Below the pieces are notes generated by a model that saw only the letters and a program-made list of their open reading frames with translations, searched no databases and was not told the DNA's origin. This document shows positions 1-64,000 of a DNA stretch of 64,000 nt, piece by piece. Within the stretch, counting starts at the first letter, position 1; each line of letters begins with the position of its first letter. The stretch is from Tsukamurella paurometabola (GTDB lineage: Bacteria; Actinomycetota; Actinomycetes; Mycobacteriales; Mycobacteriaceae): positions 2,946,850 to 3,010,849 of the forward strand of contig NZ_LR131273.1 of NCBI RefSeq assembly GCF_900631615.1, written 5' to 3'. Position numbers and translations under genes: made by a program.

Positions 1-477
1 CCGATCTCCAACGAGCCGCATTACCGCACGCTCCTGCAGCGGATCGACGGCCTGCGCGCGCTGGGCGCCGAAATCGACCAGCCCGGCGAGCCTCCGAGCC
101 TCGGCGGGTACTTCCTGTCGCCGACGATCGCCACCGGCTCGGACCCCGATCGCACCACCGCCGAGCTGTTCGGTCCGGTGATCTCCCTGCACGGCGTGGA
201 CTCCGACGAGGAGGCGCTGCGCGCCGCCAACGCGCACCCGTCGGGCCTCGACGCCTACGTCTTCGGCACCGACACCGACCGTGCGATCGCCATCGGCGCC
301 CGCGTGAAGTCCGGCGAGGTGCGCGTCAACGGCGCGAAGGTCGCCGATCTCGGGGACGATTCGGCCCAGAGCTTCTGGGGACCGTCCGGTATCGGCGGTC
401 ACGGTCCCGCCGAATCCGTGCGCGTCTTCTGCGGTGACCGGGTGGTCGGCGTCGACTCGCCCGACCTGCCGATGTGA
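1..477 (+). CDS. Aldehyde dehydrogenase family protein, C-terminal part (5' end outside window)
   Basis: The reading frame is open from base 1 and ends with TGA at 475-477, leaving the last 158 residues. The fragment carries the ALDH-superfamily C-terminal pattern: a GGYFLSPTI segment, then AELFGPVISL (usually EEIFGPV) and later RVNGAKV and FWGPSGIGGHG. The catalytic cysteine and most of the NAD site lie upstream of the window, so the substrate cannot be inferred. The PucR-type regulator that follows is convergent, and a 13-bp inverted repeat at its stop codon may end both transcripts. The family is clear; the specific enzyme is not. Confidence 0.85.
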   Translation, partial: PISNEPHYRTLLQRIDGLRALGAEIDQPGEPPSLGGYFLSPTIATGSDPDRTTAELFGPVISLHGVDSDEEALRAANAHPSGLDAYVFGTDTDRAIAIGARVKSGEVRVNGAKVADLGDDSAQSFWGPSGIGGHGPAESVRVFCGDRVVGVDSPDLPM

Positions 478-484
478 GTCCGCG

Positions 485-530
485 GTGGCCGCCCTCAGTC
501 CCGCAGCTGCACGAGCATGAGGGCGGCCAC
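485..530. terminator. 13-bp inverted repeat between convergent genes
   Basis: GTGGCCGCCCTCA (485-497) and its exact reverse complement (518-530) are 20 nt apart. The left arm covers the stop codon of the regulator and lies 8 nt after the aldehyde dehydrogenase stop. There is no T-run, so termination is inferred from position and stem strength. Confidence 0.45.
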
Positions 531-1715
531 CACGCTCGCCGCGTTGTCGGCGAGCGGCGCGGGCAGCAGCTGATCGACCCGGGCCAGCCGTCGTTCGACG
601 GTGTTGCGGTGCGTGTACAGCTTCTCCGCCGCTGCTGACGCGTTGAACCGCTCCCGGACGTACGTCAGTGCCGTGTCCCGGAGGACGGCGTCCGCGGCGG
701 CGAGATCGCCGAGGGTGTCGGCCACGAACTGATCCGCCTGCGCCATGTCCGCCGTCAGGACCGAGATCAGGGCGACGTCCTCGTACCGCACGACCCGGCG
801 CGCGGATCCGACGCGGGCCAGGACGCGCTGCGCGGCAAGGGCGTCGAGGTGGCTCCGGCGGAAGCCCTCCAGGTCCCGCCCCGGGCGCCCGAGGGCCACA
901 CGGATGCCGGCCCGATCGGCGAGCGCGACTTCCGCCGCCTCGACCGAGGGTGCCGTTTCGGCGGGAACCCACACCCACAGCGCGGACGCGCTCGCGTTGA
1001 GCGTGAGCCGCCGGTTGGCGGGGCACACCCGCATCAGCGCCTCGGCCGCCGCGTCGAGACGCGCCGCCTCATCGGAGGTGTCGCTCCAGACGATCGCTGC
1101 GAGGTGACTCCCGGTGAGGGCGTAACCGAGCCGGGCCTCCGCCCGGTCGCGGGCGATCGGGGCGCCCTCGAGCAGCAGTTGGACCGTTGCGTGCCGCTCC
1201 GCGCTGGCTCCGCGGGAGAGCTCGGCGCGTTCCTGTTCGACGTACTCGTCGAGCGCCGCGATCGAATCATCGATGAACGTCGCCATCGACCGCTCGGAGA
1301 CCTTCATCAGCTCCCGCAGCTCGTCGAGGTCGGTCGTCACCGCGAAGCACTCGTCGACCCAGGCCGACCACGCGCCGTGCTGCGCGCCGCGCCACGAGCC
1401 GAGGTCGTGCATGTCCAGGCCGCGCCGCACCACGTCACGGGCGAATTGCAGGATGTCGGGGTCCGTGCTCGGCGGCACCCGCGCGCCCGGGTCCTGCAGG
1501 TTGCCCGAGAGCCAGTGCACCATGTTCGTCTTGTTCATCCGACGGTCCGCGGCCACGAGCTGCGGGTCGTCGAGCACCGTGCGGTAGTCGGCCGATTCGT
1601 GCGCCGCCGCCGTCAGCTCCTCGACCGCGGCGTCCGTCGAGGCGAGCATCCGCTCCGCGACCTCCCGGATCAGCGTCGCGATACGCCGGTCGGGGCGCGG
1701 CCAAGACGAGTCCAT
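495..1715 (-). CDS. PucR/CdaR-type transcriptional regulator
   Basis: This 406-residue protein ends in a PucR-type helix-turn-helix (about residues 350-395, with YTHRNTVERRLARVDQLL). A GGDEF-like/CdaR middle region lies before it, and the N-terminal third is an all-helical sensory region of the RsbT-like class. Such regulators usually activate nearby catabolic genes in response to a small molecule. The neighbouring aldehyde dehydrogenase is convergent, so the target is unknown. The ATG is chosen because TACAGT lies 6 nt upstream and no Shine-Dalgarno is present. A second regulator of the same architecture lies at 29568-30830. Confidence 0.85.
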   Translation of the reverse strand: MDSSWPRPDRRIATLIREVAERMLASTDAAVEELTAAAHESADYRTVLDDPQLVAADRRMNKTNMVHWLSGNLQDPGARVPPSTDPDILQFARDVVRRGLDMHDLGSWRGAQHGAWSAWVDECFAVTTDLDELRELMKVSERSMATFIDDSIAALDEYVEQERAELSRGASAERHATVQLLLEGAPIARDRAEARLGYALTGSHLAAIVWSDTSDEAARLDAAAEALMRVCPANRRLTLNASASALWVWVPAETAPSVEAAEVALADRAGIRVALGRPGRDLEGFRRSHLDALAAQRVLARVGSARRVVRYEDVALISVLTADMAQADQFVADTLGDLAAADAVLRDTALTYVRERFNASAAAEKLYTHRNTVERRLARVDQLLPAPLADNAASVVAALMLVQLRD

Positions 1716-1721
1716 CGTCGC

Positions 1722-1727
1722 ACTGTA
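1722..1727 (-). promoter_or_regulatory. -10 element of a probable leaderless promoter (PucR-type gene)
   Basis: TACAGT is read on the minus strand, 6 nt before the ATG at 1715. No Shine-Dalgarno is visible. Confidence 0.45.
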
Positions 1728-1781
1728 TCGCCGACCGCCGGGTCCGACGGTGCGATGCGGACCGGCGATGTCGTGACCCGG

Positions 1782-2186
1782 TCAGGCTCCCGTCGCGGCG
1801 TCGTAGTCGGCGCGGGCGCGGTGCACCGCGGGCATGTTGCTCTCGGCCCACCGCTTGAGGTGCTGCACCACCGTGTACAGCGACTCGCCCAACTCGGTGA
1901 TCGTGTAGGTGACCGTGACGGGGACCGTGGCCTCGACGGTGCGGGAGAGGAGGCCGTCGCGCTCGAGCGTGCGCAGCGTCTGGGTGAGCATCTTCTGGCT
2001 CACGCCCGCCACCTCGCGGGAGAGCTCCGAGTACCGATGCGGCCGTTCATGCAGCGCGCACAGCAGGAGCGTGACCCACTTCGACGACAGCTGCTCGAGC
2101 AGCTGTCGGCTCGGGCATTGCGCGAGGAAGGCGTCGTACTCGAGCCGTTCGATCTCGCGCCGCTCCGCTGCGGTCCGGGTAGCCAT
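1782..2186 (-). CDS. HxlR-family winged-helix regulator
   Basis: The protein has 134 residues, typical for HxlR (DUF24). It has an early Cys in the AQCPSRQLLEQLSSKW region (about residue 25), then the winged helix RYSELSREVAGVSQKMLTQT and the wing segment around VTVTYTITELG. The single N-terminal Cys is the usual redox or electrophile sensor of the family. The ATG at 2186 is preceded by GGAGGAC. The longer open frame runs back into the divergent oxidoreductase gene and is not coding. It is divergent from the MDR oxidoreductase at 2305, which it probably regulates. Confidence 0.9.
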   Translation of the reverse strand: MATRTAAERREIERLEYDAFLAQCPSRQLLEQLSSKWVTLLLCALHERPHRYSELSREVAGVSQKMLTQTLRTLERDGLLSRTVEATVPVTVTYTITELGESLYTVVQHLKRWAESNMPAVHRARADYDAATGA

Positions 2187-2224
2187 GGCCGTCCTCCAGT
2201 GTTCCTTACGCACCTCCAGGTACG

Positions 2225-2243
2225 TACTTTCTATTGGAGAGTA
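2225..2243. promoter_or_regulatory. Candidate HxlR operator in the divergent promoter region
   Basis: TACTTTC-N5-GAGAGTA is an imperfect 7+5+7 palindrome between hxlR and the oxidoreductase gene. HxlR regulators of such pairs usually bind sites of this kind. Binding is inferred. Confidence 0.45.
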
Positions 2244-2304
2244 ACGCTGCAATGGTGTGGGGGCAACGCCCCGAACCGCGGGGCGACCGGCGGAAGGAAC
2301 CACC

Positions 2305-3183
2305 ATGCAGGCAGTACACGTGAGTCCCGGCGGCGTTCCCGCGATCGTCGAGATCCCCGTCCCCGACCCCCGGCCGGGTGAGGTGCTCGTCCGGATCGCC
2401 GCCGCCGCGGTGAACCCGGTCGACGCCTTCACCGCCGCGGGTGGTCCGCGCGACGCCGGCTGGGTCGGCCCGGATGCCGTTCTCGGGCTGGGCTGGGACC
2501 TCGCGGGCGAGGTCGTGGCCGCGGGCGACGGTGCCGCGATCACGCCCGGCACCCGGGTCGCGGCGATCGTCGCGGACCCGGCCATCGCCACCTTCGCGCA
2601 GTACGTGGCGCTGCCCGCGGCCGATGTCGCGCCGATCCCGGAGGGGATCGGCACCGTCGACGCGGCGGCGCTACCGCTGGCGTCGCTCACGGCCGCCCAG
2701 GCCCTCGACCTCGCCGGCGAGCCCGCGGGAGACCTGCTGATCACCGGCGCCGCGGGCGCGGTAGGCGGCTTCGCGGTGCCCCTCGCGGTACGCGCAGGAT
2801 GGTCGGTCACCGGTCTCGCCCGCAGCTCGGACGCCGAGGGCCTCCGGGCCCTCGGCGCGGCGCCGCTCGCCGATCTCGCCGGTGGCTACGACGCCGCCCT
2901 GGACACCGCGTCCATCGGTGAGCCCGTCGCCGCGACGGTCCGCGGCGGCGGCACGTACATCGCGGTGCTGCCCGGAACCGAGCCCCGGACGGACCGGATC
3001 CGTTCCGTCGCCGTGTCGGTGCGCGCCGACGGGGCCCGGCTGGTGTCCCTGTTCGACCTCGCCGCGCAGGGCGTCCTCGTCCCGCACGTGCGCGCAACCG
3101 TGCCGCTGGCGCGTTTCGACGAGGCCCTGGCCGCGGCCGCGGTGCGCGGTGCCCGGGGCAAGGTGGTCGTGGTCGTGGCCTGA
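2305..3183 (+). CDS. NADP-dependent quinone oxidoreductase-like MDR protein
   Basis: This is a 292-residue zinc-free medium-chain reductase. The N-terminal GroES-like domain has [18 protein letters not shown] and [12 protein letters not shown]. The Rossmann domain has [16 protein letters not shown] at about residues 147-162, in place of the usual AxxGGVG nucleotide-binding motif. It probably reduces quinones or enals with NADPH. The ATG at 2305 has the Shine-Dalgarno GGAAGGA; the earlier in-frame ATG at 2257 lies in the operator region. The adjacent divergent HxlR gene suggests electrophile-responsive control. Confidence 0.85.
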
Positions 3184-3213
3184 CGCCGTGTGCGGGCGAC
3201 GATCCGCGCCGCC

Positions 3214-3219
3214 TAGGAT
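3214..3219 (+). promoter_or_regulatory. -10 element before gatC
   Basis: TAGGAT lies 7 nt before the gatC ATG, which would give a leaderless or near-leaderless transcript. Confidence 0.45.
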
Positions 3220-3226
3220 CAGGGGC

Positions 3227-3523
3227 ATGTCTGCCATCTCCCGGGACGAGGTCGCCCACCTGGCGCGCCTGTCGCGCCTCGCCGTCACCGACGAAGAGCT
3301 CGACGTCTTCGCCACGCAGCTCGATTCGATCCTCGAGCACGTCAAGGTGGTGACGGAGGTCGGCGACGCGGACGTCGCGCCGCTCACCCTGCCCGAGGGC
3401 AACGTGAACGTGAACCGGGCGGACGACCCCGTCGGAAGCCTCACGCCCGAGGAGGCGCTCTCGGGCGCCCCGAACCGCGAGGGCGACCGCTTCGCCGTGC
3501 CGCGCATCCTGGGGGAGGAGTGA
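3227..3523 (+). CDS. gatC: Asp-tRNA(Asn)/Glu-tRNA(Gln) amidotransferase subunit C
   Basis: The protein has 98 residues, the normal GatC size. It shows the family's [20 protein letters not shown] start, a central [11 protein letters not shown] helix and the C-terminal [20 protein letters not shown] tail that threads between GatA and GatB. It stabilises the GatCAB complex, which converts misacylated Glu-tRNA(Gln) or Asp-tRNA(Asn) to the correct species. gatA follows after 2 nt, so the two are co-transcribed. gatB lies about 9 kb downstream on the same strand, separated by pfkA and other genes. Confidence 0.95.
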
Positions 3524-3525
3524 CC

Positions 3526-5016
3526 ATGACGGATCTGCGTGCGTTCACCGAGATCACCGGCGCCACCGCCGCCGACCTCGCCGCGAATATCGCCGCGGGC
3601 GACCTGAGCTCCGTCGAGGTCACCCAGGCGCACTTGGACCGGATCGCCGAGGTCGACGGCGAGTTGGGCGCCTTCCTGCACGTCTCCGGTGAGGAGGCCC
3701 TCGCGGCCGCCCGCGCCGTCGACGAGGCCCGGGCCCGCGGCGAGCAGCCCGCGTCCGCGCTCGCCGGGGTGCCGCTGGCGCTCAAGGACGTCTTCACGAC
3801 GACCGATGCGCCGACCACCTGCGGCTCCAAGATCCTCGAGGGGTGGACGGCGCCGTACGACGCGACGGTCACCGCGAAGCTGCGTGCCGCAGGGATCCCG
3901 ATCCTCGGCAAGACCAACATGGACGAGTTCGCCATGGGCTCGTCGACGGAGAACTCCGCGTACGGCGTGACCCGCAACCCGTGGGCGGCCGATCGCACGC
4001 CGGGCGGCTCCGGCGGCGGCAGTGCCGCGGCCCTCGCCTCCTACGAGGCGCCGCTCGCCATCGGCACGGACACCGGCGGCTCGATCCGTCAGCCCGCGTC
4101 GCTGACGGCGACCGTCGGCGTGCGCCCGACCTACGGCGCGGTCAGTCGCTACGGCCTCGTCGCCTGCGCCTCGTCGCTGGACCAGGGCGGGCCGTGTGCG
4201 CGCACCGTGCTCGACACCGCCCTCCTGCACGAGGTGATCGCCGGGCACGACCCGCGCGACTCGACCTCGCTCGACGCGCCGGTTCCCGGCGTCGTCGCGG
4301 CCGCGCGGGCGGGCGCCGGCGGCGATCTGCAGGGCGTCCGTGTGGGGCTGGTCAAGGAGTTCGGTGCCGAGGGCACCGAGGCCGGCGTCCAGGCGTCGTT
4401 CGAGAAGGCCGTGCAGCAGCTGCGCGACCTGGGCGCCGAGACGGTCGAGATCTCGCTCCCCACGTTGCAGTACTCGCTGGCGGCGTACTACCTGATCCTC
4501 CCGTCGGAGGTGTCCTCGAACCTCGCCCGGTTCGACGCGATGCGCTACGGCCTCCGGTCGGGCGACGACGGCAGTCATTCCGCGGAGGAGGTCATGGCGC
4601 TCACCCGCGAGGCGGGCTTCGGCCCGGAGGTCAAGCGGCGCATCATGATCGGCACCTACGCGTTGAGCTCCGGCTACTACGACGCCTACTACGGCAGTGC
4701 GCAGAAGGTCCGGACCCTCCTCGCAGCGGACTTCGCGAAGGCCTACGAGCAGGTGGACGTCATCGTCTCGCCGACCACTCCCACCACGGCGTTCAAGCTG
4801 GGGGAGAAGGTCGGCGATCCGCTCGCGATGTACCTGTTCGACCTGTTCACGCTGCCGACGAACCTCGCCGGGCACTGCGGCATGTCGGTGCCCTCGGGGC
4901 TCTCGACCGACGACGGGCTCCCCGTCGGGCTGCAGATCCTGGCGCCCGCGCAGGCGGACGACCGGCTCTACAAGGTCGGTGCCGCCTACGAGGCCGCCCG
5001 CGGTCCCGTCGCCTGA
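3526..5016 (+). CDS. gatA: Asp-tRNA(Asn)/Glu-tRNA(Gln) amidotransferase subunit A
   Basis: This is a 496-residue amidase-signature enzyme that releases ammonia from glutamine for transamidation of misacylated tRNA. The Ser-cisSer-Lys triad is visible as Lys87 ([10 protein letters not shown]), Ser162 in the Gly/Ser-rich loop and the nucleophile Ser186 ([12 protein letters not shown]). The spacing agrees with characterised GatA proteins. The ATG at 3526 is chosen because GGGGGAGGAG precedes it; a GTG at 3520 overlaps gatC but sits on the Shine-Dalgarno. Confidence 0.96.
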
Positions 5017-5042
5017 CGCGGCGGTGACACGGCCCCGTCCGG

Positions 5043-5474
5043 CTACTCGGCGGGGTGGAGATGGGTGGTGATGCCCAGCATGTTCCAGGTGTTGATCGTG
5101 CCGACGGCGACGAGCAGGTCGGTGCGGCGCTCCTCACCGAGGAGTCGGCCGGCCTCGTCCCACAGTGCGTCATCGACCGCGTCGATTCCGGCGGTGAGGC
5201 GCTCGACGAAGGCCAGTGCGACGCGCTGCGTCTCGTCGAAGAACGGGCTCTCCTCCCACGCGGCGACGCCGTAGATCGTGCGGGTCGGCGTGCCGAGCCG
5301 CTCGAGGTCGCGCGCATGCATGTCCACGCAGTACGCGCAGTCGTTGATCTGCGAGGCGCGGAGTTTGACGATGTCGTACAGCACCTTGCCCAGCGATGTC
5401 GCCAGGCGGGTGTCCAGCGCGATCAGGGCCTTGTAGGTCTCGGGCGACGACGTGGCTCCGGGGGTGCGGCTCAT
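5043..5474 (-). CDS. AhpD-like carboxymuconolactone decarboxylase-family protein
   Basis: The 143-residue protein has the AhpD/CMD core: KLRASQINDCAYCVDMHARD at about residues 38-57 contains the CxxC-x3-H redox centre of alkylhydroperoxidase-type members. The likely role is thiol-dependent peroxide reduction rather than true decarboxylation. The ATG at 5474 has AGGAGAGG upstream; the longer frame runs through the operator. It lies just downstream of the same-strand Rrf2 regulator gene, with a TGGATA-N5-TGTCCA site 18 nt upstream of its start. Confidence 0.88.
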   Translation of the reverse strand: MSRTPGATSSPETYKALIALDTRLATSLGKVLYDIVKLRASQINDCAYCVDMHARDLERLGTPTRTIYGVAAWEESPFFDETQRVALAFVERLTAGIDAVDDALWDEAGRLLGEERRTDLLVAVGTINTWNMLGITTHLHPAE

Positions 5475-5492
5475 GACGGTTCCTCTCCTATA

Positions 5493-5509
5493 TGGATAAT
5501 TTATGTCCA
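5493..5509. promoter_or_regulatory. Candidate Rrf2-type operator upstream of the AhpD-like gene
   Basis: TGGATA-N5-TGTCCA is a 17-bp near-palindrome. The same design (TGGACA-N5-TATCCG) recurs upstream of the rrf2 gene at 6048-6064. Confidence 0.55.
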
Positions 5510-5551
5510 GGTTTTTGGTCGGGGTCTCGCAGGCGGGGTGGCGTGATGGGC

Positions 5552-6031
5552 TCAGGCGCCGCCGAAGTGGCGACGCGCCGCGTCGGCGACTCGTCGTGGC
5601 GTGGCGTCCGACAGGTCGGCGATCGACGTCGCGGCCAGCTCGCGCCGCCACGCCAGTTCGGCGCCGCGCATCGCCTGAGCGATGCCGCACGGACGGGCGA
5701 ACTCGCTGCGCGGGCTGCTCTCGTTCATCCCGCGCTGCCGGATCTCGGTGCAGGCGAACGCGGCCGTGCCGCCCTCGATCGCGGCGACGACGTCCATCAG
5801 CGTGACGTCCGACGCGGGCCGGGCGAGTCGTATCCCGCCCCGGCGCCCGGGGAGGGATTCGGTGATCCCGCTGCGCGCCAGCGCCTGCAGCTGCTTACCG
5901 AGGTACGCCGCGGGAAGGTCGTAGGACTCGGCCAGCCGCGAAGCCGGTACGGGAGTCAGCCCGCCCTCGTCGAGCCAGTGCAGCAGCACGCACACGTGCG
6001 CCGCCCACTCGATTCCCTCGCTCATTCGCAT
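5552..6031 (-). CDS. Rrf2-family transcriptional regulator
   Basis: The 159-residue protein has the Rrf2 winged helix: WAAHVCVLLHWLDEGG, SRLAESYDLPAAYLGKQLQ and LPGRRGGIRLARP. Two Cys (FACTEIRQ and ARPCGI) occupy the region where IscR/NsrR relatives carry three cluster ligands, so an iron-sulfur cluster is uncertain and thiol sensing is possible. The start at 6031 has GGAG 6 nt upstream. The AhpD-like gene is downstream on the same strand, and matching 17-bp palindromes precede both genes. Autoregulation and control of that gene are therefore likely. Confidence 0.88.
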   Translation of the reverse strand: MRMSEGIEWAAHVCVLLHWLDEGGLTPVPASRLAESYDLPAAYLGKQLQALARSGITESLPGRRGGIRLARPASDVTLMDVVAAIEGGTAAFACTEIRQRGMNESSPRSEFARPCGIAQAMRGAELAWRRELAATSIADLSDATPRRVADAARRHFGGA

Positions 6032-6047
6032 GACCCACTCCTTAACC

Positions 6048-6064
6048 TGGACACAATGTATCCG
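6048..6064. promoter_or_regulatory. Candidate Rrf2-type operator upstream of rrf2
   Basis: TGGACA-N5-TATCCG is a 17-bp site flanked by TTAACC (6042-6047) and GGTTAA (6064-6069), so the wider region is also an inverted repeat. Its right side overlaps the stop codon of the upstream hydrolase gene. Confidence 0.55.
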
Positions 6065-6065
6065 G

Positions 6066-7262
6066 TTAAACTGGGGTGGGCAAGCCCTTCGTCGTGACCA
6101 GGTCCGCGACCAGCTCCGATCCCTGTCGTTCGTCGTACCGGTGGCCCAGACCGGGCGGGGGCGCGGTCGCACCCAGCAGGTCGACGGTGGCCTGGACGAA
6201 CGAGAGCACGGGCAGCCATGGCGGCCGCGGGGTCGCGCGACCCGACCCGGACGCGGGCCGCGACGGCGGCGCGAACAGCAACCGCGGCGACCAGATCCCC
6301 ACCGGATCGGAGGCGTTGAGCTGCGCGGGACCGGCGATCGCCACGCCGGCCGGGGTCCCCACCTGCAGCGTCGCGGCGACCGAGGTGTGGAGTTCGCTCG
6401 CCCGTCGTTGCGCCGCGAGCACGCCCACCGTCCCCAGGCTCTGGCCGTACACCCGGACCGGGGTCGACGGTGCGCGACGGTGCAACTCGTCGATCAGCGC
6501 GGCCGTGCTCGCCGCGGCGGCGTCGCGATGCAGGACGAACGACTGCCAGCTCGGCATCTCGGTGTACTGCACCGCCACGATGGCGCTGTCCCCGTGCAGT
6601 GACTCCTCGACCCCGCGCACGAAATGCGGGTCCACCCAACCGGAACCGGTCGGCACCGCGATCACCACGGCCCGCCGGGCGAGACCGCCCGCCGCGATGA
6701 GCCGGTCCACCGCCACCGCGGCTCGCGCGGTGGGGGAGGCGCCGTCACCGAGCGAGGCGTACGCCCGCACGCCTCGCGTCGCGGTCTCGATACCCACGAA
6801 GCGATCCGCGTACGACGCCGACTCCGCCGAGGTCGCGGTGGCGGGCCATGCGACTCCGCCCAGCACCGCGACCCCGGCCAGGGCCGCGGCGGCCGCACGC
6901 GCCCGCACGGGCCATACCACGGCGACAGCGAGAGGTGCCGCCGCGACCGCGCAGACGAGTGCCGCGAAAGCCGGCGGCCCCACCGGCTCCGCGCCGGCGG
7001 CCGCCCGGAGGTGGTTCTGCCACAGCACCCAGCCCACCAGCGCCGCCGCCCCGAGGTAGAGCGCCGCGCGACCACCACCGTCCGACGGCTCGCGGCGCCG
7101 CACGGCGATCCATCCGACGAGCGCCCCCACCGACCCGAGGAGCAGGCACACCACGATCTGCACGAGCACGGTGCGCGGCAACTGGTTCGGGAACAGCGCG
7201 CACGCCACTCCGACGGCGTAGCCGGTGAGTACACCGCCGCGGGCGTGGGGCCGCGCGATCAC
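6066..7262 (-). CDS. Membrane alpha/beta-hydrolase (Abhydrolase_9-like)
   Basis: The 398-residue protein has about four hydrophobic segments in the first ~140 residues. A hydrolase domain follows, with AVPTGSGWVDPHFV, the nucleophile elbow VRYGQSLG and GIWSPRLL, motifs typical of actinobacterial Abhydrolase_9 membrane proteins. The N-terminal region is short for the family, which often exceeds 500 residues. The GTG at 7262 overlaps the stop of the upstream phospholipase-like gene (GTGA), so the two are translationally coupled. The substrate is unknown; an ester or lipid is plausible given the partner. The open frame continues upstream to 7475, but that part is an arginine-rich shadow of the neighbour. 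Confidence 0.75.
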   Translation of the reverse strand: MIARPHARGGVLTGYAVGVACALFPNQLPRTVLVQIVVCLLLGSVGALVGWIAVRRREPSDGGGRAALYLGAAALVGWVLWQNHLRAAAGAEPVGPPAFAALVCAVAAAPLAVAVVWPVRARAAAAALAGVAVLGGVAWPATATSAESASYADRFVGIETATRGVRAYASLGDGASPTARAAVAVDRLIAAGGLARRAVVIAVPTGSGWVDPHFVRGVEESLHGDSAIVAVQYTEMPSWQSFVLHRDAAAASTAALIDELHRRAPSTPVRVYGQSLGTVGVLAAQRRASELHTSVAATLQVGTPAGVAIAGPAQLNASDPVGIWSPRLLFAPPSRPASGSGRATPRPPWLPVLSFVQATVDLLGATAPPPGLGHRYDERQGSELVADLVTTKGLPTPV

Positions 7263-7822
7263 AGCCGGCCCCCTGCGGTGATCCAGCTGGTGAACAGCTC
7301 GGGGACGGACTCGGCGCGGGGCGGGCCGCCGTGCTGGCGCCACGTGTTCGCGCGCACCGCCAGCACGGCGAGCCCGGCGACCTCGGAGCAGGCGCGGCGC
7401 TGCGCGACCGGTCGGGCGGCGCACGCCGCCGCCAAACGGTCGGCGAAGGCGTCGTCGAGCCGGCGGCGGGCCCAATCGCCCAATGGGCGGCCTGCGGCGT
7501 CGGCGTGGCGCAACAGGTCGTAGCCCAGGTCATGGGCCTTGCAGGGCGCGTCGAAGTCCGCGGGGAGCCGGACCACCGAGGAACACTCCCCGTGCGGGTT
7601 CAGCGCGTACCCGGGCCCCACCGCCGCCTCGTACCCCACGGCCCGGGGCACGGAGCGCACCTGCGCGGCCGGGTCGACCGCGGGATCGGTGATGGAACGG
7701 ACGGCCGCGGCGGTGGTCGAGTCCTCGCGCGCGGCGGTGTCGCCCGCGGCGACGGGCAGAGCGACTCCGAACGACAGGGGAACGGCCAGTACGGCTGCGG
7801 CGGTGAGCATGCGGCGATTCAT
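7259..7822 (-). CDS. Secreted phospholipase A2-like protein
   Basis: The 187-residue precursor has a signal peptide (basic start, hydrophobic core at residues 6-25, likely cleavage near AAG). The prokaryotic PLA2 motif CKAHDLGYD has the His97-Asp98 catalytic pair. Six Cys in the mature part could form disulfides. It would hydrolyse phospholipid acyl esters outside the membrane, and it is coupled to the membrane hydrolase gene. The ATG is supported by TAGCGT 7 nt upstream. Confidence 0.8.
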   Translation of the reverse strand: MNRRMLTAAAVLAVPLSFGVALPVAAGDTAAREDSTTAAAVRSITDPAVDPAAQVRSVPRAVGYEAAVGPGYALNPHGECSSVVRLPADFDAPCKAHDLGYDLLRHADAAGRPLGDWARRRLDDAFADRLAAACAARPVAQRRACSEVAGLAVLAVRANTWRQHGGPPRAESVPELFTSWITAGGRL

Positions 7823-7829
7823 GTCAGCG

Positions 7830-7835
7830 ACGCTA
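7830..7835 (-). promoter_or_regulatory. -10 element before the phospholipase-like gene
   Basis: TAGCGT is read on the minus strand, 7 nt before the ATG at 7822. The same hexamer serves the divergent kinase gene. Confidence 0.4.
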
Positions 7836-7920
7836 AGAACGACGGACCGGCACCCGGATCGGCTGCGCGAGGGGTTCGATATCACCCGGAAGTATGAGGA
7901 CGCCGAGTGCGCGGTGCCCC

Positions 7921-7926
7921 TAGCGT
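7921..7926 (+). promoter_or_regulatory. -10 element before the sensor kinase gene
   Basis: TAGCGT lies 8 nt before the ATG at 7935, with no clear Shine-Dalgarno. Confidence 0.4.
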
Positions 7927-7934
7927 TGCCTTCC

Positions 7935-9209
7935 ATGAGGACGACCACGAAGAGGATCGAGCGATTCGGACGCGCCACGGTGCGCGCCGGCCGCTACTTG
8001 GACCGGCAGAGCGCGCTGCACATCCAGGCCCCCGACGGTGCGCTGCACGCCACCCCGCTCGGGATCTTCCTGTCCCGGAAGATCAATTGGCTGTTCCTGC
8101 TGGTCGCGCTCATCATGTGGGCGGTCGCCTGGCCCACGCTCAACGAGCAGTTCGCGGTGCCCGCGGCGCTGCTCCCGATCATCAGCGGCCTGTCGGTCCT
8201 GCCCATCGCGATCGCATGGGCGCACCCGCGCGCCGCATGGGGGATCGTCGCGGCCACGGCGGCCGTCTTCCCACTGCTGTGGTTCGACGCGAAACAGGAC
8301 TGGCAGTGGAACTGGCAGGTCTCGCTGATCATGGCGATGCTCATCACCAGCTGGATCGCCTTCCTCAAGTGCGCTCCGCTCGACGCGATCGCGATCGCCG
8401 CCGCGACGTCGGTGCTGTTCTGGATCAACGCCCAGGACGGCACCGGGGGAGGCTGGGTCGCCGGGATCATGGTCTCGCTCGTGATCATCCTGCTGCTGCG
8501 CCTGGCGCTGCAGTCCCGCACCCGCCTCGAGGAACAGACCGAGGTCAGCGAGCTCGAACGCGGCCGCCGCGCCATCCTCGAGGAGCGCACTCGCATCGCC
8601 CGAGACCTGCACGACATCGTCGCGCACCGGATGTCGCTCGTCGTGGTGCAGGCGCAGACCGCCCAGTACCGCGTGCCGGACGTCTCCGAGCGGGCCCGCG
8701 CCGAGTTCGACGGGATCGCCGTCTCCGCCCGGGAGGCGCTCAACGAGGTCCGCGGCCTGCTCGGCGTGCTCCGCCTCGACGACGCCTCGGCCGAGTTCGC
8801 GCCGGCACCCGGCCTCGGCGGGGTCGACGAGCTGATCGACGGCGCGCGCGCGGCCGGCGTCGTCGTCGAGTACCTTCCGCTGCCGGATCCGTCCGTGATC
8901 GGTGAGAGCACGGCACTCGTCGCCTACCGCATCGTCCAGGAATCCATTGCGAACGCCACCCGGCACGCGCAGGGCGCGCCGATCACCGTCGCCCTCACCA
9001 TGGATGCCGGCACGCTCAATCTCAGCATCGAGAACGGCCCGCGCACCTCGGATGCCGACCTCGGCGGACCCGGCCTGGGGCAGGGCATCCCCGGCATGGC
9101 GGAGCGGGCGCGCACCGTCGGCGGCACCCTGTCGGCGACACCGACGGCGGGCGGGGGATTCGCGGTCCGCGCCGCGCTCCCGGCCCGTCCCGACGGTGCC
9201 ACCGCCTAG
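7935..9209 (+). CDS. NarL-type sensor histidine kinase
   Basis: This 424-residue membrane kinase has about five or six transmembrane segments (residues 45-195) and a short cytoplasmic helix. A HisKA_3 dimerisation motif follows, with phospho-acceptor His226 (IARDLHDIVAHRMS). The ATPase domain has RIVQESIANATRHA and GLGQGIPGMAERAR. No extracytoplasmic sensor domain is apparent, so it probably senses the membrane state or a ligand in the membrane. The response regulator gene follows after 9 nt. The signal and targets are unknown. Confidence 0.92.
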   Translation: MRTTTKRIERFGRATVRAGRYLDRQSALHIQAPDGALHATPLGIFLSRKINWLFLLVALIMWAVAWPTLNEQFAVPAALLPIISGLSVLPIAIAWAHPRAAWGIVAATAAVFPLLWFDAKQDWQWNWQVSLIMAMLITSWIAFLKCAPLDAIAIAAATSVLFWINAQDGTGGGWVAGIMVSLVIILLLRLALQSRTRLEEQTEVSELERGRRAILEERTRIARDLHDIVAHRMSLVVVQAQTAQYRVPDVSERARAEFDGIAVSAREALNEVRGLLGVLRLDDASAEFAPAPGLGGVDELIDGARAAGVVVEYLPLPDPSVIGESTALVAYRIVQESIANATRHAQGAPITVALTMDAGTLNLSIENGPRTSDADLGGPGLGQGIPGMAERARTVGGTLSATPTAGGGFAVRAALPARPDGATA

Positions 9210-9212
9210 GCT
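9207..9212 (+). promoter_or_regulatory. -10-like element before the response regulator
   Basis: TAGGCT overlaps the kinase stop codon and lies 6 nt before the GTG at 9219. The GGGGAG next to that GTG has no usable spacing, so a separate leaderless transcript is possible in addition to read-through. Confidence 0.35.
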
Positions 9213-9218
9213 GGGGAG

Positions 9219-9875
9219 GTGTCCATCACCGTCTTCATCGCCGACGATCAGGCCATGGTCCGGCAGGGTTTCGGTGCCCTGCTCGGCGCGCAACCGGACA
9301 TCTCCGTGATCGGGGACGCCCCGGACGGGAAGGCCGCGGTGGCCGAGGTCGCCCGTCTCCAGCCCGACGTGGTGCTCATGGACGTCCGCATGCCCGAGAT
9401 GAACGGGCTGCAGGCGGCCGCCGAGATCCTGCGCCGCCACGACGGCGTGCGGGTGCTCATGCTCACCACCTTCGACATCGACGACTACGTGTACGAGGCG
9501 CTGCGGGTGGGCGCGTCCGGCTTCATGCTGAAGGACGCGCCCGCCGAGGAGCTCGTCCGCGCCGTGCGGGTGGTGCACGAGGGGCAGTCACTGCTCGCCC
9601 CTTCGGTCACGCGGCGAATGATCGCGGAGGTCACCGCCGCACGCGCGCACCGTCGGACCGCGCCGCCCGAACTCGCGACGCTGACGCCCCGTGAGCGCGA
9701 GGTGCTCGAGGCCGTCGCCGCCGGACGGTCCAACGCCGAGATCGCGGCGGCCCTGTTCGTCTCCGACCAGACCGTGAAGACGCACGTCAGCAAGGTGCTG
9801 CAGAAGCTCGGCCTCCGCGACCGGGCGCAGGCCGTCGTGTACGCCTACGAGACGGGGGTCGTGACGCCGGGGTGA
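9219..9875 (+). CDS. NarL/LuxR-type response regulator
   Basis: The 218-residue protein has a receiver domain with phospho-acceptor Asp55 ([13 protein letters not shown]) and the conserved [14 protein letters not shown] and LKDAP segments. The C-terminal LuxR-type helix-turn-helix (about residues 150-212) begins [18 protein letters not shown]. It should be phosphorylated by the adjacent kinase and act as a DNA-binding dimer. The GTG start abuts its only purine-rich stretch, which fits leaderless or coupled translation better than a normal Shine-Dalgarno. Confidence 0.93.
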
Positions 9876-9928
9876 ACTCCTCGTGCGTTGTCATGACAGG
9901 TCGGGGACGAGGCGGGAAGATCGACGCC

Positions 9929-10966
9929 ATGAGTCTGCGCATCGGAGTTCTCACCGGCGGTGGTGACTGCCCGGGCCTGAACGCGGTGATCCGGGCGGTG
10001 GTCCGCACGAGCGATTCCCGCTACGGATCGGCGGTCGTCGGGTTCCAGGACGGCTGGCGCGGCCTGCTCGAGGACCGGCGCGTGCAGTTGTCCAACGACG
10101 ATCGCAACGACCGGCTCCTCACCAAGGGCGGCACGATGCTGGGCACCGCCCGCACCCACCCCGACGTGCTGCGGGCAGGCCTGGACCGGATCAAGCAGAC
10201 CCTCGACGACAACGGCATCGACGTCCTCATCCCCATCGGCGGCGAGGGCACCCTGACCGCCGCCTCCTGGCTCGCCGACGAGGGCGTCCCGGTCATCGGC
10301 GTGCCGAAGACCATCGACAACGACATCGACTGCACCGACGTCACGTTCGGCTTCGACACCGCGCTCACCATCGCGACCGACGCGATCGACCGGCTGCATT
10401 CGACGGCGGAGTCGCATCAGCGGGTGATGCTGGTCGAGGTGATGGGCCGCCACGCGGGATGGATCGCGCTGAACTCGGGGCTGGCGTCCGGCGCCCACAT
10501 GGTGCTCATCCCCGAGGTCCCGTTCGACGTCGAGGAGGTGTGCGCCATGATCAAGCGCCGCTTCCAGCGCGGTCACTCCAGCTTCATCGTCGTCGTCGCG
10601 GAGGGCGCGAAACCCGTCGAGGGCACGATGGAACTGCGCGTCGGGGGCACCGACGAGTTCGGCCACGAACGCTTCACCGGCGTCGCCCACCAGTTGGGGG
10701 TCGAGATCGAGAAGCGGATCAACAAGGAGGTCCGCACGACGGTCCTCGGGCACGTCCAGCGCGGTGGGACGCCGACGCCCGCCGACCGGGTGCTCGCCAC
10801 CCGGTTCGGCGTCAACGCCGCCGACGCCGCGCACGCGGGGGAGGTCGGGCAGATGGTCTCGCTGCGTGGCGCGCAGATCGGGCTGGTTCCGCTCGCCGAG
10901 GCGGTCCAGCAGCTCAAGCGGGTCCCGCGGGAGCGCTACGACGACGCCGCGGAGTTCTTCGGCTGA
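9929..10966 (+). CDS. pfkA: 6-phosphofructokinase
   Basis: The 345-residue protein phosphorylates fructose 6-phosphate to fructose 1,6-bisphosphate. It has the nucleotide loop [27 protein letters not shown], the catalytic loop PKTIDNDID and the substrate segment [11 protein letters not shown]. Gly after GGE (E. coli Gly104) together with Lys in PKTIDND (E. coli Gly124) is the combination found in actinobacterial enzymes. Phosphoryl-donor choice should be tested rather than assumed, though ATP is likely. As in M. tuberculosis, it lies between gatA and gatB. Confidence 0.95.
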
Positions 10967-11031
10967 GCCTCCGCACACCGCGTTGGCCGTCCTGAAGCGA
11001 TCCTTAAGGAGCGCCGGACACGATTCCGGGC

Positions 11032-12264
11032 ATGAATCCGAATCCTCCCTCGAACCCGGGGTTCACTCCGGGCCAGGATCCGTCCGACCCGAACGAACGG
11101 ACGCAGCTGCGCCCCACATGGCAGCCCGAGCCCGCCGGCTCCGGTGCGCCGTACCCGCAGCCGGCGGCCCCGTCCTCTCCGCAGCAGGGCGGCGCACCGT
11201 CGTACCCCCAGTTCCCGGCGGCGCAGGGGTTCGCGCCCGGACCGCAGGGCTCGGGCGCGCCGATGTTCCCGCCCGGGCCCGGCGCGCCGCAGAAGCTGCG
11301 ACCCGCCTGGCTGCTCCCCGCCCTCATCGGCGGCGGCGCCGTCGTGCTGGTGATCGTCCTCATCGCCGGGATCGCGATCGTCAAGAGCACGGGCAGAGGT
11401 GGTGACACCGGTTCCCCCGGCGGGACCGTCAAGGCGTATTTCGCCGCGCTGCAGGCCGGCGACGCCGCGAAAGCCCTCACCTACGGCAAGGAAGCGCCCG
11501 CCTCGACCGAGCTCCTCACGGACGACGTCCTGCGCAAGCAGCGCGACATCGCGCCGATCAAGGACGTGAAGATCGTCAGCGAGACCGGCGGGTTCATGGG
11601 ATCGGTGCACCTGACGGTGACGATCGGCGACGTGTCCTACGACGAGAACCTCACTCTCGAGAAGGTGGGAGACGAGTGGAAGTTGCAGACCGCCGCCGTA
11701 CAGCTCAAGCCGTACTCGGCGTACGACTCCGACAAGAAGAACGTCACGATCCTCGGTAAGCCGCTTCCCGCCTCGGGCGTCGTGTACGTGTTCCCCGGCG
11801 CTCTCGACCTCGGCTCCACCAACAAGAACCTGGTGCCGCAGCAGGAGAAGTCCAGCGTCCGCGACGACAAGGGGCAGGCCCCCGTCGACGGACTGTCGCG
11901 GTACAGCGTCGGCAGCACGCTCACCATCGCCTTCGGGTTGAGCGATGCCGCGAAGACGTCCGCGCGCGAGCAGATCGCCGCGAAGTACTCCGCGTGCGCC
12001 GCCTCGAAGGACCGCTTCCCGTCGGGCTGCCCGCAGTCCGATTTCTCCGGCGAGAACGGCACCTACACGTGGACCGCGCCGAACGCCCAGGACATCGACC
12101 TCGGTGACACCGTCCGCGACGGCCAGGTCTCCTTCCGCGACAACCGCCCGTGGACGTTCACCGCGACCGGGCGCGACGGCCGGCCGGTCACCGGGTCGGA
12201 CGCGGGCTACGTCACCGGGACGATCACCGTGACCGCCGACGCGGTGGCCGTCTCGGTGCGCTGA
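11032..12264 (+). CDS. Single-pass membrane protein of unknown function
   Basis: The 410-residue protein has a Pro/Gly/Gln-rich cytoplasmic N-terminus of about 85 residues and one transmembrane helix (about 89-116). An external region follows, beginning with a fold of about 100 residues that resembles DUF4878/Mce-associated domains (GTVKAYFAALQAGDAAKALTY, then beta strands around VHLTVTIGDVSYDENLTLEK). Two Cys near residue 325 may form a disulfide. I do not recognise the second external domain. It is inserted between pfkA and gatB, which are adjacent in M. tuberculosis. No Shine-Dalgarno is evident before the ATG. Confidence 0.75.
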   Translation: MNPNPPSNPGFTPGQDPSDPNERTQLRPTWQPEPAGSGAPYPQPAAPSSPQQGGAPSYPQFPAAQGFAPGPQGSGAPMFPPGPGAPQKLRPAWLLPALIGGGAVVLVIVLIAGIAIVKSTGRGGDTGSPGGTVKAYFAALQAGDAAKALTYGKEAPASTELLTDDVLRKQRDIAPIKDVKIVSETGGFMGSVHLTVTIGDVSYDENLTLEKVGDEWKLQTAAVQLKPYSAYDSDKKNVTILGKPLPASGVVYVFPGALDLGSTNKNLVPQQEKSSVRDDKGQAPVDGLSRYSVGSTLTIAFGLSDAAKTSAREQIAAKYSACAASKDRFPSGCPQSDFSGENGTYTWTAPNAQDIDLGDTVRDGQVSFRDNRPWTFTATGRDGRPVTGSDAGYVTGTITVTADAVAVSVR

Positions 12265-12275
12265 CCGGCGCCCAT

Positions 12276-12281
12276 TAGGCT
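12276..12281 (+). promoter_or_regulatory. -10 element before gatB
   Basis: TAGGCT lies 6 nt before the gatB ATG, so gatB probably has its own leaderless promoter apart from gatCA. Confidence 0.45.
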
Positions 12282-12287
12282 GGGGGC

Positions 12288-13799
12288 ATGAGTGCCGAGC
12301 TTGCCGACATCGATCTTCCCGAGTACGCGGACGTCGTCGCCCGCTACGAGCCCGTCATGGGCATGGAGGTCCACGTCGAGCTCGGTACGGCGACCAAGAT
12401 GTTCTGTGGCTGCCGCACCGAGTTCGGCGCCGAGCCGAACACCCAGGTGTGCCCCACGTGCCTCGGTATGCCGGGCGCACTGCCCGTCGTCAACGACGAG
12501 GCGGTGCGCTCGGCCATCCGCATCGGCCTGGCACTGAACTGCTCCATCCGCTCCAGTTCCGTGTTCGCCCGGAAGAACTACTTCTATCCGGATCAGCCGA
12601 AGAACTACCAGATCAGCCAGTACGACGAGCCGATCGCCTATGACGGCTACATCGACGTCCCGCTCGAGGACGGCTCCACCTGGCGGGTCGACATCGAGCG
12701 CGCGCACATGGAGGAGGACACCGGCAAGTCCACCCACGTGGGCTCCGCCACCGGCCGTATCCACGGCGCCTCGCACTCCCTGCTCGACTTCAACCGCGCC
12801 GGCGTGCCGCTGGTGGAGATCGTCTCCCGCCCGATCGAGGGCGCGGGGGAGCGGGCGCCGGAGATCGCCCGCGCCTACGTCACCGCGCTGCGCGACCTGC
12901 TCGCCTCCCTGGACGTCTCCGACGTGCGGATGGACCAGGGCTCCATGCGGTGCGACGCCAACGTCTCGCTCAAGCCCGTCGGTCAGGCCGAGTTCGGCAC
13001 CCGGACGGAGACCAAGAACGTCAACTCACTCCGCTCGGTCGAGGTGGCTGTGCGGTACGAGATGCGGCGGCAGGCCGCGGTTCTCGACGCCGGCGGCGAG
13101 GTCATCCAGGAGACGCGGCACTTCCAGGAGGGCGACGGCACCACGACTGCCGGCCGCCGCAAGGAGACCGCCGAGGATTACCGCTACTTCCCGGACCCCG
13201 ACCTCGCGCCCGTCGCGCCCCCGGCGGAGCTGGTGGAGGAGCTGCGCGGCACCATCGGCGAGCTGCCGTGGCTGCGGCGCGCCCGGATCCAGGCCGACTG
13301 GGGCCTGTCGGACGAGGTCATGCGCGACCTGGTGAACCTGGGAGCCATCGACAAGATCATCGCGACCGTCGACGCCGGGGCCACCCCCGACTCGGCCCGG
13401 TCGTGGTGGGGCAGCTTCCTGCCGCAGCAGGCCAACACTCGCGAGGTCGAGCTCGAGGCGCTCGCCATTTCGCCGGCGCAGGTGGCCCGCGTTATCGCCC
13501 TCGTCGACGAGGGGAAGCTCACCAGCAAGCTGGCGCAGCAGGTGATCGTCGGCGTGCTCGACGGTGAGGGCGAGCCGGACGAGGTCGTCGCCGCCCGCGG
13601 CCTCGAGGTGGTCCGTGACGACGGTGCGCTGCAGAAGGCCGTCGACGAGGCGCTCGCCGCCAACCCCGACATCGTGGACAAGATCAAGGCCGGCAAGGTC
13701 CAGGCCGCCGGCAAGATCGTCGGCGACGTCATGAAGGCCACGCGGGGTCAGGCCGACGCCGCCCGCGTGCGCGAGCTGGTCCTCGCCGCCTGCGAGTGA
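12288..13799 (+). CDS. gatB: Asp-tRNA(Asn)/Glu-tRNA(Gln) amidotransferase subunit B
   Basis: The 503-residue protein is the tRNA-binding kinase-like subunit of GatCAB. It begins [20 protein letters not shown] and continues with [17 protein letters not shown], giving the Cys pairs of the zinc site. [20 protein letters not shown] and the ammonia-channel/kinase core follow, and the last ~110 residues are the tail and YqeY-like domain. The stop codon is directly next to the last base of the convergent lppZ gene. Confidence 0.96.
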
Positions 13800-14924
13800 C
13801 TAGTCGTCGCCGCCCTCCGGCGAGGTGCTCGGGATCGGGATGAGGACGACGCGGTCGTCGGTGGGCGCCACGGGGGTCGGTTTGTTGGTCGTCACGCCCT
13901 GAGGCAGGGCCTTCGGTCCGATCGCGAGTCGACCGAAAACGCCGTACTTCGCGCGATCGAGAACGGGAGCAGGCTCACCCTTCGCTGTGGTCGGTCCGTC
14001 CGGGAGGGCGAGCATCTCGATCTTGCCGGCGCGTGTCTCGCTGACGAACACGCCGCCCTTGACTACGGCGCAGCCGGCGAGGCCCGGACGGTCGGGCCAA
14101 CTCCACACCACGGATGCGGGCGCGTTCGGCGTCAGCACTCGCAGCCGGTCCTGCGTGATGCCCTGGTCGGCGATGAAGATCGGCCCGCCGCCGGGGACGC
14201 CGCAGAGCGACTGCCGGACGCCACCGTCGGTGGCGAGGATCTTGGGCCGGGCGGGTGAGACGGTGCCGGGAGACTCGAGTGCGAGCACCTTGCCGGCGAG
14301 CGACGCGGGATCGCGGGCCGCGTTCGGATCGCCGGCATTGCCGGTCGCGACGATGAGGTCACGGCCGGAGAACATCAGCGAGCCGGCGTTGCCCGCCGCG
14401 CCCTTGGGAATTCCGGCGAGGATCACCTTCGGGGAGTCGCCCGGTGTCACCCGCACGACTCGGTTGTCCGTGGGCGTGCTGACGTAGGCGTAGAAGAGAC
14501 GGTCCTGGTCGTACGTCGGTGACATCGCGATCGCCGTGAGCCCACCGTCGCCGGCGGTGTCCACGCCGACGCGTACGACCTCCCGGTTCGGCTGATCCGT
14601 GGTCGTGTAGGTGATCGTGCCCCCGCGTTCGGCGACGTAGGCGTGCTCGAAGTCGTCGGTGGTGATCAAATCGGTGGGCTCGGTGAGGCACGTGGCGAGG
14701 ACGTTCGCATCCTGGTCGATGCACGGTCCCGGTGTCTTCGGCGCGGCGCTGGGCTGGGCGGGGCCGGTCGGCTTGGTCGTCGTGACCTGGCCCGTCGGCG
14801 GGCCGGTGAACGGCGCGGCCTCGTTGCCCGAGAAGTCGGCGCACCCCGCCAGCAGCGCCGCGGCGGTCGCGACCACGACGGCGCGCCGCGCGCCGGAACG
14901 CGCGCGCCGGGACCCCACACTCAT
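13800..14924 (-). CDS. lppZ: LppZ-like lipoprotein with sugar-dehydrogenase-type beta-propeller
   Basis: The 374-residue precursor has a basic N-terminus, a hydrophobic core and the lipobox ALLAGC with acylated Cys28. A Pro/Thr-rich linker leads to a beta-propeller of the soluble glucose/sorbosone dehydrogenase class (repeats such as DGGLTAIAMSPTYDQDRLFY). Its position beside a DoxX gene matches M. tuberculosis lppZ (Rv3006)-Rv3005c. Enzymatic activity and PQQ use are not shown by the sequence. The start is supported by TAGGGT 6 nt upstream. Confidence 0.85.
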   Translation of the reverse strand: MSVGSRRARSGARRAVVVATAAALLAGCADFSGNEAAPFTGPPTGQVTTTKPTGPAQPSAAPKTPGPCIDQDANVLATCLTEPTDLITTDDFEHAYVAERGGTITYTTTDQPNREVVRVGVDTAGDGGLTAIAMSPTYDQDRLFYAYVSTPTDNRVVRVTPGDSPKVILAGIPKGAAGNAGSLMFSGRDLIVATGNAGDPNAARDPASLAGKVLALESPGTVSPARPKILATDGGVRQSLCGVPGGGPIFIADQGITQDRLRVLTPNAPASVVWSWPDRPGLAGCAVVKGGVFVSETRAGKIEMLALPDGPTTAKGEPAPVLDRAKYGVFGRLAIGPKALPQGVTTNKPTPVAPTDDRVVLIPIPSTSPEGGDD

Positions 14925-14930
14925 GCCGCC

Positions 14931-14936
14931 ACCCTA
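14931..14936 (-). promoter_or_regulatory. -10 element before lppZ
   Basis: TAGGGT is read on the minus strand, 6 nt before the lppZ ATG. Confidence 0.45.
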
Positions 14937-14987
14937 CCGATCGGCCCGGGGCGCGGTTCGCTCCCAGCCCGCGGCGCGTTCGCACTC

Positions 14988-14993
14988 TAGTGT
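14988..14993 (+). promoter_or_regulatory. -10 element before the DoxX gene
   Basis: TAGTGT lies 7 nt before the GTG at 15001. There is no purine-rich site before that start. Confidence 0.45.
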
Positions 14994-15000
14994 GGTTTCC

Positions 15001-16176
15001 GTGAGCGACAAGGACGGAACCGAGAACGAGACCAGCGAGGGTGCGGCCGAGTCCCCTTTTGACTTCCGGTCCACGGGCGAGCTGCCCCGGTTCGGCGAGC
15101 GGCACCCCACGGGCGGGTTCATCCTGGACCCCCACGACGATTCGGACACGGGCATCGGGCCGGTGCTCCCGCGTTACCGCGACGAACCGGCCGGGACCGC
15201 GTCCGCCGGTGGATCCGCGGGCACGCCGGCCGGTGACGCGGACGCACCCACGGCGGCAGCGAGCACGCCTGCCGCGGCGACCCCGGCACCGTCGGGCGGC
15301 GACGACCCCACGACCTCCGTGCCGGACACCAGCGACCTCGCGGCGGCCATCGCCGCCGCGAATGCGGCCACCGCGGCGATCTCGACCTCCGGGACCTCCC
15401 CGGACGCGGCGACCGAGCGGGCCGACCTCTCCAGCGAGGAGCGGGACGAGTTCGGCAAGCGTTACAACCGCCGGCGGGGCCGCGAGCGCGCCGCGCAGGC
15501 ACGGGCCGAGGCCGAGGGCATCCCGCTGGAGTCCGCGGCCACCGAGCAGATCTCGCCGCCGCCCGGCCGCCGGTTCGGCAAGCCCGTCGCCGACGTCCCC
15601 GCCGAGCTGGAGGAGGCGCGCAAGGCTGCGCGCCGCGGCACGACCGACCTGGGGTTGCTCGTGCTGCGGGTCGCGGTCGGCGTCATCCTCGCCGCGCACG
15701 GCATCCAGAAGCTCTTCGGCATCTGGGGCGGTCCCGGCATCGACGGTTTCGCCGCCTACCTGCAGAACGGCAACGACCCGTCGCTCGGATTCGAGCGCTT
15801 CACCAAGGTCATCGCCATCGCGACGGGCGTCGTGGAGCTGGGCGGCGGAGCGATGCTGATCCTCGGCCTGCTCACCCCGATCGCCGCCGCCGGAGCGGTG
15901 GGCGTGATGCTCTCGGCGACGCTGTTCAAGCTGACCACTGCGGGCAACGGCTTCGTCTTCTTCGCCCAGGACAAGGGCGTCGAATTCGAACTGCTGCTGC
16001 TCTTCGCGTCGGTGGCGATCATCCTCACCGGGCCGGGCAAGATCTCGCTCGACTTCAACCGGGGCTGGGCGCGGCGCCCCCACCTCGGCTCCGTCGTGTG
16101 GTTGATCATCGCGATCGCCGCGGCGGTCACTGTGTGGATCCTGCTCAACGGCGCGAATCCGCTGGTCAAGCAGTAA
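15001..16176 (+). CDS. DoxX-family membrane protein with a long disordered N-terminus
   Basis: The 391-residue protein is probably the counterpart of M. tuberculosis Rv3005c, the membrane partner of superoxide dismutase and the thiosulfate sulfurtransferase SseA. The C-terminal ~180 residues are a four-helix DoxX domain (VLRVAVGVILAAHGIQKLFG, then GVVELGGGAMLILGLLTP). The first ~210 residues are Ala/Pro/Thr-rich and acidic, with a late basic patch (KRYNRRRGRERAAQARAEAE), and are probably disordered. This makes it longer than I recall Rv3005c being (about 280). The GTG start is supported by the -10 7 nt upstream. Confidence 0.85.
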   Translation: MSDKDGTENETSEGAAESPFDFRSTGELPRFGERHPTGGFILDPHDDSDTGIGPVLPRYRDEPAGTASAGGSAGTPAGDADAPTAAASTPAAATPAPSGGDDPTTSVPDTSDLAAAIAAANAATAAISTSGTSPDAATERADLSSEERDEFGKRYNRRRGRERAAQARAEAEGIPLESAATEQISPPPGRRFGKPVADVPAELEEARKAARRGTTDLGLLVLRVAVGVILAAHGIQKLFGIWGGPGIDGFAAYLQNGNDPSLGFERFTKVIAIATGVVELGGGAMLILGLLTPIAAAGAVGVMLSATLFKLTTAGNGFVFFAQDKGVEFELLLLFASVAIILTGPGKISLDFNRGWARRPHLGSVVWLIIAIAAAVTVWILLNGANPLVKQ

Positions 16177-16188
16177 TCGACAGTGACG

Positions 16189-16228
16189 GCGAACGCCCGG
16201 TCTCCCACGCGGGAGACCGGGCGTTCGC
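16189..16228. terminator. Bidirectional terminator between the DoxX gene and ilvD
   Basis: A perfect 18-bp stem (16189-16206 with 16211-16228) has a 4-nt loop, ACGC. It sits between the convergent stops at 16176 and 16243. No T-run is present, which is usual for actinobacterial intrinsic terminators. Confidence 0.75.
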
Positions 16229-16242
16229 GGTTCGACGGTGCC

Positions 16243-18084
16243 CTACGGCACGTATCGCACTGCGCCCTTATCGGCGGAGGTGGCCAGGGCGGCGTACGCC
16301 CGAAGCGCGGTGGTGACGGTGCGCTGGCGGTCCTTGGGCTGCCAGGGCCGCTCCGAGGCCTCCATCTTGGCGCGGCGGCGCGCGAGCTCCTCGTCGTCGA
16401 CCAGCACCTCGAGGGCGCGGGTGTGCACGTCGATGCGGATGCGGTCACCGTCCTCGACGAGGCCGATGACGCCGCCGGCGGCCGCCTCGGGGGAGATGTG
16501 GCCGATCGACAGGCCCGACGTGCCGCCCGAGAAGCGGCCGTCGGTGATCAGCGCGCAGACCTTGCCCAGGCCCTGCCCCTTGAGGAACGAGGTGGGGTGC
16601 AGCATCTCCTGCATACCCGGGCCGCCCTTGGGGCCCTCGTAGCGGACGACCACCACGTCACCGGGCTTGATCTGCTTGCCGAGGATCTTGGAGACGGCCT
16701 CCTCCTGCGATTCGACCACGACGGCCGGACCCTCGAAGGTGAACAGGTCCTCGTCGATGCCCGCGGTCTTGAGGATGGCACCGTCGACGGCGATGTTGCC
16801 GCGCAGCACGCACAGGCCGCCCTCCACGGTGTACGCGTGCTCGATATCGCGGATGCAGCCGTTCGCGTGATCGGTGTCCAGGCTCTCCCACTGGTTCTTC
16901 GTGGAGAAGGGCTGCGTGGTGCGCACGCCGCCGGGCGCTGCGTGGAACAGCTCGAGCGCCTCGTCGGTCGCCGTGCCGGAACGGATGTCCCAGTCGTCGA
17001 GCCACTTGTCGAAGGACGGCTCGTGGACGGTGTGCACGTCGGTCTCCAGCAGGCCCGCGCGCCGGAGCTCGCCGAGGATCGCGGGGATGCCGCCGGCCCG
17101 GTGCACGTCCTCCATGTGGTAGTCGCTGTTCGGCGAGACCTTGGACAGGCACGGCACCTTGCGGCTGATCGCGTCGATGGTCGAGAGGTCGAAATCGACC
17201 TCGCCCTCCTGCGCGGCCGCGAGCGTGTGCAGCACCGTGTTGGTGGAACCGCCCATCGCGACGTCGAGCGCCATCGCGTTGCGGAACGCGGCCGGTGTCG
17301 CGATGTTGCGGGGGAGCACCGACTCGTCCCCGTCGCGGTAGTACCGCTTCGCGGCTTCGACCACCACGGAGCCGGCCCGCTCGAACAGGGCGCGGCGCGC
17401 GGCGTGGGTCGCGAGCGTCGAGCCGTTGCCCGGCAGCGCGAGGCCGAGGGCCTCGGTGAGGCAGTTCATCGAATTGGCGGTGAACATGCCCGAGCAGGAG
17501 CCGCAGGTGGGACACGCGGAGCGCTCCACCTCGCCCAGCCCGGCGTCGTCGATCGCGTCGTTGGCGGAGGCCGAGATCGCGGTGATGAGGTCGGTCGGGG
17601 CCTTGGCGACACCGTCGACGATGACGGCCTTGCCGGCCTCCATCGGCCCGCCGGAGACGAACACGGTCGGGATGTTCAGGCGCATCGCGGCGTTGAGCAT
17701 GCCCGGAGTGATCTTGTCGCAGTTGGAGATGCACACCAGCGCGTCGGCGGTGTGGGCGTTCGCCATGTACTCGACCGAGTCGGCGATGATCTCGCGACTG
17801 GGAAGGCTGTAGAGCATGCCGCCGTGCCCCATGGCGATGCCGTCGTCGACCGCGATGGTGTGGAACTCGCGCGCCACGCCGCCGGCGGCGCGCACCGACT
17901 CGGCCACGATCTCGCCCATGTCCTTGAGGTGCACGTGGCCGGGAACGAACTGGGTGTAGGAGTTCGCGATGGCCACGATCGGCTTGCCGAAGTCGCTGTC
18001 CGTGAGTCCGGTGGCGCGCCAGAGCGAGCGGGCGCCTGCGGCGTTGCGGCCGACGGTGGTGGTGCGTGAGCGGAGCGGTGGCAT
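16243..18084 (-). CDS. ilvD: Dihydroxy-acid dehydratase
   Basis: The 613-residue protein dehydrates 2,3-dihydroxy-isovalerate and its methyl homologue in valine, leucine and isoleucine synthesis. Cluster cysteines are visible in [12 protein letters not shown] and [18 protein letters not shown]. Length and the second motif are of the long E. coli type rather than the ~575-residue form I recall for M. tuberculosis IlvD. The gene is on the opposite strand to ilvBNC and sits inside what is the lppZ-doxX-cfp6-ilvB block in M. tuberculosis. The ATG is preceded by GAGGCGAGA. Confidence 0.95.
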
Positions 18085-18143
18085 GTGCTTCTCGCCTCGG
18101 ATCTTCGTATCGTGCGGGCTGGTGGAGGAGACGCGCTCCCCGT

Positions 18144-18163
18144 GAACAGGGAAAGGCCTGTTC
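18144..18163 (-). terminator. Small hairpin between the cfp6-like gene and ilvD
   Basis: GAACAGG and CCTGTTC form a 7-bp stem with a 6-nt loop, just after the cfp6-like stop and upstream of ilvD on the same strand. It may end the first transcript or lie in the ilvD 5' region. Confidence 0.35.
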
Positions 18164-18171
18164 GGCGGGAT

Positions 18172-18687
18172 TTATTCCGCGGTGACGTCGGGGATCCGGC
18201 CGCCGGAGGCGACCGCGACGCGGGGGAGCTGGCTGATGGTGACGGCGGGTAGTCGCACCTCGGAACCGTCGGTGCGGACGGCGTACACCGCACCGTTGCG
18301 TCCGATCCTAATGCCTGTCAGCTCGTCCCAACCGATGGTGGTGGAGCCGGCGATCCGGACGGACCGCACCCCGTCGGGTCCGATGACGGTGCGCACGCGC
18401 AGGACCCACAGGGCGAGCAGGATCGGGATGACGAGCAGCAGCCAGCCCAGGATCGCGGCCCCGGTGCCGGCGGTGGTGCCGTCGATGGAGCGGCCCACGG
18501 TCCACGGGCCGACGATCGGCGCCAGGCAGACGGCGAACAGCGCGACGCCGAGCAGTGCGATGCGCGGGTGCTTGAAGACGACGCGGTCGCCCGAATCGAT
18601 CGGCACGGCGGTGTCCGACGTGTGATCGGTGGTCACGGTGCGGGTGGTGCCGGTCGTGCTCGACTGCTTCGCAGGGCGCTCGCTCAT
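18172..18687 (-). CDS. cfp6: Cfp6-like PH-domain membrane protein
   Basis: The 171-residue protein has a Thr/Ser-rich start, two hydrophobic segments (about residues 42-60 and 75-95) and a bacterial PH-like domain (RTVIGPDGVRSVRIAG, GWDELTGIRI). Its position directly before ilvB, near doxX and lppZ, matches M. tuberculosis cfp6 (Rv3004). The function is unknown. The start is uncertain: ATG at 18687 is chosen, but ATG at 18696 is possible, and neither has a clear Shine-Dalgarno. Confidence 0.75.
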   Translation of the reverse strand: MSERPAKQSSTTGTTRTVTTDHTSDTAVPIDSGDRVVFKHPRIALLGVALFAVCLAPIVGPWTVGRSIDGTTAGTGAAILGWLLLVIPILLALWVLRVRTVIGPDGVRSVRIAGSTTIGWDELTGIRIGRNGAVYAVRTDGSEVRLPAVTISQLPRVAVASGGRIPDVTAE

Positions 18688-18748
18688 AACACGCATTGTC
18701 GCACGCGGCAGAAGAATCCCAGTATGTGGAATCGTCTTGCTCACTGGT

Positions 18749-18778
18749 TTGACGCGACTGCACACCTGCGCCTAGTTT
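18749..18778 (+). promoter_or_regulatory. Promoter of the ilvBNC leader
   Basis: TTGACG (18749-18754), an 18-nt spacer and TAGTTT (18773-18778) lie 7 nt before the leader-peptide GTG. The -35 is near consensus and the transcript would begin at or near the leader start codon. Confidence 0.65.
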
Positions 18779-18785
18779 CTCAGGT

Positions 18786-18836
18786 GTGAAGCACAGCTAC
18801 CAGCTCCTCGTAATCGGTCGGCGCGTCGTCGCCTGA
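18786..18836 (+). CDS. ilvBNC leader peptide
   Basis: A 16-codon reading frame, GTG to TGA, encodes VKHSYQLLVIGRRVVA. It contains Leu-Leu-Val-Ile and Val-Val, the products of the pathway it precedes. A strong terminator follows 38 nt after the stop and ilvB begins further downstream. This is the arrangement of branched-chain amino acid attenuators: ribosome stalling at these codons when charged tRNA is scarce would prevent terminator formation. The start has no Shine-Dalgarno but a -10 at 7 nt. Confidence 0.7.
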   Translation: MKHSYQLLVIGRRVVA

Positions 18837-18874
18837 ACCGGTTGCAGCCGTTTCACACCAGCATCGACGCGCTA

Positions 18875-18907
18875 CCCTCGCTCAGCTACCGCTGACGGGG
18901 GTTTTTT
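18875..18907 (+). terminator. Attenuator terminator upstream of ilvB
   Basis: CCCTCG(C)TCAGC pairs with GCTGACGGGGG across a TACC loop, giving 11 pairs with one bulged C and one G-U pair. TTTTTT follows directly. It ends about 84 nt before the ilvB GTG. CGACGCGC at 18865-18872 can pair with GCGCGTCG at 18821-18828 in the leader Val-Val region, and TTCACACC at 18852-18859 with GGTGTGAA at 18783-18790, so alternative folds exist. Confidence 0.75.
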
Positions 18908-18991
18908 GTTGCCCGGATAGTCTTCGGGCAGCGCCGCCCGCCGATACGTCCATAGAGCAGAGCACCGCATGAGTGGTGAGAAGGTCACATC

Positions 18992-22523
<3,532 letters not shown>

Positions 22524-22543
22524 GTCTCGCCCGCATCACTCGG

Positions 22544-22576
22544 GAGCCCCGTCGGACCATGTGTCCGGCGGGGCTC
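22544..22576 (+). terminator. Terminator after ilvC
   Basis: A 14-bp stem (22544-22557 with 22563-22576, one G-T pair) has a 5-nt loop and starts 21 nt after the ilvC stop. It separates the ilv operon from the TetR gene. Confidence 0.75.
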
Positions 22577-22599
22577 TTGCGTGTCCGGGGACAGGGCGC

Positions 22600-22605
22600 T
22601 ACCCT
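22600..22605 (+). promoter_or_regulatory. -10 element before the tetR gene
   Basis: TACCCT lies 6 nt before the ATG at 22612, directly next to the tandem operator. Confidence 0.5.
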
Positions 22606-22606
22606 C

Positions 22607-22631
22607 TGAACATGTTCAATGAACACGTTCA
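22607..22631. promoter_or_regulatory. Tandem palindromic operator spanning the tetR start codon
   Basis: TGAACATGTTCA (22607-22618, a perfect palindrome) and TGAACACGTTCA (22620-22631, one mismatch) are 13 bp apart start to start. They cover the predicted transcription start and the first seven codons of tetR. Confidence 0.65.
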
Positions 22632-23211
22632 GTCACGAGCGGAGGCGAAGGCCGACACGCGCGCTCGCGTGCTCGCCGCAGCCGACCGGTCCTTCCGCGC
22701 CCACGGCTTCGCGGGGACGACGGTGCGCGGCATCGCCGCCGACGCGGGCGTCAGCACCGGTACGGTGATGGCCGTCGGTGACAAGGACGCGCTCCTCATC
22801 GCGATCGTCGACGACTGGATCGCGGCTGTGCACGCCCGGCGGGAACCGGCCGCACCGCTGCCCGCGCTGACCCGCGAGGAGGCGACGATGCGGCTCGTCG
22901 AGACCGTCCGGCCCTTCGTCACCTACTTCAACGCCGACGGTGACCTCTCCCGCGAGTACGCCGCCGTTCTCGCGCGCGGTAAGCATCACTCCCGCACGTT
23001 CGGCGACCTCGGCGACGAGCTGCAGGCCGACTTCGAGCGGATCTTCGCCGCCACGGGATGCGGCGATCCCGGCGCGGCCGGCCGCGCCCTCTACTTCGTC
23101 TACATCGGCCTGCTGTTCGCGACCTCGGGTGGGGCGATCACGCGGGAGGTCGCGGCGGAGCGTCTCGTCGAGGCGATCGGACAGATCCTTGGAGAAGGGG
23201 TATCGCAATGA
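22612..23211 (+). CDS. TetR-family transcriptional regulator
   Basis: The 199-residue protein has an N-terminal helix-turn-helix (TTVRGIAADAGVSTGTVMAV, about residues 38-57) and an all-helical ligand-binding region with no recognised signature. The ATG is favoured over upstream starts by the -10 6 nt before it. Its first residues, MFNEHVQ, are encoded by the operator itself. It overlaps the next gene by 4 nt (ATGA), so it probably represses its own operon. Confidence 0.9.
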   Translation: MFNEHVQSRAEAKADTRARVLAAADRSFRAHGFAGTTVRGIAADAGVSTGTVMAVGDKDALLIAIVDDWIAAVHARREPAAPLPALTREEATMRLVETVRPFVTYFNADGDLSREYAAVLARGKHHSRTFGDLGDELQADFERIFAATGCGDPGAAGRALYFVYIGLLFATSGGAITREVAAERLVEAIGQILGEGVSQ

Positions 23212-23576
23212 CCACCGGTTTCATCGACACGCCGCACTGGCCGTGGCTCACCGTCGCGCTCGCCGTCGTCCTGCTGGGCGACGCGGCGATGTCGCTGCGC
23301 CCGCCGGCCTTCATCCGGGACTGTCTCGACGGGGTCCGGTTCCCTCGGGATTGGTGGTGGACGCTGATCGTGATCAAGACGGTCGCGGTCGCGGGCCTGC
23401 TCGCCGGCCTGGAGTACCCCGGCGTGGGCTTCGCCGCGAACGCGGGTGTGATCGCCTACTTCGTCTGTGCCGCGGTCTCGCACATCCGGGCGGGTTTCCT
23501 CGGTTCCACCTTCTGGGTGAACTGCCTCGGCATGCTGGCCTTCTCGACCGGCGTGCTGATCCTGTCCTACATCTGA
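23208..23576 (+). CDS. Small four-helix membrane protein (DoxX-like)
   Basis: The 122-residue protein has four hydrophobic segments (about residues 10-28, 44-62, 66-86 and 95-118). Its overall shape resembles the DoxX-like family, e.g. TLIVIKTVAVAGLLAGL. It is coupled to the TetR gene (ATGA overlap, Shine-Dalgarno GGAGAAGGGG). Function unknown; a TetR-controlled membrane protein may be a stress or redox-linked component. Confidence 0.7.
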   Translation: MTTGFIDTPHWPWLTVALAVVLLGDAAMSLRPPAFIRDCLDGVRFPRDWWWTLIVIKTVAVAGLLAGLEYPGVGFAANAGVIAYFVCAAVSHIRAGFLGSTFWVNCLGMLAFSTGVLILSYI

Positions 23577-23647
23577 TTCGATGCCGAAGAAACCAGCGCT
23601 GCTGATTGATAGTGATAGGGTGGTCCCGAACGGCTATCACGACGACG

Positions 23648-24682
23648 ATGGCCGCGGATGGAAGCGAGACGTGGATGCGACTGGCCCTCACGCACATGGG
23701 ACGCACGATGGGGGATGACTTCCCCGGGCGTGCCGAGTACGAGCAGACGCTGACCGACCTGTCCGAGGCGTCGGTCCGCCGGAACTTCGACCCGTACGTC
23801 GACATCGACTGGGATGCTCCCGAGCTGGCGATCGTGCCCGACGATCCGCGGTGGGTCTGCGACGCGCGGTTCGATCCGATCGGTCGCCACCCGTGGTACC
23901 AGGCCCAGCCGCTGGCCAAGCAGATCGAGATCGGCATGTGGCGGCAGGCCAACGTCGCCAAGGTCGGCCTGCAGTTCGAATCCATGCTGATCCGCGGCAT
24001 CATGCAGTACACCGCGGCCCTCCCGAACAATTCGCCGGAGTTCCGGTACGCCACGCACGAGGCGAAGGAGGAGTGCCAGCACACGCTGATGTTCCAGGAG
24101 TTCGTCAACCGCGTGGGCATGGACGTCCCGGGCGGCAGCTGGTTCCTGCGCCGCATCTCGCCGATCGTGCCGCTCTTCGCGACCATGACGCCGCTGTACT
24201 TCTACATGATGGTGCTCGGCGGCGAGGAGCCGATCGACCACCTGCAGAAGCAGTTCCTGCGCTCGGGCTCGGAGCAGCACCCCGCGATGAGCTCGATCAT
24301 GCAGATCCACGTGGCGGAGGAGGCCCGCCACATCGGCTTCGCGCACCAGCTCCTCGAGCACCGCATCCCCACCCGCGGCGCCTTCCCGCGGCTGATCCTC
24401 TCGCTGATGCTGCCGATCACCATGCGCGTGATGGTGACCATGATCATGATGCCGCCCAAGGAGTTCTGGGAGACCTTCGACGTCCCGCGCAGCGTGAAGA
24501 AGGACATCTTCTGGCGCTCGCCCGAGTCGCAGCAGATGAAGCGCGACGTGTTCGGCGACGTGCGGATGATGGCCGAGAAGTGCGGCCTCATGAACCCGCT
24601 GAGCAAGCTCATGTGGCGGATCTGCGGCATCGACGGTCGTATCTCCCGGTTCCGCAGCGAGCCGGCCTACGCGGCGCAGTAG
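23648..24682 (+). CDS. AurF-like di-iron oxygenase
   Basis: The protein has 344 residues from this start and resembles the p-aminobenzoate N-oxygenase AurF family. The two ferritin-like metal-binding pairs are visible: FESMLIRGIMQY then EAKEECQHTLMFQ, and later IHVAEEARHIGFAHQ (ExxH and EExRH). The substrate is unknown, and many actinobacterial members are not linked to antibiotics. The start is uncertain: 23648, 23675 and 23696 are all possible and none has a good Shine-Dalgarno. It is convergent with the FAD oxidoreductase operon, which suggests but does not prove shared function. Confidence 0.8.
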   Translation: MAADGSETWMRLALTHMGRTMGDDFPGRAEYEQTLTDLSEASVRRNFDPYVDIDWDAPELAIVPDDPRWVCDARFDPIGRHPWYQAQPLAKQIEIGMWRQANVAKVGLQFESMLIRGIMQYTAALPNNSPEFRYATHEAKEECQHTLMFQEFVNRVGMDVPGGSWFLRRISPIVPLFATMTPLYFYMMVLGGEEPIDHLQKQFLRSGSEQHPAMSSIMQIHVAEEARHIGFAHQLLEHRIPTRGAFPRLILSLMLPITMRVMVTMIMMPPKEFWETFDVPRSVKKDIFWRSPESQQMKRDVFGDVRMMAEKCGLMNPLSKLMWRICGIDGRISRFRSEPAYAAQ

Positions 24683-24721
24683 ACGCCGGGTCTTCGGCGA
24701 GCTCGTGGGCCACCGGGACGC

Positions 24722-26137
24722 CTAGCGGCCCCGCAGCCTCGCGAGCGCGCGGGTGGCGGCGTGGAATCCGCACATCCCGTGGGCAGCAGGCCCGGGCGGG
24801 GTGGCCGCGGAGCAGATGTACATGCCGGGGACGCCGAGGTCGTAGGGCTGCAGGGTGATCCGCGGCCCGAAGACGAGTTGAAGCGGATCCTTGGAGCCGG
24901 TGTTGATGTCGCCGCCGACGAAGTTGGCGTTGTACCGGGCCATCTCCGTCGTCGAGCAGACGGCGGTGCCGACGATGCGGTCGCGGAAGCCCGGTGCGAA
25001 GCGCTCGATCTGGGTGATGATCGCCGCGGTGGCGTCGCCGGTGTAGCCGCTCGGCACATGGGCGTAGGACCAGACGGGGTGCACATCGCCCACGCTGCGC
25101 GTGGGATCGGCGAGGTACTGCTGGCCCACCAGGACGAAGGGCCGCTCCGGCATCCGCCCCGCGGCGATCGCCCTCTCGGTGGCGGCGACCTCCGCGAACT
25201 CGCCGCCGAGGTGGACGGTGCTGGAACGCCGGGCGTCCGGATTGGTCCAGGGCACGCCGCCCTCGACGGCGAAGTCCACCTTGAACGCCCCCGGCCCGTA
25301 CCGGAACCGCTCGAAGGCGCGCTGCACCCGTGCCGGGAGTCGGTCATCGAGGACGGCCGCCACCTGCCGCGGATCCAGGTCGAACAACGTCACGTCGGCC
25401 GGCGGAAGGTTCGCCGCGGTCACCCGGACGCCGGTCTCCACGCGGCCGCCCAGGTCTTCGAACTCGGCGAGCAGCGCCGCCGCGAGCGCCCCGGAGCCGC
25501 CCTCGGCGACCTGCCAGCCGAAGGCGTGGCCCGCGGTGAGCATCCCCTTCCCGATGGCAGAGCTCATCGGCTCGTGCAGCGGGCGGAAGGCGTGCGCGGC
25601 GACGCCGCCCCACAGGCCCCGCGCCTGCGGAGTCCGGAACGCACGGGCCAGTGCCGCGGCGGGCAGGGGAGTCGGCGCTCCGAATCCGGCCAGCGCCACG
25701 GGGTGCCGCGGCATCCGCAGCAGCGGCCCCAGCATCGACGGACCGATCCTGTCGAAATGCTCCACGGGCCGGCCGAACAGTGCGCGCCAGGCGGCACCGT
25801 CGCGCCCGAGACCCGCGGCGGTCTCCGCGACGCCGCGGCGCAGCACCCCCGCCGAACCGTCGTCGAGCGGATGGACGCACTCGAGTTCCGCGGAGCGCCA
25901 GCGCAGACCGCGTCGCGCGAGATCGACCGACGCGAGGAAGGGGGAGCCGACCGCCATCGGGTGGATCGCCGCGCAGTGATCGTGCACGAGGCCGGGGATG
26001 ATCGCCTCGAAGGAGCGCAGGCCGCCGCCGACCGTGGCGCCGGCCTCCAGCAGCGTCGTGTCGACGCCCGCGCGGGCCAGGGTGATCGCAGCGGCGAGCC
26101 CGTTGGGCCCGCCGCCGACGACGGTGCCGGTGGTCAT
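24722..26137 (-). CDS. FAD-dependent phytoene-desaturase-like oxidoreductase
   Basis: The 471-residue protein starts with the dinucleotide motif TVVGGGPNGLAAAITLARAG and ends with the CrtI/amine-oxidase-type segment GVPGMYICSAATPPGPAAHG. It probably corresponds to M. tuberculosis Rv2997, which also lies between ilvC and serA. The reaction is unknown; desaturation or oxidation of a lipid or isoprenoid is a family-based guess. The ATG overlaps the stop of the DUF3556 gene (ATGA), so it is the last gene of a three-gene operon. Confidence 0.82.
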   Translation of the reverse strand: MTTGTVVGGGPNGLAAAITLARAGVDTTLLEAGATVGGGLRSFEAIIPGLVHDHCAAIHPMAVGSPFLASVDLARRGLRWRSAELECVHPLDDGSAGVLRRGVAETAAGLGRDGAAWRALFGRPVEHFDRIGPSMLGPLLRMPRHPVALAGFGAPTPLPAAALARAFRTPQARGLWGGVAAHAFRPLHEPMSSAIGKGMLTAGHAFGWQVAEGGSGALAAALLAEFEDLGGRVETGVRVTAANLPPADVTLFDLDPRQVAAVLDDRLPARVQRAFERFRYGPGAFKVDFAVEGGVPWTNPDARRSSTVHLGGEFAEVAATERAIAAGRMPERPFVLVGQQYLADPTRSVGDVHPVWSYAHVPSGYTGDATAAIITQIERFAPGFRDRIVGTAVCSTTEMARYNANFVGGDINTGSKDPLQLVFGPRITLQPYDLGVPGMYICSAATPPGPAAHGMCGFHAATRALARLRGR

Positions 26138-27918
26138 GCCCGCGAGCCTAGCCCGGTCCCGAGCGGGAAGCGGTCGTGGTCCGCCGACCAGGTGATCTCG
26201 CACGCGACGGGGCCGTCCGGTAGCCACGGCTGGGTCGTCACGCACTCGGTGACGCTCCACCGGCCGCGTGCCACCACGCCGAGGGCGGCGTCGATGATGG
26301 TGAAGTCCTGGCGCAGCCGGGTGATCGGCTGGGATTCGGCCCAGACCACGATGAGCTCGCCCGGCTCGAAGCCGGCCTGCTCCTGCACCGCGGCGATGAG
26401 GGTCGCGTCGTGCAGGTGACCGTCGCCGAAGTTGAAGCCGATCATGGTGTTGCACACCAGCTCGCCCTCGCGGAGGGTGCGCTGCTCGATATCGGGGACG
26501 TGGCTCAGCAACGTCGAGAACAGGCCGCGGCCGTTGCTGTGCAGCGCGCGCCAGCCGAGTCCCATGGTCATGAGCGTCTCGGCCCATTCGCGGGGAACGC
26601 CGGTCGCGACGAACTGGTCGACGGTGTTGGTCGTCTGCCGCTGGACCCGGTTCAGCTTCTCCTCGGCGCCGGGCGCGAACGCCCACATGCCGGTCGCCCA
26701 GTTCCCGGCGTACTGGCGCAGGGAGGGAAGGAAGGAGACCTTGTCGGGGCGGATGTTGCCCAGCACGGGGAAGACGAGAAGGGCGGCGAGCACGACGAGG
26801 ATCAGCCAGGACGGCGACATGTCGAGCACCGAATAGCCGTCCTGTGCGGGGAATCCGACGAACAGGAACAGCGCTGTGTACGCGAACAGCAGGTTCCACT
26901 CGAGCGGCACCGCCAACGGGAACGTGGAGATGATGAACAGGTGATAGCACACCATGAACACCGCGCAGACCACCGTGAGCGTCCGGTTCACGGAGAACAG
27001 CAGGATGAGCGGCGCGACGATCTCCACGACGGTGCCGAGGCCCTCCGCCATGAACCGGGCGAGCCGCGACGGCAGCAGGTCGCTCGGGGCGTTGCGGTAA
27101 TGAGCGCGCCGAAGTCCCTTGAACGGCATGCACGGCGAGTTGGACACCATCACCGGGATCACGTTGATGAAGTGCTTGCCGATCTTCGACATGCCGGCAC
27201 CGACCCAGACCACCACGATGAGGAGCTTGAGCCCGACGATCATCGTCGCGAACGACAGCAGTGGCAACAGCCCGAACATGACCAGTGCCGGCATGTACTG
27301 CTCGCCGCGTGCGGCGAGGAAGATCGTCTTGTCCCGCAGGCCGATCAGCACCAGCAGCGCGACCGGCGCGATCATGAGCCACGGCGCCACGAGGTCGTAA
27401 GGGGACGAATCCGTGACGAGCCCGCCGGGGAGCACGATGGGCAGCGCGAGTGAGCCGAGCAGCAGCCAGTACAGGCCGACGTCGAGTGCCGTGCGGCGCG
27501 TCCCCGCGGTGCCGGGCACCCAGGTGTAGGGGCGCAGGCGGATGGTGCCGGTGCGGGCCCAGAACCTGATCCCGCCGGTCATGGGCTTGATCTTGAACGT
27601 GAGTGGGCCCCAGGCGCCCGCGACGCCGATCGCCTCGAGCAGGGTGGTCCACAGCACGAGCTTCTGGTAGACGATGGGCTGGTTCCACCAGGCCGACACC
27701 TCCCAGAAGTGCAGGCCCGAGGTGGCGGTGGCGAGGAGCACGCCGCCGAAGGCGTAGAGCACCACCAGCTTCACGACGTAGATGACGAAGGCGACCTTCT
27801 GCGTCCCGAAGCCGTGCTCGACCCACCGCTGGGTGGCGAAGCGGAGCCGGTCCTGCAGCGGGCGGGTGATGAACTCCGCCGGATCGACCTCGGGGAGGTC
27901 GGGTTTCATGAATCCCAT
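26134..27918 (-). CDS. DUF3556-like multi-pass membrane protein
   Basis: The 594-residue protein has about eight to ten hydrophobic segments (residues 45-440) and a soluble C-terminal third. Features include VSAWWNQPIVYQKLVLW, VSNSPCMPFKGLRRAHYRNA and FNFGDGHLHDATLI. It matches what I know as DUF3556, found mainly in mycolic-acid actinobacteria, with no established function. It lies between an acyl-CoA ligase and an FAD oxidoreductase, which points to lipid handling at the membrane. The start at 27918 has AGGA upstream; an alternative is 27909. Confidence 0.7.
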   Translation of the reverse strand: MGFMKPDLPEVDPAEFITRPLQDRLRFATQRWVEHGFGTQKVAFVIYVVKLVVLYAFGGVLLATATSGLHFWEVSAWWNQPIVYQKLVLWTTLLEAIGVAGAWGPLTFKIKPMTGGIRFWARTGTIRLRPYTWVPGTAGTRRTALDVGLYWLLLGSLALPIVLPGGLVTDSSPYDLVAPWLMIAPVALLVLIGLRDKTIFLAARGEQYMPALVMFGLLPLLSFATMIVGLKLLIVVVWVGAGMSKIGKHFINVIPVMVSNSPCMPFKGLRRAHYRNAPSDLLPSRLARFMAEGLGTVVEIVAPLILLFSVNRTLTVVCAVFMVCYHLFIISTFPLAVPLEWNLLFAYTALFLFVGFPAQDGYSVLDMSPSWLILVVLAALLVFPVLGNIRPDKVSFLPSLRQYAGNWATGMWAFAPGAEEKLNRVQRQTTNTVDQFVATGVPREWAETLMTMGLGWRALHSNGRGLFSTLLSHVPDIEQRTLREGELVCNTMIGFNFGDGHLHDATLIAAVQEQAGFEPGELIVVWAESQPITRLRQDFTIIDAALGVVARGRWSVTECVTTQPWLPDGPVACEITWSADHDRFPLGTGLGSRA

Positions 27919-27945
27919 GGTGACGTCCTATCGGGAGGAGGCGGA

Positions 27946-29418
27946 TCAGGCGGTGGGGGCGGCGGCGTCGAGCCGGCGGAGCGCGGGCTTGTCGATCTTG
28001 CCGACGGGGTTCTTCGGCAGCGCGTCGAGCACCGTGATCGCCACGGGCTGCTTGTACTTCGCCAGCTGCTCCCGGGCGTGCGCCGCGAGGGCGTCGACGT
28101 CGAGCCGGACGCCGGGTGCGGCGGAGACGTACAGCACGGGCAGCTCGCCGTACTTCGCGTCGGGCCGCCCGATGACGGCGGCCTCGGCCACGCCCGTCAC
28201 GCCGTACACCGCGGACTCGATCTCCTTGGGGTAGATGTTCTCCCCGCCGCGGATGATCATGTCCTTCGCGCGGTCCACGAGGCGGAGGTAGCCGTCCTCG
28301 TCGAGCACGCCGACGTCGCCGGTGTGCAGCCACCCGTCGACCACGGTCTTCGCGGTCTCCTCGGGGCGACCCAGGTAGCCGCGCATGATGTTCGGACCCG
28401 CGAGCAGCACCTCGCCCGGCTCGCCGACGGGGACGTCGGCACCGTCGGGCCCGGCGATCCGGATCCGCTGACCGGGCAGTGCGACGCCCACGCTGCCCAC
28501 CTTGCGGACCCCGTCGAGCGGGTTGCAGGTGGCGGCGCAGGTGCATTCGGACAGGCCGTAGCCCTCGATGAGCGGGAATCCGTAGCGGGCTTCGAAGCCC
28601 TCCAGCAGTTCCCGGCTCGCGGGGGCCGCGCCGCACACGCCGAAGCGCACCCTCGGCAGGTCCGGCCGCACCTCGGGGGGCAGGCCGGCCAGCATCGTGT
28701 AGATCGTGGGCACCGCGGAGAAGTACGTCGCGCCGGTCTCGGCGAGCACGTCGAAGAAGGTGCGCGGGTCGAACCGGCCCGCGATCGTCACGCGGCCGCC
28801 GCCCCGGAGCGGGTTGAGCGTCGACACCACGATGGCGTTCACGTGGAACAGCGGCAGGATGAGCAGACTGTGGTCGGACGCGTCGAAGTCGAAGGCTGCG
28901 GAGGACATCTCGCTCATGGCGACGAGGTTCGCGTGGTCGAGCATGACGCCCTTGGGGCGCCCCGTGGTGCCGGAGGTGTAGATGAGCAGCGCCAGGTCCG
29001 ACGGTGCCGCGACCGGTTCCGCCGCGTCCGGGGCGTGATCGAGCAGGGCGCCCGCGGCGATCACGGGGATCCCGGCCGGTGCGTCGGTGTCGGTGACCAG
29101 CACCGCCGCCCCCGCGTCCTGCACCTGGTAGTCGACCTCGGGCGGGGCGAGGAACGGGTTGATCGGCGTCGCGGCCGCACCCAGGTGCCACGACGCGAAC
29201 AGGGCGACCACGAGCAGGGCGGTGTTCGGCAGCTTCACCGCAACGACGTCCCCAGGCCCGATGCCGGCGGCGCGCAATGCCGCGGCGGCGCTGCGGACGG
29301 CCGCATCGAAGGCGGCGTTGTCCAGGTCGAGCGCGTCGTCCGCGACCGCCGCAGCGTGCGGCGCCGCGGCTGCGCGCACGGCGGGCAGGTGGGCGAAGGT
29401 GGTGAAGTCGTAGGTCAC
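27946..29418 (-). CDS. Acyl-CoA synthetase / AMP-dependent ligase
   Basis: The 490-residue ANL-superfamily enzyme has the ATP-binding loop IYTSGTTGRPKG (about residue 145), EGYGLSECTCAATCN, the LHTGDVG motif, a hinge near LVDRAKDMIIRGGENIYP and the catalytic Lys in PKNPVGKIDK near the C-terminus. It should activate a carboxylic acid to an acyl-CoA; chain length is not readable. The GTG at 29418 has GAGGAG 6 nt upstream, and the longer open frame runs into the regulator promoter. It is the first gene of the operon, with DUF3556 following after 27 nt. Confidence 0.88.
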   Translation of the reverse strand: MTYDFTTFAHLPAVRAAAAPHAAAVADDALDLDNAAFDAAVRSAAAALRAAGIGPGDVVAVKLPNTALLVVALFASWHLGAAATPINPFLAPPEVDYQVQDAGAAVLVTDTDAPAGIPVIAAGALLDHAPDAAEPVAAPSDLALLIYTSGTTGRPKGVMLDHANLVAMSEMSSAAFDFDASDHSLLILPLFHVNAIVVSTLNPLRGGGRVTIAGRFDPRTFFDVLAETGATYFSAVPTIYTMLAGLPPEVRPDLPRVRFGVCGAAPASRELLEGFEARYGFPLIEGYGLSECTCAATCNPLDGVRKVGSVGVALPGQRIRIAGPDGADVPVGEPGEVLLAGPNIMRGYLGRPEETAKTVVDGWLHTGDVGVLDEDGYLRLVDRAKDMIIRGGENIYPKEIESAVYGVTGVAEAAVIGRPDAKYGELPVLYVSAAPGVRLDVDALAAHAREQLAKYKQPVAITVLDALPKNPVGKIDKPALRRLDAAAPTA

Positions 29419-29555
29419 GGTGGCTCCTCGTCGGTGTCGGTGCACCCACGGTAGGGCGCACATGATGGCGGTCACATCGTCCACCGGCGACGAGATGTGA
29501 CGCCGGATTCGTCCTCGCAAGACGAATTCCAGCGCTCTCGCGTCCGTCATAGCGC

Positions 29556-29561
29556 TAGGAT
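29556..29561 (+). promoter_or_regulatory. -10 element before the second PucR-type gene
   Basis: TAGGAT lies 6 nt before the GTG at 29568. The TTG at 29562 would leave no spacer and is rejected as the start. Confidence 0.5.
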
Positions 29562-29567
29562 TTGGCG

Positions 29568-30830
29568 GTGGATCCCGATGCGCCGCGCCGGCTGATCGCT
29601 CGGCTGCTCAGCGCCGCGTCCCGCGGCGCGGTCGCCGACGTGATGACCGAGCGGATCGCGGCGGATCTGCCCGACCTGCGTGCCGACGACGCGATCTTCG
29701 GGGCGCTGGCCGCGAGCGTCGAGGCGAATGTCGAGAACGTCACTCACGCGGTCGTTCTCGACGTTCCGGTGGAGCGGATCGAGGTCCCGCTCGCTGCGCT
29801 CGAGTACCCGCGTCGCGTGGCGCAGCGCGGCATGGCCGCGACCTCGCTGGTCCGCGCCTACTACCTGGGCCAGCAGACGATGATCGGCCTCCTCGGCGAG
29901 GCGCTCGACGCGGAGGCGGACGCCGATCACGACCTCCGCGAGGCCGCGATGCGCTGGCTGATCGGCTGGTCCTTCGACTACAACGACGTCGTGACCCGGC
30001 GCGTGCTCGACGAGTACGAGGCGGAGCGCGCCGCATGGGTGGACGCCCGCAGCGGGGCCCGGACGGTGCGGGTCCTCGAGGTGCTCGACGGGGACGTGCC
30101 GAGCGAGTCCGCCGCCTCCGCGACCATCCGCTATCCGCTGCGCGCGACGCACATCGGCCTCGTCGCGTGGTATTCGGAGGGGGTCGACGAGGTCGAGCGG
30201 ATCGAGCGCTTCCTCCGGGAGCTCGGCACCGCGACCGGGACGGCGGCGCCGCCGCTGTCGGTCGCGGTCGATCGGCTCACCGCGTGGGCGTGGCTGCCCG
30301 TCGCCGACGGCGACGCGGCGATTTCCGCCGCCCGCGCCCTCGTCGCCGCCGACCCGGACGCCCCGCGCGTGGTCCTCGGGCCCCCGCGGGACGGGATCGA
30401 GGGCTTCCGCGCGACCAACCGGGCGGCACGCGAGGTGCGCCGGGTCGCCGACGCCACCGGCGCGCGGCTGCTGGTGGCGACGGACCCGGGTGTGGGACTC
30501 GCCGCCCTCGTCGCGCAGGACGTCGGCGCCGCGAGCGCCTGGGCGGACGGGGTGCTCGGGCCGCTGACCGGCGACTCCGCCGCGGACGAGCGGCTGCGCA
30601 GCACCCTCGAGATCTTCCTGCGCACCGGCGGCAGCTTCAAGGCGACGGCCGAGCAGCAGACGATGCACGCGAACTCGGTGAAGTACCGGGTGCGCCGCGC
30701 GGTGGCACGCCGCGGCAGGGAGATCGGCGACGACCGGCTCGACGTGGAGGTCGCGCTGGCGGTGCGCCGCATCTTCGGCCCGCACGCTCCTGGCAACCCG
30801 GCGCGGAAGGCCCCCGACGCAGGTCACTAA
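29568..30830 (+). CDS. PucR/CdaR-type transcriptional regulator
   Basis: The 420-residue protein has the same architecture as the regulator at 495-1715: a helical N-terminal sensory region, a CdaR middle region (about 170-320) and a C-terminal PucR helix-turn-helix with EIFLRTGGSFKATAEQQTMH and NSVKYRVRRAVA. It is divergent from the acyl-CoA ligase-DUF3556-oxidoreductase operon with a 149-nt gap, so that operon is the likely target. The C-terminal tail after IFGPHAPG is probably flexible. Confidence 0.85.
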   Translation: MDPDAPRRLIARLLSAASRGAVADVMTERIAADLPDLRADDAIFGALAASVEANVENVTHAVVLDVPVERIEVPLAALEYPRRVAQRGMAATSLVRAYYLGQQTMIGLLGEALDAEADADHDLREAAMRWLIGWSFDYNDVVTRRVLDEYEAERAAWVDARSGARTVRVLEVLDGDVPSESAASATIRYPLRATHIGLVAWYSEGVDEVERIERFLRELGTATGTAAPPLSVAVDRLTAWAWLPVADGDAAISAARALVAADPDAPRVVLGPPRDGIEGFRATNRAAREVRRVADATGARLLVATDPGVGLAALVAQDVGAASAWADGVLGPLTGDSAADERLRSTLEIFLRTGGSFKATAEQQTMHANSVKYRVRRAVARRGREIGDDRLDVEVALAVRRIFGPHAPGNPARKAPDAGH

Positions 30831-30868
30831 GCTGACGGTGCAACCGGCACCGTGAATGAGGAGCGCAA

Positions 30869-32455
30869 GTGACCCGTCCCGTGGTATTGATCGCCGACAA
30901 GCTGGCACCGTCGACAGTGGAGGCGCTCGGTGACGACGTCGAGGTGAAGTGGGTCGACGGCCCCGACCGCCCCGCCCTGCTCGCCGCGGTCCCGGAGGCC
31001 GACGCCCTGCTCGTGCGCTCGGCGACCACCGTCGACGCGGAGGTCCTCGCCGCCGCCGCCAAGCTCAAGATCGTCGCCCGCGCCGGCGTCGGCCTGGACA
31101 ACGTGGACGTGCCCGCCGCCACCGAGCGCGGCGTCCTCGTGGTCAACGCGCCCACGTCGAACATCCACACCGCCGCCGAGCACGCCGTCGCGCTGATGCT
31201 CGCCACCGCCCGCCAGATCCCCGCTGCGGACAAGACCCTGCGCGAGCACACCTGGAAGCGCAGCGCGTTCAACGGCGTCGAGATCCTCGGCAAGACTGTC
31301 GGTGTCGTCGGCATGGGCCGCATCGGCCAGCTGGTCGCCCAGCGCCTGGCGGCGTTCGAGACGAAGATCATCGCGTACGACCCCTACGTGAGCCCGGCCC
31401 GCGCCGCACAGCTCGGGATCGAGCTCGTCACGCTGGAGGAGCTGGTCGAGCGCGCCGACCTCATCACGGTGCACCTGCCCAAGACCCCGGAGACCAAGGG
31501 CCTTATCGGCCGCGACCTCCTCGCCAAGACCAAGAAGGGCGTCATCATCGTCAACGCGGCCCGCGGCGGCCTCGTCGACGAGCAGGCGCTCGCGGACGCC
31601 ATCACCTCGGGCCACGTCTTCGGCGCCGGCCTCGACGTCTTCGAGACCGAACCCTGCACCGACAGCCCGCTGTTCGAGTTGCCGCAGGTCGTCGTGACCC
31701 CGCACCTCGGCGCCTCCACCTCCGAGGCGCAGGACCGTGCCGGCACCGACGTCGCCAAGAGCGTCCGCCTCGCCCTGGCCGGCGAGTTCGTGCCGGACGC
31801 CGTGAACGTCAAGGGCGGCGCGGTGGACGAGGAGGTCGCGCCCTGGCTCGAGCTCACCCGCAAGCTGGGCGTGCTGCTCGGCGGCCTGCCCGGCCAGCTG
31901 CCGGAGAAGATCGGCGTGACCGTCCGCGGCGAGCTGGCCAGCGAGAACGTCGACATCCTGCAGCTCTCGGCGCTGCGCGGCCTGTTCTCCGCGGTCATCG
32001 AGGACGCCGTCACCTTCGTCAACGCCCCCGCCCTCGCGGAGGAGCGCGGCGTCACCGTCGAACTGGAGAAGGTCTCGGAGAGCCCCAACCACCGCAGCCT
32101 CGTCGACGTCCGCGCCGTCTACGGCGACGGCACCGTGCAGAACGTCGCCGGCACCCTGTCGGGCCTGAGCCGCGTCGAGAAGGTCACCAACATCAACGGC
32201 CGCAACTTCGACCTGCGCGCCGAGGGCCTGAACCTGTTCGTCGCGTACGGCGATCAGCCGGGCTCGCTGGGCAAGATCGGCACGCTGCTCGGCGACGCGG
32301 GCATCGACATCCAGGCCGCGGCGCTGAGCCAGGACGCGGAGGGCTCGGGCGCGACGGTGCTGCTGCGCGTCAGCCAGCCCGTCCCCGCCGACGTGCAGCA
32401 GGCCATCGCCGACGCGGTGTCCGCCACCACCATCGCGCAGGTGGACCTGTCGTGA
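30869..32455 (+). CDS. serA: D-3-phosphoglycerate dehydrogenase
   Basis: The 528-residue enzyme catalyses the first step of serine synthesis. It has the NAD motif [17 protein letters not shown], the catalytic segment [15 protein letters not shown] and [15 protein letters not shown]. The intervening (ASB) domain and a C-terminal ACT domain ([16 protein letters not shown]) mark the long mycobacterial type regulated by serine. The GTG has GAGGAG upstream. leuB overlaps its stop by 4 nt, unlike the slightly separated pair expected elsewhere. Confidence 0.96.
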
Positions 32456-33471
32456 AGCTCGCGGTGATCGGCGGGGACGGCATCGGCCCCGAGGTGACGG
32501 CGGAGGCGCTCAAGGTGTTGCGCGCGGTGGTCGGCGAGATCGAGACCACCGAGTACGACCTGGGTGCGCGCCGCTACGAGCGCAACGGCGAGTTGCTCAC
32601 CGACGAGGACCTGGCGTCGCTGCGCGAGCACGACGCGATCCTGCTCGGCGCCATCGGCGACCCGCGCAAGGTTCCGCCGGGTGTGCTCGAGCGCGGCCTG
32701 CTGCTGAAGATGCGGTTCGCCCTGGACCACCACGTGAACCTGCGCCCATCGAAGCTGTTCCCCGGCGTCGAGTCGCCTCTGAAGAATCCGGGTGAGATCG
32801 ACTTCGTCGTCGTCCGCGAGGGCACCGAGGGCGCCTACACCGGCAACGGCGGCGCCATCCGGGTCGGCACCCCGCAGGAGGTCGCCAACGAGACGTCGGT
32901 CAACACCCGGTTCGGCGCGGAGCGCGTGGTGCGCTTCGCGTTCGAGCTGGCGCGCACCCGCCGCAAGAAGCTGACGCTGGTGCACAAGACCAACGTGCTC
33001 GTGTTCGGCGGCTCGCTGTGGCAGCGCACCGTCGATGAGGTGGCCCAGGAGTTCCCCGACGTCGCGGTGGATTACAGCCACATCGACGCGGCCACGATCT
33101 ACCTGGTCACCGATCCGTCGCGGTTCGACGTCATCGTCACCGACAACCTCTTCGGCGACATCCTCACCGACGAGGCCGGCGCGATCTCCGGCGGCATCGG
33201 CCTCGCCGCGTCGGGCAACATCGACGCGACGGGCACCAACCCGTCGATGTTCGAGCCCGTGCACGGCAGCGCTCCCGACATCGTCGGACAGGGCGTGGCG
33301 GATCCCACCGCCGCGATCCTGTCGGCAGCGATGCTCCTGCGTCACCTCGGGAACGCCGAGGGCGCGCAGCGCATCGAGGCCGCGGTGACCGCGGACCTCG
33401 CCGCCCGCGGTGATGCCCCGATCCGCACCACCGAGGTCGGCGACCGCATCGCCGCCGCCCTCAGCGAGTAA
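32452..33471 (+). CDS. leuB: 3-isopropylmalate dehydrogenase
   Basis: The 339-residue enzyme oxidatively decarboxylates 3-isopropylmalate in leucine synthesis. It shows [31 protein letters not shown], the catalytic Lys in VHKTNVL and the metal-binding Asp in [13 protein letters not shown]. The C-terminal nucleotide segment is [10 protein letters not shown]. The GTG overlaps the serA TGA, giving coupling of serine and leucine biosynthetic genes. Confidence 0.96.
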
Positions 33472-33521
33472 CCCGGCACCGGCCCGTCGCCCATCCGGAA
33501 GCGGCGGCTCGCACACCCGGA

Positions 33522-33584
33522 ACGTGACAGCGTCAGCAGTAGGAGTTCCCGTCGGGGGAATGCTCCGAGCTGACGCTGTCACGT
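33522..33584. terminator. Long inverted repeat between leuB and the MFS gene
   Basis: Perfect 16-bp arms (33522-33537 and 33569-33584) surround a 31-nt centre. The centre itself can fold (GGAG...CTCC with TTCCC/GGGAA). It sits between convergent stop codons at 33471 and 33590, so a bidirectional terminator is the simplest reading. Confidence 0.5.
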
Positions 33585-33589
33585 CGTCG

Positions 33590-34813
33590 TCAGGGGGTCG
33601 ACGGTGCCTCCGCCGGCAGGTCGGGCACCTCGGCGGGCTTCGCGTCCGAGGGCACTAGCGGGTAGGCGACGAGCGGGGCGAGGGCGACGATGGCGAACGC
33701 GGCGCCGAAGCTCGTCGCGTGGATCAGGGCGCCGAGGATCGGCCCTGCGGCGGTCGTCGCGACGAACTGCCCGGTGTTCTGGATCCCGAGCGCCCGGCCG
33801 CTGTAGAACGGCCCGGCCTTCTCGGCGATCGCGGTGAAGGCCAGGCCGTTGTCGGCGACGGTGACCACCGAGGCCACCAGGAACACGACCACCGCGACGG
33901 GTGAGCCGATCGCCGTCAGTGCGCCGAGCCCGCCCATCGCCGCCGCGGCAGCCAGGGCGATCCACTTGATCGGGGCCGTCCGCGAGCCCAGCCGGTCGGA
34001 CCACGCGCCCGCCGCGATCCGCCCGAGGGCGCCGAGGAGTTGGCTCGCGGAGATCAGGAGGCCCGCAGTGGCCGGCGCCCACTGCAGCCCGACGATCAGC
34101 CACGTGATGCCCCAGGTCCAGATCGCGCCCTGCGGCAGGACGAGAAGCAGTGAGACGGCGTGGATCCGGGCCAGGAAGGAGTCCTCGCGGTACGGGTTCG
34201 CGCGCGCCTCCATGGCCGCGGGGCCGGTCTCGGGCCGGGGCGGATCGACGATGAACAACCACACCAGAACCACGGACAGCGCCGCGACCGCGAGCGGAAC
34301 CGACATCGCCGCGGTGAGCCCCGCGCGGTTCGCGAGCAGGGGCATCGTCAGCGACAGGAGGGCGATGCCGAGCGGCTGTGAGGTCTGCCGGATCCCCATG
34401 GCGGTGCCACGGCTCGACGCGGGGAACCAGCCGACGACGATGCGGCCGCTCGCGCCGTTGCCGCTCGCCGCCATGGCGGAGGCGACGAAGAGTGCGGCGG
34501 CGGCGTAGTACAGCGGTGCGTGCGCGGCGAACGCGACGACGGCGGCCGCGAGTCCGAGTACCGCGCCCGCCATGCTGATCAGCAGGACCCGGCGCTCGCC
34601 GTACCGGTCGATGAGCGCGCCCCACAGGATCGTGGTGAGGAGCAGGCCCGCAGGCGCCGCCGCCGCGAACAGGCCCGCGCCCTGCACGGAGAGACCATCC
34701 CTGATGAGCTCCGGGATGAGGAACGCGGTGCAGTTCACAGCGGCGGTGGTGGTGATCGCGGCGGTCATCGAGACCGCCAGGATCCACCACCGGCGGGCGG
34801 CGGACATCTCCAT
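33590..34813 (-). CDS. MFS transporter
   Basis: The 407-residue major-facilitator protein has 12 predicted membrane helices, with the loop motif GALIDRYGERRVLLI after helix 2 and GAWSDRLGSRTAPIKW in the second half. It corresponds in position and orientation to M. tuberculosis Rv2994, next to leuB. The substrate is unknown. The ATG at 34813 has GGGAG 5 nt upstream; upstream TTG and GTG codons are less likely. Confidence 0.85.
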   Translation of the reverse strand: MEMSAARRWWILAVSMTAAITTTAAVNCTAFLIPELIRDGLSVQGAGLFAAAAPAGLLLTTILWGALIDRYGERRVLLISMAGAVLGLAAAVVAFAAHAPLYYAAAALFVASAMAASGNGASGRIVVGWFPASSRGTAMGIRQTSQPLGIALLSLTMPLLANRAGLTAAMSVPLAVAALSVVLVWLFIVDPPRPETGPAAMEARANPYREDSFLARIHAVSLLLVLPQGAIWTWGITWLIVGLQWAPATAGLLISASQLLGALGRIAAGAWSDRLGSRTAPIKWIALAAAAAMGGLGALTAIGSPVAVVVFLVASVVTVADNGLAFTAIAEKAGPFYSGRALGIQNTGQFVATTAAGPILGALIHATSFGAAFAIVALAPLVAYPLVPSDAKPAEVPDLPAEAPSTP

Positions 34814-34829
34814 CACGACTCCCAACTAG

Positions 34830-34858
34830 TGAGACGACTGGCTTACTATCTGAGACGA
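34830..34858. promoter_or_regulatory. Direct repeats in the MFS/FAH divergent promoter region
   Basis: TGAGACGA occurs at 34830-34837 and 34851-34858, 21 bp apart (two helical turns). The copies flank an A/T-rich TTACTATC in an otherwise GC-rich region upstream of the MFS gene. A regulator site is a guess. Confidence 0.3.
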
Positions 34859-34891
34859 AGCCTAGTGGATCGAAGTATCGGCGTCGAGCGG

Positions 34892-34897
34892 TAGGCT
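34892..34897 (+). promoter_or_regulatory. -10 element before the FAH-family gene
   Basis: TAGGCT lies 6 nt before the ATG at 34904. Confidence 0.5.
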
Positions 34898-34903
34898 CGC
34901 CGC

Positions 34904-35677
34904 ATGCGCCTTGCACGAATCGCCAGCAGTGACGGGGTCGCGTTCGCGGCCGTCGAGGGTGACCCGGAGGACGGTGCTCGCGCCCGCGAGATCGCCGAGC
35001 ATCCCTTCGGCACACCGGAGTTCACCGGCCGGAGCTGGGCACTCGACGACGTGCGGCTGCTCGCTCCGATCCTCGCCAGCAAGGTCGTCTGCATCGGCAA
35101 GAACTACGCGGCGCACGCCGCGGAGATGGGCGGCGAGGCGCCCAAGGATCCCGTGATCTTCATCAAGCCCAATACCTCGATCATCGGGCCGCTGGCGCCG
35201 ATCAAGCTGCCCCGCAGCTCGGAGCAGGTGGACTACGAGGGCGAGTTAGCGGTCGTCATCGGCCAGCCCTGCCGGGATGTCCCCGCCGCGCGGGCGAAGG
35301 ACGTCATCCTCGGCTACACGGTGGCGAACGACGTGACGGCGCGCGATCAGCAGCGCCACGACGGCCAGTGGACCCGAGGGAAGGGCTATGACACCTTCTG
35401 CCCGCTCGGCCCGTGGATCGAGACGGACTTCGACCCGTCCGATGCGCGGATCTACACCGAGCTGGACGGCCAGATCAAGCAGGACTCCCGGACCTCGCTG
35501 ATGATCCACTCGATCGGCGACATCGTCGAGTGGATCTCGTCGGTCATGACCCTGCTGCCCGGCGATGTCATCCTCACCGGTACCCCGGAGGGCGTCGGCC
35601 CGATCACCGCCGGCCAGCACGTGGCCGTCACCGTCGAAGGCATCGGCACCCTGACCAGCCTCGCCGAGGACCGCTGA
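34904..35677 (+). CDS. Fumarylacetoacetate hydrolase-family protein
   Basis: The 257-residue protein has the FAH/HpcE-type fold: VVCIGKNYAAHAAEMGG, the metal ligands in DYEGELAVVIG, YTVANDVTARDQQ, KGYDTFCPLGPWIE and LTGTPEGVGPI. It matches M. tuberculosis Rv2993c in place. Likely activities are hydrolysis or decarboxylation of oxo-acids (acylpyruvase or oxaloacetate decarboxylase type); the substrate is not readable. M. tuberculosis synteny ends after this gene. Confidence 0.88.
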   Translation: MRLARIASSDGVAFAAVEGDPEDGARAREIAEHPFGTPEFTGRSWALDDVRLLAPILASKVVCIGKNYAAHAAEMGGEAPKDPVIFIKPNTSIIGPLAPIKLPRSSEQVDYEGELAVVIGQPCRDVPAARAKDVILGYTVANDVTARDQQRHDGQWTRGKGYDTFCPLGPWIETDFDPSDARIYTELDGQIKQDSRTSLMIHSIGDIVEWISSVMTLLPGDVILTGTPEGVGPITAGQHVAVTVEGIGTLTSLAEDR

Positions 35678-35706
35678 GGGCGGCTCGCGCGCTCGTCACG
35701 CGCGGG

Positions 35707-36060
35707 TCAGTCGAGCTTGACGGCGAGAACCGGGACGGGTGAGGCGAGCAGCAGACGTTGGCTGACGCTGCCGAGAAGCGCCTTCCCGACGCGCGAACGG
35801 CGGCGCACGCCGATCACCAGACGCTCGCCCGAGTACTCCTCGATCGCCGCGAGAACGGCGTCGGCCGGATCGCGGTCCTCCCGGCCGTGCCGGTCCACCA
35901 CGGTGAGCCGGCCGTCGAACCCGATATCCGAGACGTCCAGCGGAGTGAGCCCGAGGTTCACGGCCACCAGGTCGGCGTGCAACCGAGAGGCCTCGTCGAC
36001 CGCCGCGCGCAGCGCGGCCCGCCCCTCGGCGCTCTCGGGGATCGCGGCGATGATCGTCAT
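35707..36060 (-). CDS. Small universal stress protein (UspA domain)
   Basis: The 117-residue single UspA domain begins MTIIAAIPESAEGRAALRAA and ends SQRLLLASPVPVLAVKLD. The middle is shorter than in ~140-residue UspA proteins, and the usual GxxG ATP loop is replaced by RRRSRVGKALLGSVSQ. It is a tandem paralogue of the next gene upstream, with the same length. A TACCAT 6 nt before the ATG suggests its own leaderless promoter. Confidence 0.8.
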   Translation of the reverse strand: MTIIAAIPESAEGRAALRAAVDEASRLHADLVAVNLGLTPLDVSDIGFDGRLTVVDRHGREDRDPADAVLAAIEEYSGERLVIGVRRRSRVGKALLGSVSQRLLLASPVPVLAVKLD

Positions 36061-36066
36061 GCGGCG

Positions 36067-36072
36067 ATGGTA
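36067..36072 (-). promoter_or_regulatory. -10 element before the downstream usp gene
   Basis: TACCAT is read on the minus strand, 6 nt before the ATG at 36060. Confidence 0.4.
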
Positions 36073-36109
36073 GCCATCGCAGCCCGGCATCGCTGTCGGC
36101 TCCGTCGGG

Positions 36110-36463
36110 TCAATCGGCCTTGACCGCGAGGACGGGGATCGGCGAATTGAGGATCAGGCGCTGGCTGATACTGCCGAGGACGGCCTTGCTCACGACAGAA
36201 CGGCGACGGACGGCGATCACGAGGCGCGTCGCGTCGCGCTCCTCGATCTCGTCCAGCACGGCGTCCACGGGGTCGCGATCGCCACGCCCCGTCCGCTCGA
36301 CGACGGTGATCGGGACCTCCGCGTCGAGGCCGGAGACGTCGAGCGCGGCGATGCCGAGGTTCACGGCCACGAGATCCGTGCCCAGTGATTTCGCCTCCGC
36401 CATGCCCGCGCGCAGGGCGACGGGACCCTCGGTGGTCCCGGGGACCGCGACGATGATGGTCAT
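36110..36463 (-). CDS. Small universal stress protein (UspA domain)
   Basis: The 117-residue protein is closely related to the neighbour at 35707-36060 (shared MTII start, DLVAVNLG, RRRS.V.KA.LGS.SQRL and PVLAVK end), so the pair arose by tandem duplication. The start has GAGGAG upstream and lies 26 nt after the MFS sugar porter stop, so it is probably the second gene of that operon. Such small UspA proteins often accompany transporters; the role is unknown. Confidence 0.8.
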   Translation of the reverse strand: MTIIVAVPGTTEGPVALRAGMAEAKSLGTDLVAVNLGIAALDVSGLDAEVPITVVERTGRGDRDPVDAVLDEIEERDATRLVIAVRRRSVVSKAVLGSISQRLILNSPIPVLAVKAD

Positions 36464-36489
36464 GATGCTCCTCGTGTCTGATGGACCGG

Positions 36490-37944
36490 TCAGCGGAAGT
36501 CGCCGTGCGAGAAGGACTCCTCCAAGTCCTCCAGCGATCGGCCGCTGGTGTTGGGCAGGGTCTTGTAGATCAGGAAGCCGAACAGGGCGCACACCACGAA
36601 GAAGGTGCCGTAGGTGCCGACTATGCCGCCGACCTTGATGAGGGTCGGAAAGAGCTGGCCGACGAGCGCGTTCGTGAGCCACAGCACCAGAACGGACAGC
36701 CCCATGCCGAAGCCGCGCAGCCGCAGCGGGAAGAGCTCGGACAGGCACACCCACACCGGTACGTTGAGCGCGGTCTGCATCGCGAGGACGAACAGAGCGA
36801 CGAAGATCAGTACGCCGTAGGCCTGGACCTTGCCCTCGGGCAGTACGAGCGCCGACAGTACGGTGAGGCCGTGGAACACCGTGACACCGGCCATGCCGAG
36901 GAGGATGAGCCTACGCCGGGGTACCCGGTCGATGAGCACGAAGAGGCAGATGGCACTGCCGACCACGGCGGACACGCCCATGAAGATGTTGGCGATGGGT
37001 GCTGCGCTGTCGCTGAATCCGGCGGTCTTGAGCATCTCGGTGCCGTAGTACATGACCGAGTTGATGCCGGTCAGCTGTTGGGCGATGGCGAGGATCACGG
37101 CGGCGAGCATGATACGCCGCACCCACGGAATGGCGAGGTCGGCCCACCCTCCGGTCTGGGCGGCCTCCTCCTCCTGCGCGAGCTGTTCGACCTCCGCCAT
37201 CTCGGCGCGCGCCCGATCCTCGGTGCGGACCTGCATGAGCACCGCGAGCGCCTCGTCGTGGCGTCCCTTCGAGATGTACCACCGCGGCGACTCGGGCATG
37301 CGCAGCATGCCGAGGAACAGGCACACGGCGGGAACGGCGCAGACCGCCAGCATGATCCGCCAGACGCCCGGGTGGCCGTCGGGGTTGGAGTCCGTCAGCG
37401 GCGGCCAGACCGCCGCGATGATCGCGTTGATGACGAAGGCGAGGAGCTGCCCCACCACGATCGCCAGTTCGTTCCGGCCACTGAGTGCACCGCGGCGTTC
37501 CGTGGGCGCGAGTTCGGAGAGGTACACCGGAACGACCACCGATGCGCCGCCGACCGCGAGTCCGAGCACGAAACGGGCCGGCAGCATCACCGCGAGGTCG
37601 TTGGCGACGACGGCGCCGAGGGTGCCGACGAAGAAGATCACCGCGAGGATGATCATCGTCTTCCGGCGACCGATGGCATCCGCCAGCCGGCCGCACGCCA
37701 GCGCACCCACCGCGGCGCCGATGAGCAACGTGCTCACCACCAGGCCCTCGGTGGTCGTGGTCAGCCCCAGATCGTGCTTCATCGGCTCCAGCGCGCCGTT
37801 GAGCACACCGGTGTCGTAGCCGAAGAGCAGGCCACCGAAGGTCGCGACCACCGCGACGAGGTCCATCCGCCGCTGGTGGGGCCCCGGTCTGAGGGCGGGT
37901 AGTGCTGTTCCGCCCTCCGGCGTGCTGGTGCTTCCGTACGTCAT
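36490..37944 (-). CDS. MFS sugar porter, probable inositol transporter
   Basis: The 484-residue sugar-porter-family protein has 12 membrane helices. Signatures are TFGGLLFGYDTGVLNGALEP, GRLADAIGRRKTM, PVYLSELAPTERRGALSG, RMPESPRWYISKGR, GINSVMYYGTEML and PVWVCLSELFPLRLRG. These are the features of IolT-type myo-inositol/proton symporters. It is divergent from a Gfo/Idh dehydrogenase in the inositol region with a TGTCAGGACA site between, which supports inositol or a related cyclitol as substrate. The ATG has AAGGA 8 nt upstream. Confidence 0.85.
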   Translation of the reverse strand: MTYGSTSTPEGGTALPALRPGPHQRRMDLVAVVATFGGLLFGYDTGVLNGALEPMKHDLGLTTTTEGLVVSTLLIGAAVGALACGRLADAIGRRKTMIILAVIFFVGTLGAVVANDLAVMLPARFVLGLAVGGASVVVPVYLSELAPTERRGALSGRNELAIVVGQLLAFVINAIIAAVWPPLTDSNPDGHPGVWRIMLAVCAVPAVCLFLGMLRMPESPRWYISKGRHDEALAVLMQVRTEDRARAEMAEVEQLAQEEEAAQTGGWADLAIPWVRRIMLAAVILAIAQQLTGINSVMYYGTEMLKTAGFSDSAAPIANIFMGVSAVVGSAICLFVLIDRVPRRRLILLGMAGVTVFHGLTVLSALVLPEGKVQAYGVLIFVALFVLAMQTALNVPVWVCLSELFPLRLRGFGMGLSVLVLWLTNALVGQLFPTLIKVGGIVGTYGTFFVVCALFGFLIYKTLPNTSGRSLEDLEESFSHGDFR

Positions 37945-38029
37945 CCTGGAGTCCTTCCCGCTGTCGCGTGAGGTACATCACAGCAGACCCGCCACTGGTT
38001 TGGCAAGTAGTTTCACAAGATTGAAATAA

Positions 38030-38039
38030 TGTCAGGACA
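38030..38039. promoter_or_regulatory. TGWCWGRACA motif, site 1 (MFS / dehydrogenase divergon)
   Basis: TGTCAGGACA is itself an inverted repeat (TGTC-N2-GACA). It lies between the divergent sugar porter and dehydrogenase genes. Confidence 0.6.
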
Positions 38040-38102
38040 TTAATGTTCTTCTCTGGCATTGTTGAGAGTGTTGGCTCGGAACGACGACGACGGAGGTGGC
38101 GC

Positions 38103-39281
38103 ATGGTGCGCGACGAGACGCAGCAGGACCCGGCCCGCGTGCGGGTGGCGGTGATCGGCATGGGCTGGATGGGCCGAGTGCACGCGCAGGCGTACGCCCG
38201 TGTGCCGCACCATTACCCGGACGGTCCCGCAGTGCCCGTGCTGGCCGCGGTGGCCGACGACGTCCCGGGGCGTGCCGAGGACTTCGCCGCACGCTTCGGG
38301 GCGGCGGCCTCGTACACCGATTGGCGCGCGGTTCTCGACGACCCGGCGATCGACGCGGTCTCCGTCACGGTGCCGAACTTCCTCCATCGCGAGATCGGCG
38401 TCGCGGTACTCGACGCCGGGAAGCACCTGTGGATCGAGAAGCCCGTCGGCCTCACCGCGGCCGATGCCACCGCCGTCGCCGAGGCCGCGGCGCGCAACGA
38501 CCGCCGCACCACCGTCGGCTTCAACTATCGCAACGCCCCCGCCGTCCAGGCGGCCCGGGCGATGCTCGCCGACGGGCGGCTCGGCGCCGTCACCCACGCG
38601 AGGTTCCGCCTGTTCAGCGACTACGCCGCGCACCCCGACGGTGCGCTGACCTGGCGGTACCACCGCGATCGCGGCGGCAACGGTGTGCTGGGCGACCTGG
38701 GGTCGCACGGCGTGGACCTGATCACCTACCTCCTCGGCGGCATCGACGCGGTGGTCGCGGACACCGCGATCTTCATCCCGGAGCGGTCGGAGCCCACGGG
38801 CGCCACGTCGGGCCACCAGCTCGCCACCTCCGGGGTGCGCGGCCCCGTCGAGAACGAGGACTACCTGTCGGCGCAGCTGCGCCTCACGTCCGGTGCGCGT
38901 TGCGTGCTGGAGGCGAGCCGAGTGGCGGTGGGGGAGCAGAACTCCTACGGCTTCGAGATCCACGGCACAGCCGGAATGGTGCGCTGGGACTACCGTCGCA
39001 TGGGCGAGCTCGAGGCGTCGTTCGGCACCGAGTTCCAGGATCAGCCGGTCGCGACGGTGCACGTCGGCCCCGGCAGCGGCGACTACGCCGCGTTCCAGCC
39101 CGGGGCGGCGAATCCGATGGGCTACGACGACCTCAAGGTGATCGAGGCCCAGCACTTCCTGCGTTCCATCGTCACTGGCGTCCCCGAGGGCGCCACCGTG
39201 GAGGACGCGGTGCGCAGCGCCCGTGCGCTCGACGCCATGACCCGCTCGGTCGACGAGGGGCGTTGGATCGCGCTCGGGTAG
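38103..39281 (+). CDS. Gfo/Idh/MocA-family oxidoreductase
   Basis: The 392-residue NAD(P)-dependent dehydrogenase has an N-terminal Rossmann motif (VAVIGMGWMGRVHAQAY) and the signature WIEKPVG with the catalytic Lys. A C-terminal beta-sheet domain carries GDLGSHGVDLITYLLGG. It probably oxidises a cyclitol or sugar to the keto form, e.g. inositol to inosose. The ATG at 38103 has GGAGG 6 nt upstream; the earlier frame starts in the operator region. A 12-bp-stem terminator follows. Confidence 0.88.
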   Translation: MVRDETQQDPARVRVAVIGMGWMGRVHAQAYARVPHHYPDGPAVPVLAAVADDVPGRAEDFAARFGAAASYTDWRAVLDDPAIDAVSVTVPNFLHREIGVAVLDAGKHLWIEKPVGLTAADATAVAEAAARNDRRTTVGFNYRNAPAVQAARAMLADGRLGAVTHARFRLFSDYAAHPDGALTWRYHRDRGGNGVLGDLGSHGVDLITYLLGGIDAVVADTAIFIPERSEPTGATSGHQLATSGVRGPVENEDYLSAQLRLTSGARCVLEASRVAVGEQNSYGFEIHGTAGMVRWDYRRMGELEASFGTEFQDQPVATVHVGPGSGDYAAFQPGAANPMGYDDLKVIEAQHFLRSIVTGVPEGATVEDAVRSARALDAMTRSVDEGRWIALG

Positions 39282-39295
39282 TCCCGCACGGGTCG

Positions 39296-39327
39296 CGGTG
39301 CCGACGGTCCGCGGGCCGTCGGCACCG
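39296..39327. terminator. Bidirectional terminator between the dehydrogenase and isomerase genes
   Basis: Perfect 12-bp arms (39296-39307 and 39316-39327) with an 8-nt loop lie between the convergent stops at 39281 and 39335. Confidence 0.7.
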
Positions 39328-39334
39328 TCGTCCG

Positions 39335-40348
39335 TCACGCGCCGAGCGAGGCGGTCAGTGCCGCGTCGGCGGCGAGGAGGACATCGGCGGCGACCGCCAC
39401 GCCCTCCTCCCGGCCCAGCTCGGTGTCCTCGTGCTCGATGTTGACGAGCATGTCCGGGTCCACCTCGTGCAGGGCGCGCAGGAATTCGGTCCAGTACGCG
39501 ACCTCGTGGCCCTTGCCGAGCGCGACGAAGTCCCACGCCGACCGCTTCGGCCACTCGTTGGCCCACTCGTCGCCGCCGAGGTTGGTGCGGGCCTCGTCGG
39601 GCCCGAGCCGGCGGAAGGAGTTGTCCAACACGCCGTTCAGCGCCGCGTGCTCCGGGTTGATGCGCACGTCCTTCGCGGCGGCGTGCACCACGAGCTCGCC
39701 GAGGTGGCGCACCACGGCGACGGGGTCCATCTGCTGCCAGAACAGATGTGAGGCGTCGAGCTCGACGCCGAGATTCGTCGAGCCCGTCCGCTCGACCAGC
39801 TCGTGCACGGACGCGCTGTTGAAGACGAGATTCTGCGGGTGCAGCTCGAGGGCGATCTTCACGTCGTGGTCACGGGCGATCCGATCCGTCTCACGCCAGA
39901 AAGCGGTGGCGATCTCCCATTGGTGATCGAGCACGTCGAGCGCCGCCGAGTTCCACGCGTTGACCACCCAGTTCGGGTGCATCGCACCCGGATCGCCTCC
40001 CGGTAGGCCCGACATGGTGACCACCCGGTGCTGGCCGAGCCGCGCGGCGAGCCGGATGGAACGGTGGATGTCGTCGGCGTGCCGCGCGCCGATCGCAGGG
40101 TTCGGGTGCAGGGGGTTGCCGTTGCAGTTGAGCCCTGCGATCGCGACGCCGGTGCCCTCGAAGATCCCGAGGTACTCGTCGCGAGCGGTGTCGCTGGCGA
40201 GGATGTCGGCGATGTTCGGCACGTGCACCGGCGGTAGGAATCCGCCGGTGTTGATCTCGATGCCGGTGAGGCCGACGCCGGCGATCGCGCGGAGCGCGTC
40301 GGGCAGCGGGCGGTCGTGGTAGATCGCGTTGTACAGGCCGAGTCTCAT
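39335..40348 (-). CDS. Sugar phosphate isomerase/epimerase-type TIM-barrel protein
   Basis: The 337-residue protein is of the AP-endonuclease-2/IolE-IolI superfamily. Metal-ligand candidates are Glu in KIALELHPQNLVF, Asp/His in LGVELDASHLFWQQMDP, His/Asp in VVHAAAKD and Glu in VNIEHEDTELG. It shares GNPLHP and TMSGLPG segments with the protein at 48109, so the two are paralogues. Inosose isomerisation or dehydration is plausible. It lies 22 nt after the dehydrogenase at 40371-41585 and is probably co-transcribed with it. Confidence 0.82.
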   Translation of the reverse strand: MRLGLYNAIYHDRPLPDALRAIAGVGLTGIEINTGGFLPPVHVPNIADILASDTARDEYLGIFEGTGVAIAGLNCNGNPLHPNPAIGARHADDIHRSIRLAARLGQHRVVTMSGLPGGDPGAMHPNWVVNAWNSAALDVLDHQWEIATAFWRETDRIARDHDVKIALELHPQNLVFNSASVHELVERTGSTNLGVELDASHLFWQQMDPVAVVRHLGELVVHAAAKDVRINPEHAALNGVLDNSFRRLGPDEARTNLGGDEWANEWPKRSAWDFVALGKGHEVAYWTEFLRALHEVDPDMLVNIEHEDTELGREEGVAVAADVLLAADAALTASLGA

Positions 40349-40370
40349 GGTGGTGTCTCCGTCGAGGGGG

Positions 40371-41585
40371 TCAGGGGTGGGGGAGGAGGGCGGGCACGTC
40401 CACGGGTGCCCCGCCGGCCAGCGCGGACCGCGCGACGGCGTCGATCAGGGCCATGTTGTGCAGGCCGTCGGCGAAGTCCGCGTTGCGCGGCAGCGATTCG
40501 TCCGCGGGGAGGCCTGCGACCTCCTCGAGGAAGGCGCGGGCCTGGAAGACGAAGCCGTCGTTCTGGCCGATCCCCACGCCGGGCGCGTCCATCGCGAGCC
40601 CGTCCCGCCAGTACGGGTGGTCGGGGCCGAGGGTCACGGTGCGCGGGCCGCCCAGCGCGGCGTCGTCATCGGCGAAGGCGACGTGCACCTGGCCGGGGGT
40701 GCGGAAGTCGAACGAGGCCGAGCCGCGCTCGCAGAACACCTCGAACGTGAGCGTGTTGGGATGTCCGGCCGCGACGCGCGAGACCTGGAGGGCGCCCGTC
40801 CCGCCTTCCGCGAAATCGACGAAGAATCCGGCCACGTCGTCGTTCTCGACCACGTCGCGCTCGTCGCCGACCTCGGCGTGCTCGTGACCGATCACCCGGC
40901 CCAGCGGTTTCGGCCGGGTCGGGTAGGCGGTGTGCAGAGTCGCGCCGCGCACGGTGGCGACGGGGCCGCCGAACAGTTCGGCGATGTAGGTGAGGTGGCT
41001 GCCGACGTCGGCCAGGGCCCCGGATCCCGCGGGCCCCTTGAACCGCCACGAGATGGGGCCGTCGGGGTTGCAGGCGTAGTCGGTCCAGTACGCACCGTCG
41101 AAGTTGATGAGCCGTCCGAGACGGCCGCTGCGTACCAGCTCGCCGAGCAGGGCGATACCCGGCGACCGGAGGTAGGTCAGTCCGATCCTGCCCAGCACGC
41201 CGCGACCGGCCGCCGTGTCCGCGGCCGCGACCATGGCGTGGGCGTCGTCGAGCGTGTCGGACAGCGGTTTCTCGCACAGCACGTGCTTACCCGCGGCGAG
41301 GAGGGCCTCGACGATCTCGCGGTGCAGGGAATTGGCCACGACGACACTCACCACGTCGATGTCGTCCGCAGCGGCGATCGCCTGCCATGACGTGTCGTGG
41401 CGTTCGAATCCGTACCGTCGCGCGGTCTCCCGGGCCAGTGGCTCGTAGGCGTCGGCGATCGACACCAGGCGTACATCCGGGAGCCCGGGGCCGTAGACGG
41501 CCGTGGCCGATCGGTAGCCGGCGGCGTGGGCCTTGCCCGCCATTCCTGCGCCGATCACGGCGACGCCGATGCCGGTACTGCTCAT
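40371..41585 (-). CDS. Gfo/Idh/MocA-family oxidoreductase
   Basis: The 404-residue dehydrogenase has VAVIGAGMAGKAHAAGY, the signature HVLCEKPLSDTLDDAHAM and, in the catalytic region, LADVGSHLTYIAELFGG. ISWRFKGPAGSG and NAYWTDYA-like segments mark the same subgroup as bacterial inositol/levoglucosan dehydrogenases. The start at 41585 has GGAGGG upstream. It is divergent from a LacI gene, with a LacI-type palindrome and a TGACAGGACA motif between, so double control is likely. Confidence 0.88.
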   Translation of the reverse strand: MSSTGIGVAVIGAGMAGKAHAAGYRSATAVYGPGLPDVRLVSIADAYEPLARETARRYGFERHDTSWQAIAAADDIDVVSVVVANSLHREIVEALLAAGKHVLCEKPLSDTLDDAHAMVAAADTAAGRGVLGRIGLTYLRSPGIALLGELVRSGRLGRLINFDGAYWTDYACNPDGPISWRFKGPAGSGALADVGSHLTYIAELFGGPVATVRGATLHTAYPTRPKPLGRVIGHEHAEVGDERDVVENDDVAGFFVDFAEGGTGALQVSRVAAGHPNTLTFEVFCERGSASFDFRTPGQVHVAFADDDAALGGPRTVTLGPDHPYWRDGLAMDAPGVGIGQNDGFVFQARAFLEEVAGLPADESLPRNADFADGLHNMALIDAVARSALAGGAPVDVPALLPHP

Positions 41586-41639
41586 GTTCCCTCCTTCACG
41601 GGTTGATGCGAGCTCCGTCACGACCTAGTGTCGATGCGA

Positions 41640-41655
41640 GTTGGAGCGCTCCAAC
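41640..41655. promoter_or_regulatory. LacI-type operator
   Basis: GTTGGAGCGCTCCAAC is a perfect 16-bp palindrome with the central CG step typical of LacI-family sites. It lies between lacI (41702) and the divergent dehydrogenase gene. Confidence 0.65.
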
Positions 41656-41678
41656 AACAATGATGACTAATGTTCATA

Positions 41679-41688
41679 TGTCCTGTCA
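41679..41688. promoter_or_regulatory. TGWCWGRACA motif, site 2 (lacI / dehydrogenase divergon)
   Basis: TGACAGGACA is read on the minus strand, within a 13-bp match (GATTGACAGGACA) to the site upstream of iolC. Confidence 0.6.
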
Positions 41689-41701
41689 ATCGGGAGGTGG
41701 C

Positions 41702-42724
41702 ATGGCGGAGAAGCGGCCGACGATCTACGACGTCGCGACGCGAGCCGGAGTATCGAAGTCCCTGGTCTCGCTCGTGCTGCAGGGATCGCCGCGGGTCGGG
41801 GACGATTCGCGGCGTGCGGTGGAGCAGGCGATCGCGGAGCTCGGCTACCGGCCCAGCCGAGCGGCGGCGAACCTTGCGGCCCGGCGCACGCGAACCGTGG
41901 GAGTCCTGATCGACGACTACACGAACCTGTGGTTCGTCGACCTCGTGCGCGGGCTGCACGCCGCGCTCGGGCCGGCCGGGTACCGGCTCGCGGTCGTCGA
42001 CGTCGCCACCGCGGATCAGGCAGAGGACCCCGTCGAATCGATGCTGGCGATGCGCGTCGACGGGCTCGTCCTCGGTATGGATCCGCCCCGGTCACTGCTC
42101 GGCCGCGGTGATCTCGCGCTGCCGCCGGTCGTGGTCGCGGGCACGCGAGCGGTGCGGGATGCACGCTTCGACGCCGTGGCCAACGACGATGCGGAGGGGG
42201 CGCGGCTGGTGGCGCGGCACCTCGTGGAACTGGGGCATCGCACCATCGGGCAGGTGTGTGCCGGCGGTGGCGCGGGGGAGGTGCGGCGCGCGGCGTTCGC
42301 GGCCGAGGCGTCCCGCCTCGGTGTGACCGTGATCGACGCCGCGTGGCACGGAGAGGCATCGGACCGGGCCGGTTTCCGTGCCGCGTCCGATCTGCTCGGC
42401 AGAGACGCGGGGATCACCGCCGTCTTCGCTGCGAACGACGTGATGGCCGTCGGCGTCCTCGGCGCCGCGCGCGAGCGCGGCCTTCGCGTCCCGGAGGATC
42501 TCTCCGTGGTCGGTTACGACGACACCTCGCTGGCATCGACGCGGCTGATCGGCCTGACGACCGTCGACGACCGCAGCTTCGACGTGGGTCGGCACGCGGG
42601 GACGCTTCTCCACGGCCGCATGGCGCCGGGTGACGCCGCCGTGGCCTCGTCGTCGCGCGCTCGCGAGAGTCGCGTTCTCGCACCGAGACTGGTTGTGCGC
42701 AGCACGACCGCTCCCACTCGCTGA
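41702..42724 (+). CDS. LacI-family transcriptional regulator
   Basis: The 340-residue repressor has the helix-turn-helix TIYDVATRAGVSKSLVSLVL, hinge-helix residues PSRAAANLAARRT and a periplasmic-binding-protein-like effector domain (TRTVGVLIDDYTNLWFVDLV, FAANDVMAVGVLGAARERG, VVGYDDTSLAS). The start has GGGAGG upstream. Likely targets are its own gene, the divergent dehydrogenase/isomerase operon and perhaps the ABC operon that follows. Its 3' end holds one arm of a 13-bp inverted repeat. Confidence 0.92.
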   Translation: MAEKRPTIYDVATRAGVSKSLVSLVLQGSPRVGDDSRRAVEQAIAELGYRPSRAAANLAARRTRTVGVLIDDYTNLWFVDLVRGLHAALGPAGYRLAVVDVATADQAEDPVESMLAMRVDGLVLGMDPPRSLLGRGDLALPPVVVAGTRAVRDARFDAVANDDAEGARLVARHLVELGHRTIGQVCAGGGAGEVRRAAFAAEASRLGVTVIDAAWHGEASDRAGFRAASDLLGRDAGITAVFAANDVMAVGVLGAARERGLRVPEDLSVVGYDDTSLASTRLIGLTTVDDRSFDVGRHAGTLLHGRMAPGDAAVASSSRARESRVLAPRLVVRSTTAPTR

Positions 42725-42725
42725 G
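42713..42725. repeat. Left arm of a 13-bp inverted repeat around the ABC promoter
   Basis: CCCACTCGCTGAG spans the lacI stop codon. Its exact reverse complement is at 42798-42810. Confidence 0.6.
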
Positions 42726-42750
42726 TCGCGGAATCGCCTCAATGTGCGTA

Positions 42751-42760
42751 TGTCTGAACA
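42751..42760. promoter_or_regulatory. TGWCWGRACA motif, site 3 (ABC operon)
   Basis: TGTCTGAACA lies 85 nt upstream of the substrate-binding protein gene. It fits the motif seen before three other units of this region. Confidence 0.5.
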
Positions 42761-42797
42761 AATACTAGGCAAGCGATGTGATCTGTACTACATTCAG

Positions 42798-42822
42798 CTC
42801 AGCGAGTGGGTCGTCTCACTCG
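42798..42822 (+). repeat. Right inverted-repeat arm overlapping a 5'-UTR hairpin
   Basis: CTCAGCGAGTGGG (42798-42810) pairs with the arm at 42713. CGAGTGGG (42803-42810) can instead pair locally with CTCACTCG (42815-42822) across TCGT. The two folds exclude each other and lie just before the ABC operon start. Confidence 0.5.
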
Positions 42823-42844
42823 GTGAGGTCGAAGGGACACAGCA

Positions 42845-43867
42845 ATGAAGAAGACCACGCAGCGGCCGCGAAGGCTCCGCACCCTGCTCGCCGCGACCGC
42901 GGCCGGCACGGCCGCGCTCATCACGGTGGTGGGTTGCTCCAGCACGGGCGGTGCGCCGCGCGACACCGGCGACGGCGGTGCCGGCGTCGGCTCGGCGGGT
43001 ACCAAGCGACTGACCATCGCCATGGTCACGCACCAGCAGCCCGGTGACACCTTCTGGGATCTCATCCGCAAGGGCGCGGAGATGGCCGCGAAGAAGGACA
43101 ACGTCACCCTCCGCTACTCCAACGACCCGCAGGCGCCCAACCAGGCGAATCTGGTCCAGGCCGCGATCGACAGCAAGGTCGACGGCATCGCGCTCACGTT
43201 GTCCACGCCGAACGCCTTCCAGGCCGTCGTGCAGAACGCGCAGAAGGCGGGCATCCCGGTCTCCGCGTTCAACGCCGGCTACAACGACTACGCACGGATG
43301 GGCATCCAGCAGTACTTCGGCCAGGACGAGACCACCGCCGGCGTCGCGGTCGGGGAACGACTGTCCAAGGAGGGCGCGAAGAAGGCGATCTGCATCATTC
43401 AGCAGCAGGGCCAGGTGCAGCTCGAATCCCGCTGTGCGGGCGTGCGGACCGGCCTCACCGGCGGCACCGTCGAGAACCTCAACGTCAACGGCGAGGACAT
43501 GACCGACGTGCAGTCGAAGGTCAACGCCAAGCTGCAGCAGGACCCGAGCATCGACACCGTGGTGGCCCTCGGCGCGCCTTTCGCGCTCACCGCCTCGAAG
43601 GCGGTCGAGGGTGCGGCGTCGAAGGCCCGGATCGTCACCTTCGACACGAACGCCGCGCTCGTGGGCGCGATCCAGAACGACAAGGTCGCGTGGGCCGTCG
43701 ACCAGCAGCCCTATCTGCAGGGCTACCTCGCCATCGATTCGCTCTGGCTGCAGATCATCAACGGCAACACCATCGGCGGCGGCCAGGCCGTGTTCACCGG
43801 CCCCGCCTTCATCGACAAGACCAACGTCGACAAGGTCGCCGAGCTCGCCAAGGGCGGTACCCGCTGA
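42845..43867 (+). CDS. Sugar ABC transporter substrate-binding lipoprotein
   Basis: The 340-residue precursor has a basic start, a hydrophobic core and the lipobox TVVGC with acylated Cys31. The mature part is a type I sugar-binding protein (RbsB/FrcB class): LTIAMVTHQQPGDTFWDLIR, SKVDGIALTLSTPNAFQAVV and YLQGYLAIDSLWLQIING. The ligand is probably a pentose, hexose or cyclitol. It is the first gene of the ABC operon, and the permease start overlaps its stop by one base. Confidence 0.92.
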   Translation: MKKTTQRPRRLRTLLAATAAGTAALITVVGCSSTGGAPRDTGDGGAGVGSAGTKRLTIAMVTHQQPGDTFWDLIRKGAEMAAKKDNVTLRYSNDPQAPNQANLVQAAIDSKVDGIALTLSTPNAFQAVVQNAQKAGIPVSAFNAGYNDYARMGIQQYFGQDETTAGVAVGERLSKEGAKKAICIIQQQGQVQLESRCAGVRTGLTGGTVENLNVNGEDMTDVQSKVNAKLQQDPSIDTVVALGAPFALTASKAVEGAASKARIVTFDTNAALVGAIQNDKVAWAVDQQPYLQGYLAIDSLWLQIINGNTIGGGQAVFTGPAFIDKTNVDKVAELAKGGTR

Positions 43868-44925
43868 TGACCACCGACGAGGCCCTCGACCTCAGCACGC
43901 ACACGCCCGTCACGGACGAACGGGTCAAGAAGCAGAAGCCGCTCCAGCGGTTGATCCTCCGACCGGAGGTCGGAGCGCTGATCGGCGCCGTCGCCATCTT
44001 CGTCTTCTTCCTCATCGTGGCACCACCCTTCCGCAGCCCGGAGGCCTTCGCCACGGTGCTCTACGCCAGCTCGACGATCGGCATCATGGCCTGCGGCGTC
44101 GCCGTGCTCATGATCGGCGGCGAGTTCGACCTCTCGACGGGGGTCGCGGTGACCTTCTCCTCGCTCGCGGCGTCGATGCTCGCCTACAACCTGCACCTGA
44201 ACACCTGGGTGGGCTCGCTCCTCGCGCTCTGCCTGTCACTCGCGGTGGGTGCCTTCAACGGCTACATGGTGATGCGCACCAAGATCCCCAGCTTCCTCAT
44301 CACCCTGGCGACGTTCCTCATGCTCACCGGCATCAACCTGGCGGTCACCAAGATGGTCACCGGGCAGGTCGCCACCCCGACCATCGCGGACATGGAGGGT
44401 TTCCCCTCGGCCCAGGCCGTCTTCTCGTCGACGATCCACGTCTTCGGCGTGGGGCTCAAGGTGACGGTGCTCTGGTGGATCCTGTTCACCGCCGTCGCCA
44501 CCTACGTCCTGATGCGCACTCGCGTCGGGAACTGGATCTTCGCCGTCGGCGGCAACCAGGACTCCGCACGAGCCGTGGGTGTCCCGGTGACCAAGGTCAA
44601 GATCGGTCTGTTCATGTTCGTGGCCTTCTGCGCCTGGTTCGTCGGCCAGCACCTGTTGTACGCCTACGACACCGTCCAGTCCGGGCAGGGCGTGGGCAAC
44701 GAGTTCCTCTACATCATCGGTGCGGTCATCGGCGGCTGCCTCCTCACCGGCGGCTACGGGACGGCGGTCGGGGCGATGATCGGCGCCTTCATCTTCGGCA
44801 TGGTCAATCAATGCATCGTGTACGCCGGCTGGAATCCCGACTGGTTCAAGTTCTTCCTCGGCATCATGCTGCTGTTCGCCGTGATCGCCAACAACGCATT
44901 CCGCAACTTCGCCGCGAAGAGGTGA
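43867..44925 (+). CDS. Sugar ABC transporter permease
   Basis: The 352-residue CUT2-type (RbsC-like) permease has about ten membrane helices after a ~40-residue cytoplasmic start. It contains LMIGGEFDLSTGVAVTFSSL, MRTKIPSFLITLATF and GNWIFAVGGNQDSARAVGVP, the coupling-loop region. Its ATG overlaps the upstream TGA, and the ATPase gene follows after 4 nt. Confidence 0.92.
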   Translation: MTTDEALDLSTHTPVTDERVKKQKPLQRLILRPEVGALIGAVAIFVFFLIVAPPFRSPEAFATVLYASSTIGIMACGVAVLMIGGEFDLSTGVAVTFSSLAASMLAYNLHLNTWVGSLLALCLSLAVGAFNGYMVMRTKIPSFLITLATFLMLTGINLAVTKMVTGQVATPTIADMEGFPSAQAVFSSTIHVFGVGLKVTVLWWILFTAVATYVLMRTRVGNWIFAVGGNQDSARAVGVPVTKVKIGLFMFVAFCAWFVGQHLLYAYDTVQSGQGVGNEFLYIIGAVIGGCLLTGGYGTAVGAMIGAFIFGMVNQCIVYAGWNPDWFKFFLGIMLLFAVIANNAFRNFAAKR

Positions 44926-44929
44926 CCCG

Positions 44930-45742
44930 ATGACCACGGACGACATTCAGGCCGAGCGCCCCGAGACCGGCGACGACAAGGTAGCTCTGATCGAGTTCAA
45001 GGACGTCGGCAAGCAGTACGGCAACATCATCGCGCTCCAGGGGATCAACCTCCGGGTGTACCCCGGTGAGGTCACCTGCGTGCTCGGCGATAACGGCGCC
45101 GGTAAGTCGACGCTGATCAAGACGATGGCGGGCCTGCACAAGCCGAGCGAGGGCGACGTGCTCATCGACGGGGAGGTCACCACGCTCGACTCGCCGAAGG
45201 ACGCGCTCGCGAAGGGCGTGGCGACGGTCTACCAGGACCTGGCCGTGGTGGGGCTGATGCCCGTGTGGCGCAACTTCTTCCTCGGACAGGAGCTGCGCTC
45301 GGGATTCCTCAAGAGCCTCGACGTGCAGACCATGCGCGCGACGACGAAGGAGGAGCTGTTCAAGATGGGCATCGACCTGCCCGACGTGGACGCCCCCATC
45401 AGCTCGCTGTCGGGTGGCCAGCGGCAGTGCGTCGCCATCGCGCGCGCGATCTACTTCGGCGCGCGGGTGCTGATCCTCGACGAGCCGACGGCCGCGCTGG
45501 GCGTCAAGCAGTCCGGCATGGTCCTGCGGTACATCACCGCGGCGAAGGAGCAGGGTTTCGGCGTCGTCTTCATCACGCACAACCCGCACCACGCGTACAT
45601 GGTGGGAGACCATTTCGTGCTGCTCAACCGCGGCCGGCAGAAGCTCGACTGCACCTACGACGAGATCAGTCTCGAGGAGCTGACCTCGCAGATGGCGGGC
45701 GGTGACGAGCTCGAGACCCTCAGCCACGAACTGCGCAGGTGA
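44930..45742 (+). CDS. Sugar ABC transporter ATPase, single nucleotide-binding domain
   Basis: The 270-residue protein has Walker A (LGDNGAGKST), signature (SSLSGGQRQ), Walker B (VLILDEPTAALG) and switch His (FITHNPHH). It has one ATPase domain, as in fructose-type FrcA, not the fused two-domain form of RbsA/MglA, and would act as a homodimer. An acidic 20-residue N-terminal extension precedes VALIEFKDVGKQYGN. It is complete, not a truncated RbsA. Confidence 0.92.
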   Translation: MTTDDIQAERPETGDDKVALIEFKDVGKQYGNIIALQGINLRVYPGEVTCVLGDNGAGKSTLIKTMAGLHKPSEGDVLIDGEVTTLDSPKDALAKGVATVYQDLAVVGLMPVWRNFFLGQELRSGFLKSLDVQTMRATTKEELFKMGIDLPDVDAPISSLSGGQRQCVAIARAIYFGARVLILDEPTAALGVKQSGMVLRYITAAKEQGFGVVFITHNPHHAYMVGDHFVLLNRGRQKLDCTYDEISLEELTSQMAGGDELETLSHELRR

Positions 45743-45746
45743 TCCG

Positions 45747-46904
45747 GTGGCGGAGACGCTCCTGGAACGCTTCGGGCGACGCCTTCGCGTCGCGATGATC
45801 GGCGGCGGGATCGGCAGCTACATCGGTGAGACCCACGCGATCGCGCTCCGCGCCGACGGGCTGTGGGACCTGGTCGCGGGTGCCTTCTCCCGCCGCCCGG
45901 AGACCAACGCGGCCACCGCGCGGTCGTGGCTCGTGCCGCCGGACCGCACCTACGCCGACCACCGCGCCCTGATCGCGGGGGAGTCCACGCGGGCGGACCG
46001 CGTCGACGCGGTGATCGTCGCGACCCGGCCGTCGAGCCACGCCGAGATCGCCTGCGACCTCCTCGCGGCCGGTTTCCACGTGATGTGCGAGAAGCCGCTC
46101 ACCGAGACCGTGGCGGACGGCCGCCGGGTCGCGGCGCTGGTCGCGGACTCGGGGCGTCGGCTCCTACTCACGCACTGTTATAGCGGCTATCCGATGGTGC
46201 GCCAGGCGAGGGAGATGGTCGCGCGGGGCGACCTCGGCCGGATCACCCTGGTCGAGAGCAGGTTCGCGAGCGGGATGTACTCGGCGGCCACCCCGCCCGG
46301 CTCCTGGCGGGTGGACGGGACCGAGGGCGGGGTGACGGCGCTGATCGCCGATCTCGGCACGCACGCACTGCACCTCGCGGAGTTCGTCGCCGGCCGGCGC
46401 ATCACGACGGTCGCTGCGGAACTCGCGCGGGTCGACCCCCGCCACGTCGCGTTCGACAACGCCTATCTCACCCTCCGCTTCGAGGACGGTGCCCGCGGGC
46501 GGTGTTGGAGCACCTCCCAGGCCGCCGGGGCGACCCACGGCCTCGCGGTCACCGTGTACGGCGACCGCGGCAGCCTCGCCTGGGACCACGACGCCCCGGA
46601 GATCCTGTGGTGGCGCGCGGACGGCGAGCCCGATCGTCTGCTCACCAAGGCCGGTCCCGGGGCGAGCCCCGCCGCTCTCGCTGCGGCCCGGTTCACCGCC
46701 GGGCACCCGGACGGGTACGCCCTCGCCTTCGCGAACCTGTACCGCGACTTCGCCTTCGCTCTGATGGCAGAGGGGCTCGGCGAGGACCCCGCCCCCCACC
46801 TCGCCGATCTCCCGGACGTCGACGACGGCGTCCGCACACTCGCCGTCGTCGAGGCCGCCATCCGGTCCGACGGGGCCGGGCGCCCCGTCGCCGTCGACAC
46901 CTGA
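45747..46904 (+). CDS. Gfo/Idh/MocA-family oxidoreductase
   Basis: The 385-residue dehydrogenase has VAMIGGGIGSYIGETHAIAL, the signature HVMCEKPLTETVADGRRV and, in the catalytic region, LIADLGTHALHLAEFVAGR. The longer N-terminal insertion resembles IolW/scyllo-inositol dehydrogenase-like relatives, but subgroup assignment is only by eye. The GTG at 45747 lies 4 nt after the ATPase stop, so it is in the ABC operon, and its substrate is probably what the transporter imports. Confidence 0.85.
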   Translation: MAETLLERFGRRLRVAMIGGGIGSYIGETHAIALRADGLWDLVAGAFSRRPETNAATARSWLVPPDRTYADHRALIAGESTRADRVDAVIVATRPSSHAEIACDLLAAGFHVMCEKPLTETVADGRRVAALVADSGRRLLLTHCYSGYPMVRQAREMVARGDLGRITLVESRFASGMYSAATPPGSWRVDGTEGGVTALIADLGTHALHLAEFVAGRRITTVAAELARVDPRHVAFDNAYLTLRFEDGARGRCWSTSQAAGATHGLAVTVYGDRGSLAWDHDAPEILWWRADGEPDRLLTKAGPGASPAALAAARFTAGHPDGYALAFANLYRDFAFALMAEGLGEDPAPHLADLPDVDDGVRTLAVVEAAIRSDGAGRPVAVDT

Positions 46905-46931
46905 CCACCCCCCCATCCGAATCGAGAGAAT

Positions 46932-48107
46932 ATGACCGAGCCGATCCGCGTGGCCCTCGTGGGCTGCGGCAACATCGCCCTGGGCTTCCACATCCCCGCC
47001 TATCTCGCCGCCGACAACCGGTTCCGCATCGTCGGCATCGCCGATCCGACACCGGAGCGACTCGAACTCGGCCGCGTCGCCGCGGGGCTCACGCCCGAAC
47101 AGGTGCACGCGGACGTCGCCGACCTGCTGGCCCGCGACGACGTCGACGCGCTCGACCTGTGCACCCCGCAGCACCTGCACCGCGAGGTCGCGATCGCCGC
47201 GGCGCGCGCCGGCAAACACGTACTGTGCGAGAAGCCGATCGCCGCCGTCCCCGCGGACGCCGAGGCCATGCGCGCCGCCGCCGAGGAGGCGGGCACGGTG
47301 CTCGCGGTGGTCGCGAACTATCTGTTCTTCCCGGAGGTCGTTGCGCTGCAGGCCATCATCGATTCCGGTGAGCTGGGTGAGATCCGGACGACGCGGGTCG
47401 ACATGATGGGCGTCCTGGACCTGCCGGGCGCCGCGGGTTACCGGCCCGCGTGGCGACACGATCCCGCACAGGCGGGAGGCGGGGTGCTGGTCGACATGCT
47501 GCACGGCGTGTACCTCGCCGAGTCGCTGCTCGGCGCCCGCGCGGAACGCGTGTCCGCTTTCGTGGACAGCGTCGCCGACGGCGACGCCGTCGACGGCATC
47601 GCGCTCTGCCGCCTCGAGGCCGGACGCCGCGTCGCGATGGTGAACATCGCCTGGGGCGTGGGCCAGGGCGGCATCGCGGTCGAGGGGGACCGGGGCCGGG
47701 CGGTCGCGCACTACCGCGCGGACGGGACGATGCCGTGGGCGCCGTTCGAATCCCTCACCGTCACCACGGAGTCCGGGACGCGGACCGTCGACCTTCCGGC
47801 GGGCGCCGAGCTGGAGCCCCTCATCGCCGCGTCGATGCGCGACACGGTGCTCGACTTCGCCGACGCGATCGCCGGCCACCGCGCGCCCGTCGTCGACGCC
47901 GCGGTCGCCCGCCACATCCTCGAGATCACGGTGGCCGCGTACGCGTCCGGCGCGCTCGGCGCGACCGTCCCCCTTCCGCTCGACGGCGCCCTGTTCACCT
48001 CCGGGGTCGCCGGACTCGCGGAGATCGGTGTCCCCGACGACTCCTTCGTCCGCCGCCGTGGCCTGTTCGGCCTGTCGGCGCCGGCGACGTCCGGGATCGG
48101 GGGCTGA
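46932..48107 (+). CDS. Gfo/Idh/MocA-family oxidoreductase
   Basis: The 391-residue dehydrogenase has VALVGCGNIALGFHIPAYLA, the signature HVLCEKPIAAVPADAEAMRA and GGVLVDMLHGVYLAESLLGA in the catalytic region, where Asp-x2-His replaces the more common arrangement. The segment IAWGVGQGGIAVEGDRG is unusual among the paralogues here. It continues the ABC operon after 27 nt, and the next gene starts 1 nt after its stop. Confidence 0.85.
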   Translation: MTEPIRVALVGCGNIALGFHIPAYLAADNRFRIVGIADPTPERLELGRVAAGLTPEQVHADVADLLARDDVDALDLCTPQHLHREVAIAAARAGKHVLCEKPIAAVPADAEAMRAAAEEAGTVLAVVANYLFFPEVVALQAIIDSGELGEIRTTRVDMMGVLDLPGAAGYRPAWRHDPAQAGGGVLVDMLHGVYLAESLLGARAERVSAFVDSVADGDAVDGIALCRLEAGRRVAMVNIAWGVGQGGIAVEGDRGRAVAHYRADGTMPWAPFESLTVTTESGTRTVDLPAGAELEPLIAASMRDTVLDFADAIAGHRAPVVDAAVARHILEITVAAYASGALGATVPLPLDGALFTSGVAGLAEIGVPDDSFVRRRGLFGLSAPATSGIGG

Positions 48108-48108
48108 C

Positions 48109-49059
48109 GTGCAGATCGGACTCCTCACCGACAGCCTTTCCGACCTGACCCGCGCCGACGCTCTCGACACCGCCGCCGAGCTGGGCGTGGAGACCGTCGA
48201 GATCGGCCTGGGCGGCGCGCACGGCGGGTGGTCGCCCGCCCCGCACGCCGACCTCGCGGAGCTTCTCGGAGACGGTGCCGCCCGCGCGGCCCTCGCCCGC
48301 GACATCGCCTCCCGCGGCCTGCGGCTCGAGGCCTTCAACGCCGCGGGCAACCCGTTGCACCCGCGCCACGGCGAGCGCGACGCCGCCGTGCTGCGCGGCG
48401 CGCTGCAGCTGGCGCAGGAGTTCGAGATCGACACGGTGGTCACGATGTCGGGACTCCCCGGCTACCCGGGCGACACCGTGCCGCCGTGGATCACCACCGT
48501 GTGGCCGCCCGAGAACCTGGAACTCCTGGACTACCAGTGGGAGCGGGCGGTCGAGTGGTGGGGACCGATCGCGGAGGACGCCCGGTCCCGCGGCGTCCGT
48601 ATCGCGGTCGAGATGCACGCCAACCAGCTGGTCTACAGCGCGCCGGGGCTGCTGCGAATGCGGGAGGCCGTCGGCGACGCCGTGGGCGCGAACCTCGATC
48701 CCAGCCACCTGATCTGGATGGGCGCCGACCCGATGTCCGTGATCCATGCCCTGGACGGTGCGATCCATCACGTGCACGCCAAGGACACCCGGATCGAGGA
48801 CCGCGCCTCCGTGGCCTCCCGCTTGGAGACCGTCCCGAACCCGCGTACGGACGAGCGGGCCTGGAACTACGTGGCCGTCGGCACCGGCCACCCCGACGGG
48901 GTCGACTTCTGGGTGCGGTTCATCGCCGCACTCCGGCACGCGGGCTACGACGGACCGCTGTCCATCGAGAACGAGGACTACACCCTGGGCCAGCGTGAAT
49001 CGGTCGCGCTGGCCGTCGAGACCCTGCGCGCCGCGCAGAACCTGGAGGAGGTGCGATGA
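48109..49059 (+). CDS. Sugar phosphate isomerase/epimerase-type TIM-barrel protein
   Basis: The 316-residue IolE/IolI-superfamily barrel has metal-ligand candidates in VEIGLGG, RIAVEMHANQLVYS, GANLDPSHLIWMGADP, HHVHAKDTR and LSIENEDYTLG. It is a paralogue of the protein at 39335 (common GNPLHP and TMSGLPG). It probably acts on a keto-cyclitol or keto-sugar made by the flanking dehydrogenases. The GTG start follows the previous stop by 1 nt, and the next gene overlaps its stop by 4 nt. Confidence 0.83.
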   Translation: MQIGLLTDSLSDLTRADALDTAAELGVETVEIGLGGAHGGWSPAPHADLAELLGDGAARAALARDIASRGLRLEAFNAAGNPLHPRHGERDAAVLRGALQLAQEFEIDTVVTMSGLPGYPGDTVPPWITTVWPPENLELLDYQWERAVEWWGPIAEDARSRGVRIAVEMHANQLVYSAPGLLRMREAVGDAVGANLDPSHLIWMGADPMSVIHALDGAIHHVHAKDTRIEDRASVASRLETVPNPRTDERAWNYVAVGTGHPDGVDFWVRFIAALRHAGYDGPLSIENEDYTLGQRESVALAVETLRAAQNLEEVR

Positions 49060-50057
49060 ACCGGACCCGGATCGCGGTACTGGGCTGCGGGCGGATCGGG
49101 CGGGTGCACGCCGATTCCGTCGCGGCGAGCGACCGTGCCGAGCTGACGTGGGTCTTCGACCCGATCGAGGCGGCTGCGAAGGAGGTCGGCGAGCGCTGCG
49201 GCGCGGCCTGGACGACCGACGTCGAGGAGGTCCTGGCGGCCACCGACGTGGACGGCGTCGTCGTCGCCTCGCCGACGCCCACGCACGTCGACCTGCTCAC
49301 GCGCGCCGTACGGACGGGGCGGACCGTGCTGTGCGAGAAGCCCATCGACCTCGACATCGCCCGGGTGGACGCGTGCCGCGCGGACCTGGGCGAGCTCACG
49401 GCGAGGGTGATGCTCGGGTTCAACCGGCGGTTCGACTCCTCGTTCGCCGAGGTCCGCCGCCGCGTCGATGCCGGAGAGATCGGCCCGCTGGAGCAGCTCA
49501 CCATCGTCAGCCGCGACCCCGCGCCGCCGCCGGCGGACTACGTGGCCTCGTCGGGCGGGCTGTTCCGCGACATGATGATCCACGACCTCGACCTGGCCCG
49601 GTTCTTCCTCGGCGAGGTGGTGGCCGTGTCGGCCCTGGGGTCGAACCTGATCTCCGCGGAGATCCGCGCGGCCGGCGATGTCGACGGTGCCATGGTGGTG
49701 CTCCGCGGTGCCGGAGGTCAGCTGGCGACGATCACCAACTCCCGGCGCTGCGCGTACGGCTACGACCAGCGGTTGGAGGCCTTCGGTGCGCGGGGCGCTC
49801 TCAGCGCGGCCAACCAGCACGAGACCTCCGTGACCTTCTCCGGTGCAACGCACACCGATGCCGCGGGACCGGTCCTGAACTTCTTCCTGGACCGCTACAC
49901 CCCGGCCTACCGAGCCGAGCTCGACGCGTTCATCACGATGACCGAGACCGGCGGCACGGCGTCCCCCGGCTTCGACGACGGCCGGGCGGCACTGCTTCTC
50001 GCGGATGCCGCCGCGGAGTCGCTCCGCACCGGCGCGGTGGTGGAGGTCCGGGCGTGA
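49056..50057 (+). CDS. iolG: Inositol 2-dehydrogenase-type Gfo/Idh oxidoreductase
   Basis: Of the six Gfo/Idh proteins in the window, this 333-residue one most resembles IolG (myo-inositol 2-dehydrogenase, inositol to scyllo-inosose with NAD). It has IAVLGCGRIGRVHADSV, TVLCEKPIDLD, MLGFNRRFDSSF and GGLFRDMMIHDLDLARFFLG, with the Asp-x3-His pair. The ATG overlaps the isomerase stop and the next gene overlaps its own stop, so it sits mid-operon. Confidence 0.85.
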   Translation: MNRTRIAVLGCGRIGRVHADSVAASDRAELTWVFDPIEAAAKEVGERCGAAWTTDVEEVLAATDVDGVVVASPTPTHVDLLTRAVRTGRTVLCEKPIDLDIARVDACRADLGELTARVMLGFNRRFDSSFAEVRRRVDAGEIGPLEQLTIVSRDPAPPPADYVASSGGLFRDMMIHDLDLARFFLGEVVAVSALGSNLISAEIRAAGDVDGAMVVLRGAGGQLATITNSRRCAYGYDQRLEAFGARGALSAANQHETSVTFSGATHTDAAGPVLNFFLDRYTPAYRAELDAFITMTETGGTASPGFDDGRAALLLADAAAESLRTGAVVEVRA

Positions 50058-51070
50058 CGGTGCGCTGGGGCCTGCTGTCGACGTCCGGGATCGGCCGGGT
50101 CGCCGCCCGCGCTATCGCCGCGGCCGACGGGGCGGAGCTCGCCGCCGTCGCGGGCCGTGACGCCGACCGCGCCGCCGCCTACGCGGCGGAGGTGGGTTCG
50201 CCCGTCGCCTACGGGAATTACGAGGAGCTGCTCGCCGACGGCGGGATCGACGCAGTGTACGTGCCGCTGCCGATCACGCTCCACGGCGAGTGGACGATTC
50301 GGGCGCTCGAGGCCGGTAAGCACGTGCTGTGCGAGAAGCCGCTCACCCTGGACCCGGATGAGGCGACGGCCGTCTTCGACGCCGCGGAGCGCGCGGGGCG
50401 GCTCGCGATCGAGGGCTTCATGTGGCGGCTGCACCCGCAGACGCGGCCGGTCCGCCGGCTACTCGCGGCGGGCTCGATCGGTGAGCTCGCGCTCGTCCGC
50501 GCCGCACTCAGCGTGAGTGCCCCCGCGGGTGACATACGGCGCACGACCGACCTCGGCGGCGGCGCGTTGGCGGACCTCGGCGGCTACTGCGTCAGCGCGG
50601 TGCGGCTGTTCGGCGGCGAACCGTCGACGGTGCGCGCTGTTCGGGTCGCCGATCCGGCCGGCACTGGTGCGGGCCACGACCTGCGGGCCTCCGCGGTCCT
50701 CGAACTGCAGGACGGCGTCGTCGGGCTGATCGACGTCGGGCTGGATCTCGAGCGGCGCGACCAGCTCGAGCTCGTCGGCACGGAAGGACGGATCGTCGTC
50801 GACGATCCGTGGCTGTGCCGGTCCGGCACCGTCGACCTGATCCGCGCGGAGCGGTCGGAACGACTGCCCGTGGACCCGGACGGCGCCTACCGGCTCACGC
50901 CGCCGAGGCCCGACAACGAGGACGCGTACCGGCTCGAGTTCGAGGCTGCGAGCGCGGCGTTCGGTGGGCGAGCGGCCCCGGCGTTCGGCCGCGACGATGC
51001 GATCGCGCAGGCCCGCGCCCTCGAGGCCGCACGGCGTTCCGCCGCGACCGGCGTCACGGTCGTCCTCTGA
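50054..51070 (+). CDS. Gfo/Idh/MocA oxidoreductase of the dihydrodiol/xylose dehydrogenase type
   Basis: The 338-residue dehydrogenase has RWGLLSTSGIGRVAARAIAA, HVLCEKPLTLDPDEATAV, FMWRLHPQTRPVRRLL and GALADLGGYCVSAVRLFGGE. A Tyr in LGGY occupies the place where most paralogues have the catalytic His. This is typical of the dimeric dihydrodiol/D-xylose/glucose-fructose oxidoreductase branch. It is the last gene of the operon that begins at 42845; a 12-bp-stem terminator follows. Confidence 0.85.
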   Translation: MTVRWGLLSTSGIGRVAARAIAAADGAELAAVAGRDADRAAAYAAEVGSPVAYGNYEELLADGGIDAVYVPLPITLHGEWTIRALEAGKHVLCEKPLTLDPDEATAVFDAAERAGRLAIEGFMWRLHPQTRPVRRLLAAGSIGELALVRAALSVSAPAGDIRRTTDLGGGALADLGGYCVSAVRLFGGEPSTVRAVRVADPAGTGAGHDLRASAVLELQDGVVGLIDVGLDLERRDQLELVGTEGRIVVDDPWLCRSGTVDLIRAERSERLPVDPDGAYRLTPPRPDNEDAYRLEFEAASAAFGGRAAPAFGRDDAIAQARALEAARRSAATGVTVVL

Positions 51071-51085
51071 TCCGTTCCATCTCGC

Positions 51086-51114
51086 GGCCCGACGGTGCCC
51101 GTCACCGTCGGGCC
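51086..51114. terminator. Bidirectional terminator at the end of the ABC/iolG operon
   Basis: GGCCCGACGGTG (51086-51097) and its exact complement (51103-51114) have a 5-nt loop. It overlaps the last codons of the convergent MFS gene. Confidence 0.7.
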
Positions 51115-52514
51115 CTGGCGTGCTCGCCAGCCGCCGCCGGGAGGCGGAGTGCCCCGGCGAGGGGGAGCAGCAGGAGGGCGGCGAAGGGGACGAAGGCGAG
51201 TCGGTAGCCGAGCTCGCCGGCGTCCGGCCCCGCGAGGCCGGTACCGAGCCGGACCGCCGCCGCGGCCGCCGCGACGCCGAGGGCGGTGCCCACCTGCTGC
51301 AGCGTGGACGACAGGCCGTTCGCGGCGGGCAGCAGGGGCGCGGGCACGTCGGCGAACATGACGGTGTTGTACGCGCTGAAGCCGATCGACCGGACAGCCC
51401 CGGAGAACACGAGCAGCACGGCGATGACCGGCGTCGGCGTCGCCGCGTGGACCCAGGCGAAGGCGAGCAGCGTCGCCGCGCCCGCGATGATCGACCACAC
51501 CAGGGTACGCCGGAATCCCAGCAGCCGGATGATCGGCGAGGTGAGCGGTTTGACTCCCAGGTTGCCGACGAAGACCGCGGTCACCATGGCGCCGGCCGCC
51601 GTCGCGCTCCAGCCGAAGCCGGCCTGGAAGAGCAGGACGAACAGGAACGGAGCCCCGGTGATCACGAGGCGGTACACCGAGCCGCTCACGTTGCCCGCGC
51701 GGAAGGTCTTGATGCCCATGACGGCCGGGTCGAACAGCGGATGCTCGCGCCGGATCATGCCCCGCGCCGCAGTGGCGCCGAGGAGCACGGCCGCCCCGAG
51801 CAGCCCCGTGACGGCCCACGGCCGGCCGCCCTGGAGGAGCTCGACGCCGCCGGTCAGGCACACGACCGCGCCTGCCGTGCACAGGTAGCCCCAGCGGTCG
51901 AGCGCGGTCCGGATCCGTACCTCGTTCCGGGGGATCAGCCACGCGCCGCCCACCGCCAGCGCGACCCCGATCGGCACGTTGACCAGGAAGATCCACCGCC
52001 AGCCCAGGGCGTCGGTGATGGCGCCACCGACGGACGGCGCGATCACCGGTGCGATCAGCGAAGGCCACGTCAGATAGGCCATCGCCGCGAGCAGGTCGAC
52101 CGGTCGCACCGACCGCAGGACCGCGATCCGGCCCACCGGGATCATCAGCGCTCCCGCGACGCCCTGGGCGATGCGGAAAAGGCACAGCCACAGCAGGTCC
52201 GGAGCGAGGGCGCACGCCACCGAGGCGACTGTGAACCCGGCGACCGACCACAGGAAGACGCGCCGCGTGCCGTACCGCTCCGCGATCCATCCCGCGGCGG
52301 GGATGGCCACCGCAACGGCCAGCAGATAGCCGACGATCGCGGGGCTCACTCCCGCCGGCACGACCCCGAACTCGTCGGCGACGGCGGGCGCAGCGGTTTG
52401 TAGCACCGTCCCGTCGAGGTTCTCGAGGAACAGCGCGCCCGCGACGAGGAGAGCGAGCGGGCGGCTGAAACTCGTGGCTCCCCTCCTCCCGAGCCGAGCT
52501 GAGCGGCGCGACAT
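51102..52514 (-). CDS. MFS transporter (EmrB/DHA2-like)
   Basis: The 470-residue MFS protein has about 13-14 membrane helices. It begins its core with FLENLDGTVLQTAAPAVADE and has GWIAERYGTRRVFLWS, the DHA2-type FRIAQGVAGALMIPVGR and GWRWIFLVNVPIG. Such proteins usually export drugs or metabolites, though here it ends an operon with a PhyH dioxygenase and an SDR, so a substrate-specific role is possible. It starts 38 nt after the SDR stop, and no Shine-Dalgarno is evident before the ATG. Confidence 0.85.
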   Translation of the reverse strand: MSRRSARLGRRGATSFSRPLALLVAGALFLENLDGTVLQTAAPAVADEFGVVPAGVSPAIVGYLLAVAVAIPAAGWIAERYGTRRVFLWSVAGFTVASVACALAPDLLWLCLFRIAQGVAGALMIPVGRIAVLRSVRPVDLLAAMAYLTWPSLIAPVIAPSVGGAITDALGWRWIFLVNVPIGVALAVGGAWLIPRNEVRIRTALDRWGYLCTAGAVVCLTGGVELLQGGRPWAVTGLLGAAVLLGATAARGMIRREHPLFDPAVMGIKTFRAGNVSGSVYRLVITGAPFLFVLLFQAGFGWSATAAGAMVTAVFVGNLGVKPLTSPIIRLLGFRRTLVWSIIAGAATLLAFAWVHAATPTPVIAVLLVFSGAVRSIGFSAYNTVMFADVPAPLLPAANGLSSTLQQVGTALGVAAAAAAVRLGTGLAGPDAGELGYRLAFVPFAALLLLPLAGALRLPAAAGEHARARR

Positions 52515-52552
52515 GTCAGTATGTTCGGTCCCGTACCGGCGCGGTGCACCCC

Positions 52553-53341
52553 TCAGTCGTAGGCGCCGCACACCTGCTGGTCCCAGTCGATCACCGAGCC
52601 GGTCACCACGCCGCTGCGGTCCGAGAGCAGGAAGATCACGGCCGCGGCCGCGTCCTGCGCGGAGGCGAGCCGCCCGGCCGGGAGGGAACGACCGGCGACG
52701 TCGGCCCAGTCGTCCGGAGCGTCGTGGAATCGCTTCTGCACGAGGGCTTCCCCTTCCGTCTCGGTCCAGCCGATGTTCAGGCCGTTGATCCGGATCCGGT
52801 CGAAGCGGTGCGCGTGCGCCGCGTTCTTCGTGAGCCCGATCAGCCCGGCCTTCGCGGCGACGTACGGCGCCAGGTAGGGCTGCCCGCCGTGCGCCGACAT
52901 CGAGATGATGTTGACGACGGTGCCCGGGGCGTTCCGCGATCGCATGTCTCGCACCGCCGCGGCCATGGTGAAGAAGGGCGCGCGGAGATTGATCGCGATG
53001 TGCTCGTCGAAGAGCTCGGGAGTGGTCTCGGTCAGGGTGCCGCGCGAGGTGAGTCCCGCAGCGTTGCACAGACAGTCGACCCGTCCGAAGGCCGCCACGA
53101 CCGCATCGACCGATCCCGTCGCCTGCGTCGGATCAGCGACGTCGGCGCGCACGAACAACGCCTCGGCGCCGTTGCCGGCCAACTCGGAGCGCAGCGCCTC
53201 CCCGGTGGCGGCGTCCCTCCCGGTGAAGGCGACGCGAGCTCCCGCAGCGGCGGCCTCCCGGACGACCGCGGCGCCCACGCCGCGGCTGCCGCCCGACACC
53301 AGGACCACCTTGTCCGCCAACTCGGCGGGCCGCGCGATCAC
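52553..53341 (-). CDS. SDR-family oxidoreductase
   Basis: The 262-residue short-chain dehydrogenase has the cofactor motif LVSGGSRGVGAAVVREA, LCNAAGL (NNAG equivalent, with Cys instead of the first Asn) and the catalytic Ser-Tyr-Lys set (ISMSAHGGQPYLAPYVAAKAG). ADVADPTQ indicates Asp-dependent discrimination, probably for NAD. The GTG overlaps the stop of the PhyH gene by 4 nt. It may oxidise or reduce the hydroxylated product of that enzyme. Confidence 0.87.
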   Translation of the reverse strand: MIARPAELADKVVLVSGGSRGVGAAVVREAAAAGARVAFTGRDAATGEALRSELAGNGAEALFVRADVADPTQATGSVDAVVAAFGRVDCLCNAAGLTSRGTLTETTPELFDEHIAINLRAPFFTMAAAVRDMRSRNAPGTVVNIISMSAHGGQPYLAPYVAAKAGLIGLTKNAAHAHRFDRIRINGLNIGWTETEGEALVQKRFHDAPDDWADVAGRSLPAGRLASAQDAAAAVIFLLSDRSGVVTGSVIDWDQQVCGAYD

Positions 53342-54528
53342 GGGCGGTGCCGCTCGTCGAGCGCCGCGAGTTCGGCCGCGAACGCCGCCGGTGCGAGGCA
53401 GGCGTCGAGTGCCCGGCGGGTCAGCTCGGCCTGCGTCTCGCCGTGCATGCCGCCCAGCGGCTGATCCCGGTCCAGGTTCGACGGGAACGCGTACCCCTCC
53501 GCGGAAGCGGCCACGAGATTCTCCACGGCGCGTGCCTCCCCGGCGGCGGCGAGTGCCTGCAACTCGGGGTAGACCGCGCGCAGGATCGCCGACCGGTCCA
53601 CGGCGTCCATGGCACGCCCGAAGGCCGAACTGATCTGCAGCAAGTTCGCCATCCGGCGGATGCCCGTCGATCGGTTGGAGCCCGCGGCGTGGAACAGCGC
53701 GGGGTTGAAGAACACCGCGTCGCCGGCCCGCAGCGGGAGCTGGACGTGATTCGCCGCGAAGTAGTCCCGGAACTCCGGGAGGTTGAAGGCCAGGTAGCCG
53801 GGTTCGTAGCGCTGGGAGTACGGCAGGTACAGCGTGGGACCCGACGAGACGGGCATGTCCACCTGTGCGACGGCGCCCTGCAGCGTCAGCGCGGGGGAGA
53901 GCAGATGCGTGTGGCGCGGGAAGCGTTTCGCGGTCTCGGGCTCCATGAAACCGAGGTGGTAGTCCCGGTGCGGCGATTGCGCCGTCCCACCGGGGTTGAC
54001 CACGTTGATCGCCGAGGTCACCTGGTACATCGGGCCGAGCCACGCGGTCGCGACGAGCGCGAGAACGTCGTTGGCGTAGTAGCGCGCGAAGGACGCCGGG
54101 TCGCGCAGTGCGTGCTTCTGCAGGGCGTTCCAGATCCGGTCGTTGGCGCCCGGCGCGGCGAAGTGGTCGCCGCCGCCGACACCGGCCGCGCGCTGCTCGG
54201 CGATCATGGCGGTGAACAGCTCCGTCGATGCGCGCAGGCCGTGCCGGTCGTCGAAGGCACCGTCGAAGACGACGATGCCGGGGCCGGTCAGCAGGGCCCG
54301 CGCCAGCTCGTCGGACAGTTCCTCGCGCGCGTCCGGATCCGCAGCGGCCTCGGCGGCTTCGGCGCCGTAGCAGAGGACACCGCGTACGGCGCGGTCCGCG
54401 TAGGGGTAGAGCGACAGGTCGGTCTCGGCCTCGAGCAGCGCGGTGAACGCGTCGAGATCGCAGTCGGTCTCGGCGATCCGGCCCGCTCGGTCCGCCGCTC
54501 CGGTGCGCGGTGGTGAGGTGGTGGACAT
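53338..54528 (-). CDS. Phytanoyl-CoA dioxygenase (PhyH)-family protein
   Basis: The 396-residue protein is probably an Fe(II)/2-oxoglutarate oxygenase. The facial triad can be placed as HRDYH (H-x-D, about residue 200) and a later His in NPALFHAAGSNRSTGIRR, whose Arg would bind 2-oxoglutarate. It is longer than typical PhyH proteins (~280-300), with extra N- and C-terminal helical regions. The substrate is unknown. It is the first gene of a PhyH-SDR-MFS operon divergent from a LacI gene. The ATG at 54528 has AGGAA upstream. Confidence 0.8.
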   Translation of the reverse strand: MSTTSPPRTGAADRAGRIAETDCDLDAFTALLEAETDLSLYPYADRAVRGVLCYGAEAAEAAADPDAREELSDELARALLTGPGIVVFDGAFDDRHGLRASTELFTAMIAEQRAAGVGGGDHFAAPGANDRIWNALQKHALRDPASFARYYANDVLALVATAWLGPMYQVTSAINVVNPGGTAQSPHRDYHLGFMEPETAKRFPRHTHLLSPALTLQGAVAQVDMPVSSGPTLYLPYSQRYEPGYLAFNLPEFRDYFAANHVQLPLRAGDAVFFNPALFHAAGSNRSTGIRRMANLLQISSAFGRAMDAVDRSAILRAVYPELQALAAAGEARAVENLVAASAEGYAFPSNLDRDQPLGGMHGETQAELTRRALDACLAPAAFAAELAALDERHRP

Positions 54529-54609
54529 ATCGGTGTTCCTGACGTCGATGTGAAGCGGGAGTGGGGGAATCGGTGTCCGCCACGGATTCATCGTGGCAAG
54601 CTGTCGAGG

Positions 54610-54624
54610 CCGGGGATACCCCGG
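54610..54624. promoter_or_regulatory. Candidate operator between the PhyH operon and lacI
   Basis: CCGGGG-ATA-CCCCGG is a perfect 6+3+6 inverted repeat in the divergent region. Two copies of AATCCCTCA 11 bp apart (54626-54634 and 54637-54645) follow it. Confidence 0.4.
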
Positions 54625-54663
54625 AAATCCCTCAAGAATCCCTCAGCGCGAGGAGGTCCCGCG

Positions 54664-55692
54664 GTGGCGCACTCCCACCCGATCCGCGAGATCGCGCGGC
54701 AGGCGGGCGTCAGCGAAGCCACCGTCGACCGCGTGTTGCACGGCCGCGCCGGTGTGCGCGAGGGGACGGCCGCGCAGGTCCGCCAGGCGATCGCGGACCT
54801 CGATCGGCAACGCTCCCAGCTGCGGTTGTCGGGGCGGCGGTTCATGCTCGATCTCGTCATGCAGACCCCGCGCCGATTCTCGGACCTGACCAGGGACGCG
54901 TTGGAGGCCGAGCTCCCCACCCTGCGCCCCGCGGTCTTCCGCGCCCGCTACCACGTGCGGGAGGAATGGGAACCGGGGGCGCTGATCGCGGAGCTCGACG
55001 ACATCGCGCGGCGCGGCAGTCACGGCGTCGTGCTCAAGGCGCCCGACACCCCCGGCGTCGCGGCGGCGATCGGGCGGCTCACCGCGCGTCGCATCCCCGT
55101 GGTCACCGTGGTCACCGATGTCCCGCAGAGCACGCGGATCGCGTACGTGGGTATGGACAACCACGCGGCGGGCGCCACCGCCGCGCACCTCGTCACCCGG
55201 TGGGTGGGGGAGTCGCCGGGAGCCCTGCTCGTCGTGACCAGCGGGCGGCTCTTCCGCGGCGAGGAGGAACGGGAGACGGGCTTTCGCAGCGAGATCCGCC
55301 GGACCGATCCGCGGCGGCGCGTCGTGGGCATCGACGACACGGGAGGCCTCGACGCGGTGTGCCGGCGGGAGGTGGCGGCGGTGCTCGCCCGAGAGCCCGT
55401 GATCGCCGCCGTCTACTCCCCGGGCGGCGGGAACCGCGGCATCGTCGCCGCCTTCGACGAGGCCGAGCGGACGTACCGCGGCTACATCGGTCACGACCTG
55501 GCCGAATCGAACCGGGAACTACTGCTGGCGGGCCGGATCTCGGCCGTGCTGCACCACGACCTGCGCGCGGACCTGCGCGGCGCGGCTCACGCGATCATGG
55601 CCTTCCACGGCGCGATCGACGGCCCGCAGCGGCCACGGCCCACCGCGATCCAGATCGTCGTGCCGCCGAACCTCGCGGCGGTGGACGGCTAG
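54664..55692 (+). CDS. LacI-family transcriptional regulator
   Basis: The 342-residue regulator has the N-terminal helix-turn-helix PIREIARQAGVSEATVDRVL and a periplasmic-binding-like effector domain (GMDNHAAGATAAHLV, VYSPGGGNRGIVAAFDEA, GYIGHDLAESNRELLL). This is the subgroup often linked to sugar or inositol ABC and catabolic genes. The GTG has GAGGAGG upstream. It faces the PhyH-SDR-MFS operon and is convergent with the GntR gene, overlapping it by 4 nt at the stops. Confidence 0.9.
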   Translation: MAHSHPIREIARQAGVSEATVDRVLHGRAGVREGTAAQVRQAIADLDRQRSQLRLSGRRFMLDLVMQTPRRFSDLTRDALEAELPTLRPAVFRARYHVREEWEPGALIAELDDIARRGSHGVVLKAPDTPGVAAAIGRLTARRIPVVTVVTDVPQSTRIAYVGMDNHAAGATAAHLVTRWVGESPGALLVVTSGRLFRGEEERETGFRSEIRRTDPRRRVVGIDDTGGLDAVCRREVAAVLAREPVIAAVYSPGGGNRGIVAAFDEAERTYRGYIGHDLAESNRELLLAGRISAVLHHDLRADLRGAAHAIMAFHGAIDGPQRPRPTAIQIVVPPNLAAVDG

Positions 55693-56429
55693 CGGCTGAA
55701 CACCGAGACGTCGAAGAAGTAGCGCGACGCGCGGTAGACGTGGCGGCCCAGTTCGATCGCGGTGCCGGACTCGTTGAAGGCGACGCGCTGCATCGTCAGC
55801 ACGGCGCCGCCTGCGGGCTCGTCGAGCAGGCGCGACTCGTCGTCGTCGGAGATGCGGGCGCCGATCCGCTGCTGCGCCTGGGCGATCGTGATGCCGCGCC
55901 CACGCAGGCACTGGTACAGGCCCTTGCTCTGCAGCTCGTCGGGGGCAGGGGCGAGTTCGGCGGGGATGTAGTTGGTGAGGATCGCGAGGGGGACGTCGTC
56001 CGCGCTGCGGAGCCGACGGATCGACACGACCTGTGCGTCGTGCTCGATGCCGAGCTCGTCCGCGATCTCCTCGTCGGGCCTGCCGAGGCGGTAGTCGAGG
56101 AGTTCCGTCGACGGCGTCTGGCCGGCGGCGATCAGGTCCTCGTAGAGGCTGGTGAGTTCGACCGCGCGGTGCACCTCGTTGCGCACCACCTGGGTGCCGA
56201 CTCCGCGCTTGCGGACCAGCAGCCCCTTGTCCACCAGCGCCTGGATCGCCTGTCGCGCCGTCGGGCGGGACAGGGTGAGTCGCTTGGCCAGGTCGATCTC
56301 GTTCTCGATGCGGTCGCCGGGCACGAGCTCGCCGTTGAGGATCGATCGCTCGAGGGCCTGTGCCAGTTGGTAGTACAGCGGCACGGGGCTGGTGCGGTCC
56401 AGTTCGACCGAGACCGGGGCGGGGGACAT
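55689..56429 (-). CDS. iolR: GntR-family regulator of inositol catabolism (IolR-like)
   Basis: The 246-residue regulator has a GntR winged helix (PLYYQLAQALERSILNGELV, then RLTLSRPTARQAIQALVDKG and RKRGVGTQVV) and a UTRA effector domain (about residues 85-235). It is divergent from iolC in the same arrangement as C. glutamicum iolR-iolC, where the GntR protein represses the iol genes. The ATG at 56429 is supported by TAGACT 7 nt upstream. The symbol is by context and family; binding is not shown. Confidence 0.8.
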   Translation of the reverse strand: MSPAPVSVELDRTSPVPLYYQLAQALERSILNGELVPGDRIENEIDLAKRLTLSRPTARQAIQALVDKGLLVRKRGVGTQVVRNEVHRAVELTSLYEDLIAAGQTPSTELLDYRLGRPDEEIADELGIEHDAQVVSIRRLRSADDVPLAILTNYIPAELAPAPDELQSKGLYQCLRGRGITIAQAQQRIGARISDDDESRLLDEPAGGAVLTMQRVAFNESGTAIELGRHVYRASRYFFDVSVFSR

Positions 56430-56436
56430 GGGATGC

Positions 56437-56442
56437 AGTCTA
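56437..56442 (-). promoter_or_regulatory. -10 element before the GntR gene
   Basis: TAGACT is read on the minus strand, 7 nt before the ATG at 56429. TTGTTCGTACAA (56481-56492), an imperfect palindrome further upstream, could be an autoregulatory site. Confidence 0.45.
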
Positions 56443-56614
56443 GTGCACCGATCGCGAAAATGCGGGGCGCTGTTGAGGGTTTGTTCGTACAATCGCCACT
56501 TGCGTGACCGAGCGATCTATGTCCGCACATATCGGAGCTTTGTCAGTCGGTGGGTGTCGAGGACTTCGCCGAGCATCGAGAGTCGGACGCCGTATACGAC
56601 CTGCTCGAAGGCTA

Positions 56615-56644
56615 TTGAAGAATGTCGGCCGCTTCTGTTAGATT
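56615..56644 (+). promoter_or_regulatory. Promoter of the iolC operon
   Basis: TTGAAG (56615-56620), an 18-nt spacer and TAGATT (56639-56644) place transcription start near 56651, inside the regulator motif, with a ~60-nt leader before iolC. Confidence 0.55.
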
Positions 56645-56653
56645 GACAGGACA
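56644..56653. promoter_or_regulatory. TGWCWGRACA motif, site 4 (iolC operon)
   Basis: TGACAGGACA begins at the last base of the -10 and covers the predicted start point, a classical repressor position. Confidence 0.65.
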
Positions 56654-56710
56654 AACGAGCGGGAGTGATCCACGTCTCGTCCGGGACCAGGGCTAAGGAG
56701 GGCCTCCCAC

Positions 56711-57688
56711 ATGACTGACACCGGCACCCACGGTGCGCCGTTCGACGTGATCACCATTGGGCGGGTGGGGGTCGACATCTACCCCCTCCAGGACGGTGTG
56801 GGGCTCGATCGGGTCGAGACCTTCGGCAAGTACCTCGGTGGCAGCGCGACCAACGTGGCCGTCGCCGCCGCCCGCCACGGTCGCCGGTCCGCCGTCGTCA
56901 CGGCGACCGGCGCCGATCCGTTCGGGCGCTTCGTGCATCAGGAGTTGGTGCGGCTCGGCGTCGATGACCGGTACGTCGGCGAGGTCCGCGGCCTCAACAC
57001 GCCGGTCACCTTCTGCGAGATCTTCCCGCCCGACGACTTCCCGCTGTACTTCTACCGCGACCCGATCGCGCCGGACCTCATGCTCGACGACGACGCGCTC
57101 GACCTCGACGCGATCCGGTCGGCTCGGATCTTCTGGGCGACCGTCACGGGCCTGTCCCGTGAGCCGAGCCGCTCCGCGCACCACACCGCGTGGGGTGCCC
57201 GGGGCCGCGCGCCGCTCACCGTGCTCGACCTCGACTACCGGCCGATGTTCTGGGAGTCCGCCGAGGTCGCGAGCGTGGAGGTCGGCAAAGCCCTCGAGCA
57301 CGTCACCGTCGCCATCGGCAACCGCGAGGAGTGCGAGGTCGCCGTCGGCGAGACCGAACCCGACCGCGCCGCCGACGCCCTGCTCGAGCGCGGCGTCGAA
57401 CTTGCCGTGGTCAAGCAGGGGCCCAAGGGCGTCCTGGCGAAGACCCGCGACGAGCGCGTCGAGGTCGCCCCGCACTTCGTCGACGTGATCAACGGACTCG
57501 GGGCGGGCGACGGCTTCGGCGGTGCCGTGTGTCACGGACTGCTCGCCGGCTGGCCGCTCGAGCGCGTGCTCCGGTTCGCCAACGTCGCGGGCGCCATCGT
57601 CGCCTCGCGCCGCGAATGCTCGACCGCCATGCCCACCACCGCCGAGGTGGAGACCGTCATCGAGGAACGAGGCGCCGACCATGTCTGA
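56711..57688 (+). CDS. iolC: 5-dehydro-2-deoxygluconokinase
   Basis: The 325-residue PfkB-family kinase phosphorylates 2-deoxy-5-keto-gluconate in inositol breakdown. It has YLGGSATNVAVAAARHGRRS, the substrate segment FYRDPIAPDLML, AVVKQGPKGVLAKT and the anion-hole/base motif NGLGAGDGFGGAVCHG. The ATG has AAGGAGG upstream. It is the first gene of the iol operon; the aldolase gene overlaps its end by 8 nt. Confidence 0.93.
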   Translation: MTDTGTHGAPFDVITIGRVGVDIYPLQDGVGLDRVETFGKYLGGSATNVAVAAARHGRRSAVVTATGADPFGRFVHQELVRLGVDDRYVGEVRGLNTPVTFCEIFPPDDFPLYFYRDPIAPDLMLDDDALDLDAIRSARIFWATVTGLSREPSRSAHHTAWGARGRAPLTVLDLDYRPMFWESAEVASVEVGKALEHVTVAIGNREECEVAVGETEPDRAADALLERGVELAVVKQGPKGVLAKTRDERVEVAPHFVDVINGLGAGDGFGGAVCHGLLAGWPLERVLRFANVAGAIVASRRECSTAMPTTAEVETVIEERGADHV

Positions 57689-58595
57689 TCCCACGTCGAC
57701 CACGGCGGGCCCGCTCGGCGCCGCCGATTTCGAGCGACTCCGCGCCGCCCGGCACGAGAACCCCGATGCCATCGCCGACGTGCTGGCCGCGCGGATCCGC
57801 CGCCCGCTCGTGCGCGGCGACCGCAGGCTGCTCATCGTGGCTGCGGACCACCCCGCCCGCGGCGCACTCGGCGTCGGCTCCGACGCGATGGCGATGGCGG
57901 ACCGGTACGAGCTGCTCCAACGGATGGCCCTCGCGCTGTCCCGACCGGGGGTCGACGGCGTGCTCGGCACGCCCGACGTGATCGAGGACCTCGCCCTGCT
58001 GGGGCTGCTGGACGACAAGATCGTGGTCGGCTCCATGAACCGCGGCGGCCTGCGCGGCGCGGCGTTCGAGATGGACGACCGCTACACCGCCTACGACGTG
58101 CCGTCGATGCGGCGCGACGGCCTCGACTTCGGCAAGCTGCTCGTGCGCGTCGACCTGGACGACCCCAGTACCGTCGTCACGCTCGAGGCCACGGCCCGCG
58201 CCGTGGACGCCGCCGCGGCCGCGAAGCTGCCGATCATGCTGGAGCCCTTCATGAGCCGGCGGATCGACGGCAAGGTCGGCAACGACCTGTCCCCGGAGGC
58301 CGTGATCAATTCGGTCGCCATCGCCTCCGGCCTGGGCAACACGTCGGCCTACAGCTGGCTCAAGCTCCCGGTGGTCGACGACATGGAGCGGGTGATGGCG
58401 GCGACCACGCTGCCCACCCTGCTCCTCGGCGGCGACCCGGGCGGCGACCCCGCCGCCGTCTACGCGTCGTGGGCCAAGGCCCTCGCCCTTCCCGGCGTCC
58501 ACGGCCTCGTCGTGGGCCGCACCCTGCTCTACCCCCGCGACGGCGACGTCACCGCCGCCGTCGACACCGCCGCCGGCCTCGTGCACGGCGCCTGA
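57681..58595 (+). CDS. Cgl0159-like (beta/alpha)8 aldolase of inositol catabolism
   Basis: The 304-residue protein is of the class found beside iolC in Corynebacterium and relatives. It begins a barrel with LLIVAADHPARGALGVG, then VVGSMNRGG, KLPIMLEPFMSRR and SAYSWLKLPVVDDMERV, where the Lys is a likely Schiff-base residue. By position it should cleave 2-deoxy-5-keto-gluconate 6-phosphate into dihydroxyacetone phosphate and malonate semialdehyde, in place of IolJ. No other aldolase is present in the operon. Family assignment is fair; the reaction is inferred. Confidence 0.8.
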   Translation: MSDPTSTTAGPLGAADFERLRAARHENPDAIADVLAARIRRPLVRGDRRLLIVAADHPARGALGVGSDAMAMADRYELLQRMALALSRPGVDGVLGTPDVIEDLALLGLLDDKIVVGSMNRGGLRGAAFEMDDRYTAYDVPSMRRDGLDFGKLLVRVDLDDPSTVVTLEATARAVDAAAAAKLPIMLEPFMSRRIDGKVGNDLSPEAVINSVAIASGLGNTSAYSWLKLPVVDDMERVMAATTLPTLLLGGDPGGDPAAVYASWAKALALPGVHGLVVGRTLLYPRDGDVTAAVDTAAGLVHGA

Positions 58596-58631
58596 CGCCC
58601 GCCACTCCCACTCCGCAGAAGGAGCCGCTCC

Positions 58632-60140
<1,509 letters not shown>

Positions 60141-60199
60141 CGCGGACGGATCCCGGCAGCAACATCGTCCGCGAGGACGTGAGAGACGAGAGGACGGCG

Positions 60200-61144
60200 A
60201 TGGCGACGACGCCCAACGAATGGTTCCACCCCCGCGGTGACCTGGCACGCGACGGGTGGGAGTCCGTGGTCGACGGATCCCTGCCCGGCTGGGCGCACAC
60301 GGGGATCCGCGTCGCGGAGCTGGGGGACGCGCCGGTCGTGCTCCCCGGGGGCGATATCGAGCGCATCGTGGTGCCGCTCTCCGGCGGAGTCGCCGTCGAG
60401 CTCGACGCGGCCGCGGCCGCCGGATTCGACGGGGGCACCGTCGTCACGCTCACCGGCCGCGCGTCGGTCTTCGACGGTCCGACCGACGTCCTGTACGTCG
60501 GCGCCGGCGGAGGTTTCACCCTCCGCGGGCGGGCGCGGGTCGCGATCGCGGAGGCTCCGACCCCGCAGCGCCGACCCACGCGGTACATCGCCGCCGCGGA
60601 GGTGCCCGTCGAGGTGCGCGGTGCCGGCCGGGATACGCGGCAGGTACACAACTTCGGCACTCCCGGGGCTCTCGACGCGGCCGCGCTCATCGTGTGCGAG
60701 GTGATCACCCCGGGTGGGAACTGGAGCAGCCATCCCGCCCACAAGCACGACGAGCACGTCGCCGGGCACGAGTCGCGGCTCGAGGAGATCTACTACTTCG
60801 AAGCGGCCCCCGCCCGGGGGCTGCCCGCCGGGGTGGTGCCCGCGGACGCCGACGCCTTCGGGAGCTTCGTCACGTACTCGTCGGCGGCGGGGGAGATCGA
60901 CACCAACGCCCTGGTGCGCACCGGGGACATCGCCCTCGTGCCGTACGGCTATCACGGGCCCGCGATGGCGGCACCCGAGTACGACCTCTACTACCTCAAC
61001 GTCATGGCCGGCCCCGACCCCGAGCGGGTGTGGCTGATCAGCGACGACCCGCGGCAGGCGTGGCTGCGGGACACCTGGCCCGCGCAGGGCCCCGACCCCC
61101 GGCTGCCCTACGCGGCCGCACCGACCGAAGGAGACGAGCGATGA
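60200..61144 (+). CDS. iolB: 5-deoxy-glucuronate isomerase
   Basis: The 314-residue bicupin isomerises 5-deoxy-glucuronate to 2-deoxy-5-keto-gluconate. The second cupin carries the metal ligands in WSSHPAHKHDEH, LEEIYYFEAAP and YGYHGPAMAAPEYDLYYLNV. The ATG has GAGAGGA upstream. iolD overlaps its stop by 4 nt. Confidence 0.93.
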   Translation: MATTPNEWFHPRGDLARDGWESVVDGSLPGWAHTGIRVAELGDAPVVLPGGDIERIVVPLSGGVAVELDAAAAAGFDGGTVVTLTGRASVFDGPTDVLYVGAGGGFTLRGRARVAIAEAPTPQRRPTRYIAAAEVPVEVRGAGRDTRQVHNFGTPGALDAAALIVCEVITPGGNWSSHPAHKHDEHVAGHESRLEEIYYFEAAPARGLPAGVVPADADAFGSFVTYSSAAGEIDTNALVRTGDIALVPYGYHGPAMAAPEYDLYYLNVMAGPDPERVWLISDDPRQAWLRDTWPAQGPDPRLPYAAAPTEGDER

Positions 61145-63090
61145 GCACCCGGCGGATGACCGTGGGCCAGGCCCTCATCGAGTTCCTGGCACACCAGTGG
61201 ACCGTGGACGAGACGGTGCGCGCCGACGGCGGGGTGACCACCGTGCGGGAGCGCACCGTCCCCGCGACCTTCGGCATCTTCGGCCACGGCAACGTGGCCG
61301 GCGTGGGCCAGGCGCTACTGCAGTACGCGGCGACCGACGCCGGGCTCATGCCCTACCACCAGGCCCGCAACGAGCAGGCGATGGTGCACCAGGCCGTCGG
61401 ATACGCCCGGATGCACCGTCGGCGCGGCACCTACGCGTGCACGGCCTCCGTGGGGCCCGGCGCGGCCAACATGCTGACCGGTGCCGCGCTCGCGACCGCG
61501 AACCGGCTCCCCGCGCTCCTCCTGGTCTCCGACACCTTCGCCACCCGGGTGGCCGACCCGGTGCTGCAGCAGCTCGAGCACCCGCACGACATCGGGCTGC
61601 AGGTCTCCGACGCCTTCCGGCCCCTGTCGAGGTTCTTCGACCGGGTCCAGCGGCCCGAGCAGCTGTTCTCCATCGCGCTCGCCGCGATGCGGGTGCTGAC
61701 CGACCCGGCGGAGACCGGCGCCGTGACGATCGCCCTGCCCGAGGACGTCCAGGCCGAGGCCATCGACGTCCCCGAGGAGTTCCTGGCCGACCGTGAGTGG
61801 CACGTCCGCCGCCCCCTGCCGGAGCGCGGCCCGCTGGCCCGCGCCGCCGCCGCGATCCGCGAGGCCCGGCGCCCCCTCATCGTGGCGGGCGGCGGCGTCC
61901 TGTACTCGGGTGCGGAGGACGAGCTGCGGCTGTTCGCGGAGGCGACCGGGATCCCCGTCGCCACCACCCAGGCGGGCGGCGGATCGCTGGTGTGGGACCA
62001 CCCGCTCAACCTGGGCGGCGTCGGCGCCACGGGCACCGCGGCGGCCAACGCGATCGCCGCGCGGGCCGACGTCGTCATCGGGATCGGCACGCGCTACAGC
62101 GATTTCACCACGGCGAGCCGGACCGCGTTCCAGGACACGGGCGTGCGGTTCGTCAACGTCAACGTCGCCTCGTTCGACGCCTACAAGCACGGATCGCAGC
62201 TGCCGGTGATCGCCGACGCGCGGGAGACCCTCGCTACGCTGCGGGGCGAACTCGCCGGCCACCGGGTGCCCGCGGACCACACCGCCGCGGCCGCTTCCGC
62301 GAAGGCGGAATGGGACGCGGTCGTCGACGCGGCACTCGCGCCGACCGGCGCGGACCTGCCCGGCCAGCCCGAGGTGATCGGCGCGGTACACGCGGCCATG
62401 GACTCCGAAGACGTGATCATCCAGGCTGCGGGGTCGCTTCCCGGTGACCTGCAGAAGCTCTGGCGGGTGCGGGATCCGCTCGGCTACCACGTCGAATACG
62501 CCTTCTCCTGCATGGGATACGAGATCGCCGGCGGTCTCGGCGCCAAGCGCGGGCTCCTCGCCCTGGGCGACGACCGGGACGTCGTCGTGATGGTCGGCGA
62601 CGGCTCGTACCTCATGCTCAACAGCGAGCTGGTGACCGCCGTCGCCGAGGGGATCAAGCTGATCGTCGTCATCGTCGAGAACCAGGGGTACGCCTCGATC
62701 GGCCACCTCTCGGAGACGGTCGGCTCGCAGCGCTACGGCACCCGCTACCGCACCGCGGACGAATCCGGCGGCGTCCCCGCGCCCGACCTCGAGCGGGGGG
62801 AGTTCCTCCCCGTCGACCTGGCCGCGAACGCCCGGAGCTACGGCGCGAGGGTGATCGACATCGCGCCCGGACCCGAATCGATCGCGCAGCTCACCGAGGC
62901 CGTCCGCGCCGCCAAGGCGGCGACCGGCCCGACCGTGATCCAGATCCACAACGACCCGTTCGTGTACGCGCCCGACGGCGACGGCTGGTGGGACGTCCCG
63001 GTCGCCGAAGTCTCCACGATCGACAGCACCATCACCGCCCGCGCCGAATACCTCGACCAACAGAAGGCACAGCGGCCCCTGCTCGGCTGA
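61141..63090 (+). CDS. iolD: 3D-(3,5/4)-trihydroxycyclohexane-1,2-dione hydrolase
   Basis: The 649-residue ThDP enzyme opens the cyclohexane ring of inositol intermediates. It has the Glu-containing YHQARNEQAMVHQAVGYA segment, VGPGAANMLTGAALA, and the ThDP motif VVMVGDGSYLMLNSELV followed by IVENQGYASIG. The family resembles acetolactate synthases such as IlvB but carries the IolD-specific YHVEYAFSCMGYEIAGGLGA region. It is coupled to iolB (ATGA). Confidence 0.95.
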   Translation: MSTRRMTVGQALIEFLAHQWTVDETVRADGGVTTVRERTVPATFGIFGHGNVAGVGQALLQYAATDAGLMPYHQARNEQAMVHQAVGYARMHRRRGTYACTASVGPGAANMLTGAALATANRLPALLLVSDTFATRVADPVLQQLEHPHDIGLQVSDAFRPLSRFFDRVQRPEQLFSIALAAMRVLTDPAETGAVTIALPEDVQAEAIDVPEEFLADREWHVRRPLPERGPLARAAAAIREARRPLIVAGGGVLYSGAEDELRLFAEATGIPVATTQAGGGSLVWDHPLNLGGVGATGTAAANAIAARADVVIGIGTRYSDFTTASRTAFQDTGVRFVNVNVASFDAYKHGSQLPVIADARETLATLRGELAGHRVPADHTAAAASAKAEWDAVVDAALAPTGADLPGQPEVIGAVHAAMDSEDVIIQAAGSLPGDLQKLWRVRDPLGYHVEYAFSCMGYEIAGGLGAKRGLLALGDDRDVVVMVGDGSYLMLNSELVTAVAEGIKLIVVIVENQGYASIGHLSETVGSQRYGTRYRTADESGGVPAPDLERGEFLPVDLAANARSYGARVIDIAPGPESIAQLTEAVRAAKAATGPTVIQIHNDPFVYAPDGDGWWDVPVAEVSTIDSTITARAEYLDQQKAQRPLLG

Positions 63091-63134
63091 GCCGCGCCCG
63101 CCCCTCCCACGACCAGACCGTAAGGACCACCCTC

Positions 63135-64000
63135 ATGACCGACACCCTGGGCACGACCACCTCCGCCGCCGCGCACACCGAGGGCCTGCGCATCGGCACC
63201 GCCCCCGACTCGTGGGGCGTGTGGTTCCCCGAGCATCCCCGCCAGACGCCGTGGGAGCGCTTCCTCGACGAGGTCGCCGAAGCCGGTTACCACTACATCG
63301 AACTCGGCCCCTACGGCTACCTGCCGACCGATCCCGAGCGGCTCAAGGACGAGCTCGACAAGCGCGACCTCGAGCTCTCCGGCGGCACGATCTTCACCGG
63401 CTTCCACAAGGGTGCCGACCAGTGGGAGCGCGCCTGGAAGCAGGTGAGCGACGTCGCGACGCTCGTGGGCGCCCTCGGCGCCGAGCACATCGTCGTCATC
63501 CCGGACCTGTGGCGCTCCGACCTCACCGGGGAGGCCCTCGAATCCCGCACGCTGGACGACGAGCAGTGGAAGGCGCTCGCCGCGGGACACGACCGGCTCG
63601 GCAAGGCCCTGGCCGAGGAGTACGGCATCACGCAGCAGTTCCATTCCCACGCGGACAGCCACGTGGGAACGACCCGCGAGGTGGAGCGCCTGCTCGCCGA
63701 GACCGACCCGCGGTATCTGAGCCTGTGCCTGGACACCGGGCACTTCGCCTATTACGGCGGCGACAACGTGGCTCTCATGCAGCGTCACCCGGAGCGCATC
63801 GGGTACCTGCACCTCAAGCAGATCGACCCGGAACTGATCTGGGAGGTGCTCAAGAACGACACCCCGTTCGCCGACGCCGCCTCCGCGATCATGGTCGAGC
63901 CGCCGAACGGCGTCCCGGACTTCGCACCCGTCATCGAGGAGGCGCTGCGGATCAACCCGGACCTGTTCGCGATCGTCGAGCAGGACATGCCGGGCTGCGA
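63135..64000 (+). CDS. iolE: Inosose dehydratase / IolE-type isomerase (3' end outside window)
   Basis: The reading frame is open from ATG 63135 to the window end, giving 288 codons. It begins with the IolE-like segment GTAPDSWGVWFPEHPRQTPW and GYHYIELGPYGYLPTD. Metal-ligand candidates are HSHADSH, CLDTGHFAYYGGD, YLHLKQID and IVEQDMPG. It should dehydrate scyllo-inosose before IolD acts. It lies 44 nt after iolD with TAAGGA upstream, in the order also seen in Corynebacterium. IolH/IolI-type isomerase is an alternative. Confidence 0.85.
   Translation, partial: MTDTLGTTTSAAAHTEGLRIGTAPDSWGVWFPEHPRQTPWERFLDEVAEAGYHYIELGPYGYLPTDPERLKDELDKRDLELSGGTIFTGFHKGADQWERAWKQVSDVATLVGALGAEHIVVIPDLWRSDLTGEALESRTLDDEQWKALAAGHDRLGKALAEEYGITQQFHSHADSHVGTTREVERLLAETDPRYLSLCLDTGHFAYYGGDNVALMQRHPERIGYLHLKQIDPELIWEVLKNDTPFADAASAIMVEPPNGVPDFAPVIEEALRINPDLFAIVEQDMPGC

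Follow-up and report, generated by a model that had tools for sequence, protein, structure and literature searches.

The 10-bp motif TGWCWGRACA, copies of which precede four transcription units in the 64-kb stretch of Tsukamurella DNA analysed here (the window), is in all likelihood (a probability of roughly 93%) the operator of a GntR/HutC-type repressor, IolR, encoded at 55689–56429, with the regulon and mechanism proposed below. The sites and their degree of conservation, the co-occurrence of motif and regulator, orthology and the match between protein residues and operator bases were all computed, and on this sequence-level evidence the motif copies are very probably IolR landing sites, in which case genes for inositol uptake and breakdown would be switched together. 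What began as a motif read by eye thus becomes a regulon open to testing, its operators defined and its regulator named. The relevant features, in window coordinates, are as follows.

36490–37944, minus strand: sugar-porter MFS transporter, predicted target of site 1 (TIGR00879, 3e-94, exceeding the cut-off)
38030–38039, plus strand: predicted IolR operator 1, TGTCAGGACA (other strand TGTCCTGACA), in the MFS transporter/Gfo-Idh-MocA dehydrogenase divergon
38103–39281, plus strand: Gfo/Idh/MocA dehydrogenase, predicted target of site 1 (levoglucosan-dehydrogenase-like, under that model's cut-off)
40371–41585, minus strand: Gfo/Idh/MocA dehydrogenase, predicted target of site 2 (profile matches)
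41641–41654, no strand assigned: LacI-type palindrome TTGGAGCGCTCCAA
41679–41688, minus strand: predicted IolR operator 2, TGACAGGACA, in the lacI/dehydrogenase divergon
41702–42724, plus strand: LacI-family regulator
42751–42760, plus strand: predicted IolR operator 3, TGTCTGAACA, upstream of a rhizopine/sugar-type ABC transporter operon
42845–43867, plus strand: substrate-binding protein of this transporter, predicted target of site 3 (NF052284, 3.2e-58, under the cut-off; Pfam Peripla_BP_4)
54664–55692: second LacI-family regulator
55689–56429, minus strand: gntR, IolR orthologue of the HutC subfamily, divergent from iolC
56482–56491, no strand assigned: further, weaker predicted IolR site, TGTTCGTACA, upstream of gntR
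56520–56529, no strand assigned: further predicted IolR site, TGTCCGCACA, upstream of gntR
56644–56653, plus strand: predicted IolR operator 4, TGACAGGACA, upstream of iolC
56711–57688, plus strand: iolC (5-dehydro-2-deoxygluconokinase), which heads the core inositol operon (NCBIfam TIGR04382, 5.7e-112, exceeding the cut-off)
57522–58595, plus strand: reading frame with a Cgl0159-like protein, following iolC (limits given are those of the frame; Pfam PF22649, 5.1e-128)

Predicted operators in the inositol region

The four sites are real and non-random. All lie at the coordinates and on the strands given in the preliminary description, and they are the only exact TGWCWGRACA matches in the window, whereas 100 shuffles gave 0.38 on average (one of the 100 reached four). 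Enrichment is absent from the window when one mismatch is allowed (9 matches seen vs 10.4 expected), and across the 4.7-Mb genome the pattern has 9 exact matches vs 15 for a reversed control, four of these nine falling in a single 18.6-kb stretch (38030–56653). Because the pattern was itself derived from the four sites, fair tests must be independent of them. A held-out matrix, trained on non-Tsukamurella loci only, placed the four sites at ranks 1–4 among all window positions and added the two sites upstream of gntR at ranks 5 and 6, both of which the preliminary description had missed. The four score 18.6–25.9, while the highest score among the 17 other matches of the two main patterns is 12.05. 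A genome-wide search with TGWCWGRACA, TGTCNNGACA, WTGTYNNRACAW and WTGWCNNGACAW returned nothing above that value besides the four sites, although these four patterns do miss some sites, among them both gntR-proximal ones (13.8 and 15.8). One further candidate, 9889–9898 (TGTCATGACA), in the frame of a phosphofructokinase gene and close to its start, was rejected as a regulon site, its score of 9.36 being within chance (1.07 expected per 64 kb).

Site 1 is the strongest (25.86, rank 1), and among 11 genus loci it is found with no more than one mismatch in ten (six exact, four with one mismatch) and is absent in one (G007). The other three each contain one imperfect half-site and are invariant, the genome under study included, in every genus sequence that could be aligned: site 4 (20.78, rank 2) in 12 of 12 loci, site 3 (18.91, rank 3) in 11 of 11 genomes and site 2 (18.57, rank 4) in 10 of 10. 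Upstream of gntR, the sites at 56482–56491 (15.78, rank 5) and 56520–56529 (13.79, rank 6) have mean column identities of 0.92 and 0.95, respectively, over 12 genomes, and each was encountered 0 times in 15 Markov shuffles; exact palindromes occur near the place of the latter in loci L021, L040, L041 and L042.

A HutC-type palindrome, A/T-flanked TGTCnnGACA, describes the element better. The IolR of Corynebacterium glutamicum acts on iolC, a transporter and its own promoter, with the consensus KGWCHTRACA, which we did not find in print in the openly licensed literature. It had been proposed that all four sites fit this consensus at nine of ten positions and always differ at position 6; this holds for the orientation chosen there, but the minus strand of site 1 fits at ten of ten, and site 1 alone among the four satisfies the strict consensus. 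The operator type, as the palindromic equivalent of KGWCHTRACA, is present at the iolC, transporter and gntR promoter regions.

A scan of the four regions for sigma-70 promoters gave a single match, TTGACA-18-CATCAT of the minus-strand gene, overlapped by site 2, and no promoter-like match in the other three regions (iolC, ABC operon, MFS divergon). Site 4 touches a TAGATT taken by eye as the iolC -10 element, a contact that rests on that reading because the scan gave no sigma-70-like promoter there. The TTGACA contained in sites 2 and 4, the promoter-like match at site 2 and the lack of one-mismatch enrichment would all suit a motif that reflects chance or promoter composition, a -35-like hexamer common to unrelated promoters. 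Nevertheless sites 1 and 3 contain no TTGACA, the exact pattern is rare genome-wide and clustered in this stretch, the held-out scores set the four sites apart, and iolC loci without gntR have no motif. Pure chance is rejected as the source of the pattern on the basis of the shuffles, the genomic clustering and the held-out matrix, and we consider this explanation the least probable of those weighed here.

Association of the motif with the GntR-type regulator

The protein encoded at 55689–56429 combines a GntR DNA-binding domain (Pfam, 1.2e-15) with a UTRA effector domain (3.3e-37). It is 50–52% identical over its full length to the IolR-position protein in four Corynebacterium-type genomes (genus g3), all of which share the divergent gntR/iolC arrangement, and by these measures it is the syntenic orthologue of their IolR. 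Of 151 Corynebacterium-type genomes, only four carry iolC; in each of them the orthologue lies divergently and iolC has one or more exact sites nearby.

Regulator and motif travel together over a wider range. Among 201 genomes of the family, 47 contain a regulator orthologue, and iolC is found in all 47. At loci with the regulator, the iolC upstream region contains TGTCnnGACA exactly in 32 of 48 cases and with one mismatch in the other 16, whereas 0 of 10 loci without the regulator contain it in either form; these are raw counts that include shared ancestry. Shuffles of the same upstream stretches yielded 0.008 exact sites and 0.18 sites with at most one mismatch per stretch, so that the 16 one-mismatch loci, 11 of which belong to Tsukamurella, are singly weak evidence, and 0 of 10 is just mildly under the 1.8 expected. 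In regulator-bearing loci of other genera the match is exact in 31 of 36 and has one mismatch in five. The 48 loci include one (G009) from outside the 201-genome sample, and three rows were dropped: L058, with no iolC in the locus (its genome is counted through L127), G038, whose contig starts inside iolC, and L119/G160, where tblastn recovers no iolC in the fetched stretch. A re-check of 12 iolC genomes without the regulator, in which every candidate was scored, gave a best match of 34% identity, and three genera (g6, g9 and g16) each contain both states.

In a comparison of all 4-bp inverted repeats with spacers of 0–12 across 117 loci of other genera (some species being represented twice), TGTC-N2-GACA was the commonest, occurring in 92 loci against 60 for the next, and the commonest 10-mer was TGTCAGGACA, in 73 of the 117. 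In six of these loci not even a one-mismatch site turned up within the 300 bp scanned, and all six lack iolC in the fetched fragment. Among the matches listed, the same operator accompanies regulator orthologues in Mycobacterium, Rhodococcus, Gordonia, Geodermatophilus, and some Streptomyces and Microbacterium.

These distributions also bear on whether the motif might instead be the operator of a LacI-family regulator, given that both LacI genes (41702–42724 and 54664–55692) lie in the same region and the former directly adjoins site 2. Against this, two Tsukamurella genomes (G004 and G012) yield no hit for the first LacI protein at E 1e-60 and yet keep sites upstream of iolC, ahead of the ABC operon, and ahead of the MFS or dehydrogenase gene; many related loci carry the motif while their fetched fragment (a fragment, not the whole genome) encodes no homologue of the second LacI protein; and the motif is missing from iolC loci that lack gntR. 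Moreover, the first LacI protein has a perfect palindrome of its own close by, TTGGAGCGCTCCAA, which has no second copy in the genome even when one mismatch is allowed; its columns 1–11 do not vary in 10 of 10 genomes (the final three are unaligned). Persistence of the sites without this protein, together with its separate palindrome, makes the LacI proteins unlikely binders of the motif, and we judge this reading very improbable, if marginally less so than chance or promoter composition. The LacI protein at 41702–42724 probably acts locally, as a second regulator of the lacI/dehydrogenase divergon. The preliminary proposal that the GntR protein ties the transporters, extra dehydrogenases and core operon together is strongly supported by synteny, motif/regulator co-occurrence and the out-of-genus training.

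Recognition residues and proposed mechanism

According to the excerpted text of PMC4333415, NagR contacts G-5 and G-4 of its operator through Arg38 and Arg48. Each of the 115 orthologue sequences examined has L/I/V at position 45, equivalent to Arg38, and R55 (equivalent to Arg48) and G76 (equivalent to the wing residue Gly69) are present in all 115, in line with HutC recognition of the NagR type, where Arg38 is not retained by every member. The operator bases, T at -5 and G at -4, match these residues. In contrast, 18 of 18 paralogue sequences have Arg at both positions (16 are alike, hence few independent groups), and with Arg as the -5 reader the paralogues are predicted to use a different operator. 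This weighs on the possibility that IolR operator function is confined to the iolC and gntR sites, the three upstream sites being relics or belonging to another GntR-type paralogue. The imperfect half in sites 2 and 3 and the 13 other GntR-type matches in the genome (E up to 0.001) would fit such a scenario; set against the invariance of sites 2 and 3 over 10 and 11 genomes and the predicted difference in paralogue operators, it appears improbable, although less remote than the two alternatives discussed above.

Binding, repression and the inducer are what we infer from these data. An IolR dimer would occupy the A/T-flanked TGTCnnGACA in both divergons (MFS/dehydrogenase and lacI/dehydrogenase) and ahead of the ABC and iolC operons, with weaker binding in front of gntR itself, and bound IolR would block these promoters. 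Release may be brought about by an inositol catabolite, most likely phosphorylated, such as the IolC product. An R139-x-R141 pattern, which binds phosphate according to the excerpted text of PMC4918961, is found in 115 of 115 orthologues; since it also occurs in 18 of 18 paralogues, it does not single out inositol phosphate. A broader reading, to which we give slightly less than even odds, is that the actinobacterial IolR clade may constitute a HutC branch with a switched code, in which a branched hydrophobic residue, standing throughout the clade in place of the G-5-reading Arg of NagR/DasR, would read T-5 and so give TGTCnnGACA, and the conserved R-x-R effector pocket would sense a phosphorylated inositol catabolite, and that in Tsukamurella the same switch may drive a second, rhizopine-type uptake/dehydrogenase block with the local LacI adding control. 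A residue-to-base rule is thereby offered for one HutC branch.

Relation to known regulons

The closest parallel is the IolR (GntR-type) regulon of C. glutamicum (Klaffl et al. 2013, as cited in PMC9603128). Common to both are a regulator divergent from iolC, followed by a Cgl0159-like protein (the PF22649 family to which it belongs also matches two of the 14 named controls, C. glutamicum being one), a TGTC..GACA operator near iolC, and transporters among the (predicted) targets. Unlike that regulon, Tsukamurella adds the rhizopine/sugar-type ABC operon and the lacI/dehydrogenase divergon, three of its four operators have one imperfect half, and all 12 genus loci read carry TGACAGGACA as their iolC site. 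No earlier description linking Tsukamurella, inositol and a GntR-type regulator was found in the openly licensed literature. Domain architecture, operator register and the equivalents of Arg48 (reading G-4) and wing Gly69 are shared with NagR/DasR (GntR/HutC, dre-sites), but the G-5 reader Arg38 is replaced by L/I/V where the operator base is T, and TGTCnnGACA stands in place of TGGTCTAGACCA (PMC4333415, excerpted text). With the IolR proteins of Bacillus subtilis, Salmonella and Sinorhizobium the shared feature is the role as repressor of inositol catabolism. Those of B. subtilis and Salmonella are DeoR-type, an unrelated protein family under a common name. Sinorhizobium IolR is RpiR-like, again an unrelated family with the same name (by a title in the reference list of PMC9603128). 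The Tsukamurella system is thus well supported as a further member of the regulon known from C. glutamicum rather than a new kind.

Orthology of the GntR regulator

Orthology, the co-occurrence of motif and regulator, a matrix trained on held-out loci and conservation together support the proposal of the preliminary description that a GntR protein governs an IolR regulon here; as read from sequence, this predicted regulon, of the known actinobacterial kind, spans all four units proposed. The protein (55689-56429, minus strand) combines a GntR DNA-binding domain with a UTRA domain and matched 23 NCBIfam models, scoring under the cut-off for all 23. Its gene is divergent from and adjoins iolC (56711-57688, plus strand), the position occupied by IolR in C. 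glutamicum. By its named relatives the genome belongs in Tsukamurella or beside it, with 99% identity to proteins of that genus. Within the genus, 12 of 16 genomes have an orthologue with 78% identity or more, and a search of 201 family genomes, scoring up to 13 candidates in each, placed one in 47 (55-100% identity, the next best dropping to 36%). All 47 are among the 59 genomes with iolC (E up to 1e-50; Fisher p 6e-35, shared ancestry ignored), and in the 12 iolC genomes lacking the orthologue, re-searched with all candidates scored, the top match reached 34% identity. iolC was found in 4 of 151 genomes of a genus (g3) taken from its gene neighbours to be Corynebacterium, and in all four a divergent gene beside it encodes a product 50-52% identical to the Tsukamurella protein. 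In the window, the reading frame that follows iolC encodes a Cgl0159-like protein, whose family is matched in two of 14 named controls, C. glutamicum among them. The inositol genes of that species are repressed by a GntR-type IolR, according to PMC9603128.

The predicted operators

Predicted IolR operators in the window
38030-38039, plus strand: site 1, MFS/dehydrogenase divergon
41679-41688, minus strand: site 2, lacI/dehydrogenase divergon
42751-42760, plus strand: site 3, ABC operon
56644-56653, plus strand: site 4, upstream of iolC
56482-56491: further site upstream of gntR
56520-56529: further site upstream of gntR

The four positions reported for TGWCWGRACA are correct, and the 64-kb window holds no other exact match (4 against a mean of 0.38 in shuffled sequence, 1 of 100 shuffles reaching 4), while one-mismatch copies in the window are not enriched (9 observed, 10.4 expected). 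The whole genome (4.70 Mb) has nine exact copies, fewer than the reversed control (15), and four of the nine fall within one 18.6-kb span, the inositol region. The C. glutamicum consensus KGWCHTRACA had been described as fitting the sites, always with a mismatch at position 6; the fit stands, but "always" fails for site 1, which on the minus strand reads TGTCCTGACA and fits exactly. Since TGWCWGRACA was derived from sites 1-4 themselves, reliance was placed on tests independent of them.

An exact site lies no more than 300 bp from iolC or gntR in 92 of 117 non-Tsukamurella loci (some species in two collections); another 19 have a one-mismatch copy in that range and six have neither, iolC being absent from the fetched fragments of these six. 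With no motif preset, TGTC-N2-GACA was the commonest 4-bp inverted repeat at spacers of 0-12 (92/117 loci; next 60), and TGTCAGGACA was the most widespread 10-mer (73/117). A matrix built from the 56 unique 18-mers of this set ranked the four reported sites first to fourth in the window (25.9, 20.8, 18.9, 18.6), followed by two that the preliminary description lacks, both upstream of gntR (56482-56491, 15.8; 56520-56529, 13.8); gntR itself probably also belongs to the regulon. None of 15 Markov shuffles attained the scores of these six; the seventh-ranked site (9.4) is at chance level, and 12.05 is the highest score among the 17 other matches to TGWCWGRACA and TGTCNNGACA.

In the 350 bp upstream of iolC, exact TGTCnnGACA occurs in 32 of 48 loci with the orthologue (31/36 from other genera, 1/12 from this genus), and a one-mismatch copy in the remaining 16. 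Shuffles of these stretches yield an exact site in 0.008 of cases and one with at most one mismatch in 0.18, so the evidential weight falls on exact sites across genera and on conservation within the genus. For the 12 genomes that have iolC but no orthologue, the upstream stretch was retrieved in 11 cases (one contig starting in the gene) and could be read in 10 (L110-L118, L120); all 10 lack any site within one mismatch of TGTCnnGACA, a closeness that chance alone would give in about 1.8 of 10. Three genera (g6, g9, g16) contain both states, and the contrast is thus not merely one of clade against clade. Upstream of iolC, loci L047, L053, L126 and other related ones carry a second element, AGTCTTGACA, one helical turn (11 bp) away from the main operator, which may be a second operator or a -35 element.

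Alignments of the intergenic regions across the genus, this genome included, show site 4 (12/12), site 2 (10/10) and site 3 (11/11) to be invariant, each being the top 10-column stretch of its region by conservation, ties included. Ten of 11 genomes retain site 1 (six as an exact palindrome, four with one mismatch), G007 being the exception, while the two central bases and the fourth base of this site vary; a drifting centre with stable outer arms favours the palindrome TGTCnnGACA over TGWCWGRACA. A 19-bp block (42777-42795, TGTGATCTGTACTACATTC), 16 bp downstream of operator 3 and invariant in 11/11 aligned sequences, is perhaps the ABC promoter. Separately, an open frame without a Pfam family (50887-52290, minus strand) matched nine genus loci, eight at 50-61% identity and one at 89%, its neighbours being mostly better conserved.

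As an unlikely alternative, either LacI protein of the region might read the motif, the gene of the first (41702-42724) adjoining site 2. That protein, however, has a perfect palindrome of its own, TTGGAGCGCTCCAA (41641-41654), a single genomic copy conserved beside lacI, between it and the dehydrogenase gene, and perhaps a local switch nested within the IolR region; moreover, G004 and G012 retain the iolC and ABC sites yet have no match to the first LacI at E 1e-60. The second (54664-55692) is absent from many fetched motif-bearing fragments, although its gene may lie elsewhere in those genomes.

Predicted recognition, repression and effector

PMC4333415 describes NagR, a HutC repressor of solved structure, as reading G-5 and G-4 of GTGGTCTAGACCAC with Arg38 and Arg48, Gly69 anchoring the wing. 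Ile45, Arg55 and Gly76 of the Tsukamurella protein occupy these places in its alignment to NagR, which has no gaps across the domain. Among 115 orthologue sequences (some species twice, 51-100% identity) position 45 is L in 68, I in 33 and V in 14, and R55 and G76 do not vary; Arg occupies this position 45 in all 18 paralogue sequences, of which 16 are alike. The predicted operator has G at -4 and T at -5, as would be expected if the Arg38 contact were lost and that of Arg48 retained, and on these structural grounds we infer a residue-to-base correspondence. One operator base correlates with the residue at a helix place, taken to be that of position 45, in the portion available of PMC4494728; neither there nor in that of PMC4333415 is IolR named.

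IolR bound at the predicted operators would most likely repress by steric block, as the analogy with C. glutamicum suggests. Site 4 contacts TAGATT, interpreted by eye as a -10 element, and in the four Corynebacterium-type loci a TGTC-type site contacts TATTGT (in L139 through a one-mismatch copy). Site 2 overlaps a TTGACA-18-CATCAT match; the promoter scan gave no match at the regions of sites 1, 3 and 4. The effector may be a phosphorylated catabolite, e.g. the IolC product: R139-x-R141, which aligns with the pattern by which HutC effector domains bind phosphate (PMC4918961), occurs in 115/115 orthologue sequences but also in 18/18 paralogues, which makes such an effector plausible at most. 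Upstream of the MFS gene lies a CRP/GlxR-like site, CGTGAGGTACATCACA (37967-37982), one mismatch from TGTGAN6TCACA; 8 of 11 aligned genus sequences retain GTGAGGWACATCACA, which suggests additional cAMP-type control, and the window holds two such sites against 0.68 expected by chance.

As a system, the predicted IolR regulon is of a kind already known; what is new is the palindromic definition of its operator, the two gntR-proximal sites, the broad conservation that this operator shows and the proposed residue-to-base correspondence.
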